From positions 310,001-374,000 of the forward strand of contig NZ_CWHU01000005.1 in the NCBI RefSeq assembly GCF_001182725.1: a DNA stretch of 64,000 nucleotides, read 5' to 3'. The notes beneath the pieces are model-generated. The model made no database searches, had not been told where the DNA came from, and worked only from the letters and a program-made list of their open reading frames with translations. Shown here in pieces: positions 1 to 64,000 of the stretch. This DNA is from Anaerococcus jeddahensis. Its GTDB lineage: Bacteria > Bacillota > Clostridia > Tissierellales > Peptoniphilaceae. The translations under genes and the position numbers were made by a program. Position 1 is the stretch's first letter. Each line of letters opens with the position of its first letter.

Positions 1-438
1 TATAGGGAAGATAAGAATTTATTGAAAATGTTTTGGTTAAGATTTAATTCAGTTTTTAAACTTATGTCAATTCCTATGGGAGCTATGTTTATAATTTATA
101 TTTGTTTTGCAATAAAATTTTTGACAAAAACTGATTTAAATTTATCATTACCAATTTTTTATATAGTATTAAATGCAATATTTTTTACAGTTTTGCCCTT
201 GTTTCAGTATTATATAATTCAACCTTTTGATAAAGAAGGAAAACAGAAATCTGTAGTTTTAGTTTTAATGAATATGTTTTTGTATTATATATTTATATTT
301 GGACTTCCGGCTTTGGCAACAAAAATTGGAGAGATTAAATTTATGTTAATAATTTCAATTTTTATAATAGGATTTGTAGGACTTGCAAGTTTTTTAATAT
401 ATAAATTTGCACAAAAAACTTTTAAAATAAAACAATAA
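1..438 (+). CDS. Hypothetical integral membrane protein, 5' end probably cut by the window edge
   Basis: The reading frame is open back to base 1, so the gene probably starts upstream. In-window start candidates are TTG at 22 and ATG at 28, and neither has a convincing ribosome binding site. Counting from 22, four hydrophobic segments (about residues 14-32, 42-66, 77-98 and 103-128) predict a small polytopic membrane protein with a basic C-terminus (KFAQKTFKIKQ). I recognise no family motif. It converges on the YkvA-like gene, and the two share one bidirectional terminator. Function is unknown. Confidence 0.6.
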   Translation, partial: YREDKNLLKMFWLRFNSVFKLMSIPMGAMFIIYICFAIKFLTKTDLNLSLPIFYIVLNAIFFTVLPLFQYYIIQPFDKEGKQKSVVLVLMNMFLYYIFIFGLPALATKIGEIKFMLIISIFIIGFVGLASFLIYKFAQKTFKIKQ

Positions 439-439
439 A

Positions 440-462
440 AAAAGACCCCGAGTGGGTCTTTT
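440..462. terminator. Bidirectional rho-independent terminator
   Basis: The 9-bp stem AAAAGACCC / GGGTCTTTT (440-448 with 454-462) has a 5-base loop. It has A-rich and T-rich flanks on both sides and lies between two convergent genes, so it can end transcription from either direction. Confidence 0.85.
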
Positions 463-733
463 ATTTATTTTCTTCTACATATTCGATTTTTTCCTTTTCC
501 ATTACAGAATCAGGAATCATTTTGCTTGTTATATAAATTAAAAATGGAAGGACGATTGCATCATCCAAAATTCCCAAAAATGGGATCATATCATTTATCA
601 AATCAGCTGGCATTACTGCATATAAAATTGCTCCAAGTCCCAAAAGTTTTGCAAGTTTTGGAGTATTTTTATCTTTCATAGCCCTAAAATATACTGGTAT
701 AAAATTTATGATTTTAGAAAATTTATTTTTCAT
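461..733 (-). CDS. YkvA family protein (DUF1232)
   Basis: This 90-residue protein carries the DUF1232 signature at about residues 36-70: a hydrophobic helix, then YAVMPADLINDMIPFLGILDD (positions 38-58) with the family's typical P-x-D-L-I-x-D-x-I-P pattern, then a second hydrophobic helix. Family members are small membrane-associated proteins of unknown function. The N-terminus is basic and the C-terminus is charged. The stop codon lies inside the shared terminator stem at 440-462. It is transcribed alone on the minus strand. Confidence 0.8.
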   Translation of the reverse strand: MKNKFSKIINFIPVYFRAMKDKNTPKLAKLLGLGAILYAVMPADLINDMIPFLGILDDAIVLPFLIYITSKMIPDSVMEKEKIEYVEENK

Positions 734-913
734 TATCTATCCCTTACTTTCTTTTTTAAAATAATATTAAGTATTTTTATTTTCATTTTAATTATACTGT
801 AATAAATGCAATTGTAAATTAATTTTATTAAACTTCATTTTAAATTAATCCTACAAGATTAGTATATTATGATTTTTTTAATTTTCAAGTTATAATATTA
901 AAAAGGAGTTATT

Positions 914-1405
914 ATGACATTACAAGTAGTTGATATTGATATTTTAAAATTAAAAGTTGATGCAGTTGTAAATGCAGCAAATGTTGATTTGATAGAAGGT
1001 GGGGAAATTTGTGGACAAATTTTTGAAAAAGCTGGAAGAGAAAAGCTAAAAGAATCTTGCCAAAAATTATCCCCAATTAAACCAGGAGAGGCTGTAATTA
1101 CAGAGGGATTTGATCTTTATCAAAAACATATAATCCATGCGGTAGGCCCAATTTATAATAAAATATACAAGGAAGCTTGCGAAAAAATTTTATCAGATGC
1201 TTATAAAAATTCTTTAAATCTTGCCAAGGAAAATAAAATAAAATCTATAGCCTTTCCTTTAATTTCTGCAGGAATTTATGGTTATCCAGAAAAAGATGCT
1301 TTTTTTATAGCAAAAAGAACAATCGATGAATTTTTAAAAGATAATGAAATGGAAGTATATCTTTCTACCTTTGGAAAAGATATCTTGTCTTTAATTATGG
1401 GATGA
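914..1405 (+). CDS. Macro domain protein (ADP-ribose / O-acetyl-ADP-ribose binding or hydrolysis)
   Basis: This is a single macro domain of 163 residues. It has the family's VDAVVNAAN strand (residues 15-23), a glycine-rich loop (EGGEICGQIFEKAG), a GEAVITEGF segment, HIIHAVGP, and SAGIYGYP near the C-terminus. These are the ADP-ribose-binding elements of the MacroD/YmdB group. The usual GGGGVDGAI loop is altered to GGEICGQI, so the asparagine is kept but the loop aspartate is replaced by cysteine. The ribosome binding site AAAGGAG sits upstream of the ATG, and a TATAAT at 891-896 may be the -10. Hydrolytic activity is an inference from the family. Confidence 0.85.
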   Translation: MTLQVVDIDILKLKVDAVVNAANVDLIEGGEICGQIFEKAGREKLKESCQKLSPIKPGEAVITEGFDLYQKHIIHAVGPIYNKIYKEACEKILSDAYKNSLNLAKENKIKSIAFPLISAGIYGYPEKDAFFIAKRTIDEFLKDNEMEVYLSTFGKDILSLIMG

Positions 1406-1423
1406 GTAAAATATTATTAAAAT

Positions 1424-1452
1424 TTGAAAGAAATAATTTTTTCCGGTATAAA
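1424..1452 (+). promoter_or_regulatory. Sigma-A-type promoter of the LDCC peptide gene
   Basis: TTGAAA (1424-1429) and TATAAA (1447-1452) are separated by exactly 17 bp and lie about 45 bases upstream of the ATG at 1498. Confidence 0.65.
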
Positions 1453-1497
1453 TATTATTGTAGAAAATTTACAAGTTATTACCTAAGGAGGTAAAAT

Positions 1498-1626
1498 ATG
1501 AAAATTTTTGAAACAATAAAAAATAGATGGGAAAAATTCTTAAAAAATCTAGCAAAAGAAAATAAAAAATCTTTTGGAAATGAAAAATTAGATTGTTGTA
1601 CAATGAACAAAAGAGAATATAAATAA
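1498..1626 (+). CDS. LDCC-motif putative metal-binding peptide (42 aa)
   Basis: This small gene is preceded by a near-perfect AAGGAGGT ribosome binding site (1485-1492) and its own promoter. The 42-residue product begins MKIFETIKNRWEKFLKNLA and contains KKSFGNEKLDCCTMN. I recall small Firmicutes proteins with an LDCC motif that are annotated as putative metal-binding proteins. The paired cysteines (C34, C35) are the likely ligands. The rest is a basic amphipathic helix. Its terminator has been split by the IS3 element (see 1629-1637 and 3129-3137). Confidence 0.75.
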   Translation: MKIFETIKNRWEKFLKNLAKENKKSFGNEKLDCCTMNKREYK

Positions 1627-1681
1627 AGAAAATGACCTTGGCTGACCTGAACCCGTAAACGCGGAATAATTTAATAATATT

Positions 1682-2491
1682 TTAAGCGGAATGTAATCTG
1701 TACATGACAGGGGACATTCCGTTTAATTTTGTTTTAATTCTATCCTCATTGTACCATTTAATATATTTTTCTATCTCAATAACTAATTCATTATAGTTTT
1801 TAAATTCCGCCCCATAATACATTTCTTGTTTCAAGATTCCAAAGAAGTTTTCCATAGGAGAATTGTCTAAGCAATTTCCTTTTCTTGACATACTTTGCCT
1901 AATATTCATTTTTTCTAGTTTTTTAGTCCATGAACTGTGTTGATAATGGAATCCTTGGTCTGAGTGTATAGTTAAATCTTTAATGTCTTTATTTTCTTCT
2001 AGTGCTTTTTCTAGCATAGTATTAGTTAAGTTTATTGTTGGGTGATTACTTAGTGTATAGCTGATTATTTCACTGTTGTATATGTCTAATATTGGTGATA
2101 GATAAAGTTTTTCTTCCTTACCCTTTATTCTGAATTCTGTTACATCTGTTAGCCATATTTGATTTGGTTTACTTGCCTTAAATTGTCTATTTACTATATT
2201 GTCTGCTACTTTACCTATTTGTCCCTTGTATGACGAGTATTTTCTTGATCTAGTTTTAAATTTAGAGCAAAGCAAGGATTCTTCTCTCATTATTCTTAAA
2301 ACTCTTTTATGGTTAATTTTAAATCCTTTATTTTTTAATACTAGAGTAACTCTTCTATATCCGTATCTACCTTTTGAAGATTCTACTATAGTTTTTATTT
2401 CCTCTTTAATTTGTTTGTCTTTATCTATTGGTTGTTCTAATTTTATTTTCCACTCATAGTATGATGATTTTGGTAACTTAGCTATATCCAA
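1682..2491 (-). CDS. IS3-family transposase orfB (integrase catalytic domain)
   Basis: This is the DDE/RNase-H-fold half of the IS3 transposase. The HTH_21-like segment (residues about 25-80, SSKGRYGYRRVTLVL) is followed by the rve catalytic core with WLTDVTEF (first Asp), HSDQG (second Asp) and DNSPMENFFGILK (catalytic Glu). The frame is open upstream of the ATG at 2491 and overlaps the end of orfA in the -1 frame, continuing as EKTKIILNLQKEYPESKISEW. The functional product is therefore probably an OrfAB fusion made by programmed -1 frameshifting at the A-rich GGAAAAGAC stretch. Confidence 0.93.
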   Translation of the reverse strand: MDIAKLPKSSYYEWKIKLEQPIDKDKQIKEEIKTIVESSKGRYGYRRVTLVLKNKGFKINHKRVLRIMREESLLCSKFKTRSRKYSSYKGQIGKVADNIVNRQFKASKPNQIWLTDVTEFRIKGKEEKLYLSPILDIYNSEIISYTLSNHPTINLTNTMLEKALEENKDIKDLTIHSDQGFHYQHSSWTKKLEKMNIRQSMSRKGNCLDNSPMENFFGILKQEMYYGAEFKNYNELVIEIEKYIKWYNEDRIKTKLNGMSPVMYRLHSA

Positions 2492-2538
2492 CCATTCGCT
2501 TATTTTACTTTCAGGATATTCTTTTTGTAAGTTGAGGA

Positions 2539-3078
2539 TTATCTTTGTCTTTTCCTTGCTTCGGCTTCCTCTTCTAGTAGCAAGGCTTGTAGCTTTTTTT
2601 CGTAGACTATTTTCATCTTAAGAAGCCTATTTTCTTCTCTTAATCTTATTAATTCTTCTCTTTCACTTTCGTTTATTGGAGTATTTAGTTTAGACTTTTT
2701 GTTTGCTTTGCTCATATCTTTTCTAGGCCTTCCTCTGTTATCTTCTAGCCCAGATAGACCACGTTCTTGATAATCTTTTTCCCATCTGTATACCATGGAA
2801 CCATTAACAAGATTAAAGTGCTCTGCAGTCTCTCTAAGCGAAGTATTATTGATTTGCCTATATTGTATTACAGATAGTTTAAATTCACTAGTGTATTTTT
2901 CGTTTTTTAACTTTTTAGATAAGTTCTCAAAGCCACCTGACTGATATTTGCGTATCCAATTTTCTAGAGTGCTTTCAGGTATATTGTATCTATGTGCTAA
3001 TGCAGGTTGTCCACCTGATTTACCTGATAAATATTCTTTTACTAATTTTATCTTGAATTCTTTTGTGTATTTTGGCAT
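2539..3078 (-). CDS. IS3-family transposase orfA (helix-turn-helix protein)
   Basis: This 179-residue protein has two tandem IS150-type helix-turn-helix domains: KEFKIKLVKEYLSG...ALAHRYNIPESTLENWIRKYQ and YTSEFKLSVIQYRQ...TAEHFNLVNGSMVYRWEKDYQ. A charged coiled-coil tail follows (REENRLLKMKIVYEKKLQAL). In this family orfA provides terminal-repeat recognition. It is the first gene of the element, 20 bp inside the right inverted repeat. Its end overlaps the -1-frame upstream extension of orfB. Confidence 0.92.
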   Translation of the reverse strand: MPKYTKEFKIKLVKEYLSGKSGGQPALAHRYNIPESTLENWIRKYQSGGFENLSKKLKNEKYTSEFKLSVIQYRQINNTSLRETAEHFNLVNGSMVYRWEKDYQERGLSGLEDNRGRPRKDMSKANKKSKLNTPINESEREELIRLREENRLLKMKIVYEKKLQALLLEEEAEARKRQR

Positions 3079-3146
3079 ACAAAAACCCCTCCATCCGTAT
3101 TCCGGATTTTGGGGTTCAGGTCATGGCGGGTCATTTTTTTATGCTT

Positions 3147-3736
3147 TTAATCTACAAGTTTTTTTGTGATCTCTACTACTCTTTTTGCTTGTGCTTTTAC
3201 TGCATTTTCGATTTCGTTTGAAAATCCATCGTTTCTTGCAGTGCCACTTGCACCATAAGGGTTTCCGCCTTGTGCATAAACTGAATCATCAGTGTATCCT
3301 ACTGGAACAATTATTCCTCCCCAGTGAGCTGCACTTGTATAAATTGCTGTTATTGTTCCTTCTTGACCACCATTATTATTTTGAGCAGAAGTCATTGCTG
3401 AAATTACTTTATTTGTTAATAAACCTTTGGCCCAAACTCCTCCTTGGGCATTTAAAAATGCTTTTAATTGGAAGGAAATATTTCCAAATCTTGTTGGTGA
3501 TGAAAAAATTATTGCATCAGCCCAAATTAAATCATCTGATGTAGCTTCTTTTATTTCCTTAGAATCTTCTAAATATTTTTTCCATCCTGGATTTTCTTCA
3601 GCCCCTTTTTCATCTAGGTATTCTTTAACTTTTAAAAGCCTAACTTCAGCTCCGTTTTTTCAGCTTCTTCTTTTACCCATTTTGCCATTTGAAAATTGTG
3701 GCCTGTTTGTGAATAATATATAATTGCAAGTTTCAT
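3147..3736 (-). pseudogene. WrbA-type NAD(P)H:quinone oxidoreductase / flavodoxin-fold protein, frameshifted
   Basis: From ATG 3736, with ribosome binding site AAAGGAG, the N-terminus reads MKLAIIYYSQTGHNFQMAKW, a flavodoxin-like FMN-binding start. After about 25 residues the frame stops. The next frame then encodes the rest without interruption: KVKEYLDEKGAEENPGW, ADAIIFSSPTRFGN, AQGGVWAKGLL and the WrbA-typical TSAAHWGGIIVPVGY and GGNPYGAS. Adding one base to the six-T run at 3655-3660 (plus strand) restores one frame of about 197 residues, the normal WrbA length. This is a single-base deletion in a homopolymer, either a real inactivation, a phase-variable tract or a sequencing error. The IS3 element lies 24 bp past its stop codon. 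Confidence 0.88.
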
Positions 3737-3888
3737 TTTTTACTCCTTTTAAATTTTATTTTCATTACGTCATTATAACTATAACCATAAATAAAAAAAT
3801 AAACAATTATTTTTAATTTTATTTAATTTGATGAATTGTTTTTTATTTTCTGGGTAAATTTATAAAGAGAAAAATAAAGGAAGTAAAA

Positions 3889-4815
3889 ATGGAATTAACA
3901 GAAAAATTTGAAAAAGATAAGTGTAAAAATCCAAAAGAATATTCGATTATTCACAAAGAAGTTCCCATAAAAATGTCAGCAGATATGTGGGAGGCAATAG
4001 CCTACTTGTTGTGGTATGTGCCGGGTATTTCCTCAATTCAATCAAAATCAAATGAATTGATTTCAAATATGGAATATGATTATTATACCTTTGTTGAAAT
4101 TATGACTTATATGGATTTAAGAGATGAGGATTGTCTTTTTACAGAAGAAGTTGATGAAAAATTGGCGAGTGAATATAAAAAAAGAATTTGTACTAATTCT
4201 CAAAAATTAATTTTAACCCAATCTGATGGGGAAACAAAAACTGAATCTCTTTTAAGACATATTAGAAATGCTATAGCTCATGGATGTTTTAATATTGTTG
4301 ATGATTTGATGGTTGGTTTTGATGAAAAAATTATTGGAAAAGATCAAACTAAAACAACTGCAATTTTTAAAATAAAACCAAAAAATCTTTTAAAAGCTTT
4401 AAGAATGCTAAATGAAGATTTGACCAATCAAAAATTAATTTCAAAAGCCTTAAGAAATACTAAATATTGGGTTGAGCCCTACCAAGAAGGTTTTGAAAGA
4501 AGCAATAAATTTGACCTATATGCAAAGAAAAATGATAGGCGCTATGCAATTGAAATTAGAGATTATAGATCACAAAGGGATATTGATAAAGGCTTTGCAA
4601 GAAAGCTTGCTCATAATTTTAAAAATTTGCAAGATGAAAGGGTAAGACCTGTTCTTGTAATTAACACTTCATTTTTGAAAGAAGAGTCAAAAAATGAACT
4701 TATAGCAGCTGATGTTTTGATTTTGGATGTGAAAAATATTAAAAAAATGTTAAAGGGCAGGGATATGATTAGGGAAATTGAGAATGCTCAAAGTCTATAC
4801 AAATACAAAAAATAA
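3889..4815 (+). CDS. Uncharacterised protein with a HEPN-like RNAIAH motif and a C-terminal nuclease-like domain
   Basis: I do not recognise this 308-residue protein. In the N-terminal helical half, RHIRNAIAHG contains R126-x4-H131, the spacing of the HEPN ribonuclease motif. The C-terminal part (about 195-295) resembles a restriction-endonuclease fold, with D209 in KFDLYAK, E222-x-R224 in YAIEIRDY, a strand VRPVLVINT, and ADVLILDVKNI. This would be a PD-(D/E)XK arrangement with the lysine replaced by arginine. There is no membrane segment. It has its own ribosome binding site (AAGGAAG) and stands alone between intergenic gaps next to an insertion sequence. A stand-alone defence or RNA/DNA-processing role is possible but is only inference. 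Confidence 0.55.
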   Translation: MELTEKFEKDKCKNPKEYSIIHKEVPIKMSADMWEAIAYLLWYVPGISSIQSKSNELISNMEYDYYTFVEIMTYMDLRDEDCLFTEEVDEKLASEYKKRICTNSQKLILTQSDGETKTESLLRHIRNAIAHGCFNIVDDLMVGFDEKIIGKDQTKTTAIFKIKPKNLLKALRMLNEDLTNQKLISKALRNTKYWVEPYQEGFERSNKFDLYAKKNDRRYAIEIRDYRSQRDIDKGFARKLAHNFKNLQDERVRPVLVINTSFLKEESKNELIAADVLILDVKNIKKMLKGRDMIREIENAQSLYKYKK

Positions 4816-4923
4816 TATTTTAAATAAATTAAAACCAAAAGATTAATTTTAGAAAAAAATCTTTTTAAAAATTAAATTTGTTTATTTAAATTTTTTAAAA
4901 AATAAAATTTTCAAAAAATGAAA

Positions 4924-4951
4924 TTGATAATTAAAACATTTCCAGTATAAT
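4924..4951 (+). promoter_or_regulatory. Sigma-A-type promoter for the membrane protein at 5005
   Basis: TTGATA (4924-4929) and TATAAT (4946-4951) are 16 bp apart, 53 bases upstream of the ATG. The surrounding 189-bp gap is otherwise A/T-only filler. Confidence 0.6.
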
Positions 4952-5004
4952 GGGAAAGTATTGATTTATAATTTTATATTATAAAAAACAAAAAAGGAGG
5001 AATT

Positions 5005-6075
5005 ATGACTGAAAATTTAAAAGAAAATAGAAAAGCCAGATCATCTGAGCTTAGAGAGAAAAGAAAGACTAGGTACAAGGATGATTATTCTAAAGATAAT
5101 AGTATTTCTTGGGGAGCAATAATTGCGGGAGCAATTTCATTTGCATCTGTATTTACTGTATTAAGTTTACTTGTGGGAGCTTTGGGTCTTGGAATTTTTT
5201 CACCAAATAATCAAAATCCTTTCCAATCCATGGGAATAGGAATGGGAATTGCTACAATAATTATTTTAATAATTGCATTTGCAATTTCTGGATTTATTTC
5301 TGGAGCATTCTCAAAAGGCCAATCTTTACTTCATGGATTTATGAGCTGGGCTTTATCAATAATGTTATTATTTGCTTTGGTAATTAATATGATTTCATCT
5401 GCACTTGGTCTTGCAGGATCTGCTGCAAAAACTGTGGCAAGTACTACAGGAGATATAGCAGGAAGTGTTGCAAGCACTGCTGCTGATGGGGCAGGAAATC
5501 TTCTATCAAGTGTTGGAGATTCCATTTCAGGAGTTGATACAAAAGACTTAGAAAAAAATATTGAAGGTGCTTTAAAAGAAACTGATGTTAAAGAACTTCA
5601 ACCAGGATATTTAAAATCTCAACTTGATGAATCAAAAGATGAAATTGCAAAAGCTGGAAAAGAACTTTTAACAAATCCAGAAAATTCTGATAAGATTCTT
5701 GATGATTTATCAAATTCTCTAGAAAAGAAAGCAAAGAAAATCACTGATTCAGTTGATAAAGAAACAATCCAAGATGAAGTTTACAAAAACTCTAGCCTTT
5801 CTGCAAAAGAAAGTGAAGAAGCTGTAAATAATATCTATGATGGAATGGACAAGGCTTCAAAAGAAGCAAGCAAGCAAATTGAAAGTGCAAAAAATGGCCT
5901 TCAAGATGCTAAAAAAGATTTAGAGAAAAATGTTCAAAAGGCAAAAGATGGAGCAGAATCTGCATCAAATAAAGCTTCTGTAGGAGCTGTTTTAGTATTT
6001 CTATTTTTAATTGTTGGACTTGGAATTGAAGTTTATACAGCAAAAATGGGTGAAAATTACGTAAATAATATTTAA
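5005..6075 (+). CDS. Membrane protein with long amphipathic linker, function unknown
   Basis: This 356-residue protein has a basic N-terminus and a block of three hydrophobic segments (about residues 36-62, 74-100 and 108-132). A long alanine-, serine-, aspartate- and lysine-rich region of amphipathic helix character follows (about 133-325, recurring A-x-x-T-A-x-D-x-A-G and KDLEKNVQKAKDGAESAS patterns). A final membrane segment lies at about 328-345. The linker resembles LEA or apolipoprotein-like helices. I know no defined family. The start has a strong AAAGGAGG site and its own promoter, and a terminator follows directly, so it is a single-gene unit. An envelope-stress role is a guess. Confidence 0.65.
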   Translation: MTENLKENRKARSSELREKRKTRYKDDYSKDNSISWGAIIAGAISFASVFTVLSLLVGALGLGIFSPNNQNPFQSMGIGMGIATIIILIIAFAISGFISGAFSKGQSLLHGFMSWALSIMLLFALVINMISSALGLAGSAAKTVASTTGDIAGSVASTAADGAGNLLSSVGDSISGVDTKDLEKNIEGALKETDVKELQPGYLKSQLDESKDEIAKAGKELLTNPENSDKILDDLSNSLEKKAKKITDSVDKETIQDEVYKNSSLSAKESEEAVNNIYDGMDKASKEASKQIESAKNGLQDAKKDLEKNVQKAKDGAESASNKASVGAVLVFLFLIVGLGIEVYTAKMGENYVNNI

Positions 6076-6082
6076 GCCAAAG

Positions 6083-6119
6083 AAAAAAAACTAGGGGAAA
6101 TTTCCTCTAGGTTTTTTTT
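6083..6119. terminator. Rho-independent terminator
   Basis: An A-tract, a CTAGGGG / CCTCTAGG stem with one bulged G, and a T-tract of eight lie between two convergent genes. It can serve both strands. Confidence 0.75.
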
Positions 6120-6127
6120 GAAAATTT

Positions 6128-7522
6128 TTATTTAATTAATGATAAAACTTTTTTGTAAGGATCTTTTGCATTTATAATTTGATCATATTTTAAATATTTA
6201 TCATCTTCATTCAAGGATTTTGAAGAATTTATTGAAAGCAAAAGTCCAGAATGGTCAAGTTTAACAATATCAGCTCTTAAATAATAAATTATATCATTTT
6301 TTGTATTATCGCCTTCAAAACCATTTTTTATGATAGTTGCATCGGATGTATTTTTCAAAATATTTGCAAATCTTATAGGATCATTTTTTGTATTATCATT
6401 TGTGAGAATATATATTTTTTTATTTGGCATATTTTGATCTTTTTTTATTTCAGTTTTTATTTGATCGTAATACATATAATTTTCTTTATTAATTTCTTTT
6501 GTTTCTTCAGGAAATTTTATAGCTTGATTTTCTATAAATGAAGAAGTGGTAGGGACCTTGTCCTTGTTATTTTTCATATAGGAAAGACTTTGTTTTAAGA
6601 GATTTCCCCTATAAAAAACAACTTTTTCAAAATTATAGTCCTTATGAATTAATAAAGGAAGAATTTCATTTGCATACTTATCATCAATAGATTCATTTTG
6701 ACTTAAATTTATAAAAATATATGAAATATTTTGATTGTTTTTTAAGACTTGCCTGATTTTTTCCTTATCTTCTTTTAGATTATTAGAATTAAAAACTGGC
6801 ATATTTAATTCCAAAATTTTATTATTTTCTTTAAGATCAAGGCCTAATAGATTATCTTTTCTTTCCAACAATCTTTTATACCTATTTACAACTTGAGCAT
6901 CTCCCAAAATCTTTCCCCTTGGAGAATTTTTGTTTTCCTTATAATAAGGGAAGATTTTGTTATAAGTTTTTACATCGAGAAGATTTGTCCTGTTATCATC
7001 CAAGATGGAAATATAGGCTGAAACTATATCAAAAAATTCTTGATCTGACTTAGATTTTTTAACCTTTTTTTTGAAAGTTTCAGTTTGATCAATAAGTTCT
7101 TTATAATTTTTTTCATTTTCTTTATCAATGGCATAATTTCTTTCAAGATAGTAAGAAAGTTTATTAAAATCAGAAATTTTTTCTGCACTTGTAAGTGACC
7201 TATCGTTGGTATTTCCAACAAAAATTTCCTCAGTAATAGAATCCATTACTTCTTGTCTAAATTTTGGATAAGTGTAATTATTATAGCCATTAATTTTTCC
7301 TAAAAGAGCCTTTGTAGATAAGAAAATTATAAAAATAAGTGCTAATACAAGGCCTGCTCTTCTTCTCATGTATTTTCTTTTTAGGGCCTTAATCCTTTTT
7401 TTTGATCTTTTTCTAATAGTTGGACTTTGGGACCTTATTTTTATATCTTTTTTTCTAACTTTTTCTCTTTTATTTCTTGATGCGGATTGATTTTTTTTAT
7501 TTTTGTCTCTTTTACTTTTCAT
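6128..7522 (-). CDS. Membrane-anchored S41 (C-terminal processing) peptidase-like protein with degenerate active site
   Basis: The 464-residue protein starts with a very basic cytoplasmic tail (residues 1-55) and one membrane helix (about 57-72), so the rest is outside the cell. The extracellular part follows the S41 peptidase plan: an N-terminal helical segment (117-178) ending in ILDDNRTN where active members have a D-G-H motif, a SYIFINLSQN strand (267-276), a KKIYILTND strand (368-376) and a terminal SGLLLS...AKDPYKKVL block. The catalytic S-x-x-E region is replaced by KNDPIRFAN (379-387), so proteolysis is unlikely. It lies 98 bp downstream of a sensor kinase on the same strand and may share its transcript. 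The family call is by pattern only. Confidence 0.6.
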   Translation of the reverse strand: MKSKRDKNKKNQSASRNKREKVRKKDIKIRSQSPTIRKRSKKRIKALKRKYMRRRAGLVLALIFIIFLSTKALLGKINGYNNYTYPKFRQEVMDSITEEIFVGNTNDRSLTSAEKISDFNKLSYYLERNYAIDKENEKNYKELIDQTETFKKKVKKSKSDQEFFDIVSAYISILDDNRTNLLDVKTYNKIFPYYKENKNSPRGKILGDAQVVNRYKRLLERKDNLLGLDLKENNKILELNMPVFNSNNLKEDKEKIRQVLKNNQNISYIFINLSQNESIDDKYANEILPLLIHKDYNFEKVVFYRGNLLKQSLSYMKNNKDKVPTTSSFIENQAIKFPEETKEINKENYMYYDQIKTEIKKDQNMPNKKIYILTNDNTKNDPIRFANILKNTSDATIIKNGFEGDNTKNDIIYYLRADIVKLDHSGLLLSINSSKSLNEDDKYLKYDQIINAKDPYKKVLSLIK

Positions 7523-7620
7523 AATTCACCTTAATATAATATATCAAAAATTTATGTAAATATACAAATAATTATTTAAATTCAAAATATTTGTGTATTT
7601 AGAAATTTTTAAGTGGATAA

Positions 7621-8937
7621 TCATTTAGGAAAAATCACAGAAAAGGTTGAGCCCTTGCCAGGTTTTGATTTTAACTTTATTCTTCCACCAAGACTTTCTA
7701 CAAAATTTTTACTTATGGAAAGTCCCAAGCCATGACCATTTATTTTTGTATTTCTAGCATCATCAATCCTATAAAATCTTTCAAAAATAATCTCTTTTTT
7801 CTCATCAGTAATTCCAACGCCATTATCTTTTACATCAATATAAACATTATTTTTATCTTCGTGCAAGCTTACTCTTATTAAGCCATCATCCTTAATTGCT
7901 TTTATTGCGTTTGAAATTAAATTTTGAACAACTTGGCTAATTTTATCCCTATCAGAATTAATCATTATCCCATCATTGATTTCTTCAATCAAAGAGATAT
8001 CTAGCTTATTAAGTCTAGGTTTTATGGTTTCAAGAATTAATTTTATATGTTTTGATAGGTCAAATTCATTTTTATTAATTTTTAAATATTCAGAATTATC
8101 ATTAAAAGACTTATTTAAATTTACAACAAGACCTTCTAGCCTGTGAATTTCTTCAAGAAGGGAAGATAGGGTTTGATCATCAACATCAATTACACCATCT
8201 TTAATTGCTTCAATGTAAAGTTGAAGATTTGTAATTGGAGTCCTTAGCTCATGAGAAATATCTTGAGCATATTGTTTTCTCACATATTTTTGATTTTTTA
8301 AATTTCTTGAAAGATATCTTATATTATTTTGCAAATTTTGAAGCTCTATAATCTTACTTTCTTCTAAATTAATGTCATATTCGCCATCTTTTATTTTCAA
8401 AGTAGCATCAGAAATTTGTTTTATAGGATTTGTAATATTTGTTGAAAGAATTAAAGCAATAATAATTCCTATAGATAAAGACATGACAATAGCTATAATT
8501 ATAGAATTTTTAAAATTATTTAAAAGTTCATTTGCAGCCATTTCTCCAGTATCATAGGTAATTATTAACTGCCCCCTATATTCATTTAAGTTAGGATTAA
8601 TAATATCGTAACTTTTTGTCGTAGTAAGGGCAGTTTCGTCATCATCTCTGCCTTTAAAACTTATAACAGGCTCCTTATCCTTATTTAAAATTTCTATATC
8701 GATATTTAAAGACTTAGAAAATTTTCCAAGTCTTTCTTTCATTGTATACAAATCTTTGTCAGCAAGAAGATTTTCAAATTGCTTTTTTATTTGCAAGGGC
8801 ATATTATCTTCAGTTGTTGCAATAAAATTTCTTGTATAAACACTTAATAAGTAAGAAATCGCAATTGAAAAAACCAAAATGCAGGCAAAAATTCCAGCGA
8901 CAAAATTTCTGACAATTTTATTTCGTAGAGACGTCAT
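7621..8937 (-). CDS. Sensor histidine kinase (HAMP, HisKA, HATPase)
   Basis: This is a membrane sensor kinase of 438 residues from ATG 8937. That start has a GGTGGT site, whereas an upstream ATG at 8967 has none. Membrane helices lie at about 10-33 and 144-166 and flank a roughly 110-residue extracytoplasmic sensor. A HAMP linker (STNITNPIKQISDATLKI) and a HisKA domain follow, with the phospho-acceptor in DISHELRTP (H229). The ATPase domain shows NLISNAIKA, DVKDNGVGI and GHGLGLSISK boxes. It overlaps the 3' end of the response regulator gene by 20 bp, so the pair is translationally coupled. The signal is unknown. Confidence 0.93.
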   Translation of the reverse strand: MTSLRNKIVRNFVAGIFACILVFSIAISYLLSVYTRNFIATTEDNMPLQIKKQFENLLADKDLYTMKERLGKFSKSLNIDIEILNKDKEPVISFKGRDDDETALTTTKSYDIINPNLNEYRGQLIITYDTGEMAANELLNNFKNSIIIAIVMSLSIGIIIALILSTNITNPIKQISDATLKIKDGEYDINLEESKIIELQNLQNNIRYLSRNLKNQKYVRKQYAQDISHELRTPITNLQLYIEAIKDGVIDVDDQTLSSLLEEIHRLEGLVVNLNKSFNDNSEYLKINKNEFDLSKHIKLILETIKPRLNKLDISLIEEINDGIMINSDRDKISQVVQNLISNAIKAIKDDGLIRVSLHEDKNNVYIDVKDNGVGITDEKKEIIFERFYRIDDARNTKINGHGLGLSISKNFVESLGGRIKLKSKPGKGSTFSVIFPK

Positions 8938-9631
8938 CGACACCACCAGATTTATATCCCATACCATAAATTGTTTTAATATAAGATGGTTTTTTTGGAT
9001 TGTCTTCTATTTTTTGTCTAATATTTTTAATATGAGTGTCAATTGCCCTGTCGTAAGCATCATAATCAAAGCCAAAAGTGATTTCTATAATCTCTTCTCT
9101 GGTAAAAATTTTATTTGGATTTGAAAATAAAGTTTTTACAATTTGAAATTCATTTTTTGTAAGAAAAATTTCTTTTCCATCTTTAAAAAATCTATTGTAT
9201 TCAAGATCCATTTCAAGTCTGCCGTCAGTTGTTTTTATAATATCTGCTCTAGGAATATTATATTTTTCAATTCTTCTCAAAACAGTTTTTATTCTTTGAA
9301 CTAATTCTTTTGGAGAAAATGGCTTTGTCATATAATCATCAGCTCCAAGTTTTAAACCGTTAATTATATCTTCTTCATTAACCTTTGCAGTAACCATAAT
9401 TACAGGAACATTAGATTTATTTCTAATTTCTTTAATAAGATCTTCACCAGAAATTTCTGGAATCATAAGATCAAGTAAGATTAAATCAATTTCTTCATTT
9501 TCAAAATAACTTAAGCCTTCTTTTCCATCAAAAGCTTGAAAAACATTATAACCTTCTTTTTCAAGATAGGATTTTATAATTTTTGAAATACCTTTTTCAT
9601 CTTCTACAATCAGTATGTTTATATCATTCAT
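8918..9631 (-). CDS. OmpR/PhoB-family response regulator
   Basis: The 237-residue protein has a receiver domain (1-120) with acidic pair E10/D11, phospho-acceptor D54 in ILLDLMIP, T in MVTAK and K in TKPFSPKEL. A winged-helix DNA-binding domain follows (about 135-230, NEFQIVKTLFSNPNKIFTRE; DTHIKNIRQKIE; IKTIYGMGYK). It is the first gene of a minus-strand unit with the kinase at 7621-8937 and probably the S41-like gene. A GAGGTG site precedes the ATG, and ATTATA at 9650-9655 (TATAAT on the minus strand) is a candidate -10. Targets cannot be told from the window. Confidence 0.94.
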   Translation of the reverse strand: MNDINILIVEDEKGISKIIKSYLEKEGYNVFQAFDGKEGLSYFENEEIDLILLDLMIPEISGEDLIKEIRNKSNVPVIMVTAKVNEEDIINGLKLGADDYMTKPFSPKELVQRIKTVLRRIEKYNIPRADIIKTTDGRLEMDLEYNRFFKDGKEIFLTKNEFQIVKTLFSNPNKIFTREEIIEITFGFDYDAYDRAIDTHIKNIRQKIEDNPKKPSYIKTIYGMGYKSGGVDDVSTK

Positions 9632-9787
9632 TTATTTCACCTCAAATTTATTATACCTTAATAAGTATTTAAGCTTAATATATCTTATTATTTAGTTTTT
9701 TTTATGTGAAAAATGATAGATTTTCAAATGAATGGGTAAAATAATAAAGTAAATCAAAATGCAATTTTTAAATTAAAGGAGAGTAAT

Positions 9788-10033
9788 ATGATTAGTTCAA
9801 TTATAATAGGTGCACTTTGCGGCTGGATCGCAAGTATGATTATGAAAACAGATGCTCAAATGGGAGCTATAGCAAATATAGTTGTAGGAATTTTAGGAGG
9901 AGCCATAGGTTCTTGGATACTTGGAATTGTAAATATAAATGTAACAGGTTTTGTTGGAAGTTTAATTTCAGGAATTTTGGGCTCAGTAATTTTAATTTAC
10001 GTTTATAATTTAATTACAAATAAAACTAAATAG
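9788..10033 (+). CDS. GlsB/YeaQ/YmgE family stress-response membrane protein
   Basis: The 81-residue protein has three closely packed glycine-rich membrane helices (about 2-18, 26-47 and 52-76). It has the family pattern G-A-L-x-G-W-I-A-S near the N-terminus and a G-I-x-G-G-A-I-G-S-W repeat. Such proteins are annotated as transglycosylase-associated or stress-inducible, with no proven activity. The start follows AAAGGAG. It is a single gene with its own terminator at 10041-10069. Confidence 0.85.
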   Translation: MISSIIIGALCGWIASMIMKTDAQMGAIANIVVGILGGAIGSWILGIVNINVTGFVGSLISGILGSVILIYVYNLITNKTK

Positions 10034-10040
10034 GTAAAAA

Positions 10041-10069
10041 TTTTAGGCTGGCTTGTCCAGCCTTTTTCT
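10041..10069 (+). terminator. Rho-independent terminator
   Basis: The perfect 7-bp stem AGGCTGG / CCAGCCT (10045-10051 with 10057-10063) has a 5-base loop and is followed by TTTTCTT. Confidence 0.88.
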
Positions 10070-10083
10070 TTATAAATTTTTCA

Positions 10084-10098
10084 TGATATAATAAATCC
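10084..10098 (+). promoter_or_regulatory. Extended -10 promoter giving a probably leaderless thyA transcript
   Basis: TGATATAAT (10084-10092) is an extended -10 (TGN-TATAAT). It ends six bases before the thyA ATG at 10099, so the expected transcription start coincides with the start codon. There is no ribosome binding site in the gap. Confidence 0.5.
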
Positions 10099-10965
10099 AT
10101 GAATAATGTAGATAAAAAATATATAGAAATTGCAAAAGAAATTTTGGAAAAGGGATATGATGAAGAAAAATTAAATAAAGAGGTAAGACCTGTTTGGGAA
10201 GATGGAGAAAGTGCTTATACAAAATTTTTGCCCCAACAAGTTGTAAACTATAAGAAAGGAGAAGTGCCTCTAATTAGTTTAAGAAAAATTGCTTGGAAAT
10301 CTGCAATAAAAGAAATTTTGTGGATTTATCAAGATAGGTCAAATGATGTAAATTTATTGAAAGAAAAATACAAGGTTAAGTATTGGGATTCGTGGAAAAA
10401 TGAAAAGGGAAATTTGGGAACTGCTTATGGCTATCAAATAAATAAAAAATTTAAGTCACCAGAAACTGGAAAAATGACAAATCAAATCGATAGACTTATC
10501 GACCAAATAAAAAATAATCCTTTAAACAGAAGATTAATAATGAATCTTATTGATGTAGATGATATGGCAGAAATGACTTTAATTCCTTGCGCATTTTTAA
10601 CTATGTGGACTGTAAGTGGAGATTATTTAAATTTGACTTTGATTCAAAGAAGTGGAGATTTTTTGGCGGCTGCAGCTCCTGGTGGAATAAATGCTTTTCA
10701 ATATTACGTCTTACTTAGAATGATTGCTCAAGTCACAGGATACAAGGCAGGGGACTTTGTCCATTTTATACAAAATTATCACATCTATAAAAAACATATA
10801 CCAAGTGTTGAAAAAATAATCGAAACAAAGCTAGATGAAAAGAGCAAACCAAGACTTGAAATTAATCCAGAAATTAAAAATTTTGAAGATTTTACAATTG
10901 AAGATTTTAAATTATTAGATTATTATCCAGACCAAACAAAGTATGATATTGACATAGCACTTTAG
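10099..10965 (+). CDS. thyA: Thymidylate synthase ThyA
   Basis: Makes dTMP from dUMP using methylene-tetrahydrofolate. The 288-residue protein shows the nucleophile in LIPCAFLTMW, preceded by NRRLIMNLIDVDD, then the dUMP-binding LIQRSGDFLAAAAPGGINAFQYYVLL and NYHIYKKHI segments. The catalytic cysteine lacks the usual following histidine (PCH becomes PCA), and the LGLPFN loop is replaced by AAAAPGGIN. This looks like a divergent Firmicutes-type variant. No dihydrofolate reductase gene is nearby. There is no ribosome binding site before the ATG, and a -10 box lies six bases upstream, so the mRNA is probably leaderless. Confidence 0.93.
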   Translation: MNNVDKKYIEIAKEILEKGYDEEKLNKEVRPVWEDGESAYTKFLPQQVVNYKKGEVPLISLRKIAWKSAIKEILWIYQDRSNDVNLLKEKYKVKYWDSWKNEKGNLGTAYGYQINKKFKSPETGKMTNQIDRLIDQIKNNPLNRRLIMNLIDVDDMAEMTLIPCAFLTMWTVSGDYLNLTLIQRSGDFLAAAAPGGINAFQYYVLLRMIAQVTGYKAGDFVHFIQNYHIYKKHIPSVEKIIETKLDEKSKPRLEINPEIKNFEDFTIEDFKLLDYYPDQTKYDIDIAL

Positions 10966-11015
10966 GTGTTGAAATGTAATAAATTTTAAGTATAGTCAAT
11001 CGGTATGGAGGAATT

Positions 11016-11522
11016 ATGGAAAAAATAACTATAATTGGATCCGGAGGTTCCGGAAAATCAACTCTTGCCAAAGAACTTGGAGACAAGCTTGACATAGAAG
11101 TTTTTTACTTAAATAAAATTTGGTGGATAAATGATAATGAGCATATTAGCGATGAGGAATTTTTATCTATTCAAAAAAAGATAATAGAAGAAAATGATTC
11201 ATTTATTTTTGACGGCTACTATCCAGATACTTTGGATTTAAGATTAGAAGCTAGCGATACAATTATTTTTTTGGATTTTCCACCAGTAACAAATTTAAAA
11301 AGGTCAGTAAAAAGATCACTAACTGAAAAAAACAATGAAGATGATCCTAGTCTTGATAGAACAGAAAAGTTAAACAAAGATTATATTACTTGGCTATTAA
11401 ATTTTAATAAAAAAGAAAGAAATAAAATTTTAGATAAATTAAATAAATTGAAACTTGAAAAAAAGATAGTAATAATAGATAACGATAATAAAAAAGATTT
11501 ATTTTTACAATCTATAGCATAA
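11016..11522 (+). CDS. P-loop nucleotide kinase, FlaR / adenylate-kinase-like
   Basis: The 168-residue protein has a Walker A loop near the N-terminus (GSGGSGKST, residues 8-16). It has the DKL...YLNKIWW and FIFDGYYPDTLDLRLEASDTIIFLD segments typical of AAA/shikimate-kinase-like proteins annotated as topology modulation (FlaR-like) proteins. Members are thought to phosphorylate small substrates, but the substrate is unknown. An AUGGAGG-like ribosome binding site (TATGGAGG) precedes the ATG. It ends at a bidirectional terminator shared with the convergent penicillin-binding protein gene. Confidence 0.8.
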   Translation: MEKITIIGSGGSGKSTLAKELGDKLDIEVFYLNKIWWINDNEHISDEEFLSIQKKIIEENDSFIFDGYYPDTLDLRLEASDTIIFLDFPPVTNLKRSVKRSLTEKNNEDDPSLDRTEKLNKDYITWLLNFNKKERNKILDKLNKLKLEKKIVIIDNDNKKDLFLQSIA

Positions 11523-11548
11523 AAAAAGAGCCGCTCGGCTCTTTTTTT
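11521..11548. terminator. Bidirectional rho-independent terminator
   Basis: GAGCC / GGCTC form the stem with a GCTC loop, flanked by seven A's and seven T's. It lies between convergent genes. Confidence 0.9.
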
Positions 11549-11560
11549 ACTTAATTTAAT

Positions 11561-14485
11561 TTATCTATTATTTTGATATCCTTGGTTATTTTGATTACCT
11601 TGGTTATTTTGATTACCTTGGTTATTTTGATTATTGGTATTGTTTTTATCCTTATTATCATTCTTATTTTTTTCATCTTCCTCTTTATCTTTTCCAGATT
11701 TTTTATCAGATTTTGGTTTTTCTTCACCTAAATTTGAGTATCTATAAGGAATATTATATTTCCAATCTTCAGGAACAATTCCATCCCACTTGTTTGGATC
11801 ATAAGAATTTTTTCTATCAATAAAAGCTCTGTTAACTTGAAAATGCTTTGGAGTTTTATTTGATGCAAGAAGGTTATTTCTAGAATCTACAGTAATCCAA
11901 ACGTGAATGTCGTCTTCTTTTTTTGGAAGATTATCTTTTGTAAATATTTCATCTTTTACAGTATTTCTTGGATCTGAATAAGAAGCTTGAGTTGGAAGTT
12001 TTCCACTAATTGTGTCAACTTTTGCATGAATTATTCCATCAGGCTCTTCAAATTTAGCTTGCTCATATCCATCTAAAATTTTATTATTTATATTTCTCCA
12101 AATAACTTCAGCTCTTGTTGTTGAATAATCATTTTGATAAATATTTTGATCATCAGGCCCCATCCAAACACCAACAGTATAGTAAGGACTATAGCCTATA
12201 GACCAAAAGTCAATATTATTTTCGCTTGAACCAGTTTTTGTTCCATAATCAATTCCAATAGGACTAATTGTTTGATAATGTTCGGCTGTTGATTTTAATG
12301 CTGATGTAATTTGATAAGCAGTTTGAGGGCTAGTTACTTTATTTTTCTTTTTATCTTTTTCATCAAAAATAACTTTTCCCTTATTATCTTCAATTTTTGA
12401 AAAAGATAAAGGCTCAATATATTCTCCGCCATTTGCTAGGGCTGCATAAGCTGCAGTCATATCAACTAAAGTCATTCCATTTGTCATAGCTCCAAGACCC
12501 ATGGCCGCAAGATTTTCATCGTTATTTTTTGGATTTTCTTCTTTTGTAACAAAATAATCATTGCCATCATCTTTTATCAATCCAAATTTTTTCAAATATT
12601 TTTTTGAATTATCAATTCCTACATCTTTTAAAGTACGAACAGCATTAGTATTTACTGAATATACAATTGAATCTCTTAATGAAACTATTCCTTTATAAGA
12701 TCTATAAACATTTTCTGGCCAAATTTCTCCATTTTCTTTTCTCATAAAAGGAACATCGTCAATTCCAGTTGCCAAACTATATCCCTTATCAATTGCAGGA
12801 GTGTAAGTTGCAAGTGGCTTCATTGTTGATGCAGGTTGCCTTGGTTGATCAATCGCTCTGTTTAAAATTTTTAAACCTTGTTGGTTACGTCCGCCGACAA
12901 CGGCTTTTATTTCACCATTTTTATGATCCATTACAACAGTTGCAGATTGAGGTTGAATTACTCCTTCAAGATCAATATCATAGTAAGATTTATTTAATGA
13001 GTATGATCCAGATTCATTTGCAATTACAAAGTCCTTATGTTTTTTTAGATAAGATTCAGTAATGATTATTGAACCATCATTTGCTTTTTTTACATTGTCA
13101 TTTGAGCTAAGTTGTATAAAACCAGTTTTATGAGTTCTAAGATTTGAATTTTGATCGTCCAAAGTATAGAAGTTTTTCAAAATAATATTTGTTTGATCAA
13201 GACTTAATTTACTTGAATTTATAATAAAATTATTATTTTCATCAAAATATGCTTCATCATTTCTTAAGGTCAAATCATTGTCATAATTTAATAAATTTGA
13301 TTTTGAAAAATATAAGATTTTTCCTTCTTCATTAATAATATTTGAATAATTATCATATCTTAGATCAAGAAGTGGGGCAGTGTACCAACCTTGAGTATTT
13401 CCCATAATATATTCTGAAAAATTATCATAAATTTCCTCAACTTGGTCTTGGATTTTTGTATCGATTGTTGATGTTATTTTTAAACCACCATAATAAAGCT
13501 TATTATAAGCTTGTTTTTCGCTAATATCATAAATATCTTCAAGCTTTTCTACAACTTGTTTTTCTAAAAGTGTATTAAAATATGATGCCATTAATGGTTT
13601 TTTATCTTTTGGTGGCTTAATATGTTTTGCTACATTTTCACTTAAAGCTTCTTTATATTCTTTATCAGAGATGTAATTTTCTTCTTTCATTTTTAAAAGG
13701 ACATCTTTTTGCCTTTCAAATGGTTTTTCATTATAAACTGCTGAGTATTTTTGACCATCAATAGAAAACTCGCCAAAAACTTTTTGGTTAGTTACCTCTG
13801 AAGTTGGTACGGTTTTAAATAGGGCAAATTCTGTAGGAGATTGTACAATTCCTGCTATGGCTGCACATTCTGCAAGAGTTAATTTACTTACATCTTTTGA
13901 AAAATATGTATGGGCTGCAGCTTGAACACCATAGACATTTTGACCTAGAAAAACCCTGTTCATATAAGCTTCAAGTATTTCATCCTTGCTTAAAGATTTT
14001 TCGATTTCTAGGGAAATATAGATTTCTTTTATTTTTCTTTCATAAGTTTGATCGTTTGAAAGATAAGTATTTCTTGCAAGCTGTTGAGTTAGGGTAGATC
14101 CTCCTCTAACAATCGACCCACTTTTTAAATTTTCAAAAGCAGATCCAAGTATTGATATTGGATCAATACCGCCGTGCTTATAAAACCTTCTGTCTTCAAC
14201 TGCTACAAATGCATTTTTTAAATTATCAGGAACCTTGTCGATTTCAACTATATCCCTATTCTCATTTGTTTTTATTGAATCAATTTCATTTCCATCTTTA
14301 TCAACTATAGTAGAATTTTCACTCATTTCGTATTTTATATTTTCTGGACTAACTTTTGGAGATTTTTTCATAACCTCGAAAATTCCTCCGCCAACTAATC
14401 CTGCAAATATAGTTGCCAAAATGCCAAAGGCAAATAAGGCTATAAGTAAAACTTTTAAAACTATAGAGGAAATTTTTTTATTCAT
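11561..14485 (-). CDS. Class A penicillin-binding protein (PBP1A family), bifunctional transglycosylase/transpeptidase
   Basis: Polymerises and cross-links peptidoglycan outside the membrane. The 974-residue protein has an N-terminal membrane anchor (about 8-35). The GT51 domain carries catalytic E97 in VAVEDRRFYKHGG and GGSTLTQQLARN. The transpeptidase domain has the SxxK serine in QPASTMKPLA, the SxN motif in YSVNTNA and GTKTGSS. After about residue 900 the tail is low-complexity: lysine/aspartate-rich, then tandem GNQNNQ units, encoded by an 18-bp repeat at 11580-11633. The start follows a GGAGGT site. With no ftsI in the division cluster here, it is the only septal/peripheral synthase visible in the window. 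Confidence 0.95.
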   Translation of the reverse strand: MNKKISSIVLKVLLIALFAFGILATIFAGLVGGGIFEVMKKSPKVSPENIKYEMSENSTIVDKDGNEIDSIKTNENRDIVEIDKVPDNLKNAFVAVEDRRFYKHGGIDPISILGSAFENLKSGSIVRGGSTLTQQLARNTYLSNDQTYERKIKEIYISLEIEKSLSKDEILEAYMNRVFLGQNVYGVQAAAHTYFSKDVSKLTLAECAAIAGIVQSPTEFALFKTVPTSEVTNQKVFGEFSIDGQKYSAVYNEKPFERQKDVLLKMKEENYISDKEYKEALSENVAKHIKPPKDKKPLMASYFNTLLEKQVVEKLEDIYDISEKQAYNKLYYGGLKITSTIDTKIQDQVEEIYDNFSEYIMGNTQGWYTAPLLDLRYDNYSNIINEEGKILYFSKSNLLNYDNDLTLRNDEAYFDENNNFIINSSKLSLDQTNIILKNFYTLDDQNSNLRTHKTGFIQLSSNDNVKKANDGSIIITESYLKKHKDFVIANESGSYSLNKSYYDIDLEGVIQPQSATVVMDHKNGEIKAVVGGRNQQGLKILNRAIDQPRQPASTMKPLATYTPAIDKGYSLATGIDDVPFMRKENGEIWPENVYRSYKGIVSLRDSIVYSVNTNAVRTLKDVGIDNSKKYLKKFGLIKDDGNDYFVTKEENPKNNDENLAAMGLGAMTNGMTLVDMTAAYAALANGGEYIEPLSFSKIEDNKGKVIFDEKDKKKNKVTSPQTAYQITSALKSTAEHYQTISPIGIDYGTKTGSSENNIDFWSIGYSPYYTVGVWMGPDDQNIYQNDYSTTRAEVIWRNINNKILDGYEQAKFEEPDGIIHAKVDTISGKLPTQASYSDPRNTVKDEIFTKDNLPKKEDDIHVWITVDSRNNLLASNKTPKHFQVNRAFIDRKNSYDPNKWDGIVPEDWKYNIPYRYSNLGEEKPKSDKKSGKDKEEDEKNKNDNKDKNNTNNQNNQGNQNNQGNQNNQGYQNNR
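11580..11633 (-). repeat. Three tandem 18-bp repeats in the PBP1A tail
   Basis: The unit CCTTGGTTATTTTGATTA occurs three times without change at 11580-11597, 11598-11615 and 11616-11633. Read on the minus strand it encodes NQNNQG units of the protein's C-terminus. Identical units suggest recent slippage and likely length variation between strains. Confidence 0.9.
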
Positions 14486-14667
14486 TTTGACCTCCTTGCT
14501 TAAAGTCTTTATTTTTTCATTTAAAATTAATCATAAATCAAATCTTATTATTATTTTATCATTTTTTCTAAATTTAATCTATTAATTAGGATTAAATATT
14601 GCTTATTATTTTACAAATCTTTTATTTAAATCAAATAATTGTATAATCTATTTTAGAAAGGAAGTTT

Positions 14668-15903
14668 ATGCAAGAAGTTATACAAGTAAATGTTTTTGAA
14701 AAAAATGAGAATCCAAATAAAGAATTTGAACTTGAATCATTAATTAATACAGCAGGTGGAAAATCTGTTGCAAAAATTAGTCAAGTTATTTCAAAAGTAA
14801 ATCCAGCCTATTATATTGGCTCGGGGAAAGTTTCTGAAATTGAAGATATAGCAAAAAAATTAGATGTTAAAACTGTAGTTTTTGACGTTGAACTTTCTGC
14901 ATCTCAACTTAGAAATCTTGAAGAGAGAATGAAGCTTCATGTAGTTGATTGGACTACTTTAATTTTGGATATTTTTGCCCAAAGAGCAAATACAAAAGAA
15001 GCAAAATTGAAAATAAAACTTGCTCAATTAAAATATCAATTACCAAGAATAAACAAATGGTTTGCTTATCTTTCTCGTCAATCCGGTGGAATTGGTACAA
15101 GAGGACCAGGTGAGACCATGCTTGAAACTGATAAAAGAGCAATAGTTCGTGATATAAGAAGTCTTGAAGATAAATTAAAAGATTTAGAAAAAACGAAAAG
15201 TGTTAATAGAAAAGCAAGAGAGAAAATTTTAAATATTTCACTTTTGGGATATACAAATGCAGGAAAATCTACTATTTTAAATAATATGCTAAAAATATTT
15301 GGCAAAGAAAAATTTGTTTATTCTGATGATTTATTATTTGCAACTTTGGACACGTCGACAAGAAGACTAGATTTTTCAAATACCAAGGTGACCTTGACTG
15401 ATACAGTCGGATTTATTGATAATTTATCGAAAGAATTAAATGATTCTTTTCTAACAACTCTTGAAGAAATAAAATTTTCAGACATGCTCTTAGTAGTTAT
15501 TGATTCATCATATGATATTGAAACCCAATTAAATACAATTGATAAGGCACTTGAAGATATTGATATTGGAGATAAAAAAATTCTTTATGTTTTTAATAAA
15601 ATAGATAAAATAGAAAATGAGACCTTACTTTTGGGCTATAAAAAAAGGGAAGAAAAAATTTATATATCAGCAAAAAACGAAGAGGATATAGAAAAACTAA
15701 AGGAAAAAATTGTTGAAGTCATAAAAGATGATTATATAAAAGTTTCAATGAAAATCCCCTACCATGATGGTAAAATTTTAGATTATATAATGACAAATTA
15801 CGATATTGACAAAAAAGATTTTGATGAAAATTCTTCGATTTTAGAATTTGACATTTCAAAGAAAGATTACAATAAATATGAGAGATATATCGAGAAAAAT
15901 TAG
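14668..15903 (+). CDS. hflX: GTPase HflX
   Basis: Ribosome-associated GTPase that helps split or rescue stalled 50S subunits. The 411-residue protein has the N-terminal HflX domain (1-180), including RQSGGIGTRGPGETMLETDKR and a coiled coil of charged residues. The G domain follows, with P-loop GYTNAGKST (about 193-201), the switch II region DTVGFI (about 245) and NKID (about 310). A TATAAT at 14642-14647 and an AAAGGAAG site precede the ATG. The yigZ-like gene overlaps its end, so they are probably co-transcribed. Confidence 0.94.
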   Translation: MQEVIQVNVFEKNENPNKEFELESLINTAGGKSVAKISQVISKVNPAYYIGSGKVSEIEDIAKKLDVKTVVFDVELSASQLRNLEERMKLHVVDWTTLILDIFAQRANTKEAKLKIKLAQLKYQLPRINKWFAYLSRQSGGIGTRGPGETMLETDKRAIVRDIRSLEDKLKDLEKTKSVNRKAREKILNISLLGYTNAGKSTILNNMLKIFGKEKFVYSDDLLFATLDTSTRRLDFSNTKVTLTDTVGFIDNLSKELNDSFLTTLEEIKFSDMLLVVIDSSYDIETQLNTIDKALEDIDIGDKKILYVFNKIDKIENETLLLGYKKREEKIYISAKNEEDIEKLKEKIVEVIKDDYIKVSMKIPYHDGKILDYIMTNYDIDKKDFDENSSILEFDISKKDYNKYERYIEKN

Positions 15904-16525
15904 CCAAAATTATAAAACCATAGAAGGTGAAATTAAAGATGAATTTGAAATAGAAAAATCAGTCTTTATCACAAATATAAAATATGTTGAATCAGAAGAA
16001 GAGGCTCTTTCATTTATTGCAAAAATCAAAGAAAAATATAAGGATGCAAATCACAATTGTCATGCTTATATAATAAATCAAAAGCCAGAAATAAAAAGAT
16101 ATTCAGATGACGGAGAGCCTCAAGGATCAGCAGGCCTTCCCATGCTTTCAGTTTTAGAAAAAGAAAAACTTTTTAATCTTGTTGCAGTGGTTACAAGATA
16201 TTTTGGAGGGAAAAAATTGGGTAAAGGGGGGCTAGTAAGAGCCTACACCAAGGGAGTTTCTGATTGCCTAGATGGAAAAATTACTTATAGAAAAATTTTT
16301 ATAGAAAGTAAAATAACTTTTGATTATAATTTACTTGGAATAATAGAAAACTTTCTAAATGAGAAGAATTATATTATTATAGAAAAGAACTTTCTTGAAA
16401 ATGTTAGAATAAATTTATATATTAGAAAAGATGAATTTGAAAATTTTAAGAAAAAACTTATTGATATGACTTCATCAAATATAAAAATAGAAAAACTTGA
16501 TGAAATAATGTTATATGAAGAATAA
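15878..16525 (+). CDS. YigZ / IMPACT family protein (UPF0029)
   Basis: The protein carries the UPF0029 signature DDGEPQGSAGLPML followed by TRYFGGKKLGKGGLVRAY, and a C-terminal ferredoxin-like domain (DUF1949) of about 70 residues. Bacterial YigZ proteins resemble eukaryotic IMPACT, a translation-regulatory protein. Their molecular role is unclear. The ATG at 15878 overlaps hflX by 26 bp. An earlier in-frame start at 15848 gives extra residues not typical of the family. No clear ribosome binding site is seen, consistent with translational coupling to hflX. Confidence 0.88.
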   Translation: MRDISRKISQNYKTIEGEIKDEFEIEKSVFITNIKYVESEEEALSFIAKIKEKYKDANHNCHAYIINQKPEIKRYSDDGEPQGSAGLPMLSVLEKEKLFNLVAVVTRYFGGKKLGKGGLVRAYTKGVSDCLDGKITYRKIFIESKITFDYNLLGIIENFLNEKNYIIIEKNFLENVRINLYIRKDEFENFKKKLIDMTSSNIKIEKLDEIMLYEE

Positions 16526-16539
16526 AAATAGGAGGAAAT

Positions 16540-17277
16540 ATGTCAGGACATAATAAGTGGAGCAAAATTAAAAATAAAAAAGGTAGTGAAGATGCAAGAC
16601 GTGGAAAAATCTTTACAAAATTAGGTAGAAATATTTCAGTTGCAGTAAGAGAAGGTGGAGATAATCCAGAATACAATCCAGCCTTAAAAGTTGCAATTGA
16701 TAAGGCAAAAGCAGAAAATATGCCAAATGATAATATAGAAAGAGCAATAAAAAAAGCAAGCGGCGATACAAATGGAGCAAATTTCGAAAGAATAATTTAC
16801 GAAGGATATGCAAAAGATGGAGTAGCTGTAATTGTAGATTGTCTTACAGATAATAAAAATAGGACAGCTCCAGATATTAGGCACATTTTTGACAAAAACG
16901 GTGGAAATCTTGGAACAGACGGTTCAGTAATGTTTATGTTTAACAGAAAAGGATTAATCGAAATTGAAAAAGATGGAATTGATTTTGATGAATTAATGTT
17001 AAATGTAATAGATCTTGGAGCAGAAGATGTTTCAGATGAAGATGATGTTTACCAAATAATTACAAGTGTAGAAGATTTCCAAACAGTTCTTGATGGAGTA
17101 AAAGAAGCAAATTATAAACTTTCTAAGGCAGATATTTCATATTTAGCTGATAATTTAATTGATGCACAAGAATCAAATAACAAACAAATAATGAAATTAA
17201 TCGATTCGCTTGAAGATAACGATGACGTTCAAGAAGTTTATACAAATTGGAATGTGCCAGATAATATAGAAGAATAA
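16540..17277 (+). CDS. YebC/PmpR family protein
   Basis: The 245-residue protein starts with the hallmark SGHNKWSKIKNKK and DARRGKIFTKLGR, followed by NPALKVAIDKAKAENMPNDNIERAI and RTAPDIRHIFDKNGGNLG. The family has long been annotated as a transcriptional regulator. More recent work links some members to translation of proline-rich stretches. It has a TAGGAGG ribosome binding site and ends 1 bp before lgt, forming part of a yigZ-yebC-lgt unit. Confidence 0.95.
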   Translation: MSGHNKWSKIKNKKGSEDARRGKIFTKLGRNISVAVREGGDNPEYNPALKVAIDKAKAENMPNDNIERAIKKASGDTNGANFERIIYEGYAKDGVAVIVDCLTDNKNRTAPDIRHIFDKNGGNLGTDGSVMFMFNRKGLIEIEKDGIDFDELMLNVIDLGAEDVSDEDDVYQIITSVEDFQTVLDGVKEANYKLSKADISYLADNLIDAQESNNKQIMKLIDSLEDNDDVQEVYTNWNVPDNIEE

Positions 17278-17278
17278 T

Positions 17279-18040
17279 ATGTTAAATTTTAATATAGACA
17301 GGGTAGCTTTTTCAATTTTTGGAATTGATATCTACTGGTATGCAATATTAATAATTACGGGAGTATTGATTGGAGCAAAATTCGCTCAGAAAGAATTTGT
17401 AAAAAGAGGATTTGAAGAAGATTTTATTTACGATATGCTTTTTGTAATTTTGCCACTTGCAATAATAGGAGCAAGAGCTTGGTATGTCATTTTTGAATGG
17501 GATATGTACAAAAATGATCCAATTCAAATTTTAAATTTCAGAGCAGGAGGGCTTGCTATCCATGGTGGAATTTTATTTGCAATAATCGGCATTTATTTTT
17601 ATGCCAAGAAAAAAGAAATTCCACTAATAGATTTGTTAGATATTTTGGCACCATCATTAGCTTTTGGTCAAGCTATTGGAAGGTGGGGGAATTTTGTAAA
17701 TGGAGAAGCTCACGGAAGAGCTACAAATTTACCTTGGGCAATAATAGTTGATGGAGTAAAAGTCCACCCTACATTTTTATATGAATCAATTGGAGATTTT
17801 TTAATATTTTTATTTTTAATAAATTATAGGAAAAAAAATCCGAAAAAAGGAATTCAAACATCAATTTATTTTATGGCCTATGGGATATTGAGATTTTTTG
17901 TAGAAGGACTAAGAACAGATTCATTAATGATAGGACAATTTAGAATGGCTCAGCTTACAAGTGTGATTTATTTACTTGTAGGAATTTATTTATTTGTAAA
18001 ATATAAAAATATAAATTTAAAACCATATAGAAAAAAATAA
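17279..18040 (+). CDS. lgt: Prolipoprotein diacylglyceryl transferase
   Basis: Transfers diacylglycerol from phosphatidylglycerol to the lipobox cysteine of prolipoproteins in the cytoplasmic membrane. The 253-residue protein has about seven membrane segments, RAGGLAIHGG (about 89-98) and the signature GRWGNFVNGEAHG (about 133-145), with a conserved FLYES segment afterwards. The start is one base after the yebC stop. It ends in a terminator that adjoins the first copy of the dispersed inverted-repeat element. Confidence 0.95.
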   Translation: MLNFNIDRVAFSIFGIDIYWYAILIITGVLIGAKFAQKEFVKRGFEEDFIYDMLFVILPLAIIGARAWYVIFEWDMYKNDPIQILNFRAGGLAIHGGILFAIIGIYFYAKKKEIPLIDLLDILAPSLAFGQAIGRWGNFVNGEAHGRATNLPWAIIVDGVKVHPTFLYESIGDFLIFLFLINYRKKNPKKGIQTSIYFMAYGILRFFVEGLRTDSLMIGQFRMAQLTSVIYLLVGIYLFVKYKNINLKPYRKK

Positions 18041-18057
18041 ACAGTTTAGGCTGTTTT
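18039..18057 (+). terminator. Terminator downstream of lgt
   Basis: AAACAG / CTGTTTT (18039-18044 with 18051-18057) directly overlaps the lgt stop. A near-identical 19-base sequence recurs at 18195-18213 on the far side of the repeat element. Confidence 0.6.
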
Positions 18058-18060
18058 AGA

Positions 18061-18190
18061 ACGTAGAAAAATCCTCAAGCACGAATATCTGAATCCGAAA
18101 ATTGGTGATTTCTAAATTTTAAAATTTGAAATCAAATCAATTTTTTTCGTATGATATTCTTAGCATGAGGATTTGTAAACTTTGCAAACA
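18061..18190. repeat. Dispersed inverted-repeat element, copy 1 (short form)
   Basis: A long imperfect hairpin of about 130 bp. The left arm (18069-18112) contains AAATCCTCA, CAAGCACGAATATCTGA and GATTTC. The right arm (18124-18174) contains GAAATCAAATCAATTT, TATGATATTCTTAGCA and TGAGGATTT. Outer stem, GAATATC/GATATTC stem and ATTG..GATTTC / GAAATC..CAAT stem all pair. The apical part is only about 15 bases. Related copies lie at 37941-38235 and 47320-47498. The region to 18382 holds no gene. Confidence 0.8.
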
Positions 18191-18194
18191 TTTG

Positions 18195-18216
18195 AAACAG
18201 CTTAGGCTGTTTTTTT
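18195..18216 (+). terminator. Terminator after repeat copy 1
   Basis: AAACAGC (18195-18201) and GCTGTTT (18206-18212) pair around a TTAG loop, with a continuing T-tract. It duplicates the lgt terminator sequence at 18039-18057. Confidence 0.75.
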
Positions 18217-18317
18217 ATTGAAAATTTTTATTTTGGGAATTAATACCACTTTTTTGAAAATTCTTCAAAAAAATAGAAAATTTTAAGAAAAATTAGAAAA
18301 AAATAATTTTATAATCC

Positions 18318-18346
18318 TTTACAATTTAAAGATTTTAGTATAAAAT
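18318..18346 (+). promoter_or_regulatory. Promoter of the division cluster
   Basis: TTTACA (18318-18323) and TAAAAT (18341-18346) are separated by 17 bp, just upstream of the MraZ-type boxes. Confidence 0.55.
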
Positions 18347-18353
18347 ATAGGTG

Positions 18354-18379
18354 AAGTGGAAATAAGTGGTAGAAGGTGG
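18354..18379 (+). promoter_or_regulatory. MraZ operator: three GTGG boxes at 10-bp period
   Basis: GTGG occurs at 18356-18359, 18366-18369 and 18376-18379, two of them as AAGTGG, exactly one helical turn apart between the promoter and the mraZ start. MraZ is known to bind direct TGG-containing repeats upstream of its own gene, so this is the likely autoregulatory site. The last box overlaps the ribosome binding site. Confidence 0.7.
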
Positions 18380-18382
18380 GTC

Positions 18383-18796
18383 ATGTTTCTAGGAGAATTC
18401 ATTCATAAATTAGATTCTAAAAATAGAATAATGATGCCAAGTGAATTTAGAGATGATCTTGGAAATGAATTTTATGTAACCAAGGGCCCAGAACGCTCAT
18501 TAGTTTTATATACTATTGAAGAGTTTGAAAAACGTGCAAAAAAGTACGAAGAATTATCCTACCAAAATAAAAACAATAGGGCGATAAAAAGATTGTTTTT
18601 TTCTTCCACTATCAAGGCTTATTTGGATAAACAAGGGCGAGTTTTATTAAATAAGCAATTACGCGACTATGCTAATTTAAACAAAGAGGCTATTATAATC
18701 GGAAATAATTCAAACATTGAAATTTGGGATTTGGATAATTGGAATGATTATATTGGTGATGTTGAAGTGAACTTATCAGAAATTATGGATCAGTAA
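18383..18796 (+). CDS. mraZ: Transcriptional regulator MraZ
   Basis: The 137-residue SpoVT/AbrB-like regulator binds repeats upstream of the division cluster. It has the two MraZ half-domains, MFLGEFIHKLDSKNRIMMP and later KAYLDKQGRVLLNKQLRDYA, each with the D-x-K/Q-x-R/G-R pattern. ATG 18383 is chosen over an upstream in-frame start at 18356. It has an AAGGTGGG ribosome binding site and gives the family N-terminus. It ends 1 bp before rsmH and heads the operon through nrdR. Confidence 0.95.
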   Translation: MFLGEFIHKLDSKNRIMMPSEFRDDLGNEFYVTKGPERSLVLYTIEEFEKRAKKYEELSYQNKNNRAIKRLFFSSTIKAYLDKQGRVLLNKQLRDYANLNKEAIIIGNNSNIEIWDLDNWNDYIGDVEVNLSEIMDQ

Positions 18797-18797
18797 T

Positions 18798-19718
18798 ATG
18801 GAATTTTCTCACAAATCAGTTTTATTAAATGAAACAATAGAAAACTTAAATATAAAAGAAGATGGAATATATGCTGACCTAACTTTGGGTAAGGGAGGCC
18901 ATTCTAAAGAAATTTTAAAAAAATTATCACCAAAGGGTCTTTTAATTGGCTTAGATCAAGATAAGGATGCTATCAAAGCAGCTAGAGAAAATTTGAAAGA
19001 TTTTTCTAATGTCTTATATTTTAATGAGAATTTTGAAAATATTGAAAATGTCCTTGATGAAGCTGGTTTTAATAGGATAGATGGCGCTTTGATGGATATT
19101 GGCGTAAGTTCTTACCAAATTGACAATGGAGATAGAGGTTTTTCTTACATGAAAGACGGTCCTTTGGATATGAGGATGAACGAAGATAATGAGTTAACAG
19201 CAAAACAAATTGTCAATGATTACTCTTTGGATGAGCTTTGGGAAATTTTCTCCAAATATGGCGAGGAAAGATATTCGAAAACAATTGCTAAGGCAATAGT
19301 AGATTACAGAAAAATGCACGAAATTAATACAACTTTACAACTCCGAAATATTGTTATGAAATCTGTAAATACTAACGAAGCTCATCCTGAAAAAAGAGTA
19401 TTCCAAGCTTTAAGAATTGAAGTTAATAGAGAACTTGAAGTTTTGGAAAATACTTTAGAAAAAATTGTAGATCATCTTAACAAAAATGGAAGATTATGTG
19501 TAATAACTTTTCATTCTTTGGAAGACAGGATCGTTAAAAATAAATTTAAAGAGATGAGTAAAAAATGTATTTGTCCACCTGATTTTCCTGTATGCGTTTG
19601 CAATCACGAAAAAAAGGTTAAAATAATTAGCAAAAAACCTATTTTACCAAAAAAAGAAGAACTTAAAGTAAATAGTAGGTCACATAGTGCTAAGCTTAGA
19701 GTTTGTGAGAGGGTTTGA
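18798..19718 (+). CDS. rsmH: 16S rRNA (cytosine1402-N4)-methyltransferase RsmH
   Basis: Methylates N4 of C1402 in 16S rRNA using S-adenosylmethionine. The 306-residue protein begins HKSVLLNETIENL and carries the SAM-binding DLTLGKGGHS (about 27-36), GALMDIGVSSYQID, DMRMN, QALRIEVNRELE and ITFHSLEDRIVK, followed by a CICPPDFPVCVC segment near the C-terminus. This is the standard second gene of the division cluster, read together with mraZ and the ftsL-like gene. Confidence 0.97.
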   Translation: MEFSHKSVLLNETIENLNIKEDGIYADLTLGKGGHSKEILKKLSPKGLLIGLDQDKDAIKAARENLKDFSNVLYFNENFENIENVLDEAGFNRIDGALMDIGVSSYQIDNGDRGFSYMKDGPLDMRMNEDNELTAKQIVNDYSLDELWEIFSKYGEERYSKTIAKAIVDYRKMHEINTTLQLRNIVMKSVNTNEAHPEKRVFQALRIEVNRELEVLENTLEKIVDHLNKNGRLCVITFHSLEDRIVKNKFKEMSKKCICPPDFPVCVCNHEKKVKIISKKPILPKKEELKVNSRSHSAKLRVCERV

Positions 19719-19719
19719 T

Positions 19720-20118
19720 ATGGCAAGCGCTTTGAAAAAAAGAAAAGTTAATAAAAATTTAAATAAAAGAGTAAAGCTAAGTTTGCATAATCAAGCTTCT
19801 TATGATATAAAGTTTAGATGTAATAAACTTCAAAAAAAAGATAGGAAGTTTAAAGTTAGAGTCTTAGCTTTATTATTTTTATCTTTTATTTTTATGGCTT
19901 TTGTTACTATACATAATTATATAAAATTGAATAATAGAAGAAACGAGTATAATAAATTACAAAGTCAATATACATCTTATCAATTAACTAGAGATAGGTT
20001 AAATAAAGACCTTGAAGATTCTGTTAATTTGAAAGAAATTCAAAGATATGCAATGGAAAATCTAGGCATGATTTACGAAAATAAAGATAATGTTGTATAT
20101 CTTAATATTGATAGGTAG
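19720..20118 (+). CDS. FtsL/DivIC-like septum formation protein
   Basis: The 132-residue protein has a highly basic cytoplasmic tail (1-48), one membrane helix (about 50-66) and an extracellular coiled coil (about 70-105). It ends LKEIQRYAMENLGM, a hydrophobic motif typical of FtsL/DivIC/FtsB septum proteins. Its position directly after rsmH is the usual place of ftsL. ATG 19720 is chosen because it follows the rsmH stop by one base. An earlier in-frame start at 19687 would overlap rsmH. Sequence alone does not separate FtsL from DivIC. Confidence 0.8.
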   Translation: MASALKKRKVNKNLNKRVKLSLHNQASYDIKFRCNKLQKKDRKFKVRVLALLFLSFIFMAFVTIHNYIKLNNRRNEYNKLQSQYTSYQLTRDRLNKDLEDSVNLKEIQRYAMENLGMIYENKDNVVYLNIDR

Positions 20119-20123
20119 GAGAA

Positions 20124-21074
20124 ATGGAAAATACAATTTTAATTATTTTAATAAGTTTGGTATTAACTTTGATTTTGGGAAAACTTATTATTCCTATTTT
20201 AAGATCAAGTCATATCGGACAAAATATTAGACAAGAAGGACCAAAAAGTCATTACGGAAAAGCAGGTACACCAACCATGGGCGGTATTATATTTTTAATA
20301 TCAGCACTTGTTTTGACATTGATATTTGTTCCTTTTTCTATGAAAACTTTTATATTACTATTATCAACATTTGGCTTTGGAGCAATTGGTTTTATAGATG
20401 ATTTTAGAAAATTAGTTTTGAAAAGATCATTAGGCCTTACTGCAAAACAAAAAATAATACTTCAAGTTCTTATATCTTTTATAATTGCAGTTTTATGTTT
20501 TATTTACCAAAATGACACGATAACAAAATTATGGATTCCTTTTACAGATATAAGATTAAATGTTTCGATTTTAGGAATTCCAATAATGATGTTTATTATG
20601 ATTGGAACATCAAATGCGGTAAATTTGACTGATGGACTTGATGGACTTTCTAGTCAAGTATCCGTACCAGTATTTTTGACTTTAATTATTTTAAGCCAAA
20701 ATATTGAAGATAAACTATTCGCAAGTATTATGCTTGGAGGAGTTTTAGGATTTTTATTTTACAATTCAAACCCTGCAAGTGTATTTATGGGAGATACAGG
20801 TTCAATGGCAATTGGTGGAGCTGTAGTTGGACTTGCAATAAACATGGGAATGCCTATATTTTTAATTATTCTTGGAGGAGTTTATGTTGCTGAATCATTA
20901 AGTGTAATAATTCAAGTGGCATCATATAAATTTAGAAATAAAAAGAGAATATTTTTAATGACACCAATCCACCATCATTATGAATTGAAAGGATACAAAG
21001 AACCAAAAATAGTTACTGGTTTCACAATAGTATCAGTGATTTTATCTTTGATTACTTTACTCGCAGTATTATGA
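20124..21074 (+). CDS. mraY: Phospho-N-acetylmuramoyl-pentapeptide transferase MraY
   Basis: Makes lipid I from UDP-MurNAc-pentapeptide and undecaprenyl phosphate in the membrane. The 316-residue protein has about ten membrane helices. It carries the aspartate pair in GFIDDFRKLVLKRSLGL (D92/D93), NLTDGLDGL (about 168-176), FMGDTGSM and the histidine motif PIHHHYELKGYKE (about 281-293). It follows the ftsL-like gene by 5 bp and overlaps murD by 4 bp. No ftsI, murE or murF lies between ftsL and mraY, unlike the common gene order. Confidence 0.97.
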   Translation: MENTILIILISLVLTLILGKLIIPILRSSHIGQNIRQEGPKSHYGKAGTPTMGGIIFLISALVLTLIFVPFSMKTFILLLSTFGFGAIGFIDDFRKLVLKRSLGLTAKQKIILQVLISFIIAVLCFIYQNDTITKLWIPFTDIRLNVSILGIPIMMFIMIGTSNAVNLTDGLDGLSSQVSVPVFLTLIILSQNIEDKLFASIMLGGVLGFLFYNSNPASVFMGDTGSMAIGGAVVGLAINMGMPIFLIILGGVYVAESLSVIIQVASYKFRNKKRIFLMTPIHHHYELKGYKEPKIVTGFTIVSVILSLITLLAVL

Positions 21075-22384
21075 AAAAAGTTTTAGTTTACGGATTAGGA
21101 ATTACAGGAATATCAACAGTAAAGACCTTGGACAAATTAGGTTTTAAAGTCTATACTTATGATAAAAATAAAATTAATGACGATAGATTAGAGGGCTATA
21201 ATTATAGCCCTATTTCTGATGTAAAAATTGAAGACAAATATGATTTTGTAGTAAAATCACCTGGCATAAGACCAGATGATGAAATTATTAAAATTTTAGA
21301 AAAAAACAATGAGATAATTACAGATATTGAATTATCACAAAGACTTTTTTCTGATAAAAAAACTATAGCAATTACAGGTACAAATGGAAAAACTACAACT
21401 ACTTCTCTTATAACTTATGTTTTAAATGAAAGTGGTAAAAATGCAATAAGTGTTGGAAATATTGGAGAAGGTATTCTTTGGCAAATGCAAAATAAAAAAG
21501 GAGTATTTGTTGAAGAAATTTCATCATTTCAACTTCATAACACCAAATATTTTAAGCCACACATAGGAGGAATTTTAAATATTACACCAGATCACATTGA
21601 TTGGCATGGTTCATTTGAAAACTATATTGAAGATAAATTAAAGCTTGTCATAAATCAAGATGAAAATGACTATTTGATCCTTAATCATGATGATGAAATT
21701 TTAAGAAAAAATAAGGATAAGTTTAAAGGTAAAATTTATGAATTTTCTATAAAGGAAGAAGTTCAAAGAGGAATTTATTTAAAAAATGATAGTCTTTATT
21801 TAAAAGATGAAAAAGAAATATTTTTATTAAATAGAGAAGACTTAAATATTGTAGGAGATCACAATTTATTAAACGCATCTTGTGCAATTCTTTGCCTATA
21901 TTTGTTTGGCCTTGATTTAGATGAAATTATCAAACACACAAAAACTTTTAAGGCAATTAGTCATAGGCTTGAATTTGTTAAAAAAATAAAAAATGTTTCG
22001 TTTTTTAATGATTCAAAGGCTACAAATGTAGATAGTGCCATAAAAGCTATAAATAGTTTTGATAAAAATATTATTTTAATAGCTGGTGGCTATGATAAAA
22101 AAATTGATTATTCTCCCTTATTTGAAAATTCTAAAGGAAAGATCAAAGCCATGATTTTATTGGGTCAAACTAAGGGGATTCTAGAAGATCTTTGTAAAAA
22201 ATATAAAATAAATTATTATATAGTTAATAATATGAAAGAAGCAGTAGATAAATCTTTTGAAATTATGAAAGATTTTGATACGGTTTTATTATCACCAGCA
22301 AGTGCAAGCTGGGGCATGTATGATAATTATATGCAAAGAGGAGATGACTTTAAAAATAGAGTTTTAGAAAAGGAAAATATATGA
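21071..22384 (+). CDS. murD: UDP-N-acetylmuramoyl-L-alanine--D-glutamate ligase MurD
   Basis: Adds D-glutamate to UDP-MurNAc-L-Ala in the cytoplasm. The 437-residue protein has an N-terminal Rossmann-like UDP-binding part, the ATP loop GTNGKTTTT (about 103-111), the middle-domain EISSFQLH and NITPDHIDWHG, and a C-terminal domain with FNDSKATNVDSAI and LLSPASASWGMYDNY. ATG overlaps the mraY stop (ATGA) and its own stop overlaps the murG start, which implies coupled translation. Confidence 0.97.
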   Translation: MKKVLVYGLGITGISTVKTLDKLGFKVYTYDKNKINDDRLEGYNYSPISDVKIEDKYDFVVKSPGIRPDDEIIKILEKNNEIITDIELSQRLFSDKKTIAITGTNGKTTTTSLITYVLNESGKNAISVGNIGEGILWQMQNKKGVFVEEISSFQLHNTKYFKPHIGGILNITPDHIDWHGSFENYIEDKLKLVINQDENDYLILNHDDEILRKNKDKFKGKIYEFSIKEEVQRGIYLKNDSLYLKDEKEIFLLNREDLNIVGDHNLLNASCAILCLYLFGLDLDEIIKHTKTFKAISHRLEFVKKIKNVSFFNDSKATNVDSAIKAINSFDKNIILIAGGYDKKIDYSPLFENSKGKIKAMILLGQTKGILEDLCKKYKINYYIVNNMKEAVDKSFEIMKDFDTVLLSPASASWGMYDNYMQRGDDFKNRVLEKENI

Positions 22385-23475
22385 AAGTTATAGTATCTGG
22401 TGGAGGAACTGGTGGACACATATATCCAGCCATAGCCATGTGCCAAAAATTAGAAGAAGAAATAGAAAATTTGGAAATTTTATATGTTGGCCTAAATGAT
22501 GGTCCAGAAAAGAGAATAGTAAAAAAATATGGTTATAAATTTAAAGCCATAGATGCTATGGGCCTTCCAAGAAGAATTTCAAAGAGACTTTTCAAATCAC
22601 TTTTTACTAATTTTAAAGGATTTAATGAAGCAAAAAAAATAATAAAAGAATTTAAACCAGATTTGGTAATAGGTACTGGAGGATATGTTTGTGCCCCAAT
22701 TCTTTACCAAGCAAGTAAAAAACATATTAAAACTTTGATTCACGAATCAAATTCTTTTCCTGGTGTTACAACAAGGTTTTTATCAAACAAAGTTGATTTA
22801 GTTTGCATTTCATTTGAAGAGGCAAAAAAACATTTGAAAAACCAAAATAACGTATATGTAACAGGAAATCCAGTAAGAACAAGTTTTAATACTTCTTATA
22901 GTCAAAAAGATTTAGAAAATCTTGGCATAAAAAAAGATAGACCAGTTGTATTTTCTTTTGGTGGATCAAATGGATCAAAATTTTTGAATGAAGCAGTTAG
23001 TCAAATGAGTGAGCTTTTGGATGGAAAATTTTACCTACTTCATCAAACAGGACCCAAAAATTACGATGATTTTATAAAAAATACCAAAGAAAATAAATAT
23101 ATAAAGGCATTTTCTTATATTGATAATATAGATTTGTTTTATGCAGTAAGTGATCTTGTAATAGCATCATCAGGGGCGATGAGTTTAAGTGAAATTTCAA
23201 ATCTAAAAAAAGCTTCAATTTTAATTCCAAAAGCCTACACAACTGAAAATCATCAAGAATACAATGCAAGATCATATCTTGAAAAAGGTGCGTGTTCTAT
23301 GATTTTGGAAAAAGAATTAAATGGAAAAATCCTTTATGATAATATCCTAAGTATAGTAGAAGATAAAGAAAAATTAAAGGATATGGGAGAAAAAGCATCT
23401 CTTTTACAAAATCCAAATGCAAGTGATGATATTTTTAATCTTATAAAAAAACTAATGGGAATAGATAATGAGTAA
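22381..23475 (+). CDS. murG: Undecaprenyldiphospho-muramoylpentapeptide beta-N-acetylglucosaminyltransferase MurG
   Basis: Converts lipid I to lipid II on the cytoplasmic face of the membrane. The 364-residue GT28 enzyme has the GGGTGGHIYPA loop (7-17), GTGGYVCAP, the LIHESNSFPG acceptor segment, and the donor-binding FSFGGSNGSK, SGAMSLSE and ENHQEYNAR motifs. It overlaps murD by 4 bp and ftsQ by 8 bp. Confidence 0.97.
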   Translation: MKVIVSGGGTGGHIYPAIAMCQKLEEEIENLEILYVGLNDGPEKRIVKKYGYKFKAIDAMGLPRRISKRLFKSLFTNFKGFNEAKKIIKEFKPDLVIGTGGYVCAPILYQASKKHIKTLIHESNSFPGVTTRFLSNKVDLVCISFEEAKKHLKNQNNVYVTGNPVRTSFNTSYSQKDLENLGIKKDRPVVFSFGGSNGSKFLNEAVSQMSELLDGKFYLLHQTGPKNYDDFIKNTKENKYIKAFSYIDNIDLFYAVSDLVIASSGAMSLSEISNLKKASILIPKAYTTENHQEYNARSYLEKGACSMILEKELNGKILYDNILSIVEDKEKLKDMGEKASLLQNPNASDDIFNLIKKLMGIDNE

Positions 23476-24247
23476 TAAAAATAGGAAAAGAAAAAAATTA
23501 AAAAGAAAAAATAAAGTTTTTACACCATTTTATATAATTTTTTTATTATTTATTGTCGCATCAATTTTAGTATTTAATTTATTTAACCACGATTATTATA
23601 AAATTTCTCAAGTTTACATAAAGGGAAATAAGATTTTAACAAAAGATAGAATTTTAAATAAGTTAAATAATCCTATGGGAACAAATATAATTTTATATGA
23701 CAAAGAAGAAGGCATAGAAAATCTTAAAAAAGAAGATCTTATTAAAAGCGTTTCAATAGAAAAAGAATGGCCTGATAAAATAACTGTTAAAGTAAAAGAA
23801 GAATATCCATATATGATTGCTCGCTACAAAAAAGACAATTATCTACTTGCAAATACGGGAAAAGTATTGGATAAAACTTCAAAAGTTGAAAATGATTCTT
23901 TACTAAAAATAAAGGGTTTAAAAAGTAAACCACAAATAGGAAAAAAATTTAGCACTAATAAAAATATAATTAAATTTGTTGAATCAATACAAAAGCTAAA
24001 ATATGCTAATGACATAAAAGAAATTGACTTGGAAAACTATCATGAAATTGGTATAATAATAAATGATATTCAGATTAATTTCGGAGATTTAAAAAATTAT
24101 AATTATAAACTAAAGCTGCTTGATTCGATTTTGAAAGATTTAGAAAATAAGAAATTAAATGCTTATTCTATTAGTTTTGATAAAGGAAAGAATCCGGTAG
24201 TTGAAGTTGAAGAAAAAAGTCTTGACGAAAAAGATGAAAATAATTAA
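23468..24247 (+). CDS. FtsQ/DivIB-type cell division protein
   Basis: The 259-residue bitopic protein has a lysine/arginine-rich cytoplasmic tail (1-18), one membrane helix (about 20-39) and a POTRA domain (about 43-112; [37 protein letters not shown]). A beta domain ending in a charged tail follows. DivIB stabilises the divisome through DivIC/FtsL. Its place between murG and ftsZ matches the Gram-positive division cluster. No ftsA follows. Confidence 0.9.
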
Positions 24248-24279
24248 AAAATATTATTCTTAATGAAACGGGGGAGAAG

Positions 24280-25362
24280 ATGGCAAATATTAATATGGAA
24301 GTAGAAAATAACGCCTTAGCCAAAATAAAAGTAATTGGAGTTGGTGGAGGTGGAAATAATGCTATAAGCAGAATGAGAGAGGGTGGCCTTTCTGGAGTAG
24401 AATTTATAGCACTAAACACAGACCTTCAAACTTTAAATGAAGCAAATGCTGACGTAAAATTACAAATTGGTGCAAAGCTTACAAGAGGACTTGGAGCTGG
24501 AGCTAATCCTGAAATTGGTGAAAAAGCTGCTGAAGAAAGTGAATCAGAAATTGATCAGTCACTTAAGGGAGCAGATATGGTATTTATCACTGCCGGAATG
24601 GGTGGTGGAACTGGTACTGGAGCAGCCCCTGTTGTAGCAAAAAAAGCAAAAGAACAAGGTATACTTACAGTAGGTGTTGTAACTCGTCCTTTTACATTTG
24701 AAGGAAGAAAAAGACAAACATCTGCAGAAGGTGGAATAGAAGCTTTAAAAGAAAGCGTTGATACATTAATTACAATTCCAAACGATAGACTTTTACAAAT
24801 CGTAGAAAAAAGAACTTCAATGGTTGATGCTTTTAAAATGGCTGACCAAGTACTTATGGATGCTGTAAGTGGTATTTCTGAACTTATAGCTGTGCCAAAT
24901 GTTATTAACCTTGACTTTGCCGATGTTAAATCAATTATGTCTGACCAAGGAATAGCTCACATGGGAATTGGCAGAGCAAGCGGTGAAAATAGAGCGGTAG
25001 ATGCTGCAAAAGCTGCAGTAAATTCTCCACTTCTTGAAACATCAATCGAAGGAGCTAATGCTGTATTATTAAACGTAACAGCAGCAGAAGTTGGTCTAAT
25101 GGAAGCTAACGAAGCAGCAGAATTAATAAGAGATCACATTGATTCAGATGCTAACATCATATTTGGTGTAGGTAGCGATGAATCCTTGGGAGAGGATATT
25201 AAAATTACAGTAATAGCTACTGGATTTGACCAAGATAATCAAAGAAGAGAAGTAATAGAAACTAGAAGACCTTCACAAAGTGCAAGTCAAAGACCAGCAC
25301 AAAGAAGTCAAAAATCTTCAAATCCATTTGATGATATAGATCTTCCAGACTTCTTAAAATAA
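24280..25362 (+). CDS. ftsZ: Cell division protein FtsZ
   Basis: Tubulin-like GTPase that forms the Z ring. The 360-residue protein has [12 protein letters not shown], the tubulin signature [13 protein letters not shown] (about 107-119), [15 protein letters not shown] and the T7 loop [11 protein letters not shown]. After a short glutamine/serine-rich linker it ends [11 protein letters not shown], the conserved C-terminal peptide that binds partner proteins. The linker is short (about 25 residues). There is a strong GGGGGAG site before the ATG. Confidence 0.98.
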
Positions 25363-25363
25363 A

Positions 25364-25819
25364 ATGAAGTGTCCATATTGCGACTCAAATGATACAAAAG
25401 TTATAGATTCTAGAGCAACTGAAGATAATCACGCCATTAGAAGAAGAAGGCTTTGCCAAACTTGTAATAAAAGATTTTCAACATACGAAAGATATGAAGA
25501 TCAAATTTTGATGGTTGTAAAAAAAGACAACACCAGAGAATCTTTTGATAGGTCAAAACTTATTAGTGGTATTGTAAAATCCTGCGAGAAAAGGCCGGTA
25601 AGTATGGAAGAAATTGAAAAAATTGCTGATCAAGTTGAAGTTTCTATAAATCATATAGGTAAAAAGGAAGTATCGTCCACTACCATTGGAAAATTTGTCA
25701 TGGAACATCTAAAAAAAATAGATCCTGTAGCCTATGTAAGATTTGCATCAGTTTATAGGGAATTTAAAGATGTTGAAAGTTTCTATAAAGAAATTAAAAA
25801 TTTAAAAGATAAAAATTAG
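25364..25819 (+). CDS. nrdR: Transcriptional repressor NrdR
   Basis: Zinc-finger and ATP-cone repressor of ribonucleotide reductase genes. The 151-residue protein begins MKCPYCDSNDTKVIDSRATE with cysteines 3 and 6, then C31 and C34 in LCQTCNKRF, forming the zinc ribbon. It continues with VVKKDNTRESFDRSKL and an ATP-cone domain to about residue 140. It starts one base after ftsZ. Its nrd targets are not in this window. Confidence 0.97.
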   Translation: MKCPYCDSNDTKVIDSRATEDNHAIRRRRLCQTCNKRFSTYERYEDQILMVVKKDNTRESFDRSKLISGIVKSCEKRPVSMEEIEKIADQVEVSINHIGKKEVSSTTIGKFVMEHLKKIDPVAYVRFASVYREFKDVESFYKEIKNLKDKN

Positions 25820-25935
25820 GAATTTAGGGCTTTTGCGTAAAATTGATAAAATCAAAATTTGAAAATTAAAACTTTAATATTATATTAAATCTTTAAATTT
25901 TCTTTTGATTTTATCATTAGCATTAGTCCTTTTTT
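25818..25935. terminator. Long hairpin terminator-like inverted repeat after nrdR
   Basis: A perfect 14-bp inverted repeat TGATAAAATCAAAA / TTTTGATTTTATCA (25844-25857 with 25903-25916) encloses further A/T pairing. The outer bases AGGA...TCCT with a following T7 run close the structure. It ends the division-cluster transcript ahead of rarA. It is much longer than the other terminators in the window and does not share the boxes of the three-copy repeat. Confidence 0.6.
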
Positions 25936-25951
25936 TGAAAGATTGGATATA

Positions 25952-27283
25952 ATGGATTTATTTGAATTAAATAAACAAATACAATTAGAAAAATCTGCTC
26001 CCTTGGCAGACAGGATGCGACCTGAAAAAATTGAAGATTTTTTGGGTCAAGACCATTTGTTGGGAGAAGGTAAAATTATAAGAAGAATGATAAAATCTGA
26101 TAGGATTTATTCTTCTATTTTTTATGGACCTCCAGGGGTAGGGAAAACTACTCTTGCGAAAATTATTTCAAATTCTACCAATATGGCCTTTGAAAAAGTT
26201 TCAGCAGTTGCAAGTGGTATTAATGATTTAAAGAAAAAAATAGAAATTGCTAAAGATAATTTAAAATTTGAAAATAAAAAAACAATTTTATTTATAGACG
26301 AGATTCATAGGTTTAACAAATCTCAACAAGATTATCTTCTTCCTTTTGTAGAAGATTCTACAATTATTTTAATTGGAGCAACAACCGAAAATCCATATTT
26401 TGAAGTAAATAAGGCTCTTATATCAAGAATGTATGTTTTTGAATTAAAATCTCATGCTGATAAAGATTTGTATAAGTTAATTGATATGGCTCTTACTAAA
26501 GATAGGGTTTTGCAAAATAAAAATATAAAAATTGATAAGGATGCAAAAGATACTCTTGTTAAATATTCAAATGGAGATTGTAGGGCCTTATTAAATGCAA
26601 TGGAAATTGCTATATTTTCACAAGATGATAAAGAAGGTATAATAGAAGTTGATCGTCAAAGTATCTTAAATTCTATTCAAAAAAAGATTTCAATTTATGA
26701 TAGAAATGGAGACAGACACTATGACACTATATCTGCCTTTATAAAATCTATGAGAGGTTCAGATCCTGATGCAGCAGTTTATTATTTGGCAAAAATGTTA
26801 AATAGCGGCGAAGATATTAAATTTATTGCAAGAAGGATGATTATTTTTGCATCAGAAGATATTTCTCTTGCTGATCCCTATGCATTAAGCCTTGCTACAA
26901 ATACTTTTACCGCAATAAATACTGTTGGCATGCCAGAAGCTAGAATTATTTTGGCTGAGACTTGTATTTATTTGTCTTTGGCAAAGAAAAATAATTCCAC
27001 TTATATGGCCATAAATAAGGCCATGGATTTTGTAAAAAATGAAAAAGATCTTGAAGTGCCAAATAAACTTAAAGATACTCACTACAAGGCAAGTGAAAAT
27101 CTTGTAAAGAATACTTATTTGTATCCACATGATTATAAGGGTTATGTTAAACAAGATTATCTTCCAGATGGATTTTTAAATGAAAAATTTTACAAGTCAA
27201 AAGATATAGGTTATGAAAAAATACTTAATGAAAATTTAGAAAAAATTAAGAGAGGAAATAAGGATGAAATTATCAGAGATTAA
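25952..27283 (+). CDS. rarA: Replication-associated recombination protein A (RarA/MgsA)
   Basis: AAA+ ATPase acting at stalled replication forks. The protein starts [30 protein letters not shown], with Walker [10 protein letters not shown] (about 57-65), Walker [16 protein letters not shown], sensor GATTENP, and a C-terminal RarA domain ([28 protein letters not shown] block about 250-275). ATG 25952 gives the family start; a TTG nine bases upstream is less likely. The ribosome binding site is weak. Its 3' end overlaps asnS by 20 bp. Confidence 0.94.
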
Positions 27284-28652
27284 AAAAGATGTTGAAAAAT
27301 ACATCGACCAAGAAATTACAGTCGAAGGCTGGATTAGACAAGCAAGATTTACAAAAAATGTAGGTTTTATTGAACTAAACGATGGAACAATTTTTAAAAA
27401 TTTACAAGTTGTTGTTGGAAAAGAATTAGAAAATTTTGAAGATTTGCAAAAAGAACATCTTTCAGCATCATTAAAAATAAATGGAATTCTTGTAAAAACC
27501 AATAATGCAAAACAAGCTTATGAACTTCAAGCAAAATCTGTAGAAGTGTTAGGTCACAGCGATGAGAAATTCCCTATTCAAAAACAAAAACAATCTCTTG
27601 AGTATATGAGAACTATTCCTCATCTTAGAGTTAGAACTAATACTTACAGGGCAGTTTTTAGATTAAGATCAAAACTTGCTTTTGCTCTTCATAAATTTTT
27701 CCAAGAAAAAGGCTTTATTTATTTAAATGCTCCACTAATTACTGCATCTGATACAGAAGGTGCTGGAGAAATGTTCCAAGTAACAACACAAAATTTGGAT
27801 AAGCCAGATCTTGATGAAAATGGAAAAGTTGATTATTCTAAAGATTTCTTTGGCAAAAAATCTTATTTAACTGTTTCAGGCCAACTTGAAGCTGAAGATT
27901 ATGCTCTTGCTCTATCAAATATTTATACTTTTGGTCCAACTTTTAGGGCAGAAGAATCAAATACACCAAGACACGCTGCAGAATTTTGGATGCTTGAACC
28001 TGAAATTGCTTTCGCAGATTATAATGTTTGTATGGATGTAGCAGAAGAGATGATGAGATACATGATAGACTATGTACTTGAAAATTGTAAGGATGAAATG
28101 GAATTTTTCAATGAAAGAATTGATGATACTTTAATTGAAAGACTTACAAAAATTAAGGATGCAAAATTTGCAAGAATTACTTATACAGAAGCTATAGAAA
28201 AATTACTTAAAGCTGATGTTGATTTTGAATACCCTGTAAAATGGGGAATGGATCTTCAAACTGAACATGAAAGATATTTGTCAGAAAAAATCGTTGATGG
28301 TCCAGTTTTTGTAACAGATTATCCAAAAGATATTAAGGCATTTTATATGAGAAGAAATGAAGATGGAAAAACTGTAGCAGCTTTTGATATGTTGGTTCCT
28401 GCTGTTGGTGAATTAATTGGTGGAAGCCAAAGGGAAGAAAGATACGACGAACTTGTAAAATCTATGGAAGATAATGGTCTAAAGATTGAAGATTATCATA
28501 ATTATTTAGATTTAAGAAGATACGGAACAGTTGTTCACTCAGGCTATGGTCTTGGATTTGAAAGAGCAGTAATGTATTTAACTGGAATGAAAAATATCCG
28601 TGACGTAATCCCTTATCCAAGGACAGTAAAATCTTTCGCATCAAAAAACTAA
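27264..28652 (+). CDS. asnS: Asparaginyl-tRNA synthetase
   Basis: Charges tRNA-Asn. The 462-residue class IIb enzyme has an N-terminal OB-fold anticodon-binding domain (about 15-105, [24 protein letters not shown]). The catalytic core has motif 2 [21 protein letters not shown] and motif 3 [36 protein letters not shown] precedes the ATG inside the rarA end. No T-box leader is present. It is followed after 9 bp by leuS. Confidence 0.97.
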
Positions 28653-28661
28653 GGAGAATTT

Positions 28662-31070
28662 ATGAGAGAATATAATCCAAATGCCATTGAAAAAAAATGG
28701 CAAGAAAAATGGGATGAAAATGAAACATTTAAATCAGTGCTTGATAAAAATAAGAAAAAATTCTACCCACTTGTAGAATTTCCTTATCCATCAGGTCAAG
28801 GACTTCACGTTGGTCACCCTAGACCATATACAGCTTTAGATATTGTTGCGAGAAAAAGAAGGCTTGAAGGTGAAAATGTAATTTATCCAATGGGCTGGGA
28901 TGCTTTTGGACTTCCTACAGAAAATTATGCTATAAAAAATCACATACATCCTGCAATTGTAACTAGGGATAATATTAAAAATTTCAAGGCTCAAATGAAA
29001 TCAATAGGATTTTCATTTGATTGGTCAAAAGAAGTAAATACAACTGATCCAAATTATTACAAGTGGACTCAATGGATTTTCATCCAACTATATAAAAATG
29101 GACTTGCTTATAAAAAAGAAATGCCAGTAAACTGGTGCCCATCTTGTAAGGTTGGTCTTGCAAATGAAGAAGTTGTTGATGGAAAATGTGAAAGATGTGG
29201 ATCTGAAGTTACTCACAAAGTTAAAAATCAATGGATGCTAAAAATCACAGAATATGCTGATAGACTTATTGATGATTTGGATGAAGTTGATTATGAAGAA
29301 AAAATAAAAACTCAACAAAAAAATTGGATTGGTAGAAGTCACGGTGCAGAAATAAACTTTTCATTAAAAGACAAAGATTATAAATTAAATGTCTACACAA
29401 CAAGACCTGACACAATTTTTGGGGCAACTTATATGGTAATTGCACCAGAACATCCAATGCTTGAAGAATTTAAAGATGAAATTAAAAATTTGGATGATGT
29501 AAAAGAGTATCAAGATTTTGCAAAGAAAAAATCTGATTTTGAAAGAAGTGAGCTTACTAAAGAAAAAACTGGTGTAATGCTTGATGGAATTTCTGCAATA
29601 AATCCTGTAAATGGAAAAGAAATTCCGATTTGGATTTCAGATTATGTTTTAATTTCCTATGGAACTGGGGCTATAATGGCAGTTCCTGCCCATGATGAAA
29701 GAGATTTTGAATTTGCACAAAAATTTGAGATGCCAATTATTCCTGTAATTGATACAGGTGATGAAGACTTGCCAACAACTTCAATTGACAAGGGACTTTT
29801 AATAAATTCAGATTTTCTAAATGGGCTTACTGTTGAAGATGCTAAAAAGAAAATGATTGAATTTGTTGAAGAAAAAAATTTAGGATCTGCTAAGGTAAAT
29901 TATAAATTAAGAGATTGGGTATTTTCTAGACAAAGATATTGGGGAGAGCCAATCCCTATGATTTATTGCAAGGAACATGGATGGGTTGCTGAAAAAGAAG
30001 AAAATCTTCCAATAAAATTACCAGATGTAAAGTCTTATGAAGTAACAGATGATGGTGAAAGTCCACTTTCAAAAATTGATGAATTTGTAAATACTACTTG
30101 TCCAATTTGTGGAAAGCCTGCAAAAAGAGAAACTGACACCATGCCACAATGGGCTGGATCTTCTTGGTATTATTTAAGATATACAGATCCAAATAATAAT
30201 GAAGATCTTGCAATCAAGGAAAATTTAGATTATTACACACCAGTTGATTGGTACAATGGTGGAATGGAACATACAACTCTTCACTTGTTGTATTCAAGAT
30301 TTTGGCACAAATTTTTATATGATATAGGAAAAGTTCCAACAAAAGAACCATATCAAAAAAGAACTTCTCACGGAATGATTTTGGGAGAAGACCATCAAAA
30401 AATGTCAAAATCAAGAGGAAATGTTGTAAACCCTGACGATATTGTAAGAGATTATGGGGCAGATACTCTAAGATGCTATGAAATGTTTATTGGAGATTTC
30501 AGATCAACAGCTCCATGGTCAGACGAAGGTGTTAAAGGTTGTAGAAAATATTTGGAAAGAGTATTTAATCTTTATGATTTGGTTGAAGATGGAGATTCTT
30601 ATACAAAAAAAATCGAAATTTTAATAAACCAAACAATTAAAAAAGTAAGTGATGATTATGAATCTTTAAAATATAATACAGCTATAGCAGCTTTAATGAC
30701 TTTATTAAATGAGATGAGAAATATTGGAAAAATCACCAAAAAAGATTTCAAAACTTATTTGATTTTATTAAATCCTGTTGCACCTCACTTAACTGAAGAA
30801 TTGTGGGAAGAAATTGGTTTTGAAGGCGAATTAAATGGGACAAGCTGGCCAAAATATGATGAAAGTAAACTTGAATATGATTCAATCGAACTTCCTGTTC
30901 AAGTAAACGGAAAAGTTAGGGCTACAATAAAAATTTCAAAAGATGCTAATCAAGAAGATGCAGTAACAAATGCAGAAAATGATCAAAATATACAAAAATA
31001 TATAGATGGTAAAAATGTATTTAAGGTAATATATGTACCAGGAAAAATATTGAATTTACTTGTAAAATAA
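28662..31070 (+). CDS. leuS: Leucyl-tRNA synthetase
   Basis: Charges tRNA-Leu. The 802-residue class Ia enzyme has the HIGH-type motif HVGH (about 49-52) in [22 protein letters not shown] zinc-binding insert with CPSCKVG...CERCG follows, then the CP1 editing domain (about 225-420, [20 protein letters not shown]). A second CPICGK segment comes next, and KMSKS at about 580. The anticodon-binding and C-terminal domains follow. AAGGAG precedes the ATG, 9 bp after asnS, with no T-box. Confidence 0.97.
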
Positions 31071-31073
31071 AAA

Positions 31074-31105
31074 GAAGGCTCTTGCAAATTGTTGCAAGGG
31101 CCTTT
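31074..31105. terminator. Bidirectional terminator between leuS and the AlaX-like gene
   Basis: A 13-bp stem (31075-31087 with 31092-31104, one T-G pair) has a 4-base loop. The T-run is better on the minus side (CTTCTTTTT), but it also ends leuS. Confidence 0.8.
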
Positions 31106-31850
31106 AAATGTTCTTAGATTTTTGAATTACGGAAATTATTTTTCTAATTTTTTCTGAAGAAGATATTTCTTCAAAACAAATTTCTTTAATATTTTCAATA
31201 ATTTCTATATTATTTTTTGTGAAATTTTTATAGTCATTACCTGTAATGAAATCAATAAAGAGATTTTTTTCGATTTTTTCAATGGATAAGATAAAAATTC
31301 CTTCTAGATCTTTTGTATTATTCAAATAAACTCCGGAATTTTGAAATTTATCGAAACCATTTATCCAAACAAAATCCATATCCTTATTTATTTTTAAACC
31401 CAAATCAATAATTTTATTAAAAAGTTTTAAAAAATCATCAGATTTAAAATCTTCATAAAAATATGCAACTTTTATCTGGCCATGAGTTTTTTTGATTTTT
31501 AAACTTACTTGGTCTGTATTATAAAATCTTTTAAAAAGTGACTTAAAAATATAAAAAGCTGTGTTATAGCTTAGATTTTTTTCTCTTTTTTCCTTATCTA
31601 TGTAAAGCTTTACTGAAGATTTTTGGGGTTTATTTTTTATTGTGTGAACCAAATTTCCGTTTATAAATTCAAGATCCAAAAGTTCATTTTCAGAAATTTT
31701 TGGTTTTTCATCCAATAAATAGGAAGATTTTGGCATAAAAATACTCCTATCCAAAATAATTTTTGTATTATCATCTTCATACTTTCTTTTTACAATCTTG
31801 GCACTTATTTGATTTATTTGTGGATGACTAATATATAACAAATCCTTCAT
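31104..31850 (-). CDS. AlaX-like tRNA-editing-domain homologue lacking all four zinc ligands
   Basis: The 248-residue protein follows the plan of alanyl-tRNA editing (AlaX) proteins. The parallels are LLYISHPQINQISAKIVK, the IILDRSIFMP strand (family LdrTaFYP), NGNLVHTI, IDKEKREKNLSYNTAFYIF (family HTAxH region) and DFVWINGFDKFQNSGVYLNNTKDLEGIFIL (family CGGTH region). The HxxxH histidines are N96 and Y100, and the C-x3-H pair is N171 and Y175, so the catalytic zinc site is gone. It converges on leuS. It may be a non-catalytic tRNA-binding or regulatory relative. The assignment is by motif alignment in my reading only. Confidence 0.6.
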   Translation of the reverse strand: MKDLLYISHPQINQISAKIVKRKYEDDNTKIILDRSIFMPKSSYLLDEKPKISENELLDLEFINGNLVHTIKNKPQKSSVKLYIDKEKREKNLSYNTAFYIFKSLFKRFYNTDQVSLKIKKTHGQIKVAYFYEDFKSDDFLKLFNKIIDLGLKINKDMDFVWINGFDKFQNSGVYLNNTKDLEGIFILSIEKIEKNLFIDFITGNDYKNFTKNNIEIIENIKEICFEEISSSEKIRKIISVIQKSKNI

Positions 31851-31904
31851 AAAATTACCTCTAAATCATTATATCATATGTTATAATCATATTGGGAGTA
31901 TCTT

Positions 31905-34079
31905 ATGAGAAAAAATCTATTTTTTTTACTTATTTCATTAATTTCAGGAATTGGAATTTTTACTTATTTTGAGGCTTATAATTTTTTGTTTGTGATTATA
32001 GGCTTATTTGTATGTGGAATTTTTTCTTTTTATAAAAAATCTTCCCTTTCTTTTATATTTTTTGGTTTCTCCTTAGGTATTTTTTTGGCCTCTTTTTCTT
32101 TTTCTTCTTATAAATTAGATAAATATGAAAATTTGGATTTAAATTTACTTGTTGTTGATAAAATAAAAAATCAAGATTCTTATACATATTATGTTTTGGT
32201 TAAAAATGAAAATATAAGTGAAAAGTCCTCTTTTGTTTCTGATAAAAATTTTCAAATTGGGGATAGGATAAGGGCAAATTGTGATATTTCTTGGCCTAAT
32301 TCTAACACAAATCCCTATTTATTTTCTTATAGAAAATACTTACTTTCTAGAAAAATTAAAACTAAACTTGATATAAAATCATATGAAAAACTGGGTCAAT
32401 CTTCATCCTTTTTCTTAAAAATTAAAAGAAATTTTAGGGCCTATATTGATAAAGTTTTTGGGAAAAATTTGTCAAAAGAATCTTTCTTGTTTGTAAAGTC
32501 TGTAATTCTTTCGGAAAAATATGATAAAAAAGAGGATTTATCAAAATTGGGTATTGCTCATATTTTGGCGATTTCTGGTCTTCACATAGATCTTCTTATG
32601 AGCTTTATTTTATTTTTGTTAATTAAATCTAATTTTTCATATAAAATTGCCTATCCTATATCTCTTGGACTTTGCCTTTTTTATGGGTATTTAATATCTT
32701 TTCCCTTCTCGGTTTTAAGGGTTTTAATAATTTATAGCCTTTCTTTTTTGGCGTTTTTATTTAAAAAAGGAAAAGACATGGAGAAAAATTTGATTTTAGC
32801 TATGCTAATTATTTTATTTATAAATCCCTTTGCAATTTTTAATAGCGGATTTTTCTTATCTTTTTTGGCAGGATTTGCAATTTATGTAATTTATCCAAAA
32901 CTTATTAGAGGAAAAAAGTATTCTTATCTGAAAAAATATATGATTTTCCTTGGAACTTTACAAGTAGTTCTGGCCTTTCATATAATTTATTATTATGGCT
33001 ATATAAATTTGCTAAGCTTTTTTGCAAATTTTATCATAGTTCCAGTTTTTACTCTAAGTCTTTACATAATTTTTGGCCTTATTTTTTTATATCCAATTTT
33101 AGGAGGATTTTTGTCCATATTTTTTATGGTTTTGGACTTTTTAATAAAGTCAATTTTGGATGTAGGAATATTTTTGAATGCTTTTAAAATTTTTTTAATT
33201 GATTTTCCAAAAGAGTCAATTTTAATAAGTTTTTATTATTTAATTCTTATATTTCTTATAGTAAAATTTAAAAACAAAAAGTTAAGGGCGAAAAATTTCT
33301 TGACCTTATCAATTTTTATTGTGACTTTTTCAATAATTAGGGATGGTAATAAGCCGACTTCGTTTCAAATGCTTGATATTGGTCAGGGAGATTTTTTTGT
33401 TTTGGAAGATGGGGGAGATTTTTATTTATTTGATTGTGGGGAGGTTTCTTACAAAAATTATTCATCAACTGAAAAAATAGCTCTACCTTTTTTAAAATCA
33501 AAGGGAGTTAAAAAAATAAAGGCGGTTTTTATTTCTCATGAAGACCGCGACCATATGGGAGCTTTGGATAAATTAAGTAGGGAATTTGACCTTGGAGTAA
33601 TAATTTCAAATAAGTATAATAAAAACTTAGGAAAAAATTATAAATTTTTGGAAATGAAAGAGGGAAATCTTTATAGGGGTAAAAATTTTACAGCCCAATG
33701 TTTGGAAAATTTCTCAGGTGATGAAAATTCAAATTCTATGCCTCTTTTAATTAAAATAAATGGATTTAAAATTTTAACTATGGGGGATTTGCCAAAGGAA
33801 ATGGAAGAAAAAATTGCAAGAGATATCGATATATTAAAAGTTTCCCACCATGGATCTAAAAATTCAACTTCAAAAAAATTTGTAGAGCTTACAAGTCCAA
33901 AAATTGCCCTAATTTCTGCAGGAAGGAAAAATACTTATGGCCATCCTTCAAAAGAAGTTTTAAAAAATTTGAAAAATATAAAGATTTACAACACTCAGAC
34001 TGATGGATTTTGCCAAATTGATTTTTACAAAAATTCATTCAAAATAAAAAAATATGTGAAAGGAGGATTTTTCAGATGA
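31905..34079 (+). CDS. ComEC/Rec2 family DNA-internalisation competence protein
   Basis: This is the channel protein for DNA uptake across the membrane. The 724-residue protein has N-terminal membrane helices and an OB-like domain (about 75-140). The competence core of many helices follows (about 200-470, ILSEKYDKKEDLSKLGIAHILAISGLHIDLL). A C-terminal metallo-beta-lactamase-like domain (about 485-720) carries MLDIGQGDFF, ISHEDRDHMGAL (about 544-555) and KVSHHGSKNS. A TATAAT at 31882-31887 and GGGAG lie upstream. No comEA is visible next to it. It overlaps holA by 4 bp. Confidence 0.93.
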   Translation: MRKNLFFLLISLISGIGIFTYFEAYNFLFVIIGLFVCGIFSFYKKSSLSFIFFGFSLGIFLASFSFSSYKLDKYENLDLNLLVVDKIKNQDSYTYYVLVKNENISEKSSFVSDKNFQIGDRIRANCDISWPNSNTNPYLFSYRKYLLSRKIKTKLDIKSYEKLGQSSSFFLKIKRNFRAYIDKVFGKNLSKESFLFVKSVILSEKYDKKEDLSKLGIAHILAISGLHIDLLMSFILFLLIKSNFSYKIAYPISLGLCLFYGYLISFPFSVLRVLIIYSLSFLAFLFKKGKDMEKNLILAMLIILFINPFAIFNSGFFLSFLAGFAIYVIYPKLIRGKKYSYLKKYMIFLGTLQVVLAFHIIYYYGYINLLSFFANFIIVPVFTLSLYIIFGLIFLYPILGGFLSIFFMVLDFLIKSILDVGIFLNAFKIFLIDFPKESILISFYYLILIFLIVKFKNKKLRAKNFLTLSIFIVTFSIIRDGNKPTSFQMLDIGQGDFFVLEDGGDFYLFDCGEVSYKNYSSTEKIALPFLKSKGVKKIKAVFISHEDRDHMGALDKLSREFDLGVIISNKYNKNLGKNYKFLEMKEGNLYRGKNFTAQCLENFSGDENSNSMPLLIKINGFKILTMGDLPKEMEEKIARDIDILKVSHHGSKNSTSKKFVELTSPKIALISAGRKNTYGHPSKEVLKNLKNIKIYNTQTDGFCQIDFYKNSFKIKKYVKGGFFR

Positions 34080-35089
34080 ATTACAAGGAATTTATGACTG
34101 AGCTTTTTAATAAAAAAAGTAAGGGAATTTATCTGATTGATTCCAAAGAAGAATATTTAAAAGAAACAATAATAGACCAAGCCAAGGATTTGATATCCTT
34201 TCCCGACTTTAATTATATTGAAATTAAGGGAAAAAAGAGCCTTGAGGACATAAAAACTGCCATGGATACCTATCCTATAATGGAGGAAAAAAAAGTTCTT
34301 ATTTGGAGAAATATTGACCTTTCAAAAAATAATATCAAAGATTATGAAGATCTTTGTAATCTTATTATAAAAGATATGGAAAATATAGGAGATTTTTTAA
34401 TTTTTATAATAATTCCTGAAGAAAGTGTATTTAAGGGAAAATTTTATAAGGCCATTAAAAAATATGGTGAGATTGTTGAAATTGATAGGTTAAATAATAA
34501 TGAATTAGTTTCTTTTATTGGAAAAAGATTTGTAAAAAGTGGGAAAAAAATAAAAAAATCTTATATAAATGAAATAATTGATAGGTTTTCATATTTAAAT
34601 AAAAATTCTCAAATTGATCTTTATGAGGTAATTAACACTGTTGATAAAATTATTGCAAATTCTGATAAAAGTGAGGTTTTACTTGTTGATGTTCACGACC
34701 AATTAGACCAGGTTTTGGATTTAAATATTTTTAATCTAACAGATTCATTATCAAAAAGGGATACCAAATCTGCTATGAATACATATTTATTTATGGCAAG
34801 GGATATGGATGAAATATTTAAAATTTTTTATATGCTAGTTAGGCATATTAGAAATTTAATTGGAATAAAAATTTTATTGAAAGATTCTTACAATGATTCG
34901 TTCATACAAAAATCTCTAGGTATTTCAAGTTTTGAGCTTAGGAAAGACAAGGGTTTTATTGGGAATTTTTCTTTGGAAGAATTATTTGACCTCCAAGATT
35001 TTCTTTATTCTTGTGATTTGAAACAAAAAAGTGAAGATTTTGACATGAATTTACATATGCTTATCTTTATTGAAAAATTTTCTAAATAA
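34076..35089 (+). CDS. holA: DNA polymerase III subunit delta
   Basis: Clamp-loader delta subunit. The 337-residue protein follows comEC, its usual neighbour, overlapping it by 4 bp. It has the HolA pattern of an N-terminal AAA-like domain without a P-loop (KSKGIYLIDSKEEYLKETIIDQA, VLIWRNIDLS) and C-terminal helices (NIFNLTDSLSKRDTKSA; FYMLVRHIRNLIGIK; FELRKDKGF). AAAGGAGG lies just upstream of ATG. Confidence 0.9.
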   Translation: MNYKEFMTELFNKKSKGIYLIDSKEEYLKETIIDQAKDLISFPDFNYIEIKGKKSLEDIKTAMDTYPIMEEKKVLIWRNIDLSKNNIKDYEDLCNLIIKDMENIGDFLIFIIIPEESVFKGKFYKAIKKYGEIVEIDRLNNNELVSFIGKRFVKSGKKIKKSYINEIIDRFSYLNKNSQIDLYEVINTVDKIIANSDKSEVLLVDVHDQLDQVLDLNIFNLTDSLSKRDTKSAMNTYLFMARDMDEIFKIFYMLVRHIRNLIGIKILLKDSYNDSFIQKSLGISSFELRKDKGFIGNFSLEELFDLQDFLYSCDLKQKSEDFDMNLHMLIFIEKFSK

Positions 35090-35150
35090 AAAAAATCGAC
35101 TCATTCTAATCTTGGCGACTTTTCTAAGTCGCAAGTTTGAATGAACCGAT
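35090..35150. terminator. Bidirectional hairpin terminator between holA and rpsT
   Basis: AATCG/CGATT and CATTC/GAATG outer stems and the GCGACTT / AAGTCGC inner stem (35114-35120 with 35126-35132) form one branched hairpin. An A8 run on the left gives a U8 tail for the rpsT transcript on the minus strand. Confidence 0.75.
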
Positions 35151-35156
35151 TAAAAA

Positions 35157-35423
35157 TTAAGCGTTTAATGAATTTAATTTTTTAGCTAATCTTGAAGTTG
35201 TTCTACTAGCTTGATTTTTGTGAATGATGTTTTTAGCTGCTGCTTGTTTTACTTTTTTATCAACAGTTTTGAAAAGTTCATTAGCTTTTTCGCTATCATT
35301 ATTTGCAATAGCTTCTTCAAATTTTTTAACGTATGTTTTTATTTCTGATTTTGCTGACTTATTTCTAGCAGTTTGTTTTCTTGTTACATCAATTCTTTTT
35401 ATAGCTGATTTAATGTTTGCCAT
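35157..35423 (-). CDS. rpsT: 30S ribosomal protein S20
   Basis: The 88-residue basic protein starts MANIKSAIKRIDVTRKQTARNKSAKS and ends in the alanine/arginine/lysine-rich ASRTTSRLAKKLN, the S20 pattern. S20 binds the 5' and 3' minor domains of 16S rRNA. A strong GGGGGTGAG site precedes the ATG. It is monocistronic, opposite to holA and divergent from lepB. Confidence 0.97.
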   Translation of the reverse strand: MANIKSAIKRIDVTRKQTARNKSAKSEIKTYVKKFEEAIANNDSEKANELFKTVDKKVKQAAAKNIIHKNQASRTTSRLAKKLNSLNA

Positions 35424-35454
35424 TTTCTCACCCCCAATTTATATCGACTGATTT

Positions 35455-35483
35455 ATTTTACCATAAAACTATATTTATTACAA
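35455..35483 (-). promoter_or_regulatory. rpsT promoter
   Basis: On the minus strand, TTGTAA (35483-35478) and TAAAAT (35460-35455) are 17 bp apart, 31 bases before the rpsT ATG. Confidence 0.6.
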
Positions 35484-35512
35484 ATCTTTATAATCATTAA
35501 ATCTTAAAATAT

Positions 35513-35541
35513 TTGGAACTTTTGTAAGATTCGTTTATAAT
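35513..35541 (+). promoter_or_regulatory. lepB-lepA promoter
   Basis: TTGGAA (35513-35518) and TATAAT (35536-35541) are separated by 17 bp, 22 bases before the lepB ATG. Confidence 0.65.
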
Positions 35542-35563
35542 TATAGAATGAGAGAGGTGTGAT

Positions 35564-36112
35564 ATGACAGAAAAAACTAAAGATTTGGAATTTCTTGATT
35601 GGATAAAAACTATACTATTTGCATTAATCATTGCATTTTTCATAAAAATTTTTATAATGGATGCTACAAAAGTTGAAGGAAATTCTATGTTAAATACTTT
35701 ACATAGCGGCGATATGCTATTTGTTGACAAAGTTTCAAAACATTTTAAGGGATATAATAGGGGCGATATTGTAATAATTGAAGCTCCTGACCAAAAAGAT
35801 ACTTTATATATAAAAAGAATTGTAGGCATGTCTGGAGATAATATTGAAGTAAAAAATGGCAGCGTATATGTTAACGGTGAAGTTTATGAGGAAAATTATA
35901 TAAATAGCGAAGAAACTCTAACGACAAATGAAAATTCTTCATGGGAAGTTAAAGATGGGGAATATTTTGTAATGGGAGATAATAGGCTTCCAAACGCAAG
36001 TAATGATTCTAGAAATTTTGGACCGATTTCAGAAGAAAAAATAGTTGGACACGCTTTTTTAAGATTTTTCCCAATTTATGATATAGGTTTTGTAGATAAG
36101 GAAAATAGATAA
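35564..36112 (+). CDS. lepB: Signal peptidase I
   Basis: Cleaves signal peptides of secreted proteins on the outer face of the membrane. The 182-residue protein has one N-terminal membrane helix (about 13-32). The catalytic serine is S41 in [11 protein letters not shown] and the lysine is K84 in [12 protein letters not shown]. The boxes MGDNR and NDSRNFG follow. GAGAGGTG precedes the ATG. Its stop overlaps the lepA start by one base, a coupled pair. Confidence 0.96.
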
Positions 36113-37917
36113 TGAAGAAAAAAGAAAATATTAGAAATTTTTCGATTATTGCTCACATTGACCACGGAAAATCTACTCTTGCAGATAGGCTTATAGAAAA
36201 AACTCAGTCTGTTGCAAAAAGAGAAATAAATGATCAAATGCTAGATAGCATGGAGCTTGAGCAAGAAAGAGGAATTACCATAAAATTAAAGTCTGTAAAG
36301 TTAAAATATAAGGCAAAAGACGGAAAAATTTATGATTTAAATTTAATTGACACTCCAGGCCACGTCGACTTTACTTATGAAGTTTCAAGATCACTTAAAG
36401 CTTGCGAAGGAGCAATTTTGGTTGTTGATGCATCCCAAGGTGTAGAAGCTCAAACTTTGGCAAATACTTACCTTGCTCTTGAACAAGATTTGGAAATTTT
36501 GCCAGTTTTAAATAAAATTGATCTTCCAAGTGCAAGGGTTGAAGAAACAAAAGAGGAAATAGAAAATCAAATTGGACTTGATACAGAAAATATTCCATTA
36601 ATTTCAGCCAAAACTGGATTAAATATTGAAGATGTTCTTGAAGATATTATAGAAAATGTCCCAGCTCCGGAAGATCATGACGATAAGCCTCTAAAGGCTT
36701 TGATTTTTGATTCATATTATGATTCCTATAGGGGAGTAATTTGCTATGTTAGAATTTTTGAAGGAAGTGTAAAAGCAGGAGACGAAATTTTGATGATGGC
36801 AAGCGGAAAATCCTATGAAGTAACTGGCGTTGGTTATACTATGAAAAATAGGATTGAAACCAAAGAATTAAGAAGTGGTGATGTAGGATTTATTGAAGCA
36901 AGCATTAAAGATATTAGAAATGCGAGAGTTGGTGATACAATTACCTTAAAAAATAATCCAACACAAAAAGCCTTATCAGGTTACAAGGAAGTTTTGCCTA
37001 TGGTATATTCAGGAATTTATCCTGCTGAGGGCGAATCATTTAATAAATTAAAAGATTCTTTGGAAAAGCTTCAAGTAAATGATGCATCTTTAATTTTTGA
37101 ACAAGAAAACTCCCAAGCCTTGGGCGTTGGACTAAGATGTGGATTTTTGGGACTTTTGCATATGGATATTATTACCGAAAGACTTGAAAGAGAATATGAT
37201 TTGGATATTATTGCTACAGCTCCTTCAGTAATTTATAGGGTAAAAACAAAAGGCCACGAAGAGAAAAAATTAGAAAATCCTAATGATTTTCCACCACCAT
37301 CAGAAATAGATTATGTAAAAGAACCAATAACAATTTCTGAAATTATGACACCAAAAGAATATATAGGACCTGTAATGGAACTTGCTCAATCAAGAAGGGG
37401 AGATTTAATTGACATGTCCTATATGGATGAAAATAGGGTTATAATAAAATATAAAATTCCTTTAAACGAAGTAATTTATAACTTTTTTGATTCTTTAAAA
37501 TCAAGATCAAAAGGATATGCTTCTTTGGATTATGAAGTTGTAGATTATGAAGAAAGCAATTTAATAAAACTTGATATAAAAATAAATGAAGATAGGGTTG
37601 ATGCTTTATCTACAATTGTTCACAAAGATTTTGCCTATGCTAGGGGAAGATCAATTGTTGAAAAATTAAAAGATCAAATTCCAAGACAACAATTCGCAAT
37701 TCCAATTCAAGCTACAATCGATTCAAAAGTTATAGCAAGAGAAACTGTAAAAGCTTTGAGAAAAGATGTAATTGCGAAATGTTATGGTGGAGATATATCA
37801 AGAAAGAAAAAACTTCTAGAAAAACAAAAAGAAGGAAAGAAGAGAATGAGACAATTAGGAAGCGTACAAATCCCACAAGATGCCTTCCTTGCTGTATTGA
37901 AATATGATGATGAATAA
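36112..37917 (+). CDS. lepA: Elongation factor 4 (LepA)
   Basis: Ribosome-dependent GTPase. The 601-residue protein has G1 AHIDHGKST (about 13-21), [32 protein letters not shown], an EF-G-like domain set, and the LepA-specific C-terminal domain ending [33 protein letters not shown]. It is translated from ATG overlapping the lepB stop. The second copy of the dispersed inverted-repeat element follows its stop. Confidence 0.97.
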
Positions 37918-38269
37918 AGCTTTTACCTAGCTTCAAACTTAGAAAAACCTTCAAGCACGAATATCTGACTACAAAAATTTTTGATTTCTAAATCAAAAAC
38001 TTCTAAAAACCGTAAACTCGCTAACGCGATGACAGATAAATAGCTTAAAATTGTGCCAGTGGTTCAATTTTAATATTTATCCCTCGAAACAAAGCGAAGA
38101 TTTAAAATATAATTGAAATTAATTTATTTAAGGAATTATCATTGCTTTAAATTTTAGAGTGCGATTTTTAACGAAGTTTTTAATTTGAAATCAAGTAAAT
38201 TTTTTCCGTATGATATTCTTTGCATGAAGGTTTTCTAAATTAAAAAAGTGAAGTTAGTATAGCTTTTTT
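37916..38269. other. Possible lepA terminator stem flanking repeat copy 2
   Basis: AAAGCT (37916-37921, overlapping the lepA stop) and AGCTTTTTT (38261-38269) could pair across the whole repeat element. They would be the arms of a terminator into which the element was inserted. The stem is only 6 bp, so this is tentative. Confidence 0.35.
37941..38235. repeat. Dispersed inverted-repeat element, copy 2 (long form)
   Basis: The left arm (37941-37987) holds AAACCTTCA, CAAGCACGAATATCTGA and GATTTC. The right arm (38185-38235) holds GAAATCAAG, AAATTTTTT, TATGATATTCTTTGCA and TGAAGGTTT. Relative to copies 1 and 3 the outer stem bases are changed on both sides and still pair. The apical part is about 190 bases and contains a small perfect-looking hairpin (AAAATTG..CCAGTGG..CAATTTT, 38047-38071). 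The 377-bp gap between lepA and hemW contains no gene. Confidence 0.8.
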
Positions 38270-38294
38270 ATTTTTGAAAATTTAAGGAGAAAAT

Positions 38295-39419
38295 ATGGAA
38301 AAAATTGGAATCTATATTCATATTCCTTTTTGTAAGAAAAAATGTTTTTATTGTGATTTTACTGCCTTTCCAAATTTAGAATCTTGGATAAAGCCTTATT
38401 TTGAAAATTTAAAAAAAGAAATAAAATTATACAAAGAAAATATGGATGTAGAAATTGATTCGATTTATATTGGTGGGGGAACTCCAACATATGTTGATTT
38501 TAAATATATTAAAGAGCTTGTAGGTTTGCTTGAAAAATTTGACCTAAGTCAGGTCAAAGAATTTACAATTGAAGCAAACCCAAATTCTTTGACCTTGGAT
38601 AAATTAAAAGCATATAGAAGTTTAGGTATAAATAGGATTTCTCTTGGCGTTCAATCTTTTGATGATGAGGTTTTAAAAAAAATTGGCAGAGATCACAATA
38701 AGGAAATTGTTCTAAAAGATATAGAAAATATTAGAAAGGCAGGTTTTGATAATCTTTCTTTGGATATGATCTTAAATCTGCCAGGAGGAAATTTTAAATC
38801 TATAAAAAAGGATTTAGAAATAATAAAAAAAATAAATCCAGAACATTTATCCTATTATTCTCTAATTCTTGAAAAAGGATCACATTTTTATAGCCTTTAT
38901 AAAAAAGATAAACTTCAGCTTATGGATGATGATTTGGAAAGAGATATTTTTTCTTATATTGAAAATTATTTAGAAGATATTGGCCTAAATAGTTATGAAA
39001 TATCTAATTTTTCAAAAAAAGGCTTTGAATCCTACCACAATATGAAATATTGGTCAGAAGGGGGATACCTTGCCTTTGGACTTGGAGCATCAGGATTTTT
39101 GTCAAATATTAGATATAATAACGTTAAAAATTTTGTAAAATATGAAAAATTAATAAAAGAAGGAAAATTTCCGGTAGAATTTAGGGAATTTATTTCAAAT
39201 GATGAAAGGGAAAAAGAATATATAATTTTTAAACTAAGGGAAGTTGAGGGAATTAATTTAAAAGAATTTGAAAATATTTTTGGCCATTCTCTCTTAGAAA
39301 AATATAGTGAAATTATTGAAAAATTTTATAAAGATGGATTTTTTGAAATTGATCAAAGCTTAAAATTTACCCACAAGGGCTTTGATTTATCAAATGAATT
39401 TTATATTGAAATAATATAA
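38295..39419 (+). CDS. hemW: Radical SAM family heme chaperone HemW
   Basis: The 374-residue radical SAM protein has C13-x3-C17-x2-C20 in PFCKKKCFYCDF, then YIGGGTPTYVD, TIEANPNSLT, RISLGVQSFDD and SYYSLILE. A C-terminal HemN-like domain follows (WSEGGYLAFGLGASG; HKGFDLSNEF). It belongs to the coproporphyrinogen-oxidase-like group now called HemW, which carries heme to target proteins. Its place between lepA and hrcA is the standard Firmicutes order. AAGGAG precedes the ATG. Confidence 0.92.
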   Translation: MEKIGIYIHIPFCKKKCFYCDFTAFPNLESWIKPYFENLKKEIKLYKENMDVEIDSIYIGGGTPTYVDFKYIKELVGLLEKFDLSQVKEFTIEANPNSLTLDKLKAYRSLGINRISLGVQSFDDEVLKKIGRDHNKEIVLKDIENIRKAGFDNLSLDMILNLPGGNFKSIKKDLEIIKKINPEHLSYYSLILEKGSHFYSLYKKDKLQLMDDDLERDIFSYIENYLEDIGLNSYEISNFSKKGFESYHNMKYWSEGGYLAFGLGASGFLSNIRYNNVKNFVKYEKLIKEGKFPVEFREFISNDEREKEYIIFKLREVEGINLKEFENIFGHSLLEKYSEIIEKFYKDGFFEIDQSLKFTHKGFDLSNEFYIEII

Positions 39420-39452
39420 CTTGCAAAAAGAAAATTACCTAGTATATTATAA

Positions 39453-39479
39453 TTAGCAGTCAGATAATTGGAGTGCTAA
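39453..39479 (+). promoter_or_regulatory. CIRCE operator of the hrcA-grpE-dnaK operon
   Basis: TTAGCAGTC-N9-GAGTGCTAA matches the CIRCE consensus TTAGCACTC-N9-GAGTGCTAA except for one base in the left arm. It lies directly after a TATTAT/TATAAT -10 region (39445-39453) and before the hrcA ribosome binding site, so HrcA should repress its own operon. Confidence 0.93.
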
Positions 39480-39493
39480 ATGAGGTGAAAATA

Positions 39494-40492
39494 ATGAACG
39501 AGAGAAAGAAGATGATACTCTTTTCCATTATAAACTCATACGTTAATCTTGGAGAGCCTATTGGTTCAAATTCATTGCTTAATGAATATTCTCTAGATAT
39601 TTCGTCTGCAACAATTAGAAATGAGATGAGCACTCTTGAAAAGATGGGACTTTTGGAAAAAGCCCACACATCTGGAGGAAGATATCCATCCGATAAGGGT
39701 TACAGACTTTATGTAAATAATTTACTAGAAAATTCATTAAATGAAAAGGAAGATGAAAATTTAGAAAAAATTCTTGATAAAAGATATGGCAATGTATCAA
39801 AAATTGTGGAGACTGCAACACTGCTTCTGTCAAAAATGACAAATCTTACAGCCGTTTCTTATACCATAAGAAACAATATTACTAAGGTAATTAATTTGGA
39901 GCTTTTAAAAATTGATCCTAATATGCTTTTGTTTATAGTTGTTTATGATAACGGAAGTTTAATAAGCGATAGAATTTATATAAGTGAAGAAATTGACGAT
40001 GAGAATTTATTTGAAATGTCAAAAAATTTAAAACAAAACATTGAAGGAGAAAGTTTAAAAAATCTTTCGAAAATTTTTGAAAAAATCAAAAATTCTGGCT
40101 TTAAGAAGTATGAGAATTTGTTAGATATTTTGGAGAAAAAAATAAACAATGATTCTTTAAGTGATTTGACCAAAGAAGTTATTATAAAAGGACTAGGCAA
40201 TATCTTTAATTTCAAAGAATTTGAAGATCCAATTAAGGCTAGAGAGTTTATTAAGATATTCGATAGTAAGGAAAGAATTTGGGAATTGATTGAAAATTCT
40301 AACAATGAATTGAAAATTACTATTGGTGATGAAAATGAGATAAATGAATTGAAAGATAATACAATCATAACTTCACATTTTAATTATGACAAAGACATTG
40401 TAGGCCAAATTGGAATAATAGGACTTACAAGAATTGATTATAAGGAAGTTATTTCTGACATCAAACTAATATCAGATTTACTTAGCAAATAA
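39494..40492 (+). CDS. hrcA: Heat-inducible transcription repressor HrcA
   Basis: Repressor of class I heat-shock genes through CIRCE. The protein starts MNERKKMILFSIINSYVNLGEPIGSN with a winged helix (SSATIRNEMSTLEKMGLLEKAHTSGGRYPSDKGYRLYV), then the GAF-like HrcA domain ending GQIGIIGLTRIDYKEVISDI. ATG 39494 is chosen, with GAGGTG 6 bases upstream. An in-frame GTG at 39473 lies inside the CIRCE element. It is followed by grpE after 17 bp. Confidence 0.96.
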   Translation: MNERKKMILFSIINSYVNLGEPIGSNSLLNEYSLDISSATIRNEMSTLEKMGLLEKAHTSGGRYPSDKGYRLYVNNLLENSLNEKEDENLEKILDKRYGNVSKIVETATLLLSKMTNLTAVSYTIRNNITKVINLELLKIDPNMLLFIVVYDNGSLISDRIYISEEIDDENLFEMSKNLKQNIEGESLKNLSKIFEKIKNSGFKKYENLLDILEKKINNDSLSDLTKEVIIKGLGNIFNFKEFEDPIKAREFIKIFDSKERIWELIENSNNELKITIGDENEINELKDNTIITSHFNYDKDIVGQIGIIGLTRIDYKEVISDIKLISDLLSK

Positions 40493-40509
40493 TAAGGTAG
40501 GTGTTTAAG

Positions 40510-41061
40510 GTGGACAATGAAAAAAAGCATGATGAAAATGTAAAAGAAGCTAAAGATTTAAATGAAGATATAGAAGAAGAATTAGAAGAAATTGATGCTG
40601 AAATAGTTGATGAAGACGGTAATGTTGATGAAGAATTGTCAAATGACGATGACAATGAGTACAAAGAAAAATACCAAAGACTATTAGCAGATTTTACTAA
40701 TTTCAAAAAAAGAGAAGAAAAAGCAAGGTCTGATTTTAAAAAGTTTGCTGCATCAAACTTAATCGAAGAACTTTTACCAGTTTTAGATAATTTTGACAGG
40801 GCACTTAAAGATCAAGACCAAGATGATTCTTTTGTTCAAGGAATCATAATGATAAGAGATTCTTTTTGGAAAGTTTTGGAAAAAGAAGGCTTGGAAGAAA
40901 TAAAATCTGATGGAGTAGAATTTGATCCAAACTTCCACCACGCTTTTCAAACAGAAGAAAACGAAGATTTCAAATCAAATTATATTATAGAAACCTATCA
41001 AAAAGGATACAAACTAAATGATAGAGTAATTAGACCAAGCATGGTTAAAGTTGCAAAATAG
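40510..41061 (+). CDS. grpE: Nucleotide exchange factor GrpE
   Basis: DnaK co-chaperone. The acidic N-terminal coiled coil (about 10-70, EDIEEELEEIDAEIVDEDG) is followed by YQRLLADFTNFKKREEKARSDF and the beta-wing domain LPVLDNFDRAL, FWKVLEKEGLEEI, FDPNFHHAFQT. GTG at 40510 is favoured as the start, with TAGGTG spaced six bases upstream. GTG at 40501 would leave no room for a ribosome binding site. The gap to dnaK is 12 bp. Confidence 0.95.
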   Translation: MDNEKKHDENVKEAKDLNEDIEEELEEIDAEIVDEDGNVDEELSNDDDNEYKEKYQRLLADFTNFKKREEKARSDFKKFAASNLIEELLPVLDNFDRALKDQDQDDSFVQGIIMIRDSFWKVLEKEGLEEIKSDGVEFDPNFHHAFQTEENEDFKSNYIIETYQKGYKLNDRVIRPSMVKVAK

Positions 41062-41073
41062 GAGGAGAATATT

Positions 41074-42894
41074 ATGGCAAAAATTATAGGAATTGACTTA
41101 GGAACAACAAACTCAGCTGTTGCCGTTATGGAAGGTGGGGATTCAACAATAATCCCAAATACAGAAGGAAATAGAACAACACCATCAGTTGTAGCTTTTA
41201 CAAAAGATGGAGAAAGACTTGTTGGAGAAACAGCAAAAAGACAAGCAATAACAAATCCTGATAGAACAATCTCATCAATTAAAAGAGAGATGGGAACTGA
41301 TTATAAAACTAGTGAAATTGATGGAAATTCATACACACCAGAAGAAGTTTCAGCTATGATTTTACAAAAATTAAAATCAGATGCAGAAGGTTATTTAAAT
41401 GATACAGTTACTGATGCAGTAATTACTGTTCCTGCTTACTTTACAGATGCTCAAAGACAAGCTACAAAAGATGCTGGAAAAATTGCAGGCTTAAATGTAA
41501 AAAGAATTATAAACGAACCAACAGCAGCAGCTCTTGCATACGGAATGGATAAAGAAACTGACCAATCAAAAATCATGGTTTATGACCTTGGTGGTGGTAC
41601 ATTTGACGTATCAATTCTAGAAGTTGGAGATGGAGTATTTGAAGTATTATCTACAAGAGGAAACAATAAACTAGGTGGAGACGACTTTGATAATAGATTA
41701 GTTGATTATTTAGCAGCTGAATTTAAAAAAGAAACTGGCGTAGATTTAACAAAAGATCTTACAGCTATGCAAAGACTAAAAGATGCAGCAGAAAAAGCTA
41801 AAAAAGAATTATCATCAACAAAAACAACAAATGTAAATCTACCATTTATTACAGCAGTTGATGGACAACCAGTTCACTTAGACTTAACAGTTACAAGAGC
41901 AAAATTTGATGAATTAACTCACGATTTAGTTGAAGCAACAAGAAAACCAGTTGAAGATGCCCTAAAAGATGCTTCTTTATCATCAAGCGATATAGAAAAA
42001 GTATTACTTGTAGGTGGCTCATCAAGAATTCCTGCAGTTCAAGATTTAGTTAAAAATATAATTGGAAAAGAACCACAAAGAGATATAAACCCAGATGAAT
42101 GTGTTGCACTTGGTGCTGCAATTCAAGGTGGAGTTTTGACAGGAGAAGTTAAAGATTTGTTACTCCTTGACGTTACACCACTTTCACTAGGAATTGAAAC
42201 TCTTGGTGGAGTTGCTACAAAATTAATCGAAAGAAATACAACAATTCCAACTAAAAAATCTCAAATCTTTACAACTGCTGCAGATGGACAAACTGATGTA
42301 GATATTCACGTTGTACAAGGTGAAAGAGAAATGGCAGCAGACAACACTACACTTGGTAGATTCCAACTTACAGGAATTCCTGCAGCAAGACGTGGAGTTC
42401 CACAAATCGAAGTTACATTTGATATAGATGCAAATGGTATTGTAAATGTATCTGCAAAAGACCAAGGAAGTGGAAAAGAACAAAAAATTACTATTACTTC
42501 ATCAACAAACTTGACTGAAGAAGAAATAGATAAAAAAGTAAAAGAAGCTGAAAAATTTGCTGAAGATGATAAGAAGAAAAAAGAAAGTATTGAAGTTAAA
42601 AACAATGCTGAATCATTAGTTTATCAAGCAAGAAAAACTCTTGAAGAAGCAAAAGTTGAAGGTGGCGAAAAAGATAAGATTGAAGAAAAAATCAAAGATC
42701 TTGAAGCAAGCATAAAAGCTGACAATACTGAAGATATCAAAGCAAAAACAGAAGCTCTACAACAAGAAATCTACTCAATGAGTGAAGCAATGTATAAAAA
42801 TGCTCAAGCAAGTCAAGAAGGTCAAAACGCTGGAAAAGCAGACGATGATGTAGTAGATGCTGATTATGAAGTTGTAGATGATGACGAAGAATAA
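41074..42894 (+). CDS. dnaK: Chaperone DnaK (Hsp70)
   Basis: The 606-residue chaperone begins [22 protein letters not shown]. It has the ATPase-domain boxes [10 protein letters not shown] and [12 protein letters not shown], the substrate-binding domain ([14 protein letters not shown], about 365-505) and the helical lid. It ends with the acidic tail [20 protein letters not shown] site precedes the ATG. The terminator at 42911-42950 ends the hrcA-grpE-dnaK unit, so dnaJ is transcribed from its own promoter. Confidence 0.98.
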
Positions 42895-42910
42895 AAATAA
42901 ATAAAAATTA

Positions 42911-42950
42911 AAGAATAGGAAGCCGTGCTTCTTATTCTTTATTTTTATTT
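42911..42950 (+). terminator. Terminator of the hrcA-grpE-dnaK operon
   Basis: AAGAATAGGAAGC / GCTTCTTATTCTT pair around a CGT loop, followed by a T-rich tail. Confidence 0.88.
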
Positions 42951-42967
42951 TAAATTTTAAAATACAA

Positions 42968-42995
42968 TTTGATTTTTTTATCAAAGGGGTATAAT
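42968..42995 (+). promoter_or_regulatory. Candidate dnaJ promoter upstream of the leader element
   Basis: TTTGAT (42968-42973) and TATAAT (42990-42995) are 16 bp apart. No CIRCE is visible. The promoter lies about 280 bp before dnaJ, so the inverted-repeat element would be in the 5' leader. Confidence 0.5.
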
Positions 42996-43040
42996 AGATG
43001 AGCTTAGATAAAAAGATAAAATTATAAATTAAGATACTAC

Positions 43041-43262
43041 AAATAAATTAGAAATAATTTATTTAGACTGTTGACAAACTAAATTTCCACCCATTTCGAG
43101 CGAACGTAGTGAGTCGAGAAATCTCATGAGATCTCTCCATGCGTTCGTTTCACTCACTTAGTCGAGATGGGTTTTAGCGTGATTTTATTTTTTAATTATT
43201 AATGAATTACTAAACTGAATTTGTCTACATTCTGAATAAATTAGCAATAATTTATTTTTTTT
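43041..43262. repeat. Inverted-repeat element in the dnaJ leader
   Basis: Outer imperfect inverted repeats join AATTTATTT-type sequence with G-T-T-GACAAAC (43068-43078) on the left and G-T-A-GACAAA (complement of 43221-43229) on the right. Inside, CCCATTTCGA (43090-43099) pairs with TCGAGATGGG (43162-43171), and ATCTCATGAGAT (43121-43132) is a perfect palindrome. AGTGAGT/ACTCACT and GAACG/CGTTC can also pair but in crossing order. The 382-bp gap between dnaK and dnaJ holds this, a terminator and a promoter, and no gene. Confidence 0.7.
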
Positions 43263-43276
43263 ATATTGGAGGATAA

Positions 43277-44392
43277 ATGAAAGACCCATATGAATTGCTC
43301 GAAGTTGACAAAAATGTCAGCGAAGATGAATTAAAAAGAAAATATAGGAAACTTGCAAAAAAATACCATCCAGATTTAAATCCAGATGATGATAAGGCTC
43401 AAGAAAAATTTAAAGAAATTTCACAAGCCTATGAAATTTTATCTGATCCTCAAAAAAAACGTCAATACGATACCTATGGTGCTGCAGCCTTTGAAAACGG
43501 CGGTGGAGCTGGCGGATTTTCTGGTGATTTTAGTGGATTTGGTGATATATTTGGAGATATTTTTGGAGATATTTTCTCTCAAGGAAGAAGCTATAATAGA
43601 AAAAGGCCAAGAAAAGGATCTGATATCCAACAAGTTGTTAAATTAACTTTCAAAGAATCAGCTTTTGGAATTTCTAAAGAAATCCAAGTTAGAAGAGAAG
43701 TTGAATGTGAAGCTTGCCATGGAAAAGGTGCGAAAGATGAAAGTAAAATCAAAACATGCCCTAAGTGTAATGGGTCTGGAGTTATAAATAATATTAGCCA
43801 AACCCCATTTGGAACAGTTTCTCGTCAAACTACTTGTGACAATTGCCATGGATCTGGAGAAATTATTGAAGAAAAATGTCCAGATTGTGATGGTAGTGGA
43901 AGAAAAATTAAAAATGAAAAAATAAAAATTGACATACCATCTGGTGTTGAAAATGATTCTGTAATGAGAATAGTTGGTAAGGGAAATGTTGGTGAAAATG
44001 GTGGATCTTACGGAGATTTATATATAATCTTAAAAGTTGAAGAGCACGATATTTTCAAAAGAGATGGACTTGATATTTATTATGAAATGCCAATTTCATT
44101 TGCAACAGCAACTTTAGGCGGAAATGTAGATGTGCCAACCCTAACAACAACTCAAGAATATCACGTCCCAGCAGGAACTCAAACTGGAACTAAATTTAGG
44201 ATTAAAAATGAAGGAATAAAATCTGACAGGCTTAAAAGGCAAGGAGACCTTTATTTTTATGTAAAAGTTATTACTCCAACAAAATTATCCAAAGAGCAAA
44301 AAGAAAAATTAAAAGAATTTGCTGAAATTTCTGGCGATGAGGTAAAAGAAGATAAGAACTTTTTTGAAAAATTGAAGGATTTGTTTGATTGA
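43277..44392 (+). CDS. dnaJ: Chaperone DnaJ (Hsp40)
   Basis: DnaK co-chaperone. The 371-residue protein has a J domain with H31-P32-D33, a glycine/phenylalanine region (about 75-105, GGGAGGFSGDFSGFGDIF), four CxxCxGxG zinc repeats (CEACHGKG, CPKCNGSG, CDNCHGSG, CPDCDGSG), and the C-terminal substrate-binding domains. TTGGAGG precedes the ATG. It overlaps mtaB at TGATG. Confidence 0.97.
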   Translation: MKDPYELLEVDKNVSEDELKRKYRKLAKKYHPDLNPDDDKAQEKFKEISQAYEILSDPQKKRQYDTYGAAAFENGGGAGGFSGDFSGFGDIFGDIFGDIFSQGRSYNRKRPRKGSDIQQVVKLTFKESAFGISKEIQVRREVECEACHGKGAKDESKIKTCPKCNGSGVINNISQTPFGTVSRQTTCDNCHGSGEIIEEKCPDCDGSGRKIKNEKIKIDIPSGVENDSVMRIVGKGNVGENGGSYGDLYIILKVEEHDIFKRDGLDIYYEMPISFATATLGGNVDVPTLTTTQEYHVPAGTQTGTKFRIKNEGIKSDRLKRQGDLYFYVKVITPTKLSKEQKEKLKEFAEISGDEVKEDKNFFEKLKDLFD

Positions 44393-45690
44393 TGAATAAA
44401 ACATTTAATATAAAAACCCTAGGCTGTAAGGTTAACCAATATGAATCTGAAGCCATTGAAGAATTATTCAAAAAAAGAGGTTTTGAAAAAAAAGAAAAAA
44501 ATGCTGATATTTACGTTATAAATACTTGCACAGTTACAAACATGAGTGATAGAAAATCTAGACAAACAATTTCTAAGGCTAGAAAAGAAAATAAAGATGC
44601 AATAATAGCAGTTATTGGTTGTTATTCACAAGTGAAAGCTGATGAAGTAAAAAATATTGACGGCGTAGATATAATTTTGGGATCTCGTAACAAGGAAGAA
44701 GTAGTTGAGCTTTGCGAAAATTTCATTAAAAATAATGAAAAAATGGAAGATGTAGAAGAATTTTCAATTGGAGAAGAAATTGAAGATTTGGAAATTTCAA
44801 ATCAGGCTGACATGACCCGTGCTTATATGAAAATTCAAGACGGTTGTAATATGTACTGTTCATATTGTTTGATTCCTTATGCTAGAGGAAATATTGCGTC
44901 AAGAGATTTGGTTTCAATAATTGATGAGGCAAAAAGACTTAGGGATAATGGATATAAGGAAATTGTCCTTACTGGAATCCATGTTGCAAGCTATGGAAAA
45001 GATTTTGATTTGGATATTTCTCTAATTGATGTGATTGAACACATAGCAAAAATTGATGGAATAGAAAGAATTAGACTTTCATCAATGGAGCCAAGGCATA
45101 TTGATAGGGAATTTTTACAAAGAATGAAAGATACAAAAAAAGCCTGTGATCATTTTCATTTATCCCTTCAATCAGGTTCGGATGATGTTTTAAAACTTAT
45201 GAATAGAAAATATAATACAAAAATTTTCAAAGAAAAGGTAGATTTGATTAGGGAATATTTTCCAAATGCTGGTCTTACAACTGATATAATCGTAGGTTTT
45301 CCAAATGAAAGCGAAAAAAATCATGAGGAAACCAAAAAATTTGTAAAAGAAATAAAATTTTCAAAAACTCATCTTTTCAAATATTCTAAAAGAGATGGAA
45401 CCAAGGCCGCTGATATGAAAAATCAAGTTGATGGAAATATCAAAAAAAGAAGGTCTAAGGAATTATCAATTATTGAAACAGAGATTTCTCATGAATTTTT
45501 GGATAAGCAAATTGGAAAAACTTTATCAGTTTTATTTGAAACAAAAACAGAGCTTGACGGATATAAGTCAGGATATTCTACAAATTATTTAAGGGTTCAC
45601 ACAAAAGATGATGTTGAAATAAATGAAATTAAAGATATAAAAATTATCCAAAGAATTGATGATTATTTGATTGGTCAAATAATTTCTTAA
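44392..45690 (+). CDS. mtaB: tRNA (N6-L-threonylcarbamoyladenosine(37)-C2)-methylthiotransferase MtaB
   Basis: Radical SAM enzyme that converts t6A37 to ms2t6A37. The 432-residue protein has the N-terminal UPF0004 domain (KTLGCKVNQYESE with the first cluster cysteine, INTCTVTNMSDRKSRQ, VIGCYSQ), the SAM cluster cysteines in CNMYCSYCLIPYARG, and a C-terminal TRAM domain. ATG 44392 overlaps the dnaJ stop; an in-frame TTG three bases earlier is less likely. The Sua5/YwlC gene at 59.8 kb supplies the earlier t6A step. Confidence 0.95.
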   Translation: MNKTFNIKTLGCKVNQYESEAIEELFKKRGFEKKEKNADIYVINTCTVTNMSDRKSRQTISKARKENKDAIIAVIGCYSQVKADEVKNIDGVDIILGSRNKEEVVELCENFIKNNEKMEDVEEFSIGEEIEDLEISNQADMTRAYMKIQDGCNMYCSYCLIPYARGNIASRDLVSIIDEAKRLRDNGYKEIVLTGIHVASYGKDFDLDISLIDVIEHIAKIDGIERIRLSSMEPRHIDREFLQRMKDTKKACDHFHLSLQSGSDDVLKLMNRKYNTKIFKEKVDLIREYFPNAGLTTDIIVGFPNESEKNHEETKKFVKEIKFSKTHLFKYSKRDGTKAADMKNQVDGNIKKRRSKELSIIETEISHEFLDKQIGKTLSVLFETKTELDGYKSGYSTNYLRVHTKDDVEINEIKDIKIIQRIDDYLIGQIIS

Positions 45691-45715
45691 GTCAGCTATG
45701 CTGGCTTTTTTTATT
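45691..45715 (+). terminator. Terminator after mtaB
   Basis: AGTCAGC / GCTGGCT pair around a TAT loop (one G-T pair), followed by T7. Confidence 0.85.
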
Positions 45716-45751
45716 TGTTTTTTTAAAATAAATTCTTAGATATGAAAGATT

Positions 45752-45780
45752 TTGAATTTTATTTTAGTTTGATTTATAAT
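45752..45780 (+). promoter_or_regulatory. cstA-type gene promoter
   Basis: TTGAAT (45752-45757) and TATAAT (45775-45780) are separated by 17 bp, 32 bases upstream of the ATG. Confidence 0.65.
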
Positions 45781-45812
45781 TTAAGAGAATTAATTTTTAA
45801 TAAGGAGGATAT

Positions 45813-47267
45813 ATGATATTATTTTTTATTGGTCTTGCAATCCTTATTTTTGGAGCTATACTTTATTCAAAAGTTGTTGAAAGTCAATTTCAACCAGATG
45901 ATAGAGAAACCCCAGCTGTAAGAAAAGCAGACGGTGTTGATTATGTTACTATGAGTAAAAAGAAAAATTGGTTGATAAATTTATTAAATATTGCCGGTAC
46001 TGGACCAATTTTAGGTCCTATACAAGGGATTTTATTTGGACCGATTGCATTTTTAGCTATTCCTTTGGGATGTGTTTTTGCAGGAGCTGTTCATGATTAT
46101 GCAACAGGTATGATTTCTATGAGAAATGGTGGAAGTCAGGTTCCAAAGTTAGTTGGTAAATATTTAGGAACAAATGTCAAACGATTTTATAATATTGTTA
46201 TAGCAATTTTATTGCTTCTAACCGGAACAGTTTTTGTTTATACACCAGGAGATTTGATTGCACATGATATTATGGGGCTTAGTCCTAATTCAAATGTTAT
46301 TTGGATAATATATGGGATAATTTTTATTTACTACATACTCTCAACAGTCCTACCAATTGATAAATTAATTGGAAGAATCTATCCAATCTTTGGAGCATTC
46401 TTGCTTATTTCATCACTTGGAGTATTTACAGGGATTCTAATGAAAGGGCTTTCTCATTTACAATTTGAAGGCTATGGCTTATTTTATGATCATCCAGATG
46501 GACAAAAATTTATACCTTCATTTTTTATAACTGTAGCTTGTGGTATTCTTTCAGGATTTCATGGCTCTCAAGTAACCCTTGTCTCAAGAACAGTTGCTAA
46601 AGAAAAGGAAGCTATGGGAACTTTTTATTCTACAATGATTACAGAAGGTTTTATAGCTATGGTTTGGGCAGCAGGTGCCTTAGTTTTATTTTCATCAGGA
46701 AAATCAGCTCTAGATACAGCTGGTACCTTAATGGTTGGACAAATTTCTAGAAATTTCATGGGCTCAGTTGGTGGATATTTAGCAATAATGGGTGTAATAG
46801 CACTTCCAATTACAAGTGGTGATACAGCCTTTAGGTCATTGAGATTAATTGTTTCAGAAGAATTAAATATTGACCAAAGATCAGGTTTTAAAAGAGCAAT
46901 AGTTGCAGCAGTTTTATTTGTACCTGCAGTAATTATTCTTGTTTTTGCTAAGTCTAATCCTAATGGATTTAATATTTTATGGAGATATTTTGGATTTACA
47001 AATCAATTTGTGGCTATATTTGCCCTTGCTGTTGCAACGACATACTTGATTATAAATAATAAGAAATATTTGATGACCTTGATACCAGGAATTTTTTACA
47101 CATTTATTGTATTTACCTTTATAATAAGTGCAAAAAAGATTGGTTTTGGTCTTGATTTAAAAATTGCCTATGTATTAGGTGCAATAATAGCAGTTTTATA
47201 TGGTGTATTTATTGTAAAAAATGCAAATAAAAGAAGAAACGAAATAAAAAATATTATATTAGATTAA
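45813..47267 (+). CDS. Carbon starvation protein CstA family transporter
   Basis: The 484-residue membrane protein has about 13 helices. It has the CstA signature near the N-terminus: FQPDDRETPAVRKADGVDY, then LLNIAGTGPILGPIQGILFGPIAFLAIPLGCVFAGAVHDY. GFHGSQVTLVSRT and TSGDTAFRSLRLI lie in later helices. Family members import peptides or pyruvate. The substrate here cannot be told. It is a single-gene unit with its own promoter, AAGGAGG site and terminator. Confidence 0.92.
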   Translation: MILFFIGLAILIFGAILYSKVVESQFQPDDRETPAVRKADGVDYVTMSKKKNWLINLLNIAGTGPILGPIQGILFGPIAFLAIPLGCVFAGAVHDYATGMISMRNGGSQVPKLVGKYLGTNVKRFYNIVIAILLLLTGTVFVYTPGDLIAHDIMGLSPNSNVIWIIYGIIFIYYILSTVLPIDKLIGRIYPIFGAFLLISSLGVFTGILMKGLSHLQFEGYGLFYDHPDGQKFIPSFFITVACGILSGFHGSQVTLVSRTVAKEKEAMGTFYSTMITEGFIAMVWAAGALVLFSSGKSALDTAGTLMVGQISRNFMGSVGGYLAIMGVIALPITSGDTAFRSLRLIVSEELNIDQRSGFKRAIVAAVLFVPAVIILVFAKSNPNGFNILWRYFGFTNQFVAIFALAVATTYLIINNKKYLMTLIPGIFYTFIVFTFIISAKKIGFGLDLKIAYVLGAIIAVLYGVFIVKNANKRRNEIKNIILD

Positions 47268-47275
47268 TTCATTAA

Positions 47276-47301
47276 AAGATCAGCCTTGCTGGTCTTTTTT
47301 A
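47276..47301 (+). terminator. Terminator of the cstA-type gene
   Basis: AAAAGATCAGC / GCTGGTCTTTTTT pair around a CTT loop with a T-tract, right before repeat copy 3. Confidence 0.85.
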
Positions 47302-47319
47302 ATAAATAAAAAAACTAGA

Positions 47320-47498
47320 ACGTAGACAAACTCTCAAGCACGAATATCTGACTTCAAAAATTGTTGATTTCTAAATTTGAAATTCTAAAATCGCAAACGC
47401 TCGAACAGTGGGATTTTTGGCGAATTTTCAAAATTGAAATCAAATCAATTTTTTTCGTATGATATTCTTAGCATGAGGGTTTATATACTTTGTCAACA
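47320..47498. repeat. Dispersed inverted-repeat element, copy 3
   Basis: The left arm (47320-47372) has CGTAGACAAACTCTC, CAAGCACGAATATCTGA and GATTTC. The right arm (47434-47498) has GAAATCAAATCAATTT, TATGATATTCTTAGCA, TGAGGGTTT and CTTTGTCAACAG. The outer stem AAACTCTCA / TGAGGGTTT pairs throughout with one T-G. The ends read GTAGACAAA and, from the other side, GTTGACAAA, like the dnaJ leader element. The apical insert is about 60 bases. Confidence 0.8.
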
Positions 47499-47506
47499 GC
47501 TTGAAA

Positions 47507-47528
47507 CCATCTATTGACGGTTTTATTT
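47507..47528 (+). terminator. Hairpin after repeat copy 3
   Basis: AACCATC / GACGGTT (with an A-C mismatch) around TATT, followed by TTATTTT, resembles a weak plus-strand terminator facing the tRNA gene. Confidence 0.4.
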
Positions 47529-47604
47529 TGGAGCTGGAAACAGGACTTGAACCCGCAACCTTTTGTTTACGATACAATTGCTCTACCGATTGAGCTATTC
47601 CAGC
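47529..47604 (-). tRNA. tRNA-Thr (anticodon CGU)
   Basis: On the minus strand a 76-base cloverleaf is visible. The acceptor GCTGGAA pairs with TTCCAGC, and the D stem is GCTC/GAGC with an AATCGGTA loop. The anticodon loop is ATCGTAA (anticodon CGT, reading ACG), and the T loop is TTCAAGT with stem GCGGG/CCTGT. The discriminator is U and the CCA end is encoded (47529-47531). The first anticodon-stem pair is an A-A mismatch. It stands alone, opposite to its neighbours. Confidence 0.92.
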
Positions 47605-47699
47605 ATATGAAATTATTATACGAAAATTTAGTTTTTATTCAATATGTATTGATTTTAAATTTCTTTTTTATTTGGTATAATTATTTCAAAGGTGGTAAT

Positions 47700-48869
47700 A
47701 TGAATAATTTAAATTATGATAGAATATATGATATTTTAAATAAAATAAACTTTCCTCTTGTAATTGTAATAATCCTAATTGGTCTTGTTGTTTTATTTTT
47801 AATATCAAAAATTTTATTAAAGGCTGGTATATTTTTATTAGCTATGACCTTTATTTTTGATATGATTTTAAGGGTTTTGCCTTTTGATATATACACAAAT
47901 TATCCTAGCATTAAGTTAATAATTTACATACTTTATGCTTTGGGATTTTTTATTTTTGCCTATAAAAATATAAAAAAAATATTGAAGAAAAAAAGAAAAA
48001 GAGAGCTTTTTAAAGATAAAATTCCTGTAAAAAAAGAAAAATCAGAAAATAATCCAATTAAAAAATTCTTTTCTTATACAGGATCTCTTCCATTTTTGTT
48101 GATGCTTATTTTAAATTTATTTAATCCTGAAGAAGGAACTTACAAAAATATCCTAAGTTTACTTACAAGTTTGTCTTTTTTATTAATGGTTTTTACAACT
48201 TTATATAATACTTACAAGAGAATTGACACTTTAAAAGAAAACAAGGGTAGGATGAGATTTGACGATTTAAATATTCCTTTTAGGAAAAACTCTTCCAAAG
48301 AAAGTAAGAATTCCGATAGGAAAGTTTTGAAAAAAGAAGATGAAGAAATCGAAGAAGATCTTGATAAAACTCAAACAAGAAAACTTAATTTGGATGATAT
48401 CAAAGAAGAGCTTAATAAAAATTCATTTAATCCTATTGATCTGGAAGATTTTAAAGATTCAATGGATCAAACTGATTTGATAAATTTAATTAATGATAAA
48501 AGCAGTAGACTCATTACTATGATTTCTTTGACCAATTTGTCAGATGGGGTGAAAAAATCTTATAAGTCTAATAAATGTATAGCAGAAATTAGGCAAGATA
48601 GTGAATATAAAGTAGATTTGGAATTTGAAAATTATAATGATTATGACTATGGAAGATTTATAGATTTACTTTTGGATTATTCTAAAAATAGGTCAAAATA
48701 TAAATTCCAACTGGATTTAATCCCGCAAAAAGCAAAAAATTCAAAGGTGGTTTTTTATGATCCATCAAACCTGTATGAACTTGATAGAGATTTTGGGGAT
48801 AAATTTCAAGGAAGAACTATTTCTATGAATTTCCCAAAATATAAAATAAATTATATAACAGAAAATTAA
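47700..48869 (+). CDS. Hypothetical membrane protein with acidic linker and C-terminal soluble domain
   Basis: I do not recognise this 389-residue protein. Four hydrophobic segments (about 16-40, 40-56, 66-86, then 128-170 as a pair) lie in the first half, with a basic loop between them. A charged linker rich in lysine and glutamate (about 185-245) leads to a soluble domain of about 140 residues with SSRLITMISLTNLSDG, CIAEIRQDSEYKVDLEF and RFIDLLLDYSKNR segments. ATG 47700 is chosen, with AAAGGTGG six bases upstream and a TATAAT at 47676. An earlier in-frame start would run through the tRNA gene. A terminator follows. Confidence 0.65.
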   Translation: MNNLNYDRIYDILNKINFPLVIVIILIGLVVLFLISKILLKAGIFLLAMTFIFDMILRVLPFDIYTNYPSIKLIIYILYALGFFIFAYKNIKKILKKKRKRELFKDKIPVKKEKSENNPIKKFFSYTGSLPFLLMLILNLFNPEEGTYKNILSLLTSLSFLLMVFTTLYNTYKRIDTLKENKGRMRFDDLNIPFRKNSSKESKNSDRKVLKKEDEEIEEDLDKTQTRKLNLDDIKEELNKNSFNPIDLEDFKDSMDQTDLINLINDKSSRLITMISLTNLSDGVKKSYKSNKCIAEIRQDSEYKVDLEFENYNDYDYGRFIDLLLDYSKNRSKYKFQLDLIPQKAKNSKVVFYDPSNLYELDRDFGDKFQGRTISMNFPKYKINYITEN

Positions 48870-48871
48870 TT

Positions 48872-48916
48872 AAAGCTTTTGCAAAATTTCTATGGATTTT
48901 GCAAGAGCTTTTTTAT
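48872..48916 (+). terminator. Rho-independent terminator
   Basis: AAGCTTTTGCAAAAT / ATTTTGCAAGAGCTT forms a 15-position stem, and TTTTTATTTTTTT follows. Confidence 0.88.
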
Positions 48917-49025
48917 TTTTTTAAAAAAGAGTATAGTGTATTTATATTTAAAGAAAATATTAAATTTTAAAATATAGGAAATCTCCTATATTTTTGTAAT
49001 TTAAGATGAAATTAGTGAGGTAATA

Positions 49026-51113
49026 ATGGAAATTTCAAAAATTCTTTCCAATGAATTAAATATTAATCAAAATAGCATTGATGAAGTTATCAAATTGCTT
49101 GATGAAGGCTCAACTGTTGCCTTTATTGCAAGATATAGAAAAGAAAAAACCAAGGGTCTTAAGGATACTGAAATAAGAGATATTGAAAGTGGTTTGACTA
49201 GGCTTAGAAATTTTGAAAAAAGAAAAGAAGAGATTATTTCTTCTTTAGAAAATCAAGAAAAACTTGACGATGAATTAAAAGAAAAAATTGAACAAGCCAA
49301 AACTTTGACAGAGCTTGAAGATATATACGCTCCTTTTAAGAAAAAAAGAAAAACAAGAGCTGACAAGGCAAAAGAGCTTGGTCTAATGGATCTTTTGGAT
49401 GAAATTTTGATGAAGGCTCAAAATGAAGAAGAAGCACTTTCTCTTGCAAAAAAATACATAAAAGAAGGAATTGATGACGAAGCTGATGCTATAAACAAGT
49501 CCTTGGATATTTTGGCAGAAGATGTGGCAAATAATATTGAAGCAAAAAATATAATCAGAAGAGATGGACTTGTTAGGGCAAGAATTTTGGCAGAAAAAAA
49601 GGAAGATGAAGATTTAATCTATGAAAATTATTATGATTTTAATGAGAAAATCAAAAATCTCAAGCCTTTTCAAATTTTAGCCTTAAATAGGGCAGAAAAA
49701 AATGGTGATTTGACTGTAAAATTAGAATTTACAGATGCTTATAACCTAACTTTAATTAAAAATCTTTACAAATCAAACAATGATTACACAGAAGATTTAA
49801 TAAAAAAAACCATTGAAGATTCTTACAAAAGACTTTTGCTTCCTGGTATAAGCACAGAAATCAAAAATAATTTAACTGAAAAAGCGGAAGAAGAATCAAT
49901 TAAGGTATTTTCAAAAAATTTAAAACCATATATTTTGCAAAGACCAATAAAAGATAAAAATATAATCGGTCTTGATCCGGGTTTTAGAACAGGTTGTAAG
50001 GTTGCAGTTATCGATAAGCATGGAAAATATTTAGACCAAGCAGTAATTTATCCCGTAAAACCTCATTCAAAAGAAAAAGAAGCAATTGAAACATTAAAAA
50101 AATTAATAAAAAAATATGATGTAGATATAATTGCCTTGGGAAATGCAACTGCAAGTAGGGAAACTGAAATTGTTGTAAATAAATTATTAAAAGAAGTTGA
50201 TGGAGTTTCTTATGCAATTGTAAATGAAGCAGGAGCCTCAGTTTATTCTGCATCAAAGCTTGGAGAAGAAGAATTTCCTGACCTTGATGTAACAATTAGG
50301 GGAGCAGTTTCTATGGCAAGAAGGCTCCAAGATCCTATGGCTGAGCTTGTAAAAATTGATCCAAAACACTTGGGAGTTGGTCAATACCAACACGATATAA
50401 ATCAAAAAAAATTGGATGAAGAGCTTTCAAAAGTTGTTGAAGATAGTGTAAATGAAGTTGGTGTAAATATAAACAATGCATCTTATAAATTATTATCCTA
50501 TGTTTCAGGTTTGAATTTAAATCTTGCAAAAAGAATTGAAGAAGATTTTAAAAATGGACAAATAATTGAAAGATGCGATTTGAAAAAAGTTAAGGGCCTT
50601 GGAGATAAAACTTACAAGATGGCAGCAGGATTTTTGAGATTTCCTGATTCACCAAATTTTTTAGATAATACTGCAGTCCATCCAGAAAGTTATAAAATTG
50701 CAAAAAAACTTGTAGATTTTAATTTAGATGAAATAAATTTAGAAAAATGTGCTAAAGATCTCGAAGTTGGGGTATTAACTTTAAAGGATATAATAGAAGA
50801 ATTAAAAAAACCAGGACGTGATCCTAGAGATGAGCTTCCAGAAGTTATTACAAAAAGTGAAGTCTTATCAATAGATGATCTTAATGAGGGAGATATCTTA
50901 GAAGGAACTGTAAGAAATATTACAGAATTCGGTTGCTTTGTAGATATTGGAGTTGGAATTGATGGTCTTGTTCATATTTCAAATATGAGTGATAAATTTA
51001 TAAAAGATCCTAATGAGATTGTTACAAATTCTGATATAATAAGAGTAAGAGTAATTGAAATTGATAAAAAAAGAGAAAGAATCGGTTTATCAATGAAAAA
51101 TTTAAAGGAGTAA
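49026..51113 (+). CDS. Tex family RNA-binding transcription accessory protein
   Basis: The 695-residue protein has the Tex layout. An N-terminal helical domain (INQNSIDEVIKLLDEGSTVAFIARYRKEKTKGL) comes first, then a YqgF/RNase-H-like domain (IGLDPGFRTGCKVAVID, about 317-450). Helix-hairpin-helix segments follow (LKKVKGLGDKTYKMAAGFLRF), then a C-terminal S1 domain (GDILEGTVRNITEFGCFVDIGVGIDGLVHIS, about 622-690). Tex binds RNA and influences transcription and stress responses. It precedes a PTS IIA gene by 2 bp, an unusual pairing. Confidence 0.95.
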   Translation: MEISKILSNELNINQNSIDEVIKLLDEGSTVAFIARYRKEKTKGLKDTEIRDIESGLTRLRNFEKRKEEIISSLENQEKLDDELKEKIEQAKTLTELEDIYAPFKKKRKTRADKAKELGLMDLLDEILMKAQNEEEALSLAKKYIKEGIDDEADAINKSLDILAEDVANNIEAKNIIRRDGLVRARILAEKKEDEDLIYENYYDFNEKIKNLKPFQILALNRAEKNGDLTVKLEFTDAYNLTLIKNLYKSNNDYTEDLIKKTIEDSYKRLLLPGISTEIKNNLTEKAEEESIKVFSKNLKPYILQRPIKDKNIIGLDPGFRTGCKVAVIDKHGKYLDQAVIYPVKPHSKEKEAIETLKKLIKKYDVDIIALGNATASRETEIVVNKLLKEVDGVSYAIVNEAGASVYSASKLGEEEFPDLDVTIRGAVSMARRLQDPMAELVKIDPKHLGVGQYQHDINQKKLDEELSKVVEDSVNEVGVNINNASYKLLSYVSGLNLNLAKRIEEDFKNGQIIERCDLKKVKGLGDKTYKMAAGFLRFPDSPNFLDNTAVHPESYKIAKKLVDFNLDEINLEKCAKDLEVGVLTLKDIIEELKKPGRDPRDELPEVITKSEVLSIDDLNEGDILEGTVRNITEFGCFVDIGVGIDGLVHISNMSDKFIKDPNEIVTNSDIIRVRVIEIDKKRERIGLSMKNLKE

Positions 51114-51115
51114 AA

Positions 51116-51607
51116 ATGTTTGATTTTTTTAAAAAGAAAAACAAGGTAGAAAAGAAAGTTTCAATAGCAAGTCCAGTTAATGGGAAAGTTGTAAAATTAG
51201 AAGAAGTTCCAGATCCGGTTTTTGCAGAAAAAATGGTTGGAGATGGTTTTGCAGTTTTGCCTGAAGATGGAGAAGTTTACTCTCCAGTTGATGGAGAAGT
51301 TACTCTTCAACCAGACGGCTACCATGCAATTGGAATAAAAACGGATGAAGGAATAGAAGTTTTGGTTCATTTTGGACTTGAAACTGTAGAATTAAAAGGC
51401 GAAGGCTTTACTCCACATGTTAAAGTTGGAGATAAGGTAAATAAGGGCGATAAGGTTTTATCAGTAGATATTGAAAAAATAAAAGATAAAGTTCCTTCAA
51501 TAATTACACCTTGTATAGTTGCAAATCTTGAAAAAAATATTTTATCAGAAATAAACTTTGGCGCAAAATGTGGCGAAGAAGTTCAAACAGTTACAATCGT
51601 AGATTAA
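51116..51607 (+). CDS. PTS system IIA component (glucose family, EIIA-Glc)
   Basis: The 163-residue stand-alone IIA protein has a short basic N-terminus (FFKKKNKVEKK). The core IASPVNGKVVKLEEVPDPVFAEKMVGDGFAV carries active-site histidines H70 in DGYHAIGI and H85 in VLVHFGLETVEL, the same 15-residue spacing as H75/H90 of the E. coli protein. It accepts phosphate from HPr and passes it to IIB domains. No IIB or IIC gene is adjacent, so it probably serves permeases elsewhere or acts in signalling. It starts 2 bp after the tex stop with an AAAGGAG site. Confidence 0.94.
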   Translation: MFDFFKKKNKVEKKVSIASPVNGKVVKLEEVPDPVFAEKMVGDGFAVLPEDGEVYSPVDGEVTLQPDGYHAIGIKTDEGIEVLVHFGLETVELKGEGFTPHVKVGDKVNKGDKVLSVDIEKIKDKVPSIITPCIVANLEKNILSEINFGAKCGEEVQTVTIVD

Positions 51608-51673
51608 TTGATTAAAAAAACTAACTGTGATAATATTTTTAAGGATAAAAAATTATAAAAAGTTGGAGGATAA

Positions 51674-53392
51674 ATGAGATTATCGAACTATTATATGCCT
51701 ACATTAAGAGATGATCCTCAAGATGCAGAAACACAAAGTCACAAGCTTTTGGTAAGGGGAGCTTTTATAAGAAAAACTTCATCAGGAGTTTATTCCTACT
51801 TGCCACTAGGCATGAGAGTAATAAATAAAATAGAAAATATTGTAAGAAAATCTATGGAAAAATATGATTCTATAGAAGTTTCCACTTCAGTTTTACAAAG
51901 TAAAGAAATTTGGGAAAAATCTGGAAGATGGGAAAATTTTGGACCTGAAATGTTTAAAATAAAAGATAGACACGACAGGGAATATTGTCTTGGACCAACA
52001 GCTGAAGAACAATTTACAACTTTAATCAAAGATGAAATAAATTCTTACAAACAACTCCCACTAAATTTATATCAAATAGTTTCAAAATTTAGGGATGAAA
52101 AAAGACCAAGATTTGGAATTAATAGGTCAAGAGATTTTATAATGAAAGATGCATATTCATTTGATGTAGATATGGAAGGCTTGGAAAAATCCTACAAAAA
52201 AATGTGGGATGCCTATGTAGAAGTTTTTGATGCACTAGACCTTGATTATAAGATTGTTGAAGGTGATTCAGGAGCTATGGGTGGAAAAACTAGCCATGAA
52301 TTTATGGCTCTTGCAGAAACAGGCGAAGGAGAAATTTTTTATACAGAAAATTCAAATTACGCAGCAACTGATGAATCTGCAAAATTTTTCCTTGAAATTG
52401 ATGAAAGTGAAGAAGAAAAAGATTTAGAATTAGTAGAAACAAAAGACGCAAAAACAATAGAAGAAGTTTCTAATTTTCTAAAAATAGACCAAAATAAATG
52501 TGCAAAAGCTGTTGACTTATCAGTCCAAGGAAATCCAGTACTCGTTATTGTTCCTGGAGATAGGGAATTAAATATGGCAAAATTAATTTCTTACTTAAAA
52601 GTTCCAGAACACGAAATCGAAATGATGGATGATGAAACAATCAGAAAAATCACAGGAGCAGAACCTGGATTTACAGGACCAAAAGATTTAAAAGAAGATG
52701 TTAGAGTAATTGTAGATAAGTCTATTACTAGATATAAAAATCTAGTAATTGGTGCAAACAAAACTGACCATCATTATATAAATGCAAATTATAAAAGAGA
52801 TTTTGATGGGGAAGTAGCTGAAGATCTTTTAACAGCAAAAGAAGGTGACCTTTCACTTGATGGAAAGGAAAAACTTCAAATTGCTCGTGGAATAGAAGTT
52901 GGAAATATATTCCAATTGGGAACAAAATATTCAGAAAGTCTTGAAGCTTATTTCTTGGATGAAAATGGAAAACAAAAACCATTTATAATGGGTTCATATG
53001 GAATTGGAATTACAAGATCAATTTCAGCAATAATCGAGCAACACTATGATGATAATGGAATAATTTGGCCTACAAAAGTTGCACCATTTGAAGCTTGGAT
53101 TACTCTTGTAAATAAAAACAATGAAGAACAAAAAGAAATTGCTGAAAAAATTTATAATAAATTATTAGATCAAGGCATAGAAGTAATGCTTGATGATAGA
53201 AAAGAAAGAGCTGGAGTTAAGTTTAACGACAGAGACCTAGTTGGAGTTCCTTTCAGAATTACGGTTGGGAAAGATGCCAAGGATGATTTAGTAGAATTTT
53301 CAAAAAGATCTGATATGGAAAATTTAAAAATGTCAACTGATGAAGCTATAGAAAAAATAATAAGTTCAATAAAAGAAGATTTATGCAAATAG
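51674..53392 (+). CDS. proS: Prolyl-tRNA synthetase (bacterial type with editing insertion)
   Basis: Charges tRNA-Pro. The 572-residue class II enzyme has MRLSNYYMPTLRDDPQDAETQSHKLLVRGAFIRK, motif 2 FRDEKRPRFGINRSRDFIMKDAYSFD and an insertion domain for editing mischarged Ala-tRNA (about 230-385). Motif 3 is GSYGIGITRSI, followed by the anticodon-binding domain (about 470-565). A TTGGAGG site precedes the ATG. It overlaps the thioredoxin-like gene by 10 bp. No T-box leader precedes it. Confidence 0.97.
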   Translation: MRLSNYYMPTLRDDPQDAETQSHKLLVRGAFIRKTSSGVYSYLPLGMRVINKIENIVRKSMEKYDSIEVSTSVLQSKEIWEKSGRWENFGPEMFKIKDRHDREYCLGPTAEEQFTTLIKDEINSYKQLPLNLYQIVSKFRDEKRPRFGINRSRDFIMKDAYSFDVDMEGLEKSYKKMWDAYVEVFDALDLDYKIVEGDSGAMGGKTSHEFMALAETGEGEIFYTENSNYAATDESAKFFLEIDESEEEKDLELVETKDAKTIEEVSNFLKIDQNKCAKAVDLSVQGNPVLVIVPGDRELNMAKLISYLKVPEHEIEMMDDETIRKITGAEPGFTGPKDLKEDVRVIVDKSITRYKNLVIGANKTDHHYINANYKRDFDGEVAEDLLTAKEGDLSLDGKEKLQIARGIEVGNIFQLGTKYSESLEAYFLDENGKQKPFIMGSYGIGITRSISAIIEQHYDDNGIIWPTKVAPFEAWITLVNKNNEEQKEIAEKIYNKLLDQGIEVMLDDRKERAGVKFNDRDLVGVPFRITVGKDAKDDLVEFSKRSDMENLKMSTDEAIEKIISSIKEDLCK

Positions 53393-53670
53393 TTGATTAT
53401 AAAATTTCAAAAGAATTTTTGGAAAATATTTTACTAGACAATAAAAAAATAATAGCCCTATTTCATGCAAATTGGTCAAATTTTTCTCAAAATATGAAAA
53501 AAGAATTTCTAAAAGAGGAAGAAGACTCATATAAAAACATAAAAAAAATCATTATAGATATTGATAAAAATGGGGAATTGGTAAAAAAATTGGGTATTAA
53601 TCAAATACCATCTTTAGTTACTATAACTAAGGATAGTCTAAGAAAAAATGATTTTACGATAAATGATTAA
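53383..53670 (+). CDS. Thioredoxin-fold protein lacking the CxxC motif
   Basis: The 95-residue protein has the thioredoxin outline. The strand KIIALFHANWSNFSQNM aligns with F-x-A-x-W-C-x-x-C, but the active-site cysteines are S32 and S35. A strand KIIIDIDKNGELVKKLGINQIPSLV includes the conserved cis-proline (P76). It cannot perform disulfide exchange. It overlaps proS by 10 bp, so it is translated with it. A binding or adaptor role is only a guess. The C-terminal beta strand and helix are short compared with usual 105-residue thioredoxins. Confidence 0.6.
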   Translation: MQIVDYKISKEFLENILLDNKKIIALFHANWSNFSQNMKKEFLKEEEDSYKNIKKIIIDIDKNGELVKKLGINQIPSLVTITKDSLRKNDFTIND

Positions 53671-53690
53671 GAAATATTTAAGGAGTTAAT

Positions 53691-54560
53691 ATGTTAGTTA
53701 ATGCAAAAGAAATGTTAGACAAAGCTTATGAAAATGGTTATGGAATTGGACAATTCAATATAAATAACCTTGAATGGACAAAAGCAATTCTTGAAACATG
53801 TGAAGAAAAAAAATCTGCAGTTATTTTGGGAGTATCAGAAGGTGCTGCAAAATATATGGGTGGATTTAATGTAGTTGCTAAAATGGTTGAAGGACTTGAT
53901 AAAGATTTAAATATCACAGTTCCAGTTGCTCTTCACTTAGATCACGGAACATATGAAGGAGCAAAAAAAGCATTAGATGCTGGATTTACTTCAATAATGT
54001 TTGATGGATCATATTTTCCAATTGAAGAAAATATTGAAAAAACAAAAGAATTAGTAGAGCTTTGCCACTCTAAAAATGTTTCTATAGAAGCTGAAGTAGG
54101 CGGAATTGGTGGAGAAGAAGATGGAGTTGTTTCTGCAGGAGAATTAGCAGATCCTGAAGAATGTAAAAAAATTGCTTCACTTGGAGTAGATTTCTTAGCA
54201 GCAGGTATTGGAAACATTCACGGAGTATATCCTAAAGATTGGCAAGGACTTAATTTTAAAAGACTTGAAGAAATTAAAGATGCAGTTGGAAATCTTCCAT
54301 TAGTTTTACACGGTGGTACAGGAATTCCTGAAGATCAAGTTAAAAAAGCTATCGAAAGAGGAGTTTCTAAAATAAACATAAATACAGAATGTCAAATAGT
54401 ATTTACAGAAGCTACAAGAAAATATTTCGAAGAAGGTAAAGACAAAGTTGGTAAGGGATTTGACCCAAGAAAAGTATTAAAACCAGGTTTTGAAGCTATT
54501 AAAGATAAGGTAAGAGAAAAAATAGAATTTTTCGAATGTGAAAATTCAGCAGAAAAATAA
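53691..54560 (+). CDS. fba: Fructose-1,6-bisphosphate aldolase, class II
   Basis: Splits fructose-1,6-bisphosphate in glycolysis. The 289-residue zinc enzyme has the class II signatures VALHLDHGTYEGAKKALDAGFTSIMFDGSY (D84 catalytic, H85 zinc ligand), SIEAEVGGIGG, GIGNIHGVYP, LPLVLHGGTG and KININTE. AAGGAG precedes the ATG. It is probably its own unit, ended by a strong terminator. Confidence 0.96.
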   Translation: MLVNAKEMLDKAYENGYGIGQFNINNLEWTKAILETCEEKKSAVILGVSEGAAKYMGGFNVVAKMVEGLDKDLNITVPVALHLDHGTYEGAKKALDAGFTSIMFDGSYFPIEENIEKTKELVELCHSKNVSIEAEVGGIGGEEDGVVSAGELADPEECKKIASLGVDFLAAGIGNIHGVYPKDWQGLNFKRLEEIKDAVGNLPLVLHGGTGIPEDQVKKAIERGVSKININTECQIVFTEATRKYFEEGKDKVGKGFDPRKVLKPGFEAIKDKVREKIEFFECENSAEK

Positions 54561-54565
54561 AAAAT

Positions 54566-54598
54566 AAAATCGGAGCCTTAGGGCTCCGTATATTTTTA
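54566..54598 (+). terminator. Terminator of fba
   Basis: CGGAGCC (54571-54577) / GGCTCCG (54582-54588) pair around TTAG, followed by TATATTTTT. Confidence 0.88.
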
Positions 54599-54614
54599 TT
54601 TGTAAAGGAAAAAA

Positions 54615-55973
54615 ATGGATATAAATAATTTAGAAAAATTGAAATTGGATGAATTAAGAGAAATCGGCAAAGAACTTTCAATTAAATCTCTTTCATCATA
54701 TAGAAAAAATGATCTAATAGAAATAATCAAGGATACATATGAAAGCCGTGAAGATTTTACAGAAGATAAAAGCTCTAGCAAAAAAGCCTTTGATGAAAAT
54801 GAAAATAATGAAAATTTTGATCTTGGTGAAAAATTTAATTGCGAAGGACTTTTGGATCTTCATGAAGATGGGTTTGGATTTTTAAGAACCGAACTTTATG
54901 AATCAAGTAATGATGATATATATGTTTCTCCTAAACAAGTAAAAATGTTTAGATTAAAAACAGGCGATTTTATTAAAGGAATTGCCAGAGTAAAAAAAGA
55001 TAAAGATAAATTTTCACCCCTAATTTTCGTCTTAGATGTTAATGGCCTAAAGGCGGCAGATGCTTTTAATAGGTCAAATTTTGAATCACTAACTCCAATT
55101 TACCCAAACCAAAGATTAAAACTTGAAACAAGTAATGATAAAATATCCCAAAGACTTATTGATATAATTGCCCCAATCGGAAGAGGACAAAGAGGACTTA
55201 TTGTATCTCAACCAAAAGCTGGAAAGACAACTTTGATTAAAGATATTGAATATGCTCTTGAAAAAAATTTTGATGATTTAAAAATTTTGGTTTTATTAAT
55301 TGATGAAAGACCAGAAGAAGTTACAGATTTCAAAAGATTTGTAAATCAGTTTAGGGACAAAGATAATGAGCTTACAAGAACAGAAGTTGCGGCATCAACT
55401 TTTGATAAGCCACCACAAAATCATATTTATATGCAAGAGATGGTTCTTGAAAGGGCAAAAAGACTTGTTGAAGATAACAAAGATGTTGTAATTTTACTAG
55501 ATTCAATCACAAGACTAGCAAGAGCCTATAATATTATGACGCCACAATCAGGAAGGACTCTTTCTGGGGGACTTGATCCTTTAGCCCTTGTTGGACCAAA
55601 GAAATTTTTTGGTGCTGCAAGAAATATAGAAAATGGTGGATCACTTACAATTATTGCTACGGCCCTTGTTGATACAGGTTCTAGAATGGATGATATGGTT
55701 TATGAAGAATTTAAGGGAACTGGTAATATGGAATTGCATCTTGACAGAAAACTTGCCCAAAAAAGAATTTTTCCTGCAATTGACATAGAAAAATCATCAA
55801 CTAGGAAAGATAATTTGTTGTTAAATGAAAAAGAGCTTGATGCAGTTTATAAACTTAGAAATTCTGATATGAAAGATAAGGCGGATTTTACAAGTGAATT
55901 GATAAATTTAATGAAAAAATGCAAGTCAAACGAAGAATTTTTAGAATTAATCAATAAAACTTACAAAAATTAG
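54615..55973 (+). CDS. rho: Transcription termination factor Rho
   Basis: ATP-dependent RNA helicase that ends transcription. The 452-residue protein has an N-terminal SAP-like helical part ([30 protein letters not shown]). An acidic linker leads to a cold-shock RNA-binding domain ([18 protein letters not shown], about 75-150). The RecA-like core has [22 protein letters not shown] (P-loop about 196-203), [14 protein letters not shown] and [17 protein letters not shown] short AAAGGAAA site precedes the ATG. It follows the fba terminator. Confidence 0.97.
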
Positions 55974-56030
55974 CCATAAAATTGTTATATAAGTTATAAT
56001 GAAGATGTAATAATTAAGTTAGGAATTTTT

Positions 56031-56621
56031 ATGAAAGTTAAAGCAAAAACTATTATAAATATTACAAGTATTCTTATAATTTTAATTTCCATTTATTTGG
56101 GTTATAAGGGTTATAAGATGGAAATATTTACATCTGTTGCAAGTCTTCAAAATTTTTTGCAACAATATGGAATTTGGGCTCCACTTATTTTTATGCTTTT
56201 GCAAATAATCCAAATTATAATTCCAGTGATACCTGGTGGAATTACTACAGCCTTTGGAGTCGTTATGTTTGGACCCTTGTGGGGTTTTGTCTATAATTAT
56301 ATTTCTATTTGTCTTGGTTCTATTATAGTATTTTTAATTTCAAGATTTTTTGGTAAGGAAGTTGTTCTTGCGATTTTTGGTGAAGAAAATTTCAAAAAAT
56401 ATGACAAGTGGTTAAATCACGAAAAATATGATAAATTTTTTGCTTGGGCGATTTTACTTCCAGTAGCACCTGATGATTTTTTGTGTTATTTTTCAGGACT
56501 TACCGATATGAAATTAATAACTTTTGTAAAAATAATTATTTTTTGTAAGCCTCCTTCAATATTTATTTATTCGATGGGACTTGTTTTAGGAATTAAAACA
56601 ATATTTAAAAGTTTTGCTTGA
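56031..56621 (+). CDS. TVP38/TMEM64 family membrane protein (VTT domain)
   Basis: The 196-residue protein has five to six membrane segments. It has the VTT (DedA-like SNARE-associated) pattern PVIPGGITTAFGVVMFGPLWGFVYNYISICLGS, followed by SRFFGKEVV. P166/D167 fall in the LLPVAPDDFLCYFSGLTDM segment before the last helices. Family members are thought to move lipids across membranes. A TATAAT at 55995-56000 may be the -10. Its 3' end contains the rpmE promoter. Confidence 0.82.
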   Translation: MKVKAKTIINITSILIILISIYLGYKGYKMEIFTSVASLQNFLQQYGIWAPLIFMLLQIIQIIIPVIPGGITTAFGVVMFGPLWGFVYNYISICLGSIIVFLISRFFGKEVVLAIFGEENFKKYDKWLNHEKYDKFFAWAILLPVAPDDFLCYFSGLTDMKLITFVKIIIFCKPPSIFIYSMGLVLGIKTIFKSFA

Positions 56622-56646
56622 AAGATAAATGTTCATATGGTATAAT
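56618..56646 (+). promoter_or_regulatory. rpmE promoter
   Basis: TTGAAA (56618-56623) and TATAAT (56641-56646) are 17 bp apart. The -35 overlaps the last codons of the VTT-domain gene. Confidence 0.75.
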
Positions 56647-56685
56647 CATTATTGCTTATTGAAAGAGACAAGAAGAGGTGTTTAT

Positions 56686-56892
56686 ATGAAAAAAGAACTA
56701 CATCCAGCATACCACCAAGCAAAAGTTACTTGCACATCATGTGGTAATGAATTTACTGTTGGATCAACAGAAGAAGAAATAAAAGTTGAAGTATGTTCAC
56801 AATGCCATCCATTCTATACAGGAAAACAAAGATTTTCTGACCGTGGTGGTAATGTTGAAAAATTCAATAAAAAATATGGAAGAAATAAATAA
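56686..56892 (+). CDS. rpmE: 50S ribosomal protein L31 (zinc-binding type)
   Basis: The 68-residue protein starts MKKELHPAYHQAKVTCTSCGNEF and continues VEVCSQCHPFYTGKQRFSDRGGNVEKF. The two CxxC pairs make this the zinc-containing L31 form, which bridges the subunits through 5S and 23S rRNA regions. ATG 56686 with AAGAGGTG is chosen. An in-frame upstream start at 56629 overlaps the promoter. A terminator follows directly. Confidence 0.97.
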   Translation: MKKELHPAYHQAKVTCTSCGNEFTVGSTEEEIKVEVCSQCHPFYTGKQRFSDRGGNVEKFNKKYGRNK

Positions 56893-56918
56893 GGTTAGGT
56901 ATCTAACCTTATTTTTTA
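56890..56918 (+). terminator. Terminator of rpmE
   Basis: AAGGTTAG / CTAACCTT pair around GTAT, followed by ATTTTTTAT. It ends ten bases before prmC. Confidence 0.85.
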
Positions 56919-56927
56919 TATGTATTT

Positions 56928-57719
56928 ATGAAAATTAGAGATATTTTAGAAAAGAACAATGATGATTTGATCATTGCTCTTACATATTTATTAAATACAA
57001 AGAAAAATCTTTTGTTTTTGGACCAAGAAAAAGTTTTGGATAAAGAAATTGAAAGACAAATTTTAAAAATACAAGATAAGATTAATGAAGGATATCCACT
57101 CCAATATGCAATTGGCAAGTGGAATTTTTATGGTCTGGATTTATTGGTTGATAAAAGAGCTCTCATACCAAGGTATGAAACAGAAATTTTGGTTGATCTT
57201 ATAATAAAAGATGAAAATAATAAGAAAAACATTCTTGATATAGGCACAGGAAGTGGAGCAATTTCTCTTGCTCTTTCAAAAAATCTTAAAGATTCTAAAA
57301 TTCTTGGGGTAGATATATCAAAAGAAGCTATAGATCTTGCTAATGAAAATAAAATTAAGTTAAATATTAATAATGTAGAATTTAAGGAAAGTGATATATT
57401 TTCAAATATAAATGAAAAATTTGACATAATTGTCTCAAACCCACCTTATATTAATAAGAAAGATTTTGAAAATTTGGATGAGAAATTATCCTATGAACCT
57501 AAAAATGCTTTGTATGGTGGAGAAGATGGTCTTTGTTTTTATAAAGAAATTATTAAAAATGCAAAAAAATTTCTTAATAAAAATGGTAAAATATATCTAG
57601 AGATAGGTTATGATCAAAAAATTCCTATAACAAATTTACTAAAAGAATATGGATATAAGAATGTTGAGTCCTTTAAGGATTTTAATGATTTTGATAGAAT
57701 AGTTAAGGCTTGTATCTAA
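56928..57719 (+). CDS. prmC: Peptide chain release factor N5-glutamine methyltransferase PrmC
   Basis: Methylates the glutamine of the GGQ motif in release factors. The 263-residue protein has an N-terminal helical domain (1-75), the SAM-binding DIGTGSGAISLAL (about 104-116) and the substrate motif VSNPPYI (about 169-175). It lies 9 bp before prfA, the gene for its substrate. The ATG has no clear ribosome binding site and follows the rpmE terminator T-run closely, so it may depend on read-through or a leaderless start. Confidence 0.95.
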   Translation: MKIRDILEKNNDDLIIALTYLLNTKKNLLFLDQEKVLDKEIERQILKIQDKINEGYPLQYAIGKWNFYGLDLLVDKRALIPRYETEILVDLIIKDENNKKNILDIGTGSGAISLALSKNLKDSKILGVDISKEAIDLANENKIKLNINNVEFKESDIFSNINEKFDIIVSNPPYINKKDFENLDEKLSYEPKNALYGGEDGLCFYKEIIKNAKKFLNKNGKIYLEIGYDQKIPITNLLKEYGYKNVESFKDFNDFDRIVKACI

Positions 57720-57728
57720 GGAGGTTAT

Positions 57729-58802
57729 ATGTTAGAAAATCTAGAACATATGAGAGAAAATTTCAAAGAATTAGAAAAAAAACTTGCTGATCCTGAAGTT
57801 TTGTCAGATACAGACAGGTTTAAAAAAGTTTCAAGAGAATATAATCAATTAAAACCAATTGTTGAAAAATACACTCAAATTACAGATGCAGAAGATATGA
57901 TAAATGAAAATACTGAGCTTTTAAAAGAAGCTGATGATAAAGAAATGATTGATCTTTTAAAATCTGAAATTGATGAAAATAAAAAAAATCTTGAAAAATA
58001 CAATGAAGATTTAAAAATTTTACTTATTCCAACTGATCCTAACGATCACAAGGATGTAATTGTAGAAATTAGAGCGGGAGCCGGTGGAGAAGAAGCTGGT
58101 CTTTTTGCTGGAAATCTTTACAGAATGTATCATATGTATGCTGATAAACAAGGCTACAAAACTGAAGATATTGACGTATCAAGCCAAGGAATTGGCGGAA
58201 TGAAAGAAGCTACCTTCATTGTAAGAGGCGAAGGAGCTTATTCAAAATTAAAATATGAATCTGGAGTTCACAGAGTACAAAGAGTTCCAGAAACAGAATC
58301 AGGTGGAAGAATTCACACATCAACAGCAACAGTTGCAGTTTTGCCAGAGGCTGATGAAGTCGACATAAAAATTGATCCAAATGATATTAGAACAGATGTA
58401 TATAGGTCAAGTGGAAACGGGGGACAAAGTGTAAACACTACAGATTCAGCTGTAAGACTAACCCATATTCCAACAGGCCTTGTAGTAACTTGCCAAGATG
58501 AAAAATCTCAAATCAAAAATAAAGATAAGGCAATGAGAGTTTTAAGGGCAAGATTATATGAAATAGAAGAGCAAAAAAGACAAAAAGAAATTTCAGATAA
58601 CAGAAAATCTCAAGTAGGAACTGGAGATAGGTCTGAAAGAATTAGAACTTACAATTATCCACAAGGAAGAATAACAGATCATAGGATAAATAAAACTATT
58701 TATCAATTAGATGATTTTTTAGATGGAAATATTGAAGAGATGATAGAATCTTTGATTACAGAAGACCAAACTAGAAAATTAAAGACAATGGGAGAGGATT
58801 AA
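57729..58802 (+). CDS. prfA: Peptide chain release factor 1
   Basis: Releases peptides at UAA and UAG codons. The 357-residue protein has the coiled-coil N-terminal domain, the tripeptide region RVPETESGGRIHTSTATVAVLPE, the catalytic SSGNGGQSVN (GGQ about 233-235), and the class I tail RIRTYNYPQGRITDHRI. AAGGAGG precedes the ATG. Confidence 0.97.
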   Translation: MLENLEHMRENFKELEKKLADPEVLSDTDRFKKVSREYNQLKPIVEKYTQITDAEDMINENTELLKEADDKEMIDLLKSEIDENKKNLEKYNEDLKILLIPTDPNDHKDVIVEIRAGAGGEEAGLFAGNLYRMYHMYADKQGYKTEDIDVSSQGIGGMKEATFIVRGEGAYSKLKYESGVHRVQRVPETESGGRIHTSTATVAVLPEADEVDIKIDPNDIRTDVYRSSGNGGQSVNTTDSAVRLTHIPTGLVVTCQDEKSQIKNKDKAMRVLRARLYEIEEQKRQKEISDNRKSQVGTGDRSERIRTYNYPQGRITDHRINKTIYQLDDFLDGNIEEMIESLITEDQTRKLKTMGED

Positions 58803-59807
58803 TTGTTTGAAATTCTTGCAAAAAGATTTGTAAAAAATTACCAGTCTATTGAAGATAAAAATGTAAGATTAAAATTAATCTCACTATCTGGACTTGTTGG
58901 AGTATTTTTAAATATATTTTTGTTTATAATAAAAATCACCATAGGATTGATAGCATCATCATCAGCAATTTTGGGAGATGCTTTTAACAATATGAGTGAT
59001 GCTTTGACAAGCCTAATTACTTTAATAGGAGCAAAGGCAAGTAGTAAGCCTGCAGATAAAAACCACCCATATGGCCATGGAAGAAGTGAGTATATAGCAA
59101 GTTTTCTAGTCTCAATTCTTATTATGATTGTAGGATTCTTCTTGTTCACAAATTCTATAGAGAGTTTTAACAAGGGAAATTTACCAAAAATTTCAAGATT
59201 AAGTATAATGATTTTGATATTTTCCATGGGATTTAAGTTCTATATTTATTTTTTAAATAAAGGCTTAGACAAAAAATTAGATTCAAAATTAAATTTTGCT
59301 GTAATGATTGATGCAAGAAATGATATTCTTTCAACAATTTCAATAATAATTGCAGTGATTTTACAAAAATATATTAGTTTTAACCTAGATGCTTTACTTG
59401 GAATAATTCTTTCAATTATAGTATTTAAACCAGGTTTGGATTTATTTTTGGATACTATTGATAAGCTTTTGGGAAAAGGAATAAGCAGTGACCTTCACAA
59501 AAAAATTGAAGAAATAATTTTATCTGGAGATTTTATTCGTGGCTATCATGATTTAAAAATCCATGAATATGGACGAGGAAAACTTGTTGGAAGTTGTGAT
59601 GTGGAAGTTCCTTCAAATATTAGTGTAGGAATTATGCATCAAGCAGTCACAAATGTCGAAATTAAGCTTCTAAAAGAGCTAAATATTTCTATAACCATTC
59701 ACATGGATCCAACTTATTGCTTAATTGAAAACGATGAAAATAAAAAAATAATTGAAAATTTAAGAAAGTCAGTGAAAAATGCAAACAGAGATATTGAAAA
59801 TAGATAG
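58803..59807 (+). CDS. Cation diffusion facilitator family transporter
   Basis: The 334-residue protein has six membrane helices and a cytoplasmic C-terminal domain (about 215-310). Metal-site residues include D59 and D66 in ILGDAFNNMSDALTS and the D-x-x-x-D of VMIDARNDILST in helix 5, with HPYGHGRSEYIAS between. The first site reads D-A-F-N-N-M-S-D rather than the zinc-type HxxxD, which is more like manganese or iron exporters. TTG is used as the start, with GGGAGAGG upstream. It sits between prfA and the Sua5-type gene, an unexpected neighbour for translation genes. Confidence 0.88.
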   Translation: MFEILAKRFVKNYQSIEDKNVRLKLISLSGLVGVFLNIFLFIIKITIGLIASSSAILGDAFNNMSDALTSLITLIGAKASSKPADKNHPYGHGRSEYIASFLVSILIMIVGFFLFTNSIESFNKGNLPKISRLSIMILIFSMGFKFYIYFLNKGLDKKLDSKLNFAVMIDARNDILSTISIIIAVILQKYISFNLDALLGIILSIIVFKPGLDLFLDTIDKLLGKGISSDLHKKIEEIILSGDFIRGYHDLKIHEYGRGKLVGSCDVEVPSNISVGIMHQAVTNVEIKLLKELNISITIHMDPTYCLIENDENKKIIENLRKSVKNANRDIENR

Positions 59808-60816
59808 AGAAAATATAAATGAAGATATCCTAAACCATGCAGCTGATATTATAAAAAAAGGAGAGCTTGTAGCTTTCCCAACAGAGACAGTTTATGGATT
59901 GGGAGCAGATGGATTAAATCCAAGTGCAGCCAAGAAAATTTTTAAGGCAAAAAATAGGCCAGAAGACAATCCTTTAATTCTTCATATTGACGAAGATTAT
60001 AAACTTGACGAATTAGTTGAAAAAGTTGACGATAGGACAAAATTTTTAATTAAAAATCTTTGGCCAGGTCCTCTTACAGTAATACTCAAAAAAAGCCCTA
60101 TAATTCCTGATATAATTACAGGAGGTGGAGATACGGTTGCTGTTAGAAGACCAAAAGATAAACTTGCAAGAGAATTTATTAAATTTTGTGACACACCAAT
60201 TGCAGCGCCTTCTGCAAATATTTCGGGAAGACCTTCCCCAACAAACGCAAAAGATGTTTATTTTGATATGAATGGAAGAATTCCTTTGATAATTGACGGA
60301 GGAAGTTCTGACATTGGAATTGAATCAACAGTAATAGATATGAGTTTGGAAAATCCTTGTATTTTAAGACCAGGCTATTACACTTATGAATATATTAAAA
60401 AATTTATTCCAAATGTATGTTTGGATGATTCTTTGGTTGATGATTCAAAAGTTCCAAGATCTCCTGGTCAAAAATATAAACATTATGCGCCAAAAGCAAA
60501 GATGAAAGTTTTTGTTGGAGATAAAAGTGTTGAAAAAATAGAAGATTTAGCTTTGAAATATAAAAATGAAGGCAAAAAAGTAGGAATATTAGTTTTTGAT
60601 AAGGATACTGAAAAATTTTCTTCCTATACTACACTTTCTTTGGGAAACAGGGATAATTTAATTGAGATGAGCCATGTTCTTTTTGAAGCTCTTAGAGATT
60701 TGGACAGGAAAGGCGTTGATATAATTCTTGCCCAAGGAGTTGAAGACATTGGTCTTGGAAAGAGTATAATGAATAGGATGAAAAAATCAGCATCTGGAAA
60801 TATTTTTAATGTGTAA
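59779..60816 (+). CDS. Threonylcarbamoyl-AMP synthase (Sua5/YwlC type)
   Basis: Makes threonylcarbamoyl-AMP from threonine, bicarbonate and ATP for t6A37 of tRNAs. The 345-residue protein has the YrdC domain ([67 protein letters not shown], about 20-205). It also has the C-terminal Sua5 domain after [18 protein letters not shown]. It overlaps the transporter gene by 29 bp. The t6A product is further modified by MtaB (44.4 kb). Confidence 0.95.
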
Positions 60817-60826
60817 AGGAGAAATG

Positions 60827-61456
60827 ATGGGTAAAGTAACAGTTTTAGATCATCCAGTGATCAAACATAAAATTTCAATTTTAAGAGATAAAAATACAGG
60901 TTCTAATGAATTTAGATCAATAATCAGAGAAATTACTATTCTTTTAGCTTATGAAGCAAGTAAGGATTTTACTTTAGAAGAATATGATTTAGAAACACCA
61001 ATTTGCAAAACAAAAGGCTATAGACTTTCAGGTAAAAAGCTAGGAATAATTCCAATTCTTAGGGCAGGTCTTGGTATGGTTGATGGATTAATTGAAGTTT
61101 TTCCAGCAGCAAGAGTTGGTCATATAGGAATGTACAGGGATGAAAAAACAATGAAACCTGTAGAATATTACTTGAAAATTCCTAAAGATTCTAATAAAAG
61201 AGATATGCTAGTAGTTGATCCAATGCTTGCAACAGGTGGTTCATCTTGCGATGCTATCCAAAGATTAAAAGAGAAAGGATGCACATCTTTAAAATTATTA
61301 AATATAATTGCAGCACCAGAAGGAATAAAAAAAGTTCAAGAAGAACATCCTGACGTAGATATTTATATAGCTCAATTAGATGAAAAATTAAATGATGATT
61401 GCTATATTGTTCCAGGACTTGGAGATGCTGGAGATAGATTATTTGGTACCAAATAA
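60827..61456 (+). CDS. upp: Uracil phosphoribosyltransferase
   Basis: Salvages uracil to UMP with PRPP. The 209-residue protein starts [24 protein letters not shown] and has the PRPP loop [14 protein letters not shown] and the uracil-binding [13 protein letters not shown] end. ATG 60827 is preferred over ATG 60824 or an earlier start at 60809, because AAAGGAG at 60815-60821 is then correctly spaced. Confidence 0.96.
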
Positions 61457-61465
61457 GGGGATAGT

Positions 61466-62743
61466 ATGAGTAAAGAAGAAATATTAGTAGTAAAAGAAAA
61501 CGGACCATTAAAGGGAGAAGTTTATATTTCTGGAGCAAAGAACTCAGCTCTTCCAATTCTTGCTGCAAGTCTTCTAGCTACAGAAGAAGTTATTTTAGAC
61601 GAAGTTCCAAAGCTTAAAGACATAGAAGTAATGGTGGAAATTTTAAGAAGCTTAAATGCTAAAGTTGAATATATTTCTGAAACAAGTCTTAGAATTGATT
61701 CATCAAAGGTTGATAAATATGAAACCCCTTTTGACTTGATGGATAAAATGAGAGCATCATTCATTGTGATGGGTCCACTTTTATCAAGATTTGGCCATGC
61801 AATAACAAAGGCTCCGGGTGGATGTAATATTGGAAAAAGACCAATTGATTTGCATTTAAAAGGTTTTGAAGCTCTTGGCGCAGAAACTATCATGAGTCAT
61901 GAAGAAATATCTTCAAAAACAAAAAATGGATTAAAAGGAGATATAATTTATTTAGATTTCCCTTCAGTTGGTGCAACTGAAAATATTATGATGGCAGCGA
62001 CTATGGCAGAAGGTGAAACTGTAATTGAAAACGCAGCGAAAGAGCCGGAAATTGTAGACCTTGCTTCATTTTTATCAAAAATGGGAGCAAGTATAATTGG
62101 GGCTGGAACATCTAATATTACTATTAAAGGTGTAGAAAAATTAAGAGGAACAAGACACACCATAGTTCCAGATAGGATTGAGGCTGCAACTTATATGCTT
62201 GCAGCAGCTATTACTGGTGGAGATATTTTGGTGAAAAATGTATTAGGTTCCCATATCAGACCTATTATTGCAAAATTAATTGAAATGGGTGCACAAGTTG
62301 AAGAAATTGAAGATGAAGATATGATTAGGGTAAAGGCTAATGGAAAATTAAAATCTACAAATATTAAAACCCTTCCTTATCCAGGTTTTCCTACAGATGC
62401 TCAATCTCAATTTATGGCTTTAATGACAGTTTGTAAAGGTGAATCATCAGTTGTAGAAACTGTTTTTGAAAATAGGTTTATGCACGTTGATGAGCTTAAA
62501 AAAATGGGAGCTGCAATAATTACTGAAGGAAACAGGGCAGCAATTGTTGGAGTTGATAAACTTCATGGAGCTGAAGTAAAAGCTACAGATTTAAGAGCAG
62601 GAGCAGCTTTAATTCTTGCAGGCCTTGTAGCAGATGGAGAAACAAAAATCTCTGATATTTATCATATCGATAGGGGATATAGTTATCTAATTGAAAAGTT
62701 TACAAAACTTGGAGCTCTTATTGAAAGAAAACAGGTAAATTAA
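61466..62743 (+). CDS. murA: UDP-N-acetylglucosamine 1-carboxyvinyltransferase MurA
   Basis: First committed step of peptidoglycan precursor synthesis, using phosphoenolpyruvate. The 425-residue protein has K25 in ISGAKNSALP, catalytic C120 in KAPGGCNIGKRPIDLHLKG (fosfomycin-sensitive type), PDRIEAATYM and YPGFPTDAQSQF. GGGGAT upstream serves as the ribosome binding site. It lies within the upp-murA-recD2 stretch, away from the murD-murG cluster. Confidence 0.96.
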   Translation: MSKEEILVVKENGPLKGEVYISGAKNSALPILAASLLATEEVILDEVPKLKDIEVMVEILRSLNAKVEYISETSLRIDSSKVDKYETPFDLMDKMRASFIVMGPLLSRFGHAITKAPGGCNIGKRPIDLHLKGFEALGAETIMSHEEISSKTKNGLKGDIIYLDFPSVGATENIMMAATMAEGETVIENAAKEPEIVDLASFLSKMGASIIGAGTSNITIKGVEKLRGTRHTIVPDRIEAATYMLAAAITGGDILVKNVLGSHIRPIIAKLIEMGAQVEEIEDEDMIRVKANGKLKSTNIKTLPYPGFPTDAQSQFMALMTVCKGESSVVETVFENRFMHVDELKKMGAAIITEGNRAAIVGVDKLHGAEVKATDLRAGAALILAGLVADGETKISDIYHIDRGYSYLIEKFTKLGALIERKQVN

Positions 62744-62745
62744 TA

Positions 62746-64000
62746 ATGAAATTTGAAGGCATAATTAAAAGTATAATTTATAGAAATGAAGAAAATGGAT
62801 ACACAGTTTTATCCTTAGAAACTTCTGATTCACCTATAACTTGTACTGGTATTATGCCTTTTTTTAATGAAAATGATCAAATTATTCTTGAAGGGGAATT
62901 AATTTATCATGATAAATATGGAGAACAAATTAATGTAGAAAATGCCAGAATAAAAAAGCCTTCTGGTAAAAAAGCAATTATTTCCTATCTTTCTAGTGGA
63001 AATATTGATTCAATTGGCAAAAAAACTGCTGAATTAATTTATGAAAAATTTGGTGACCAAGCAATCGACATTGTTTTTAATAATCCTAGTAAACTTTTAT
63101 CTATTCAAGGAATTGGAAAGAAAAAACTTGAAAAAATAAAAGAATCTACACTTGAAGCTAAAGATAGCAGAGAAGCTTTACTATATCTTCAAGGTCTAAA
63201 TATTTCGTTTAATTTGGCAAATAAAATTTATAAGGCCTATGGCGATAATACAATTTCTATTGTAAAAACAAATCCTTATAAATTATCTGAAGATATTTCT
63301 GGAATTGGTTTTGTAATGGCTGATAATATTGCAATAAATATGCAAATGAAAAATGATTCTAAATTTAGAATTTCAGCAGCTATTTCCTATATTTTAAAAA
63401 ATGATGCAGAAATGAGCGGGTCTTGTGCCATTAAAAAAGAAGATTTGATAAATAAAACTTTTGACTTGATAAAAGTCGATAAAAATAAAATAAATGAACA
63501 AATTAATGAAGATCTTTTAAAATCAAAAATTCAAATAATAAAAATTGCTGAAGACGAGTTTGTTTATGATAAGGATATTTACAAGGCAGAAAAATCTACA
63601 GCAATTAATCTTTCTAGACTTCAAAATGAAAAATATATATTTGATATAGAAATTAATGAAGATTTGGATGCTTTTTCAAAAGAACAAGAAATTGCCATTA
63701 AAGAGGCATTTAATAATATGCTTTTGGTAATTACTGGAGGTCCAGGAACTGGAAAAACCACAATTATTAAGGCGATTTGTAATATTTTGGATGAAAATGG
63801 ACTAAAATTTAATCTTGCAGCTCCAACTGGAAGGGCTGCAAAAAGAATGCAAGAATCTACAGAAAATTCTGCTCTTACAATTCATAGACTTATTGGAATT
63901 AAACCAGACAGCTCAATCCCAGAATACAATGAAGAAAATCCTTTGGAATGTGATTATGTAATTGTCGATGAGGCATCAATGATTGATATAAAATTAATGA
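62746..64000 (+). CDS. recD2: RecD2-type ATP-dependent DNA helicase, 3' end beyond the window
   Basis: The frame opens at ATG 62746, 2 bp after murA, and stays open to the window edge (418 codons). The N-terminus (MKFEGIIKSIIYRNEENGYTV) is the OB-like domain of RecD2. Helix-hairpin-helix segments follow (LLSIQGIGKKKLEKIKE; SEDISGIGFVMADNIA). The helicase starts at about residue 320 with QEIAIKEAF and Walker A ITGGPGTGKTT (about 330-340), then APTGRAAKRM and Walker B VIVDEASM. RecD2 unwinds DNA with 5'-3' polarity in repair. About 40% of the usual length is missing because of the edge. Confidence 0.92.
   Translation, partial: MKFEGIIKSIIYRNEENGYTVLSLETSDSPITCTGIMPFFNENDQIILEGELIYHDKYGEQINVENARIKKPSGKKAIISYLSSGNIDSIGKKTAELIYEKFGDQAIDIVFNNPSKLLSIQGIGKKKLEKIKESTLEAKDSREALLYLQGLNISFNLANKIYKAYGDNTISIVKTNPYKLSEDISGIGFVMADNIAINMQMKNDSKFRISAAISYILKNDAEMSGSCAIKKEDLINKTFDLIKVDKNKINEQINEDLLKSKIQIIKIAEDEFVYDKDIYKAEKSTAINLSRLQNEKYIFDIEINEDLDAFSKEQEIAIKEAFNNMLLVITGGPGTGKTTIIKAICNILDENGLKFNLAAPTGRAAKRMQESTENSALTIHRLIGIKPDSSIPEYNEENPLECDYVIVDEASMIDIKLM

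Follow-up and report, generated by a model that had tools for sequence, protein, structure and literature searches.

We analysed a window of DNA (the whole stretch under study, 64,000 nucleotides of contig NZ_CWHU01000005.1 of Anaerococcus jeddahensis) that contains three related intergenic elements built as long inverted repeats, each preceded by a plus-strand open reading frame ending at position 18040 (lgt), 37917 (lepA) and 47267, respectively. A preliminary description of this DNA had placed all three copies between genes, downstream of a plus-strand gene, and had recognized them by a left and a right sequence box; rereading of the sequence agrees with this placement and finds the right boxes in all three copies as described. 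The left box CAAGCACGAATATCTGA occurs at positions 18076, 37952 and 47335, i.e., three matches in the window compared to 0.13 expected from shuffled sequences. The bounds given initially were too tight, the elements ending at approximately the positions given in Table 1, and hairpins stand beyond those ends. Table 1 also includes a sister element; A. obesiensis carries the element under study (L053) at a hairpin that appears to be the same as the one at the sister element.

Table 1. Positions of the putative MITEs and their flanking hairpins in the window
Feature	Position	Strand	Basis and remarks
Copy 1, left terminator hairpin AACAGTTTAGGCTGTT	18040..18055	+	Sequence; a single such hairpin at empty sites
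Copy 1, putative MITE, internally deleted form	18057..18194	+	Boxes, ends; flank repeat score 16
Copy 1, right hairpin AACAGCTTAGGCTGTT, running into its own T-run	18196..18216	+	Sequence
Copy 2, left-edge hairpin	37917..37933	+	Sequence; duplication not above background, score 7
Copy 2, putative MITE, long form, right edge approximate	37934..38251	+	Boxes
Copy 2, right-edge hairpin-like arm pair with T-run	38252..38270	+	Sequence
Sister element, left hairpin copy AATAAATTAGAAATAATTTATT	43042..43063	+	Sequence
Sister putative MITE, reversed, with ends of a similar kind, immediately before dnaJ	43064..43234	-	Ends with 2 mismatches
Sister element, right hairpin copy, 21/22 bases as in the left one, then T-run	43235..43256	+	Sequence
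Copy 3, entire terminator-like hairpin including a T-run, 15 nt to the left of the element	47275..47300	+	Sequence
Copy 3, putative MITE, short form	47316..47503	+	Boxes, both ends
Copy 3, right-edge hairpin, a different one	47504..47524	+	Sequence; no duplication, score 5

Among the three window copies, duplication of the flanking hairpin is clear only at copy 1, where 15 of 16 bases agree between the two flanks; copies 2 and 3, with their low scores, do not show it.

The element is not limited to the three copies noticed at first. A search for the boxes in the whole genome and in related genomes, which the preliminary description had proposed, found the left and right boxes paired at 13 places in the 1.9-Mb genome of A. 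jeddahensis, and the core of the left box in 7 of the 31 Anaerococcus genomes searched (5 to 22 matches each). Five of these seven genomes appear to be those of A. ihuae, A. obesiensis ph10, A. vaginalis ATCC 51170, A. vaginalis PH9 and A. hydrogenalis DSM 7454. The fetched loci contain 104 distinct two-box elements in 68 locus clusters. The former number is slightly inflated because the fragmented assembly G002 contributes near-identical rows that probably represent the same places (L060/L061, L200/L201 and L202/L203), and the 68 clusters are the safer number, even if they are approximate and one of them merges neighbouring loci. The 104 elements exclude a 506-nt chance pairing (L205, with the same sequence in L208) as well as the unpaired or partial matches L111, L114, L116 and L204; L198, which duplicates L106, was collapsed into one with it, and L071 and L104, whose flanks consist of N, were retained and counted as misses in the flank comparisons. 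The consensus element starts with CAGAGCGTAGACAAACCC, ends with TACTTTGTCAACAGTCTG, measures 140–325 nt including the ends, and contains no transposase gene of its own. The suggestion that the apical part varies as if cargo could be gained or lost fits the larger sample, which comprises 77 short copies, 24 long copies with an extra apical stretch, and 3 internally deleted copies that lack the central part of the hairpin, copy 1 among them. The apical stretch of the long form (copy 2, at 37934–38251, in the window) has a GATAAAT...ATTTATCCCT-like hairpin motif in common with some sister MITEs (L218, L219, L220 and L225), as if a module had moved between element families.

A hairpin usually stands at both edges of the element, and the two hairpins of one site are alike. 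Flank repeats with a local-alignment score of at least 12 were found at 66 of the 104 elements and in 47 of the 68 clusters, compared to 1.0% of cross-locus pairs, a null set that includes some pairs from the same locus and reaches a maximum of 48. The threshold is missed by 38 of the 104 elements, window copies 2 and 3 included, which counts against the reading that we favour below. Exact repeats of 12–22 bp abut both ends of 34 elements, and 26 of these repeats can form a stem of 5 bp or longer. When each repeat is compared with shuffled versions of itself, no more than 15 of the 34 fold better than 95% of the shuffles (p ≤ 0.05), which likewise counts against that reading. A run of at least five T residues is found in the right flank of 85 of the 104 elements and in the left flank of 29, and at 8 of the 104 elements the flanks align better in inverted orientation by 4 points or more. 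Locus L219 contains, at about 2800–3280, three related hairpins that alternate with two sister elements, indicating repeated hits on one terminator.

The flanking hairpins were also studied by comparing filled sites with their empty counterparts, as the preliminary description had recommended with target duplications in mind. At four loci, relatives that do not carry the element have one hairpin at the corresponding place. Downstream of lgt, a lone terminator hairpin is present in A. vaginalis PH9 and A. hydrogenalis, and the order hairpin, element, hairpin is found in A. jeddahensis, A. ihuae and A. obesiensis; in A. vaginalis ATCC 51170 an assembly gap lies between two hairpins. At a second locus, A. 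vaginalis ATCC 51170 is filled and A. obesiensis is empty, the upstream flanks are 96% identical, and the difference at the hairpin consists of the element together with an additional copy of AGGAGAAAATTATTTCTCC in ATCC 51170. Lone hairpins occur at this locus also in PH9, A. ihuae and genome G016, in A. hydrogenalis two hairpin copies enclose a sister element of the opposite orientation, and the locus is rearranged in A. jeddahensis. The same two strains present the same picture at two more loci, one filled in A. obesiensis (L083) and the other in ATCC 51170 (L073). Exact direct copies of the hairpin, with empty counterparts, are found at L052 and L083. The two flanking hairpins of L073 are exact reverse complements of each other, even in the loop, and the empty site, whose flank is 99% identical, has the loop in the right-hand orientation. 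At this locus, as at L288/L289, both flanks thus form one perfect inverted repeat, and its left loop is flipped relative to the empty site, which looks like DNA-level correction between inverted arms.

The elements were linked to an autonomous transposon through their outermost right end, allowing up to three mismatches. Matches to this end occur in 17 of the 31 genomes and include other multi-copy families. Two of the 20 loci fetched, both in genome G008, carry an insertion sequence with a 492-aa open reading frame that encodes an IS1182-family transposase; the protein scores 435.6 bits with model NF033551 (cut-off 270) and contains DUF772 and DDE domains. The insertion sequence at L249 is 1,597 bp long, and each of its ends is identical to that of the short element at 17 of 18 positions, in the same left and right arrangement. 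Transposases matching the IS1182 model are present in 15 of the 31 genomes of the genus, 8 of them above the cut-off. A. ihuae has an open IS1182 transposase frame in a 1,527-bp element with a right end unlike that of the MITE. The search of the A. jeddahensis genome for an IS1182 transposase gave no match, which counts against the reading favoured below: mobilisation in this genome could be current only if the gene had escaped the search.

Other routes to a transposase-bearing relative were tried and rejected. The inner right box, allowing at most one mismatch, is matched in 13 of the 31 genomes, but the fetched matches turned out to be short elements, copies that are truncated or broken by N (L111, L114 and L116) and one partial copy (L204), and the matches read in other species (L209–L213) have no left box. 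L232 of A. obesiensis was considered as a relative bearing an open reading frame, which encodes adenine deaminase. Together with the C-terminal part of a purine permease, this gene is enclosed by IS1182-like ends, and an identical 23-bp hairpin sequence stands at either flank, an arrangement that looks like a carried metabolic cassette. Loci L216 and L221 have a 407-aa open reading frame between MITE-type ends, i.e., one transposon within another; in L216 it encodes an IS110-family transposase.

Loci with an IS1182 transposase are themselves flanked by palindromic repeats in a number of cases. Among the 55 such loci examined (30 at 16 exact bases and 32 at 12, 7 being common to both), a palindromic flanking repeat was found at 10 loci from several genera. 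In Anaerococcus these are L235 (25 bp), L236 (20 bp), L237 (21 bp), L249 (22 bp) and L261 (imperfect); in other genera they are L297 (24 bp), L300 (20 bp), L302 (22 bp), L303 (44 bp) and L315 (27 bp). The repeat at L303 is a near-perfect palindrome with a 21-bp stem flanking an IS1182-type element and is the longest such duplication that we have seen. The other 45 loci, many of which are fragments, have no exact palindromic repeat, which counts against the favoured reading; they include L301, a seven-copy, 434-bit element of genome G076, and a group of eight loci with a frame of 522–523 aa (L239, L240, L250, L252, L262 and L317–L319), in which no repeat longer than 13 bp was found. Judging from these flanks, duplication of the whole hairpin may be a habit of part of the IS1182 family.

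We consider it likely (with a probability of about 0.9) that the repeats are a gene-less MITE that depends on an IS1182-family transposase acting in trans and that its insertion involves a predicted foot-to-foot cut of a hairpin, by which the whole stem-loop is duplicated. This reading draws on the copy number, the shared ends, the hairpin repeats in the flanks, the four filled and empty comparisons and the duplicated palindromes at transposase-bearing relatives, from which we infer the movement. In the proposed mechanism, the transposase would mobilise the MITE and cleave the hairpin at both of its feet, corresponding to pathway b of Wan et al. 2017, and these cuts would leave the entire stem-loop duplicated with the element between the copies. 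Transcripts would then read through the left hairpin into the element, and the right hairpin and its T-run would keep termination working. Since insertion regenerates a hairpin, a terminator that has been hit once is likely open to further hits.

The orientation of the elements bears on how the target is read. With the gene context of each cluster judged from its first member, 38 of the 68 clusters have only a co-oriented gene upstream, 2 have only an opposed gene downstream, 18 have both and 10 have neither. At even odds, the probability of at most 2 out of 40 is 7e-10, a value to be read with the clusters not being fully independent; sister elements occur in the reversed orientation as well. 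A bias of 38:2 is not expected from a bare cruciform, which is symmetric, and in this respect it counts against the favoured reading; the T-run or transcription may be read. A more general proposal, which we regard as possible but rather doubtful, is that of a structure-reading system in which the transposase would cut the extruded terminator hairpin foot to foot, the hairpin would set the length of the duplication (up to 44 bp), polarity would be read from the T-run or from transcription, and terminators would serve as safe, self-renewing landing pads for several MITE families.

The preliminary description had emphasized that the stems vary but stay paired, and had taken the compensatory changes as a sign of selection on a folded hairpin of RNA or DNA. 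The corresponding alternative is that the repeats are a conserved structured RNA (a 3' UTR or a small RNA) under selection, with the flanking hairpins being its own termination signals. This was assessed in an alignment of 55 of the 104 elements (one per cluster, no N, about 185–230 nt, the 24 long copies being left out), where the mean column identity is 91% and 97.4% of the pairs in the hairpin are standard. Changes on both sides are seen at 12 of the 58 pairs, compared to a mean of 2.9 in shuffles (none of 500 shuffles was as high) and 2–9 pairs in slid controls; the shuffles do not include phylogeny and may be exceeded by related sequences even if there is no structure. This excess, the high column identity and the 38 clusters with a co-oriented upstream gene alone speak for a structured RNA, and the excess counts against the favoured reading. 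The statement that each outer stem pairs fully is too loose, copy 3 requiring a T.G wobble in AAACTCTCA/TGAGGGTTT, and columns 16/178 of the outer stem, on which the preliminary description had laid stress, form no standard pair in 37 of the 55 representatives. Moreover, of the 35 two-sided cells, 11 trace to a single linked difference between subfamilies (columns 77/111), and 7 fall on columns 16/178. Other evidence against a structured RNA is that orthologous sites of close relatives keep a plain terminator without the element, that internally deleted copies exist, and that the ends are common to a transposase-bearing element. Searches against Rfam at gathering scores gave nothing but a tRNA in the window, and a loose threshold gave only matches below the cut-off in seven loci (L001, L003, L005, L218, L219, L220 and L225). 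Flipping of a loop would serve no purpose under selection on an RNA stem, so L073 points to DNA-level correction, and template switching or mismatch correction between arms could produce compensatory-looking changes within the element too. Arm correction at the DNA level, together with subfamily history, likely explains the remaining paired change at least as well as selection on the fold. We therefore do not take selection on a folded form, DNA or RNA, as the main account, and we consider a structured RNA very improbable. Still slightly less probable is that the element is mobile but the hairpin pairs formed only after insertion, through gene conversion or template switching involving the terminator and a copy. 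The inverted hairpins of L073 and the 8 elements with better inverted alignment speak for this; the exact direct copies beside empty sites at L052 and L083 and the palindromic repeats at transposase-bearing copies speak against it.

The MITE that we propose can be compared with several known systems. The IS1182-family insertion sequence of the same clade (L249) resembles it in its ends and in the duplicated palindromes that flank it, but is about 1.6 kb long and encodes a transposase. Group IIC introns insert just 3' of terminator stem-loops in a single orientation, which is similar to the orientation-biased placement at terminators seen here; they are not known to make a target duplication, and no intron match was found in the window at Rfam cut-offs. 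The target duplications of IS1182 elements are reportedly variable in the ISfinder family table, and duplication as such may therefore already be on record. In the accessible parts of two papers on staphylococci (PMC4923244 and PMC5678879), the IS1182-family elements IS1272 and TnSha1 are described as targeting hairpins, often terminators, with no sequence consensus, which is like the situation at the MITE sites. According to the same portions, however, IS1272 deletes or replaces the hairpin and makes no target duplication, whereas the hairpin is duplicated around the MITE, and the filled and empty pairs show no replacement of the IS1272 type. TnSha1 is described there in both orientations in one terminator, unlike the biased MITE; Furi et al. 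(PMC4923244) report, in the sections available, deletions, no duplication and both orientations of insertion. Wan et al. 2017 (PMC5678879), in the part available, draw duplication of the whole hairpin as a model (pathway b), a possible outcome of cruciform attack. The outcome at the MITE sites is that of pathway b, and IS1272 represents the opposite one. Bacterial MITEs as treated in a review (PMC10969869) are similarly short, gene-less, intergenic repeats forming long hairpins, but the available text of the review names other families, with 0 occurrences of IS1182. Within the accessible portion of the open-licence literature, our search found neither an IS1182-type MITE, nor this element in Anaerococcus, nor natural duplication of a whole hairpin by an IS1182 element.

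Targeting of terminators by IS1182 members is known already; what we regard as new is whole-hairpin duplication by a MITE, combined with a 38:2 bias in orientation. The elements provide a natural series of sites with this outcome, for which close relatives offer empty sites, partners with a transposase exist and the duplications coincide with the hairpins, and thereby a tractable case of a DDE transposase that would recognise structure and not sequence. They also advise caution in that paired variation between inverted arms can stem from DNA-level processes and not from selection on RNA alone. For the bacteria that carry them, they show how a parasite could settle beside genes yet leave the terminator behind.
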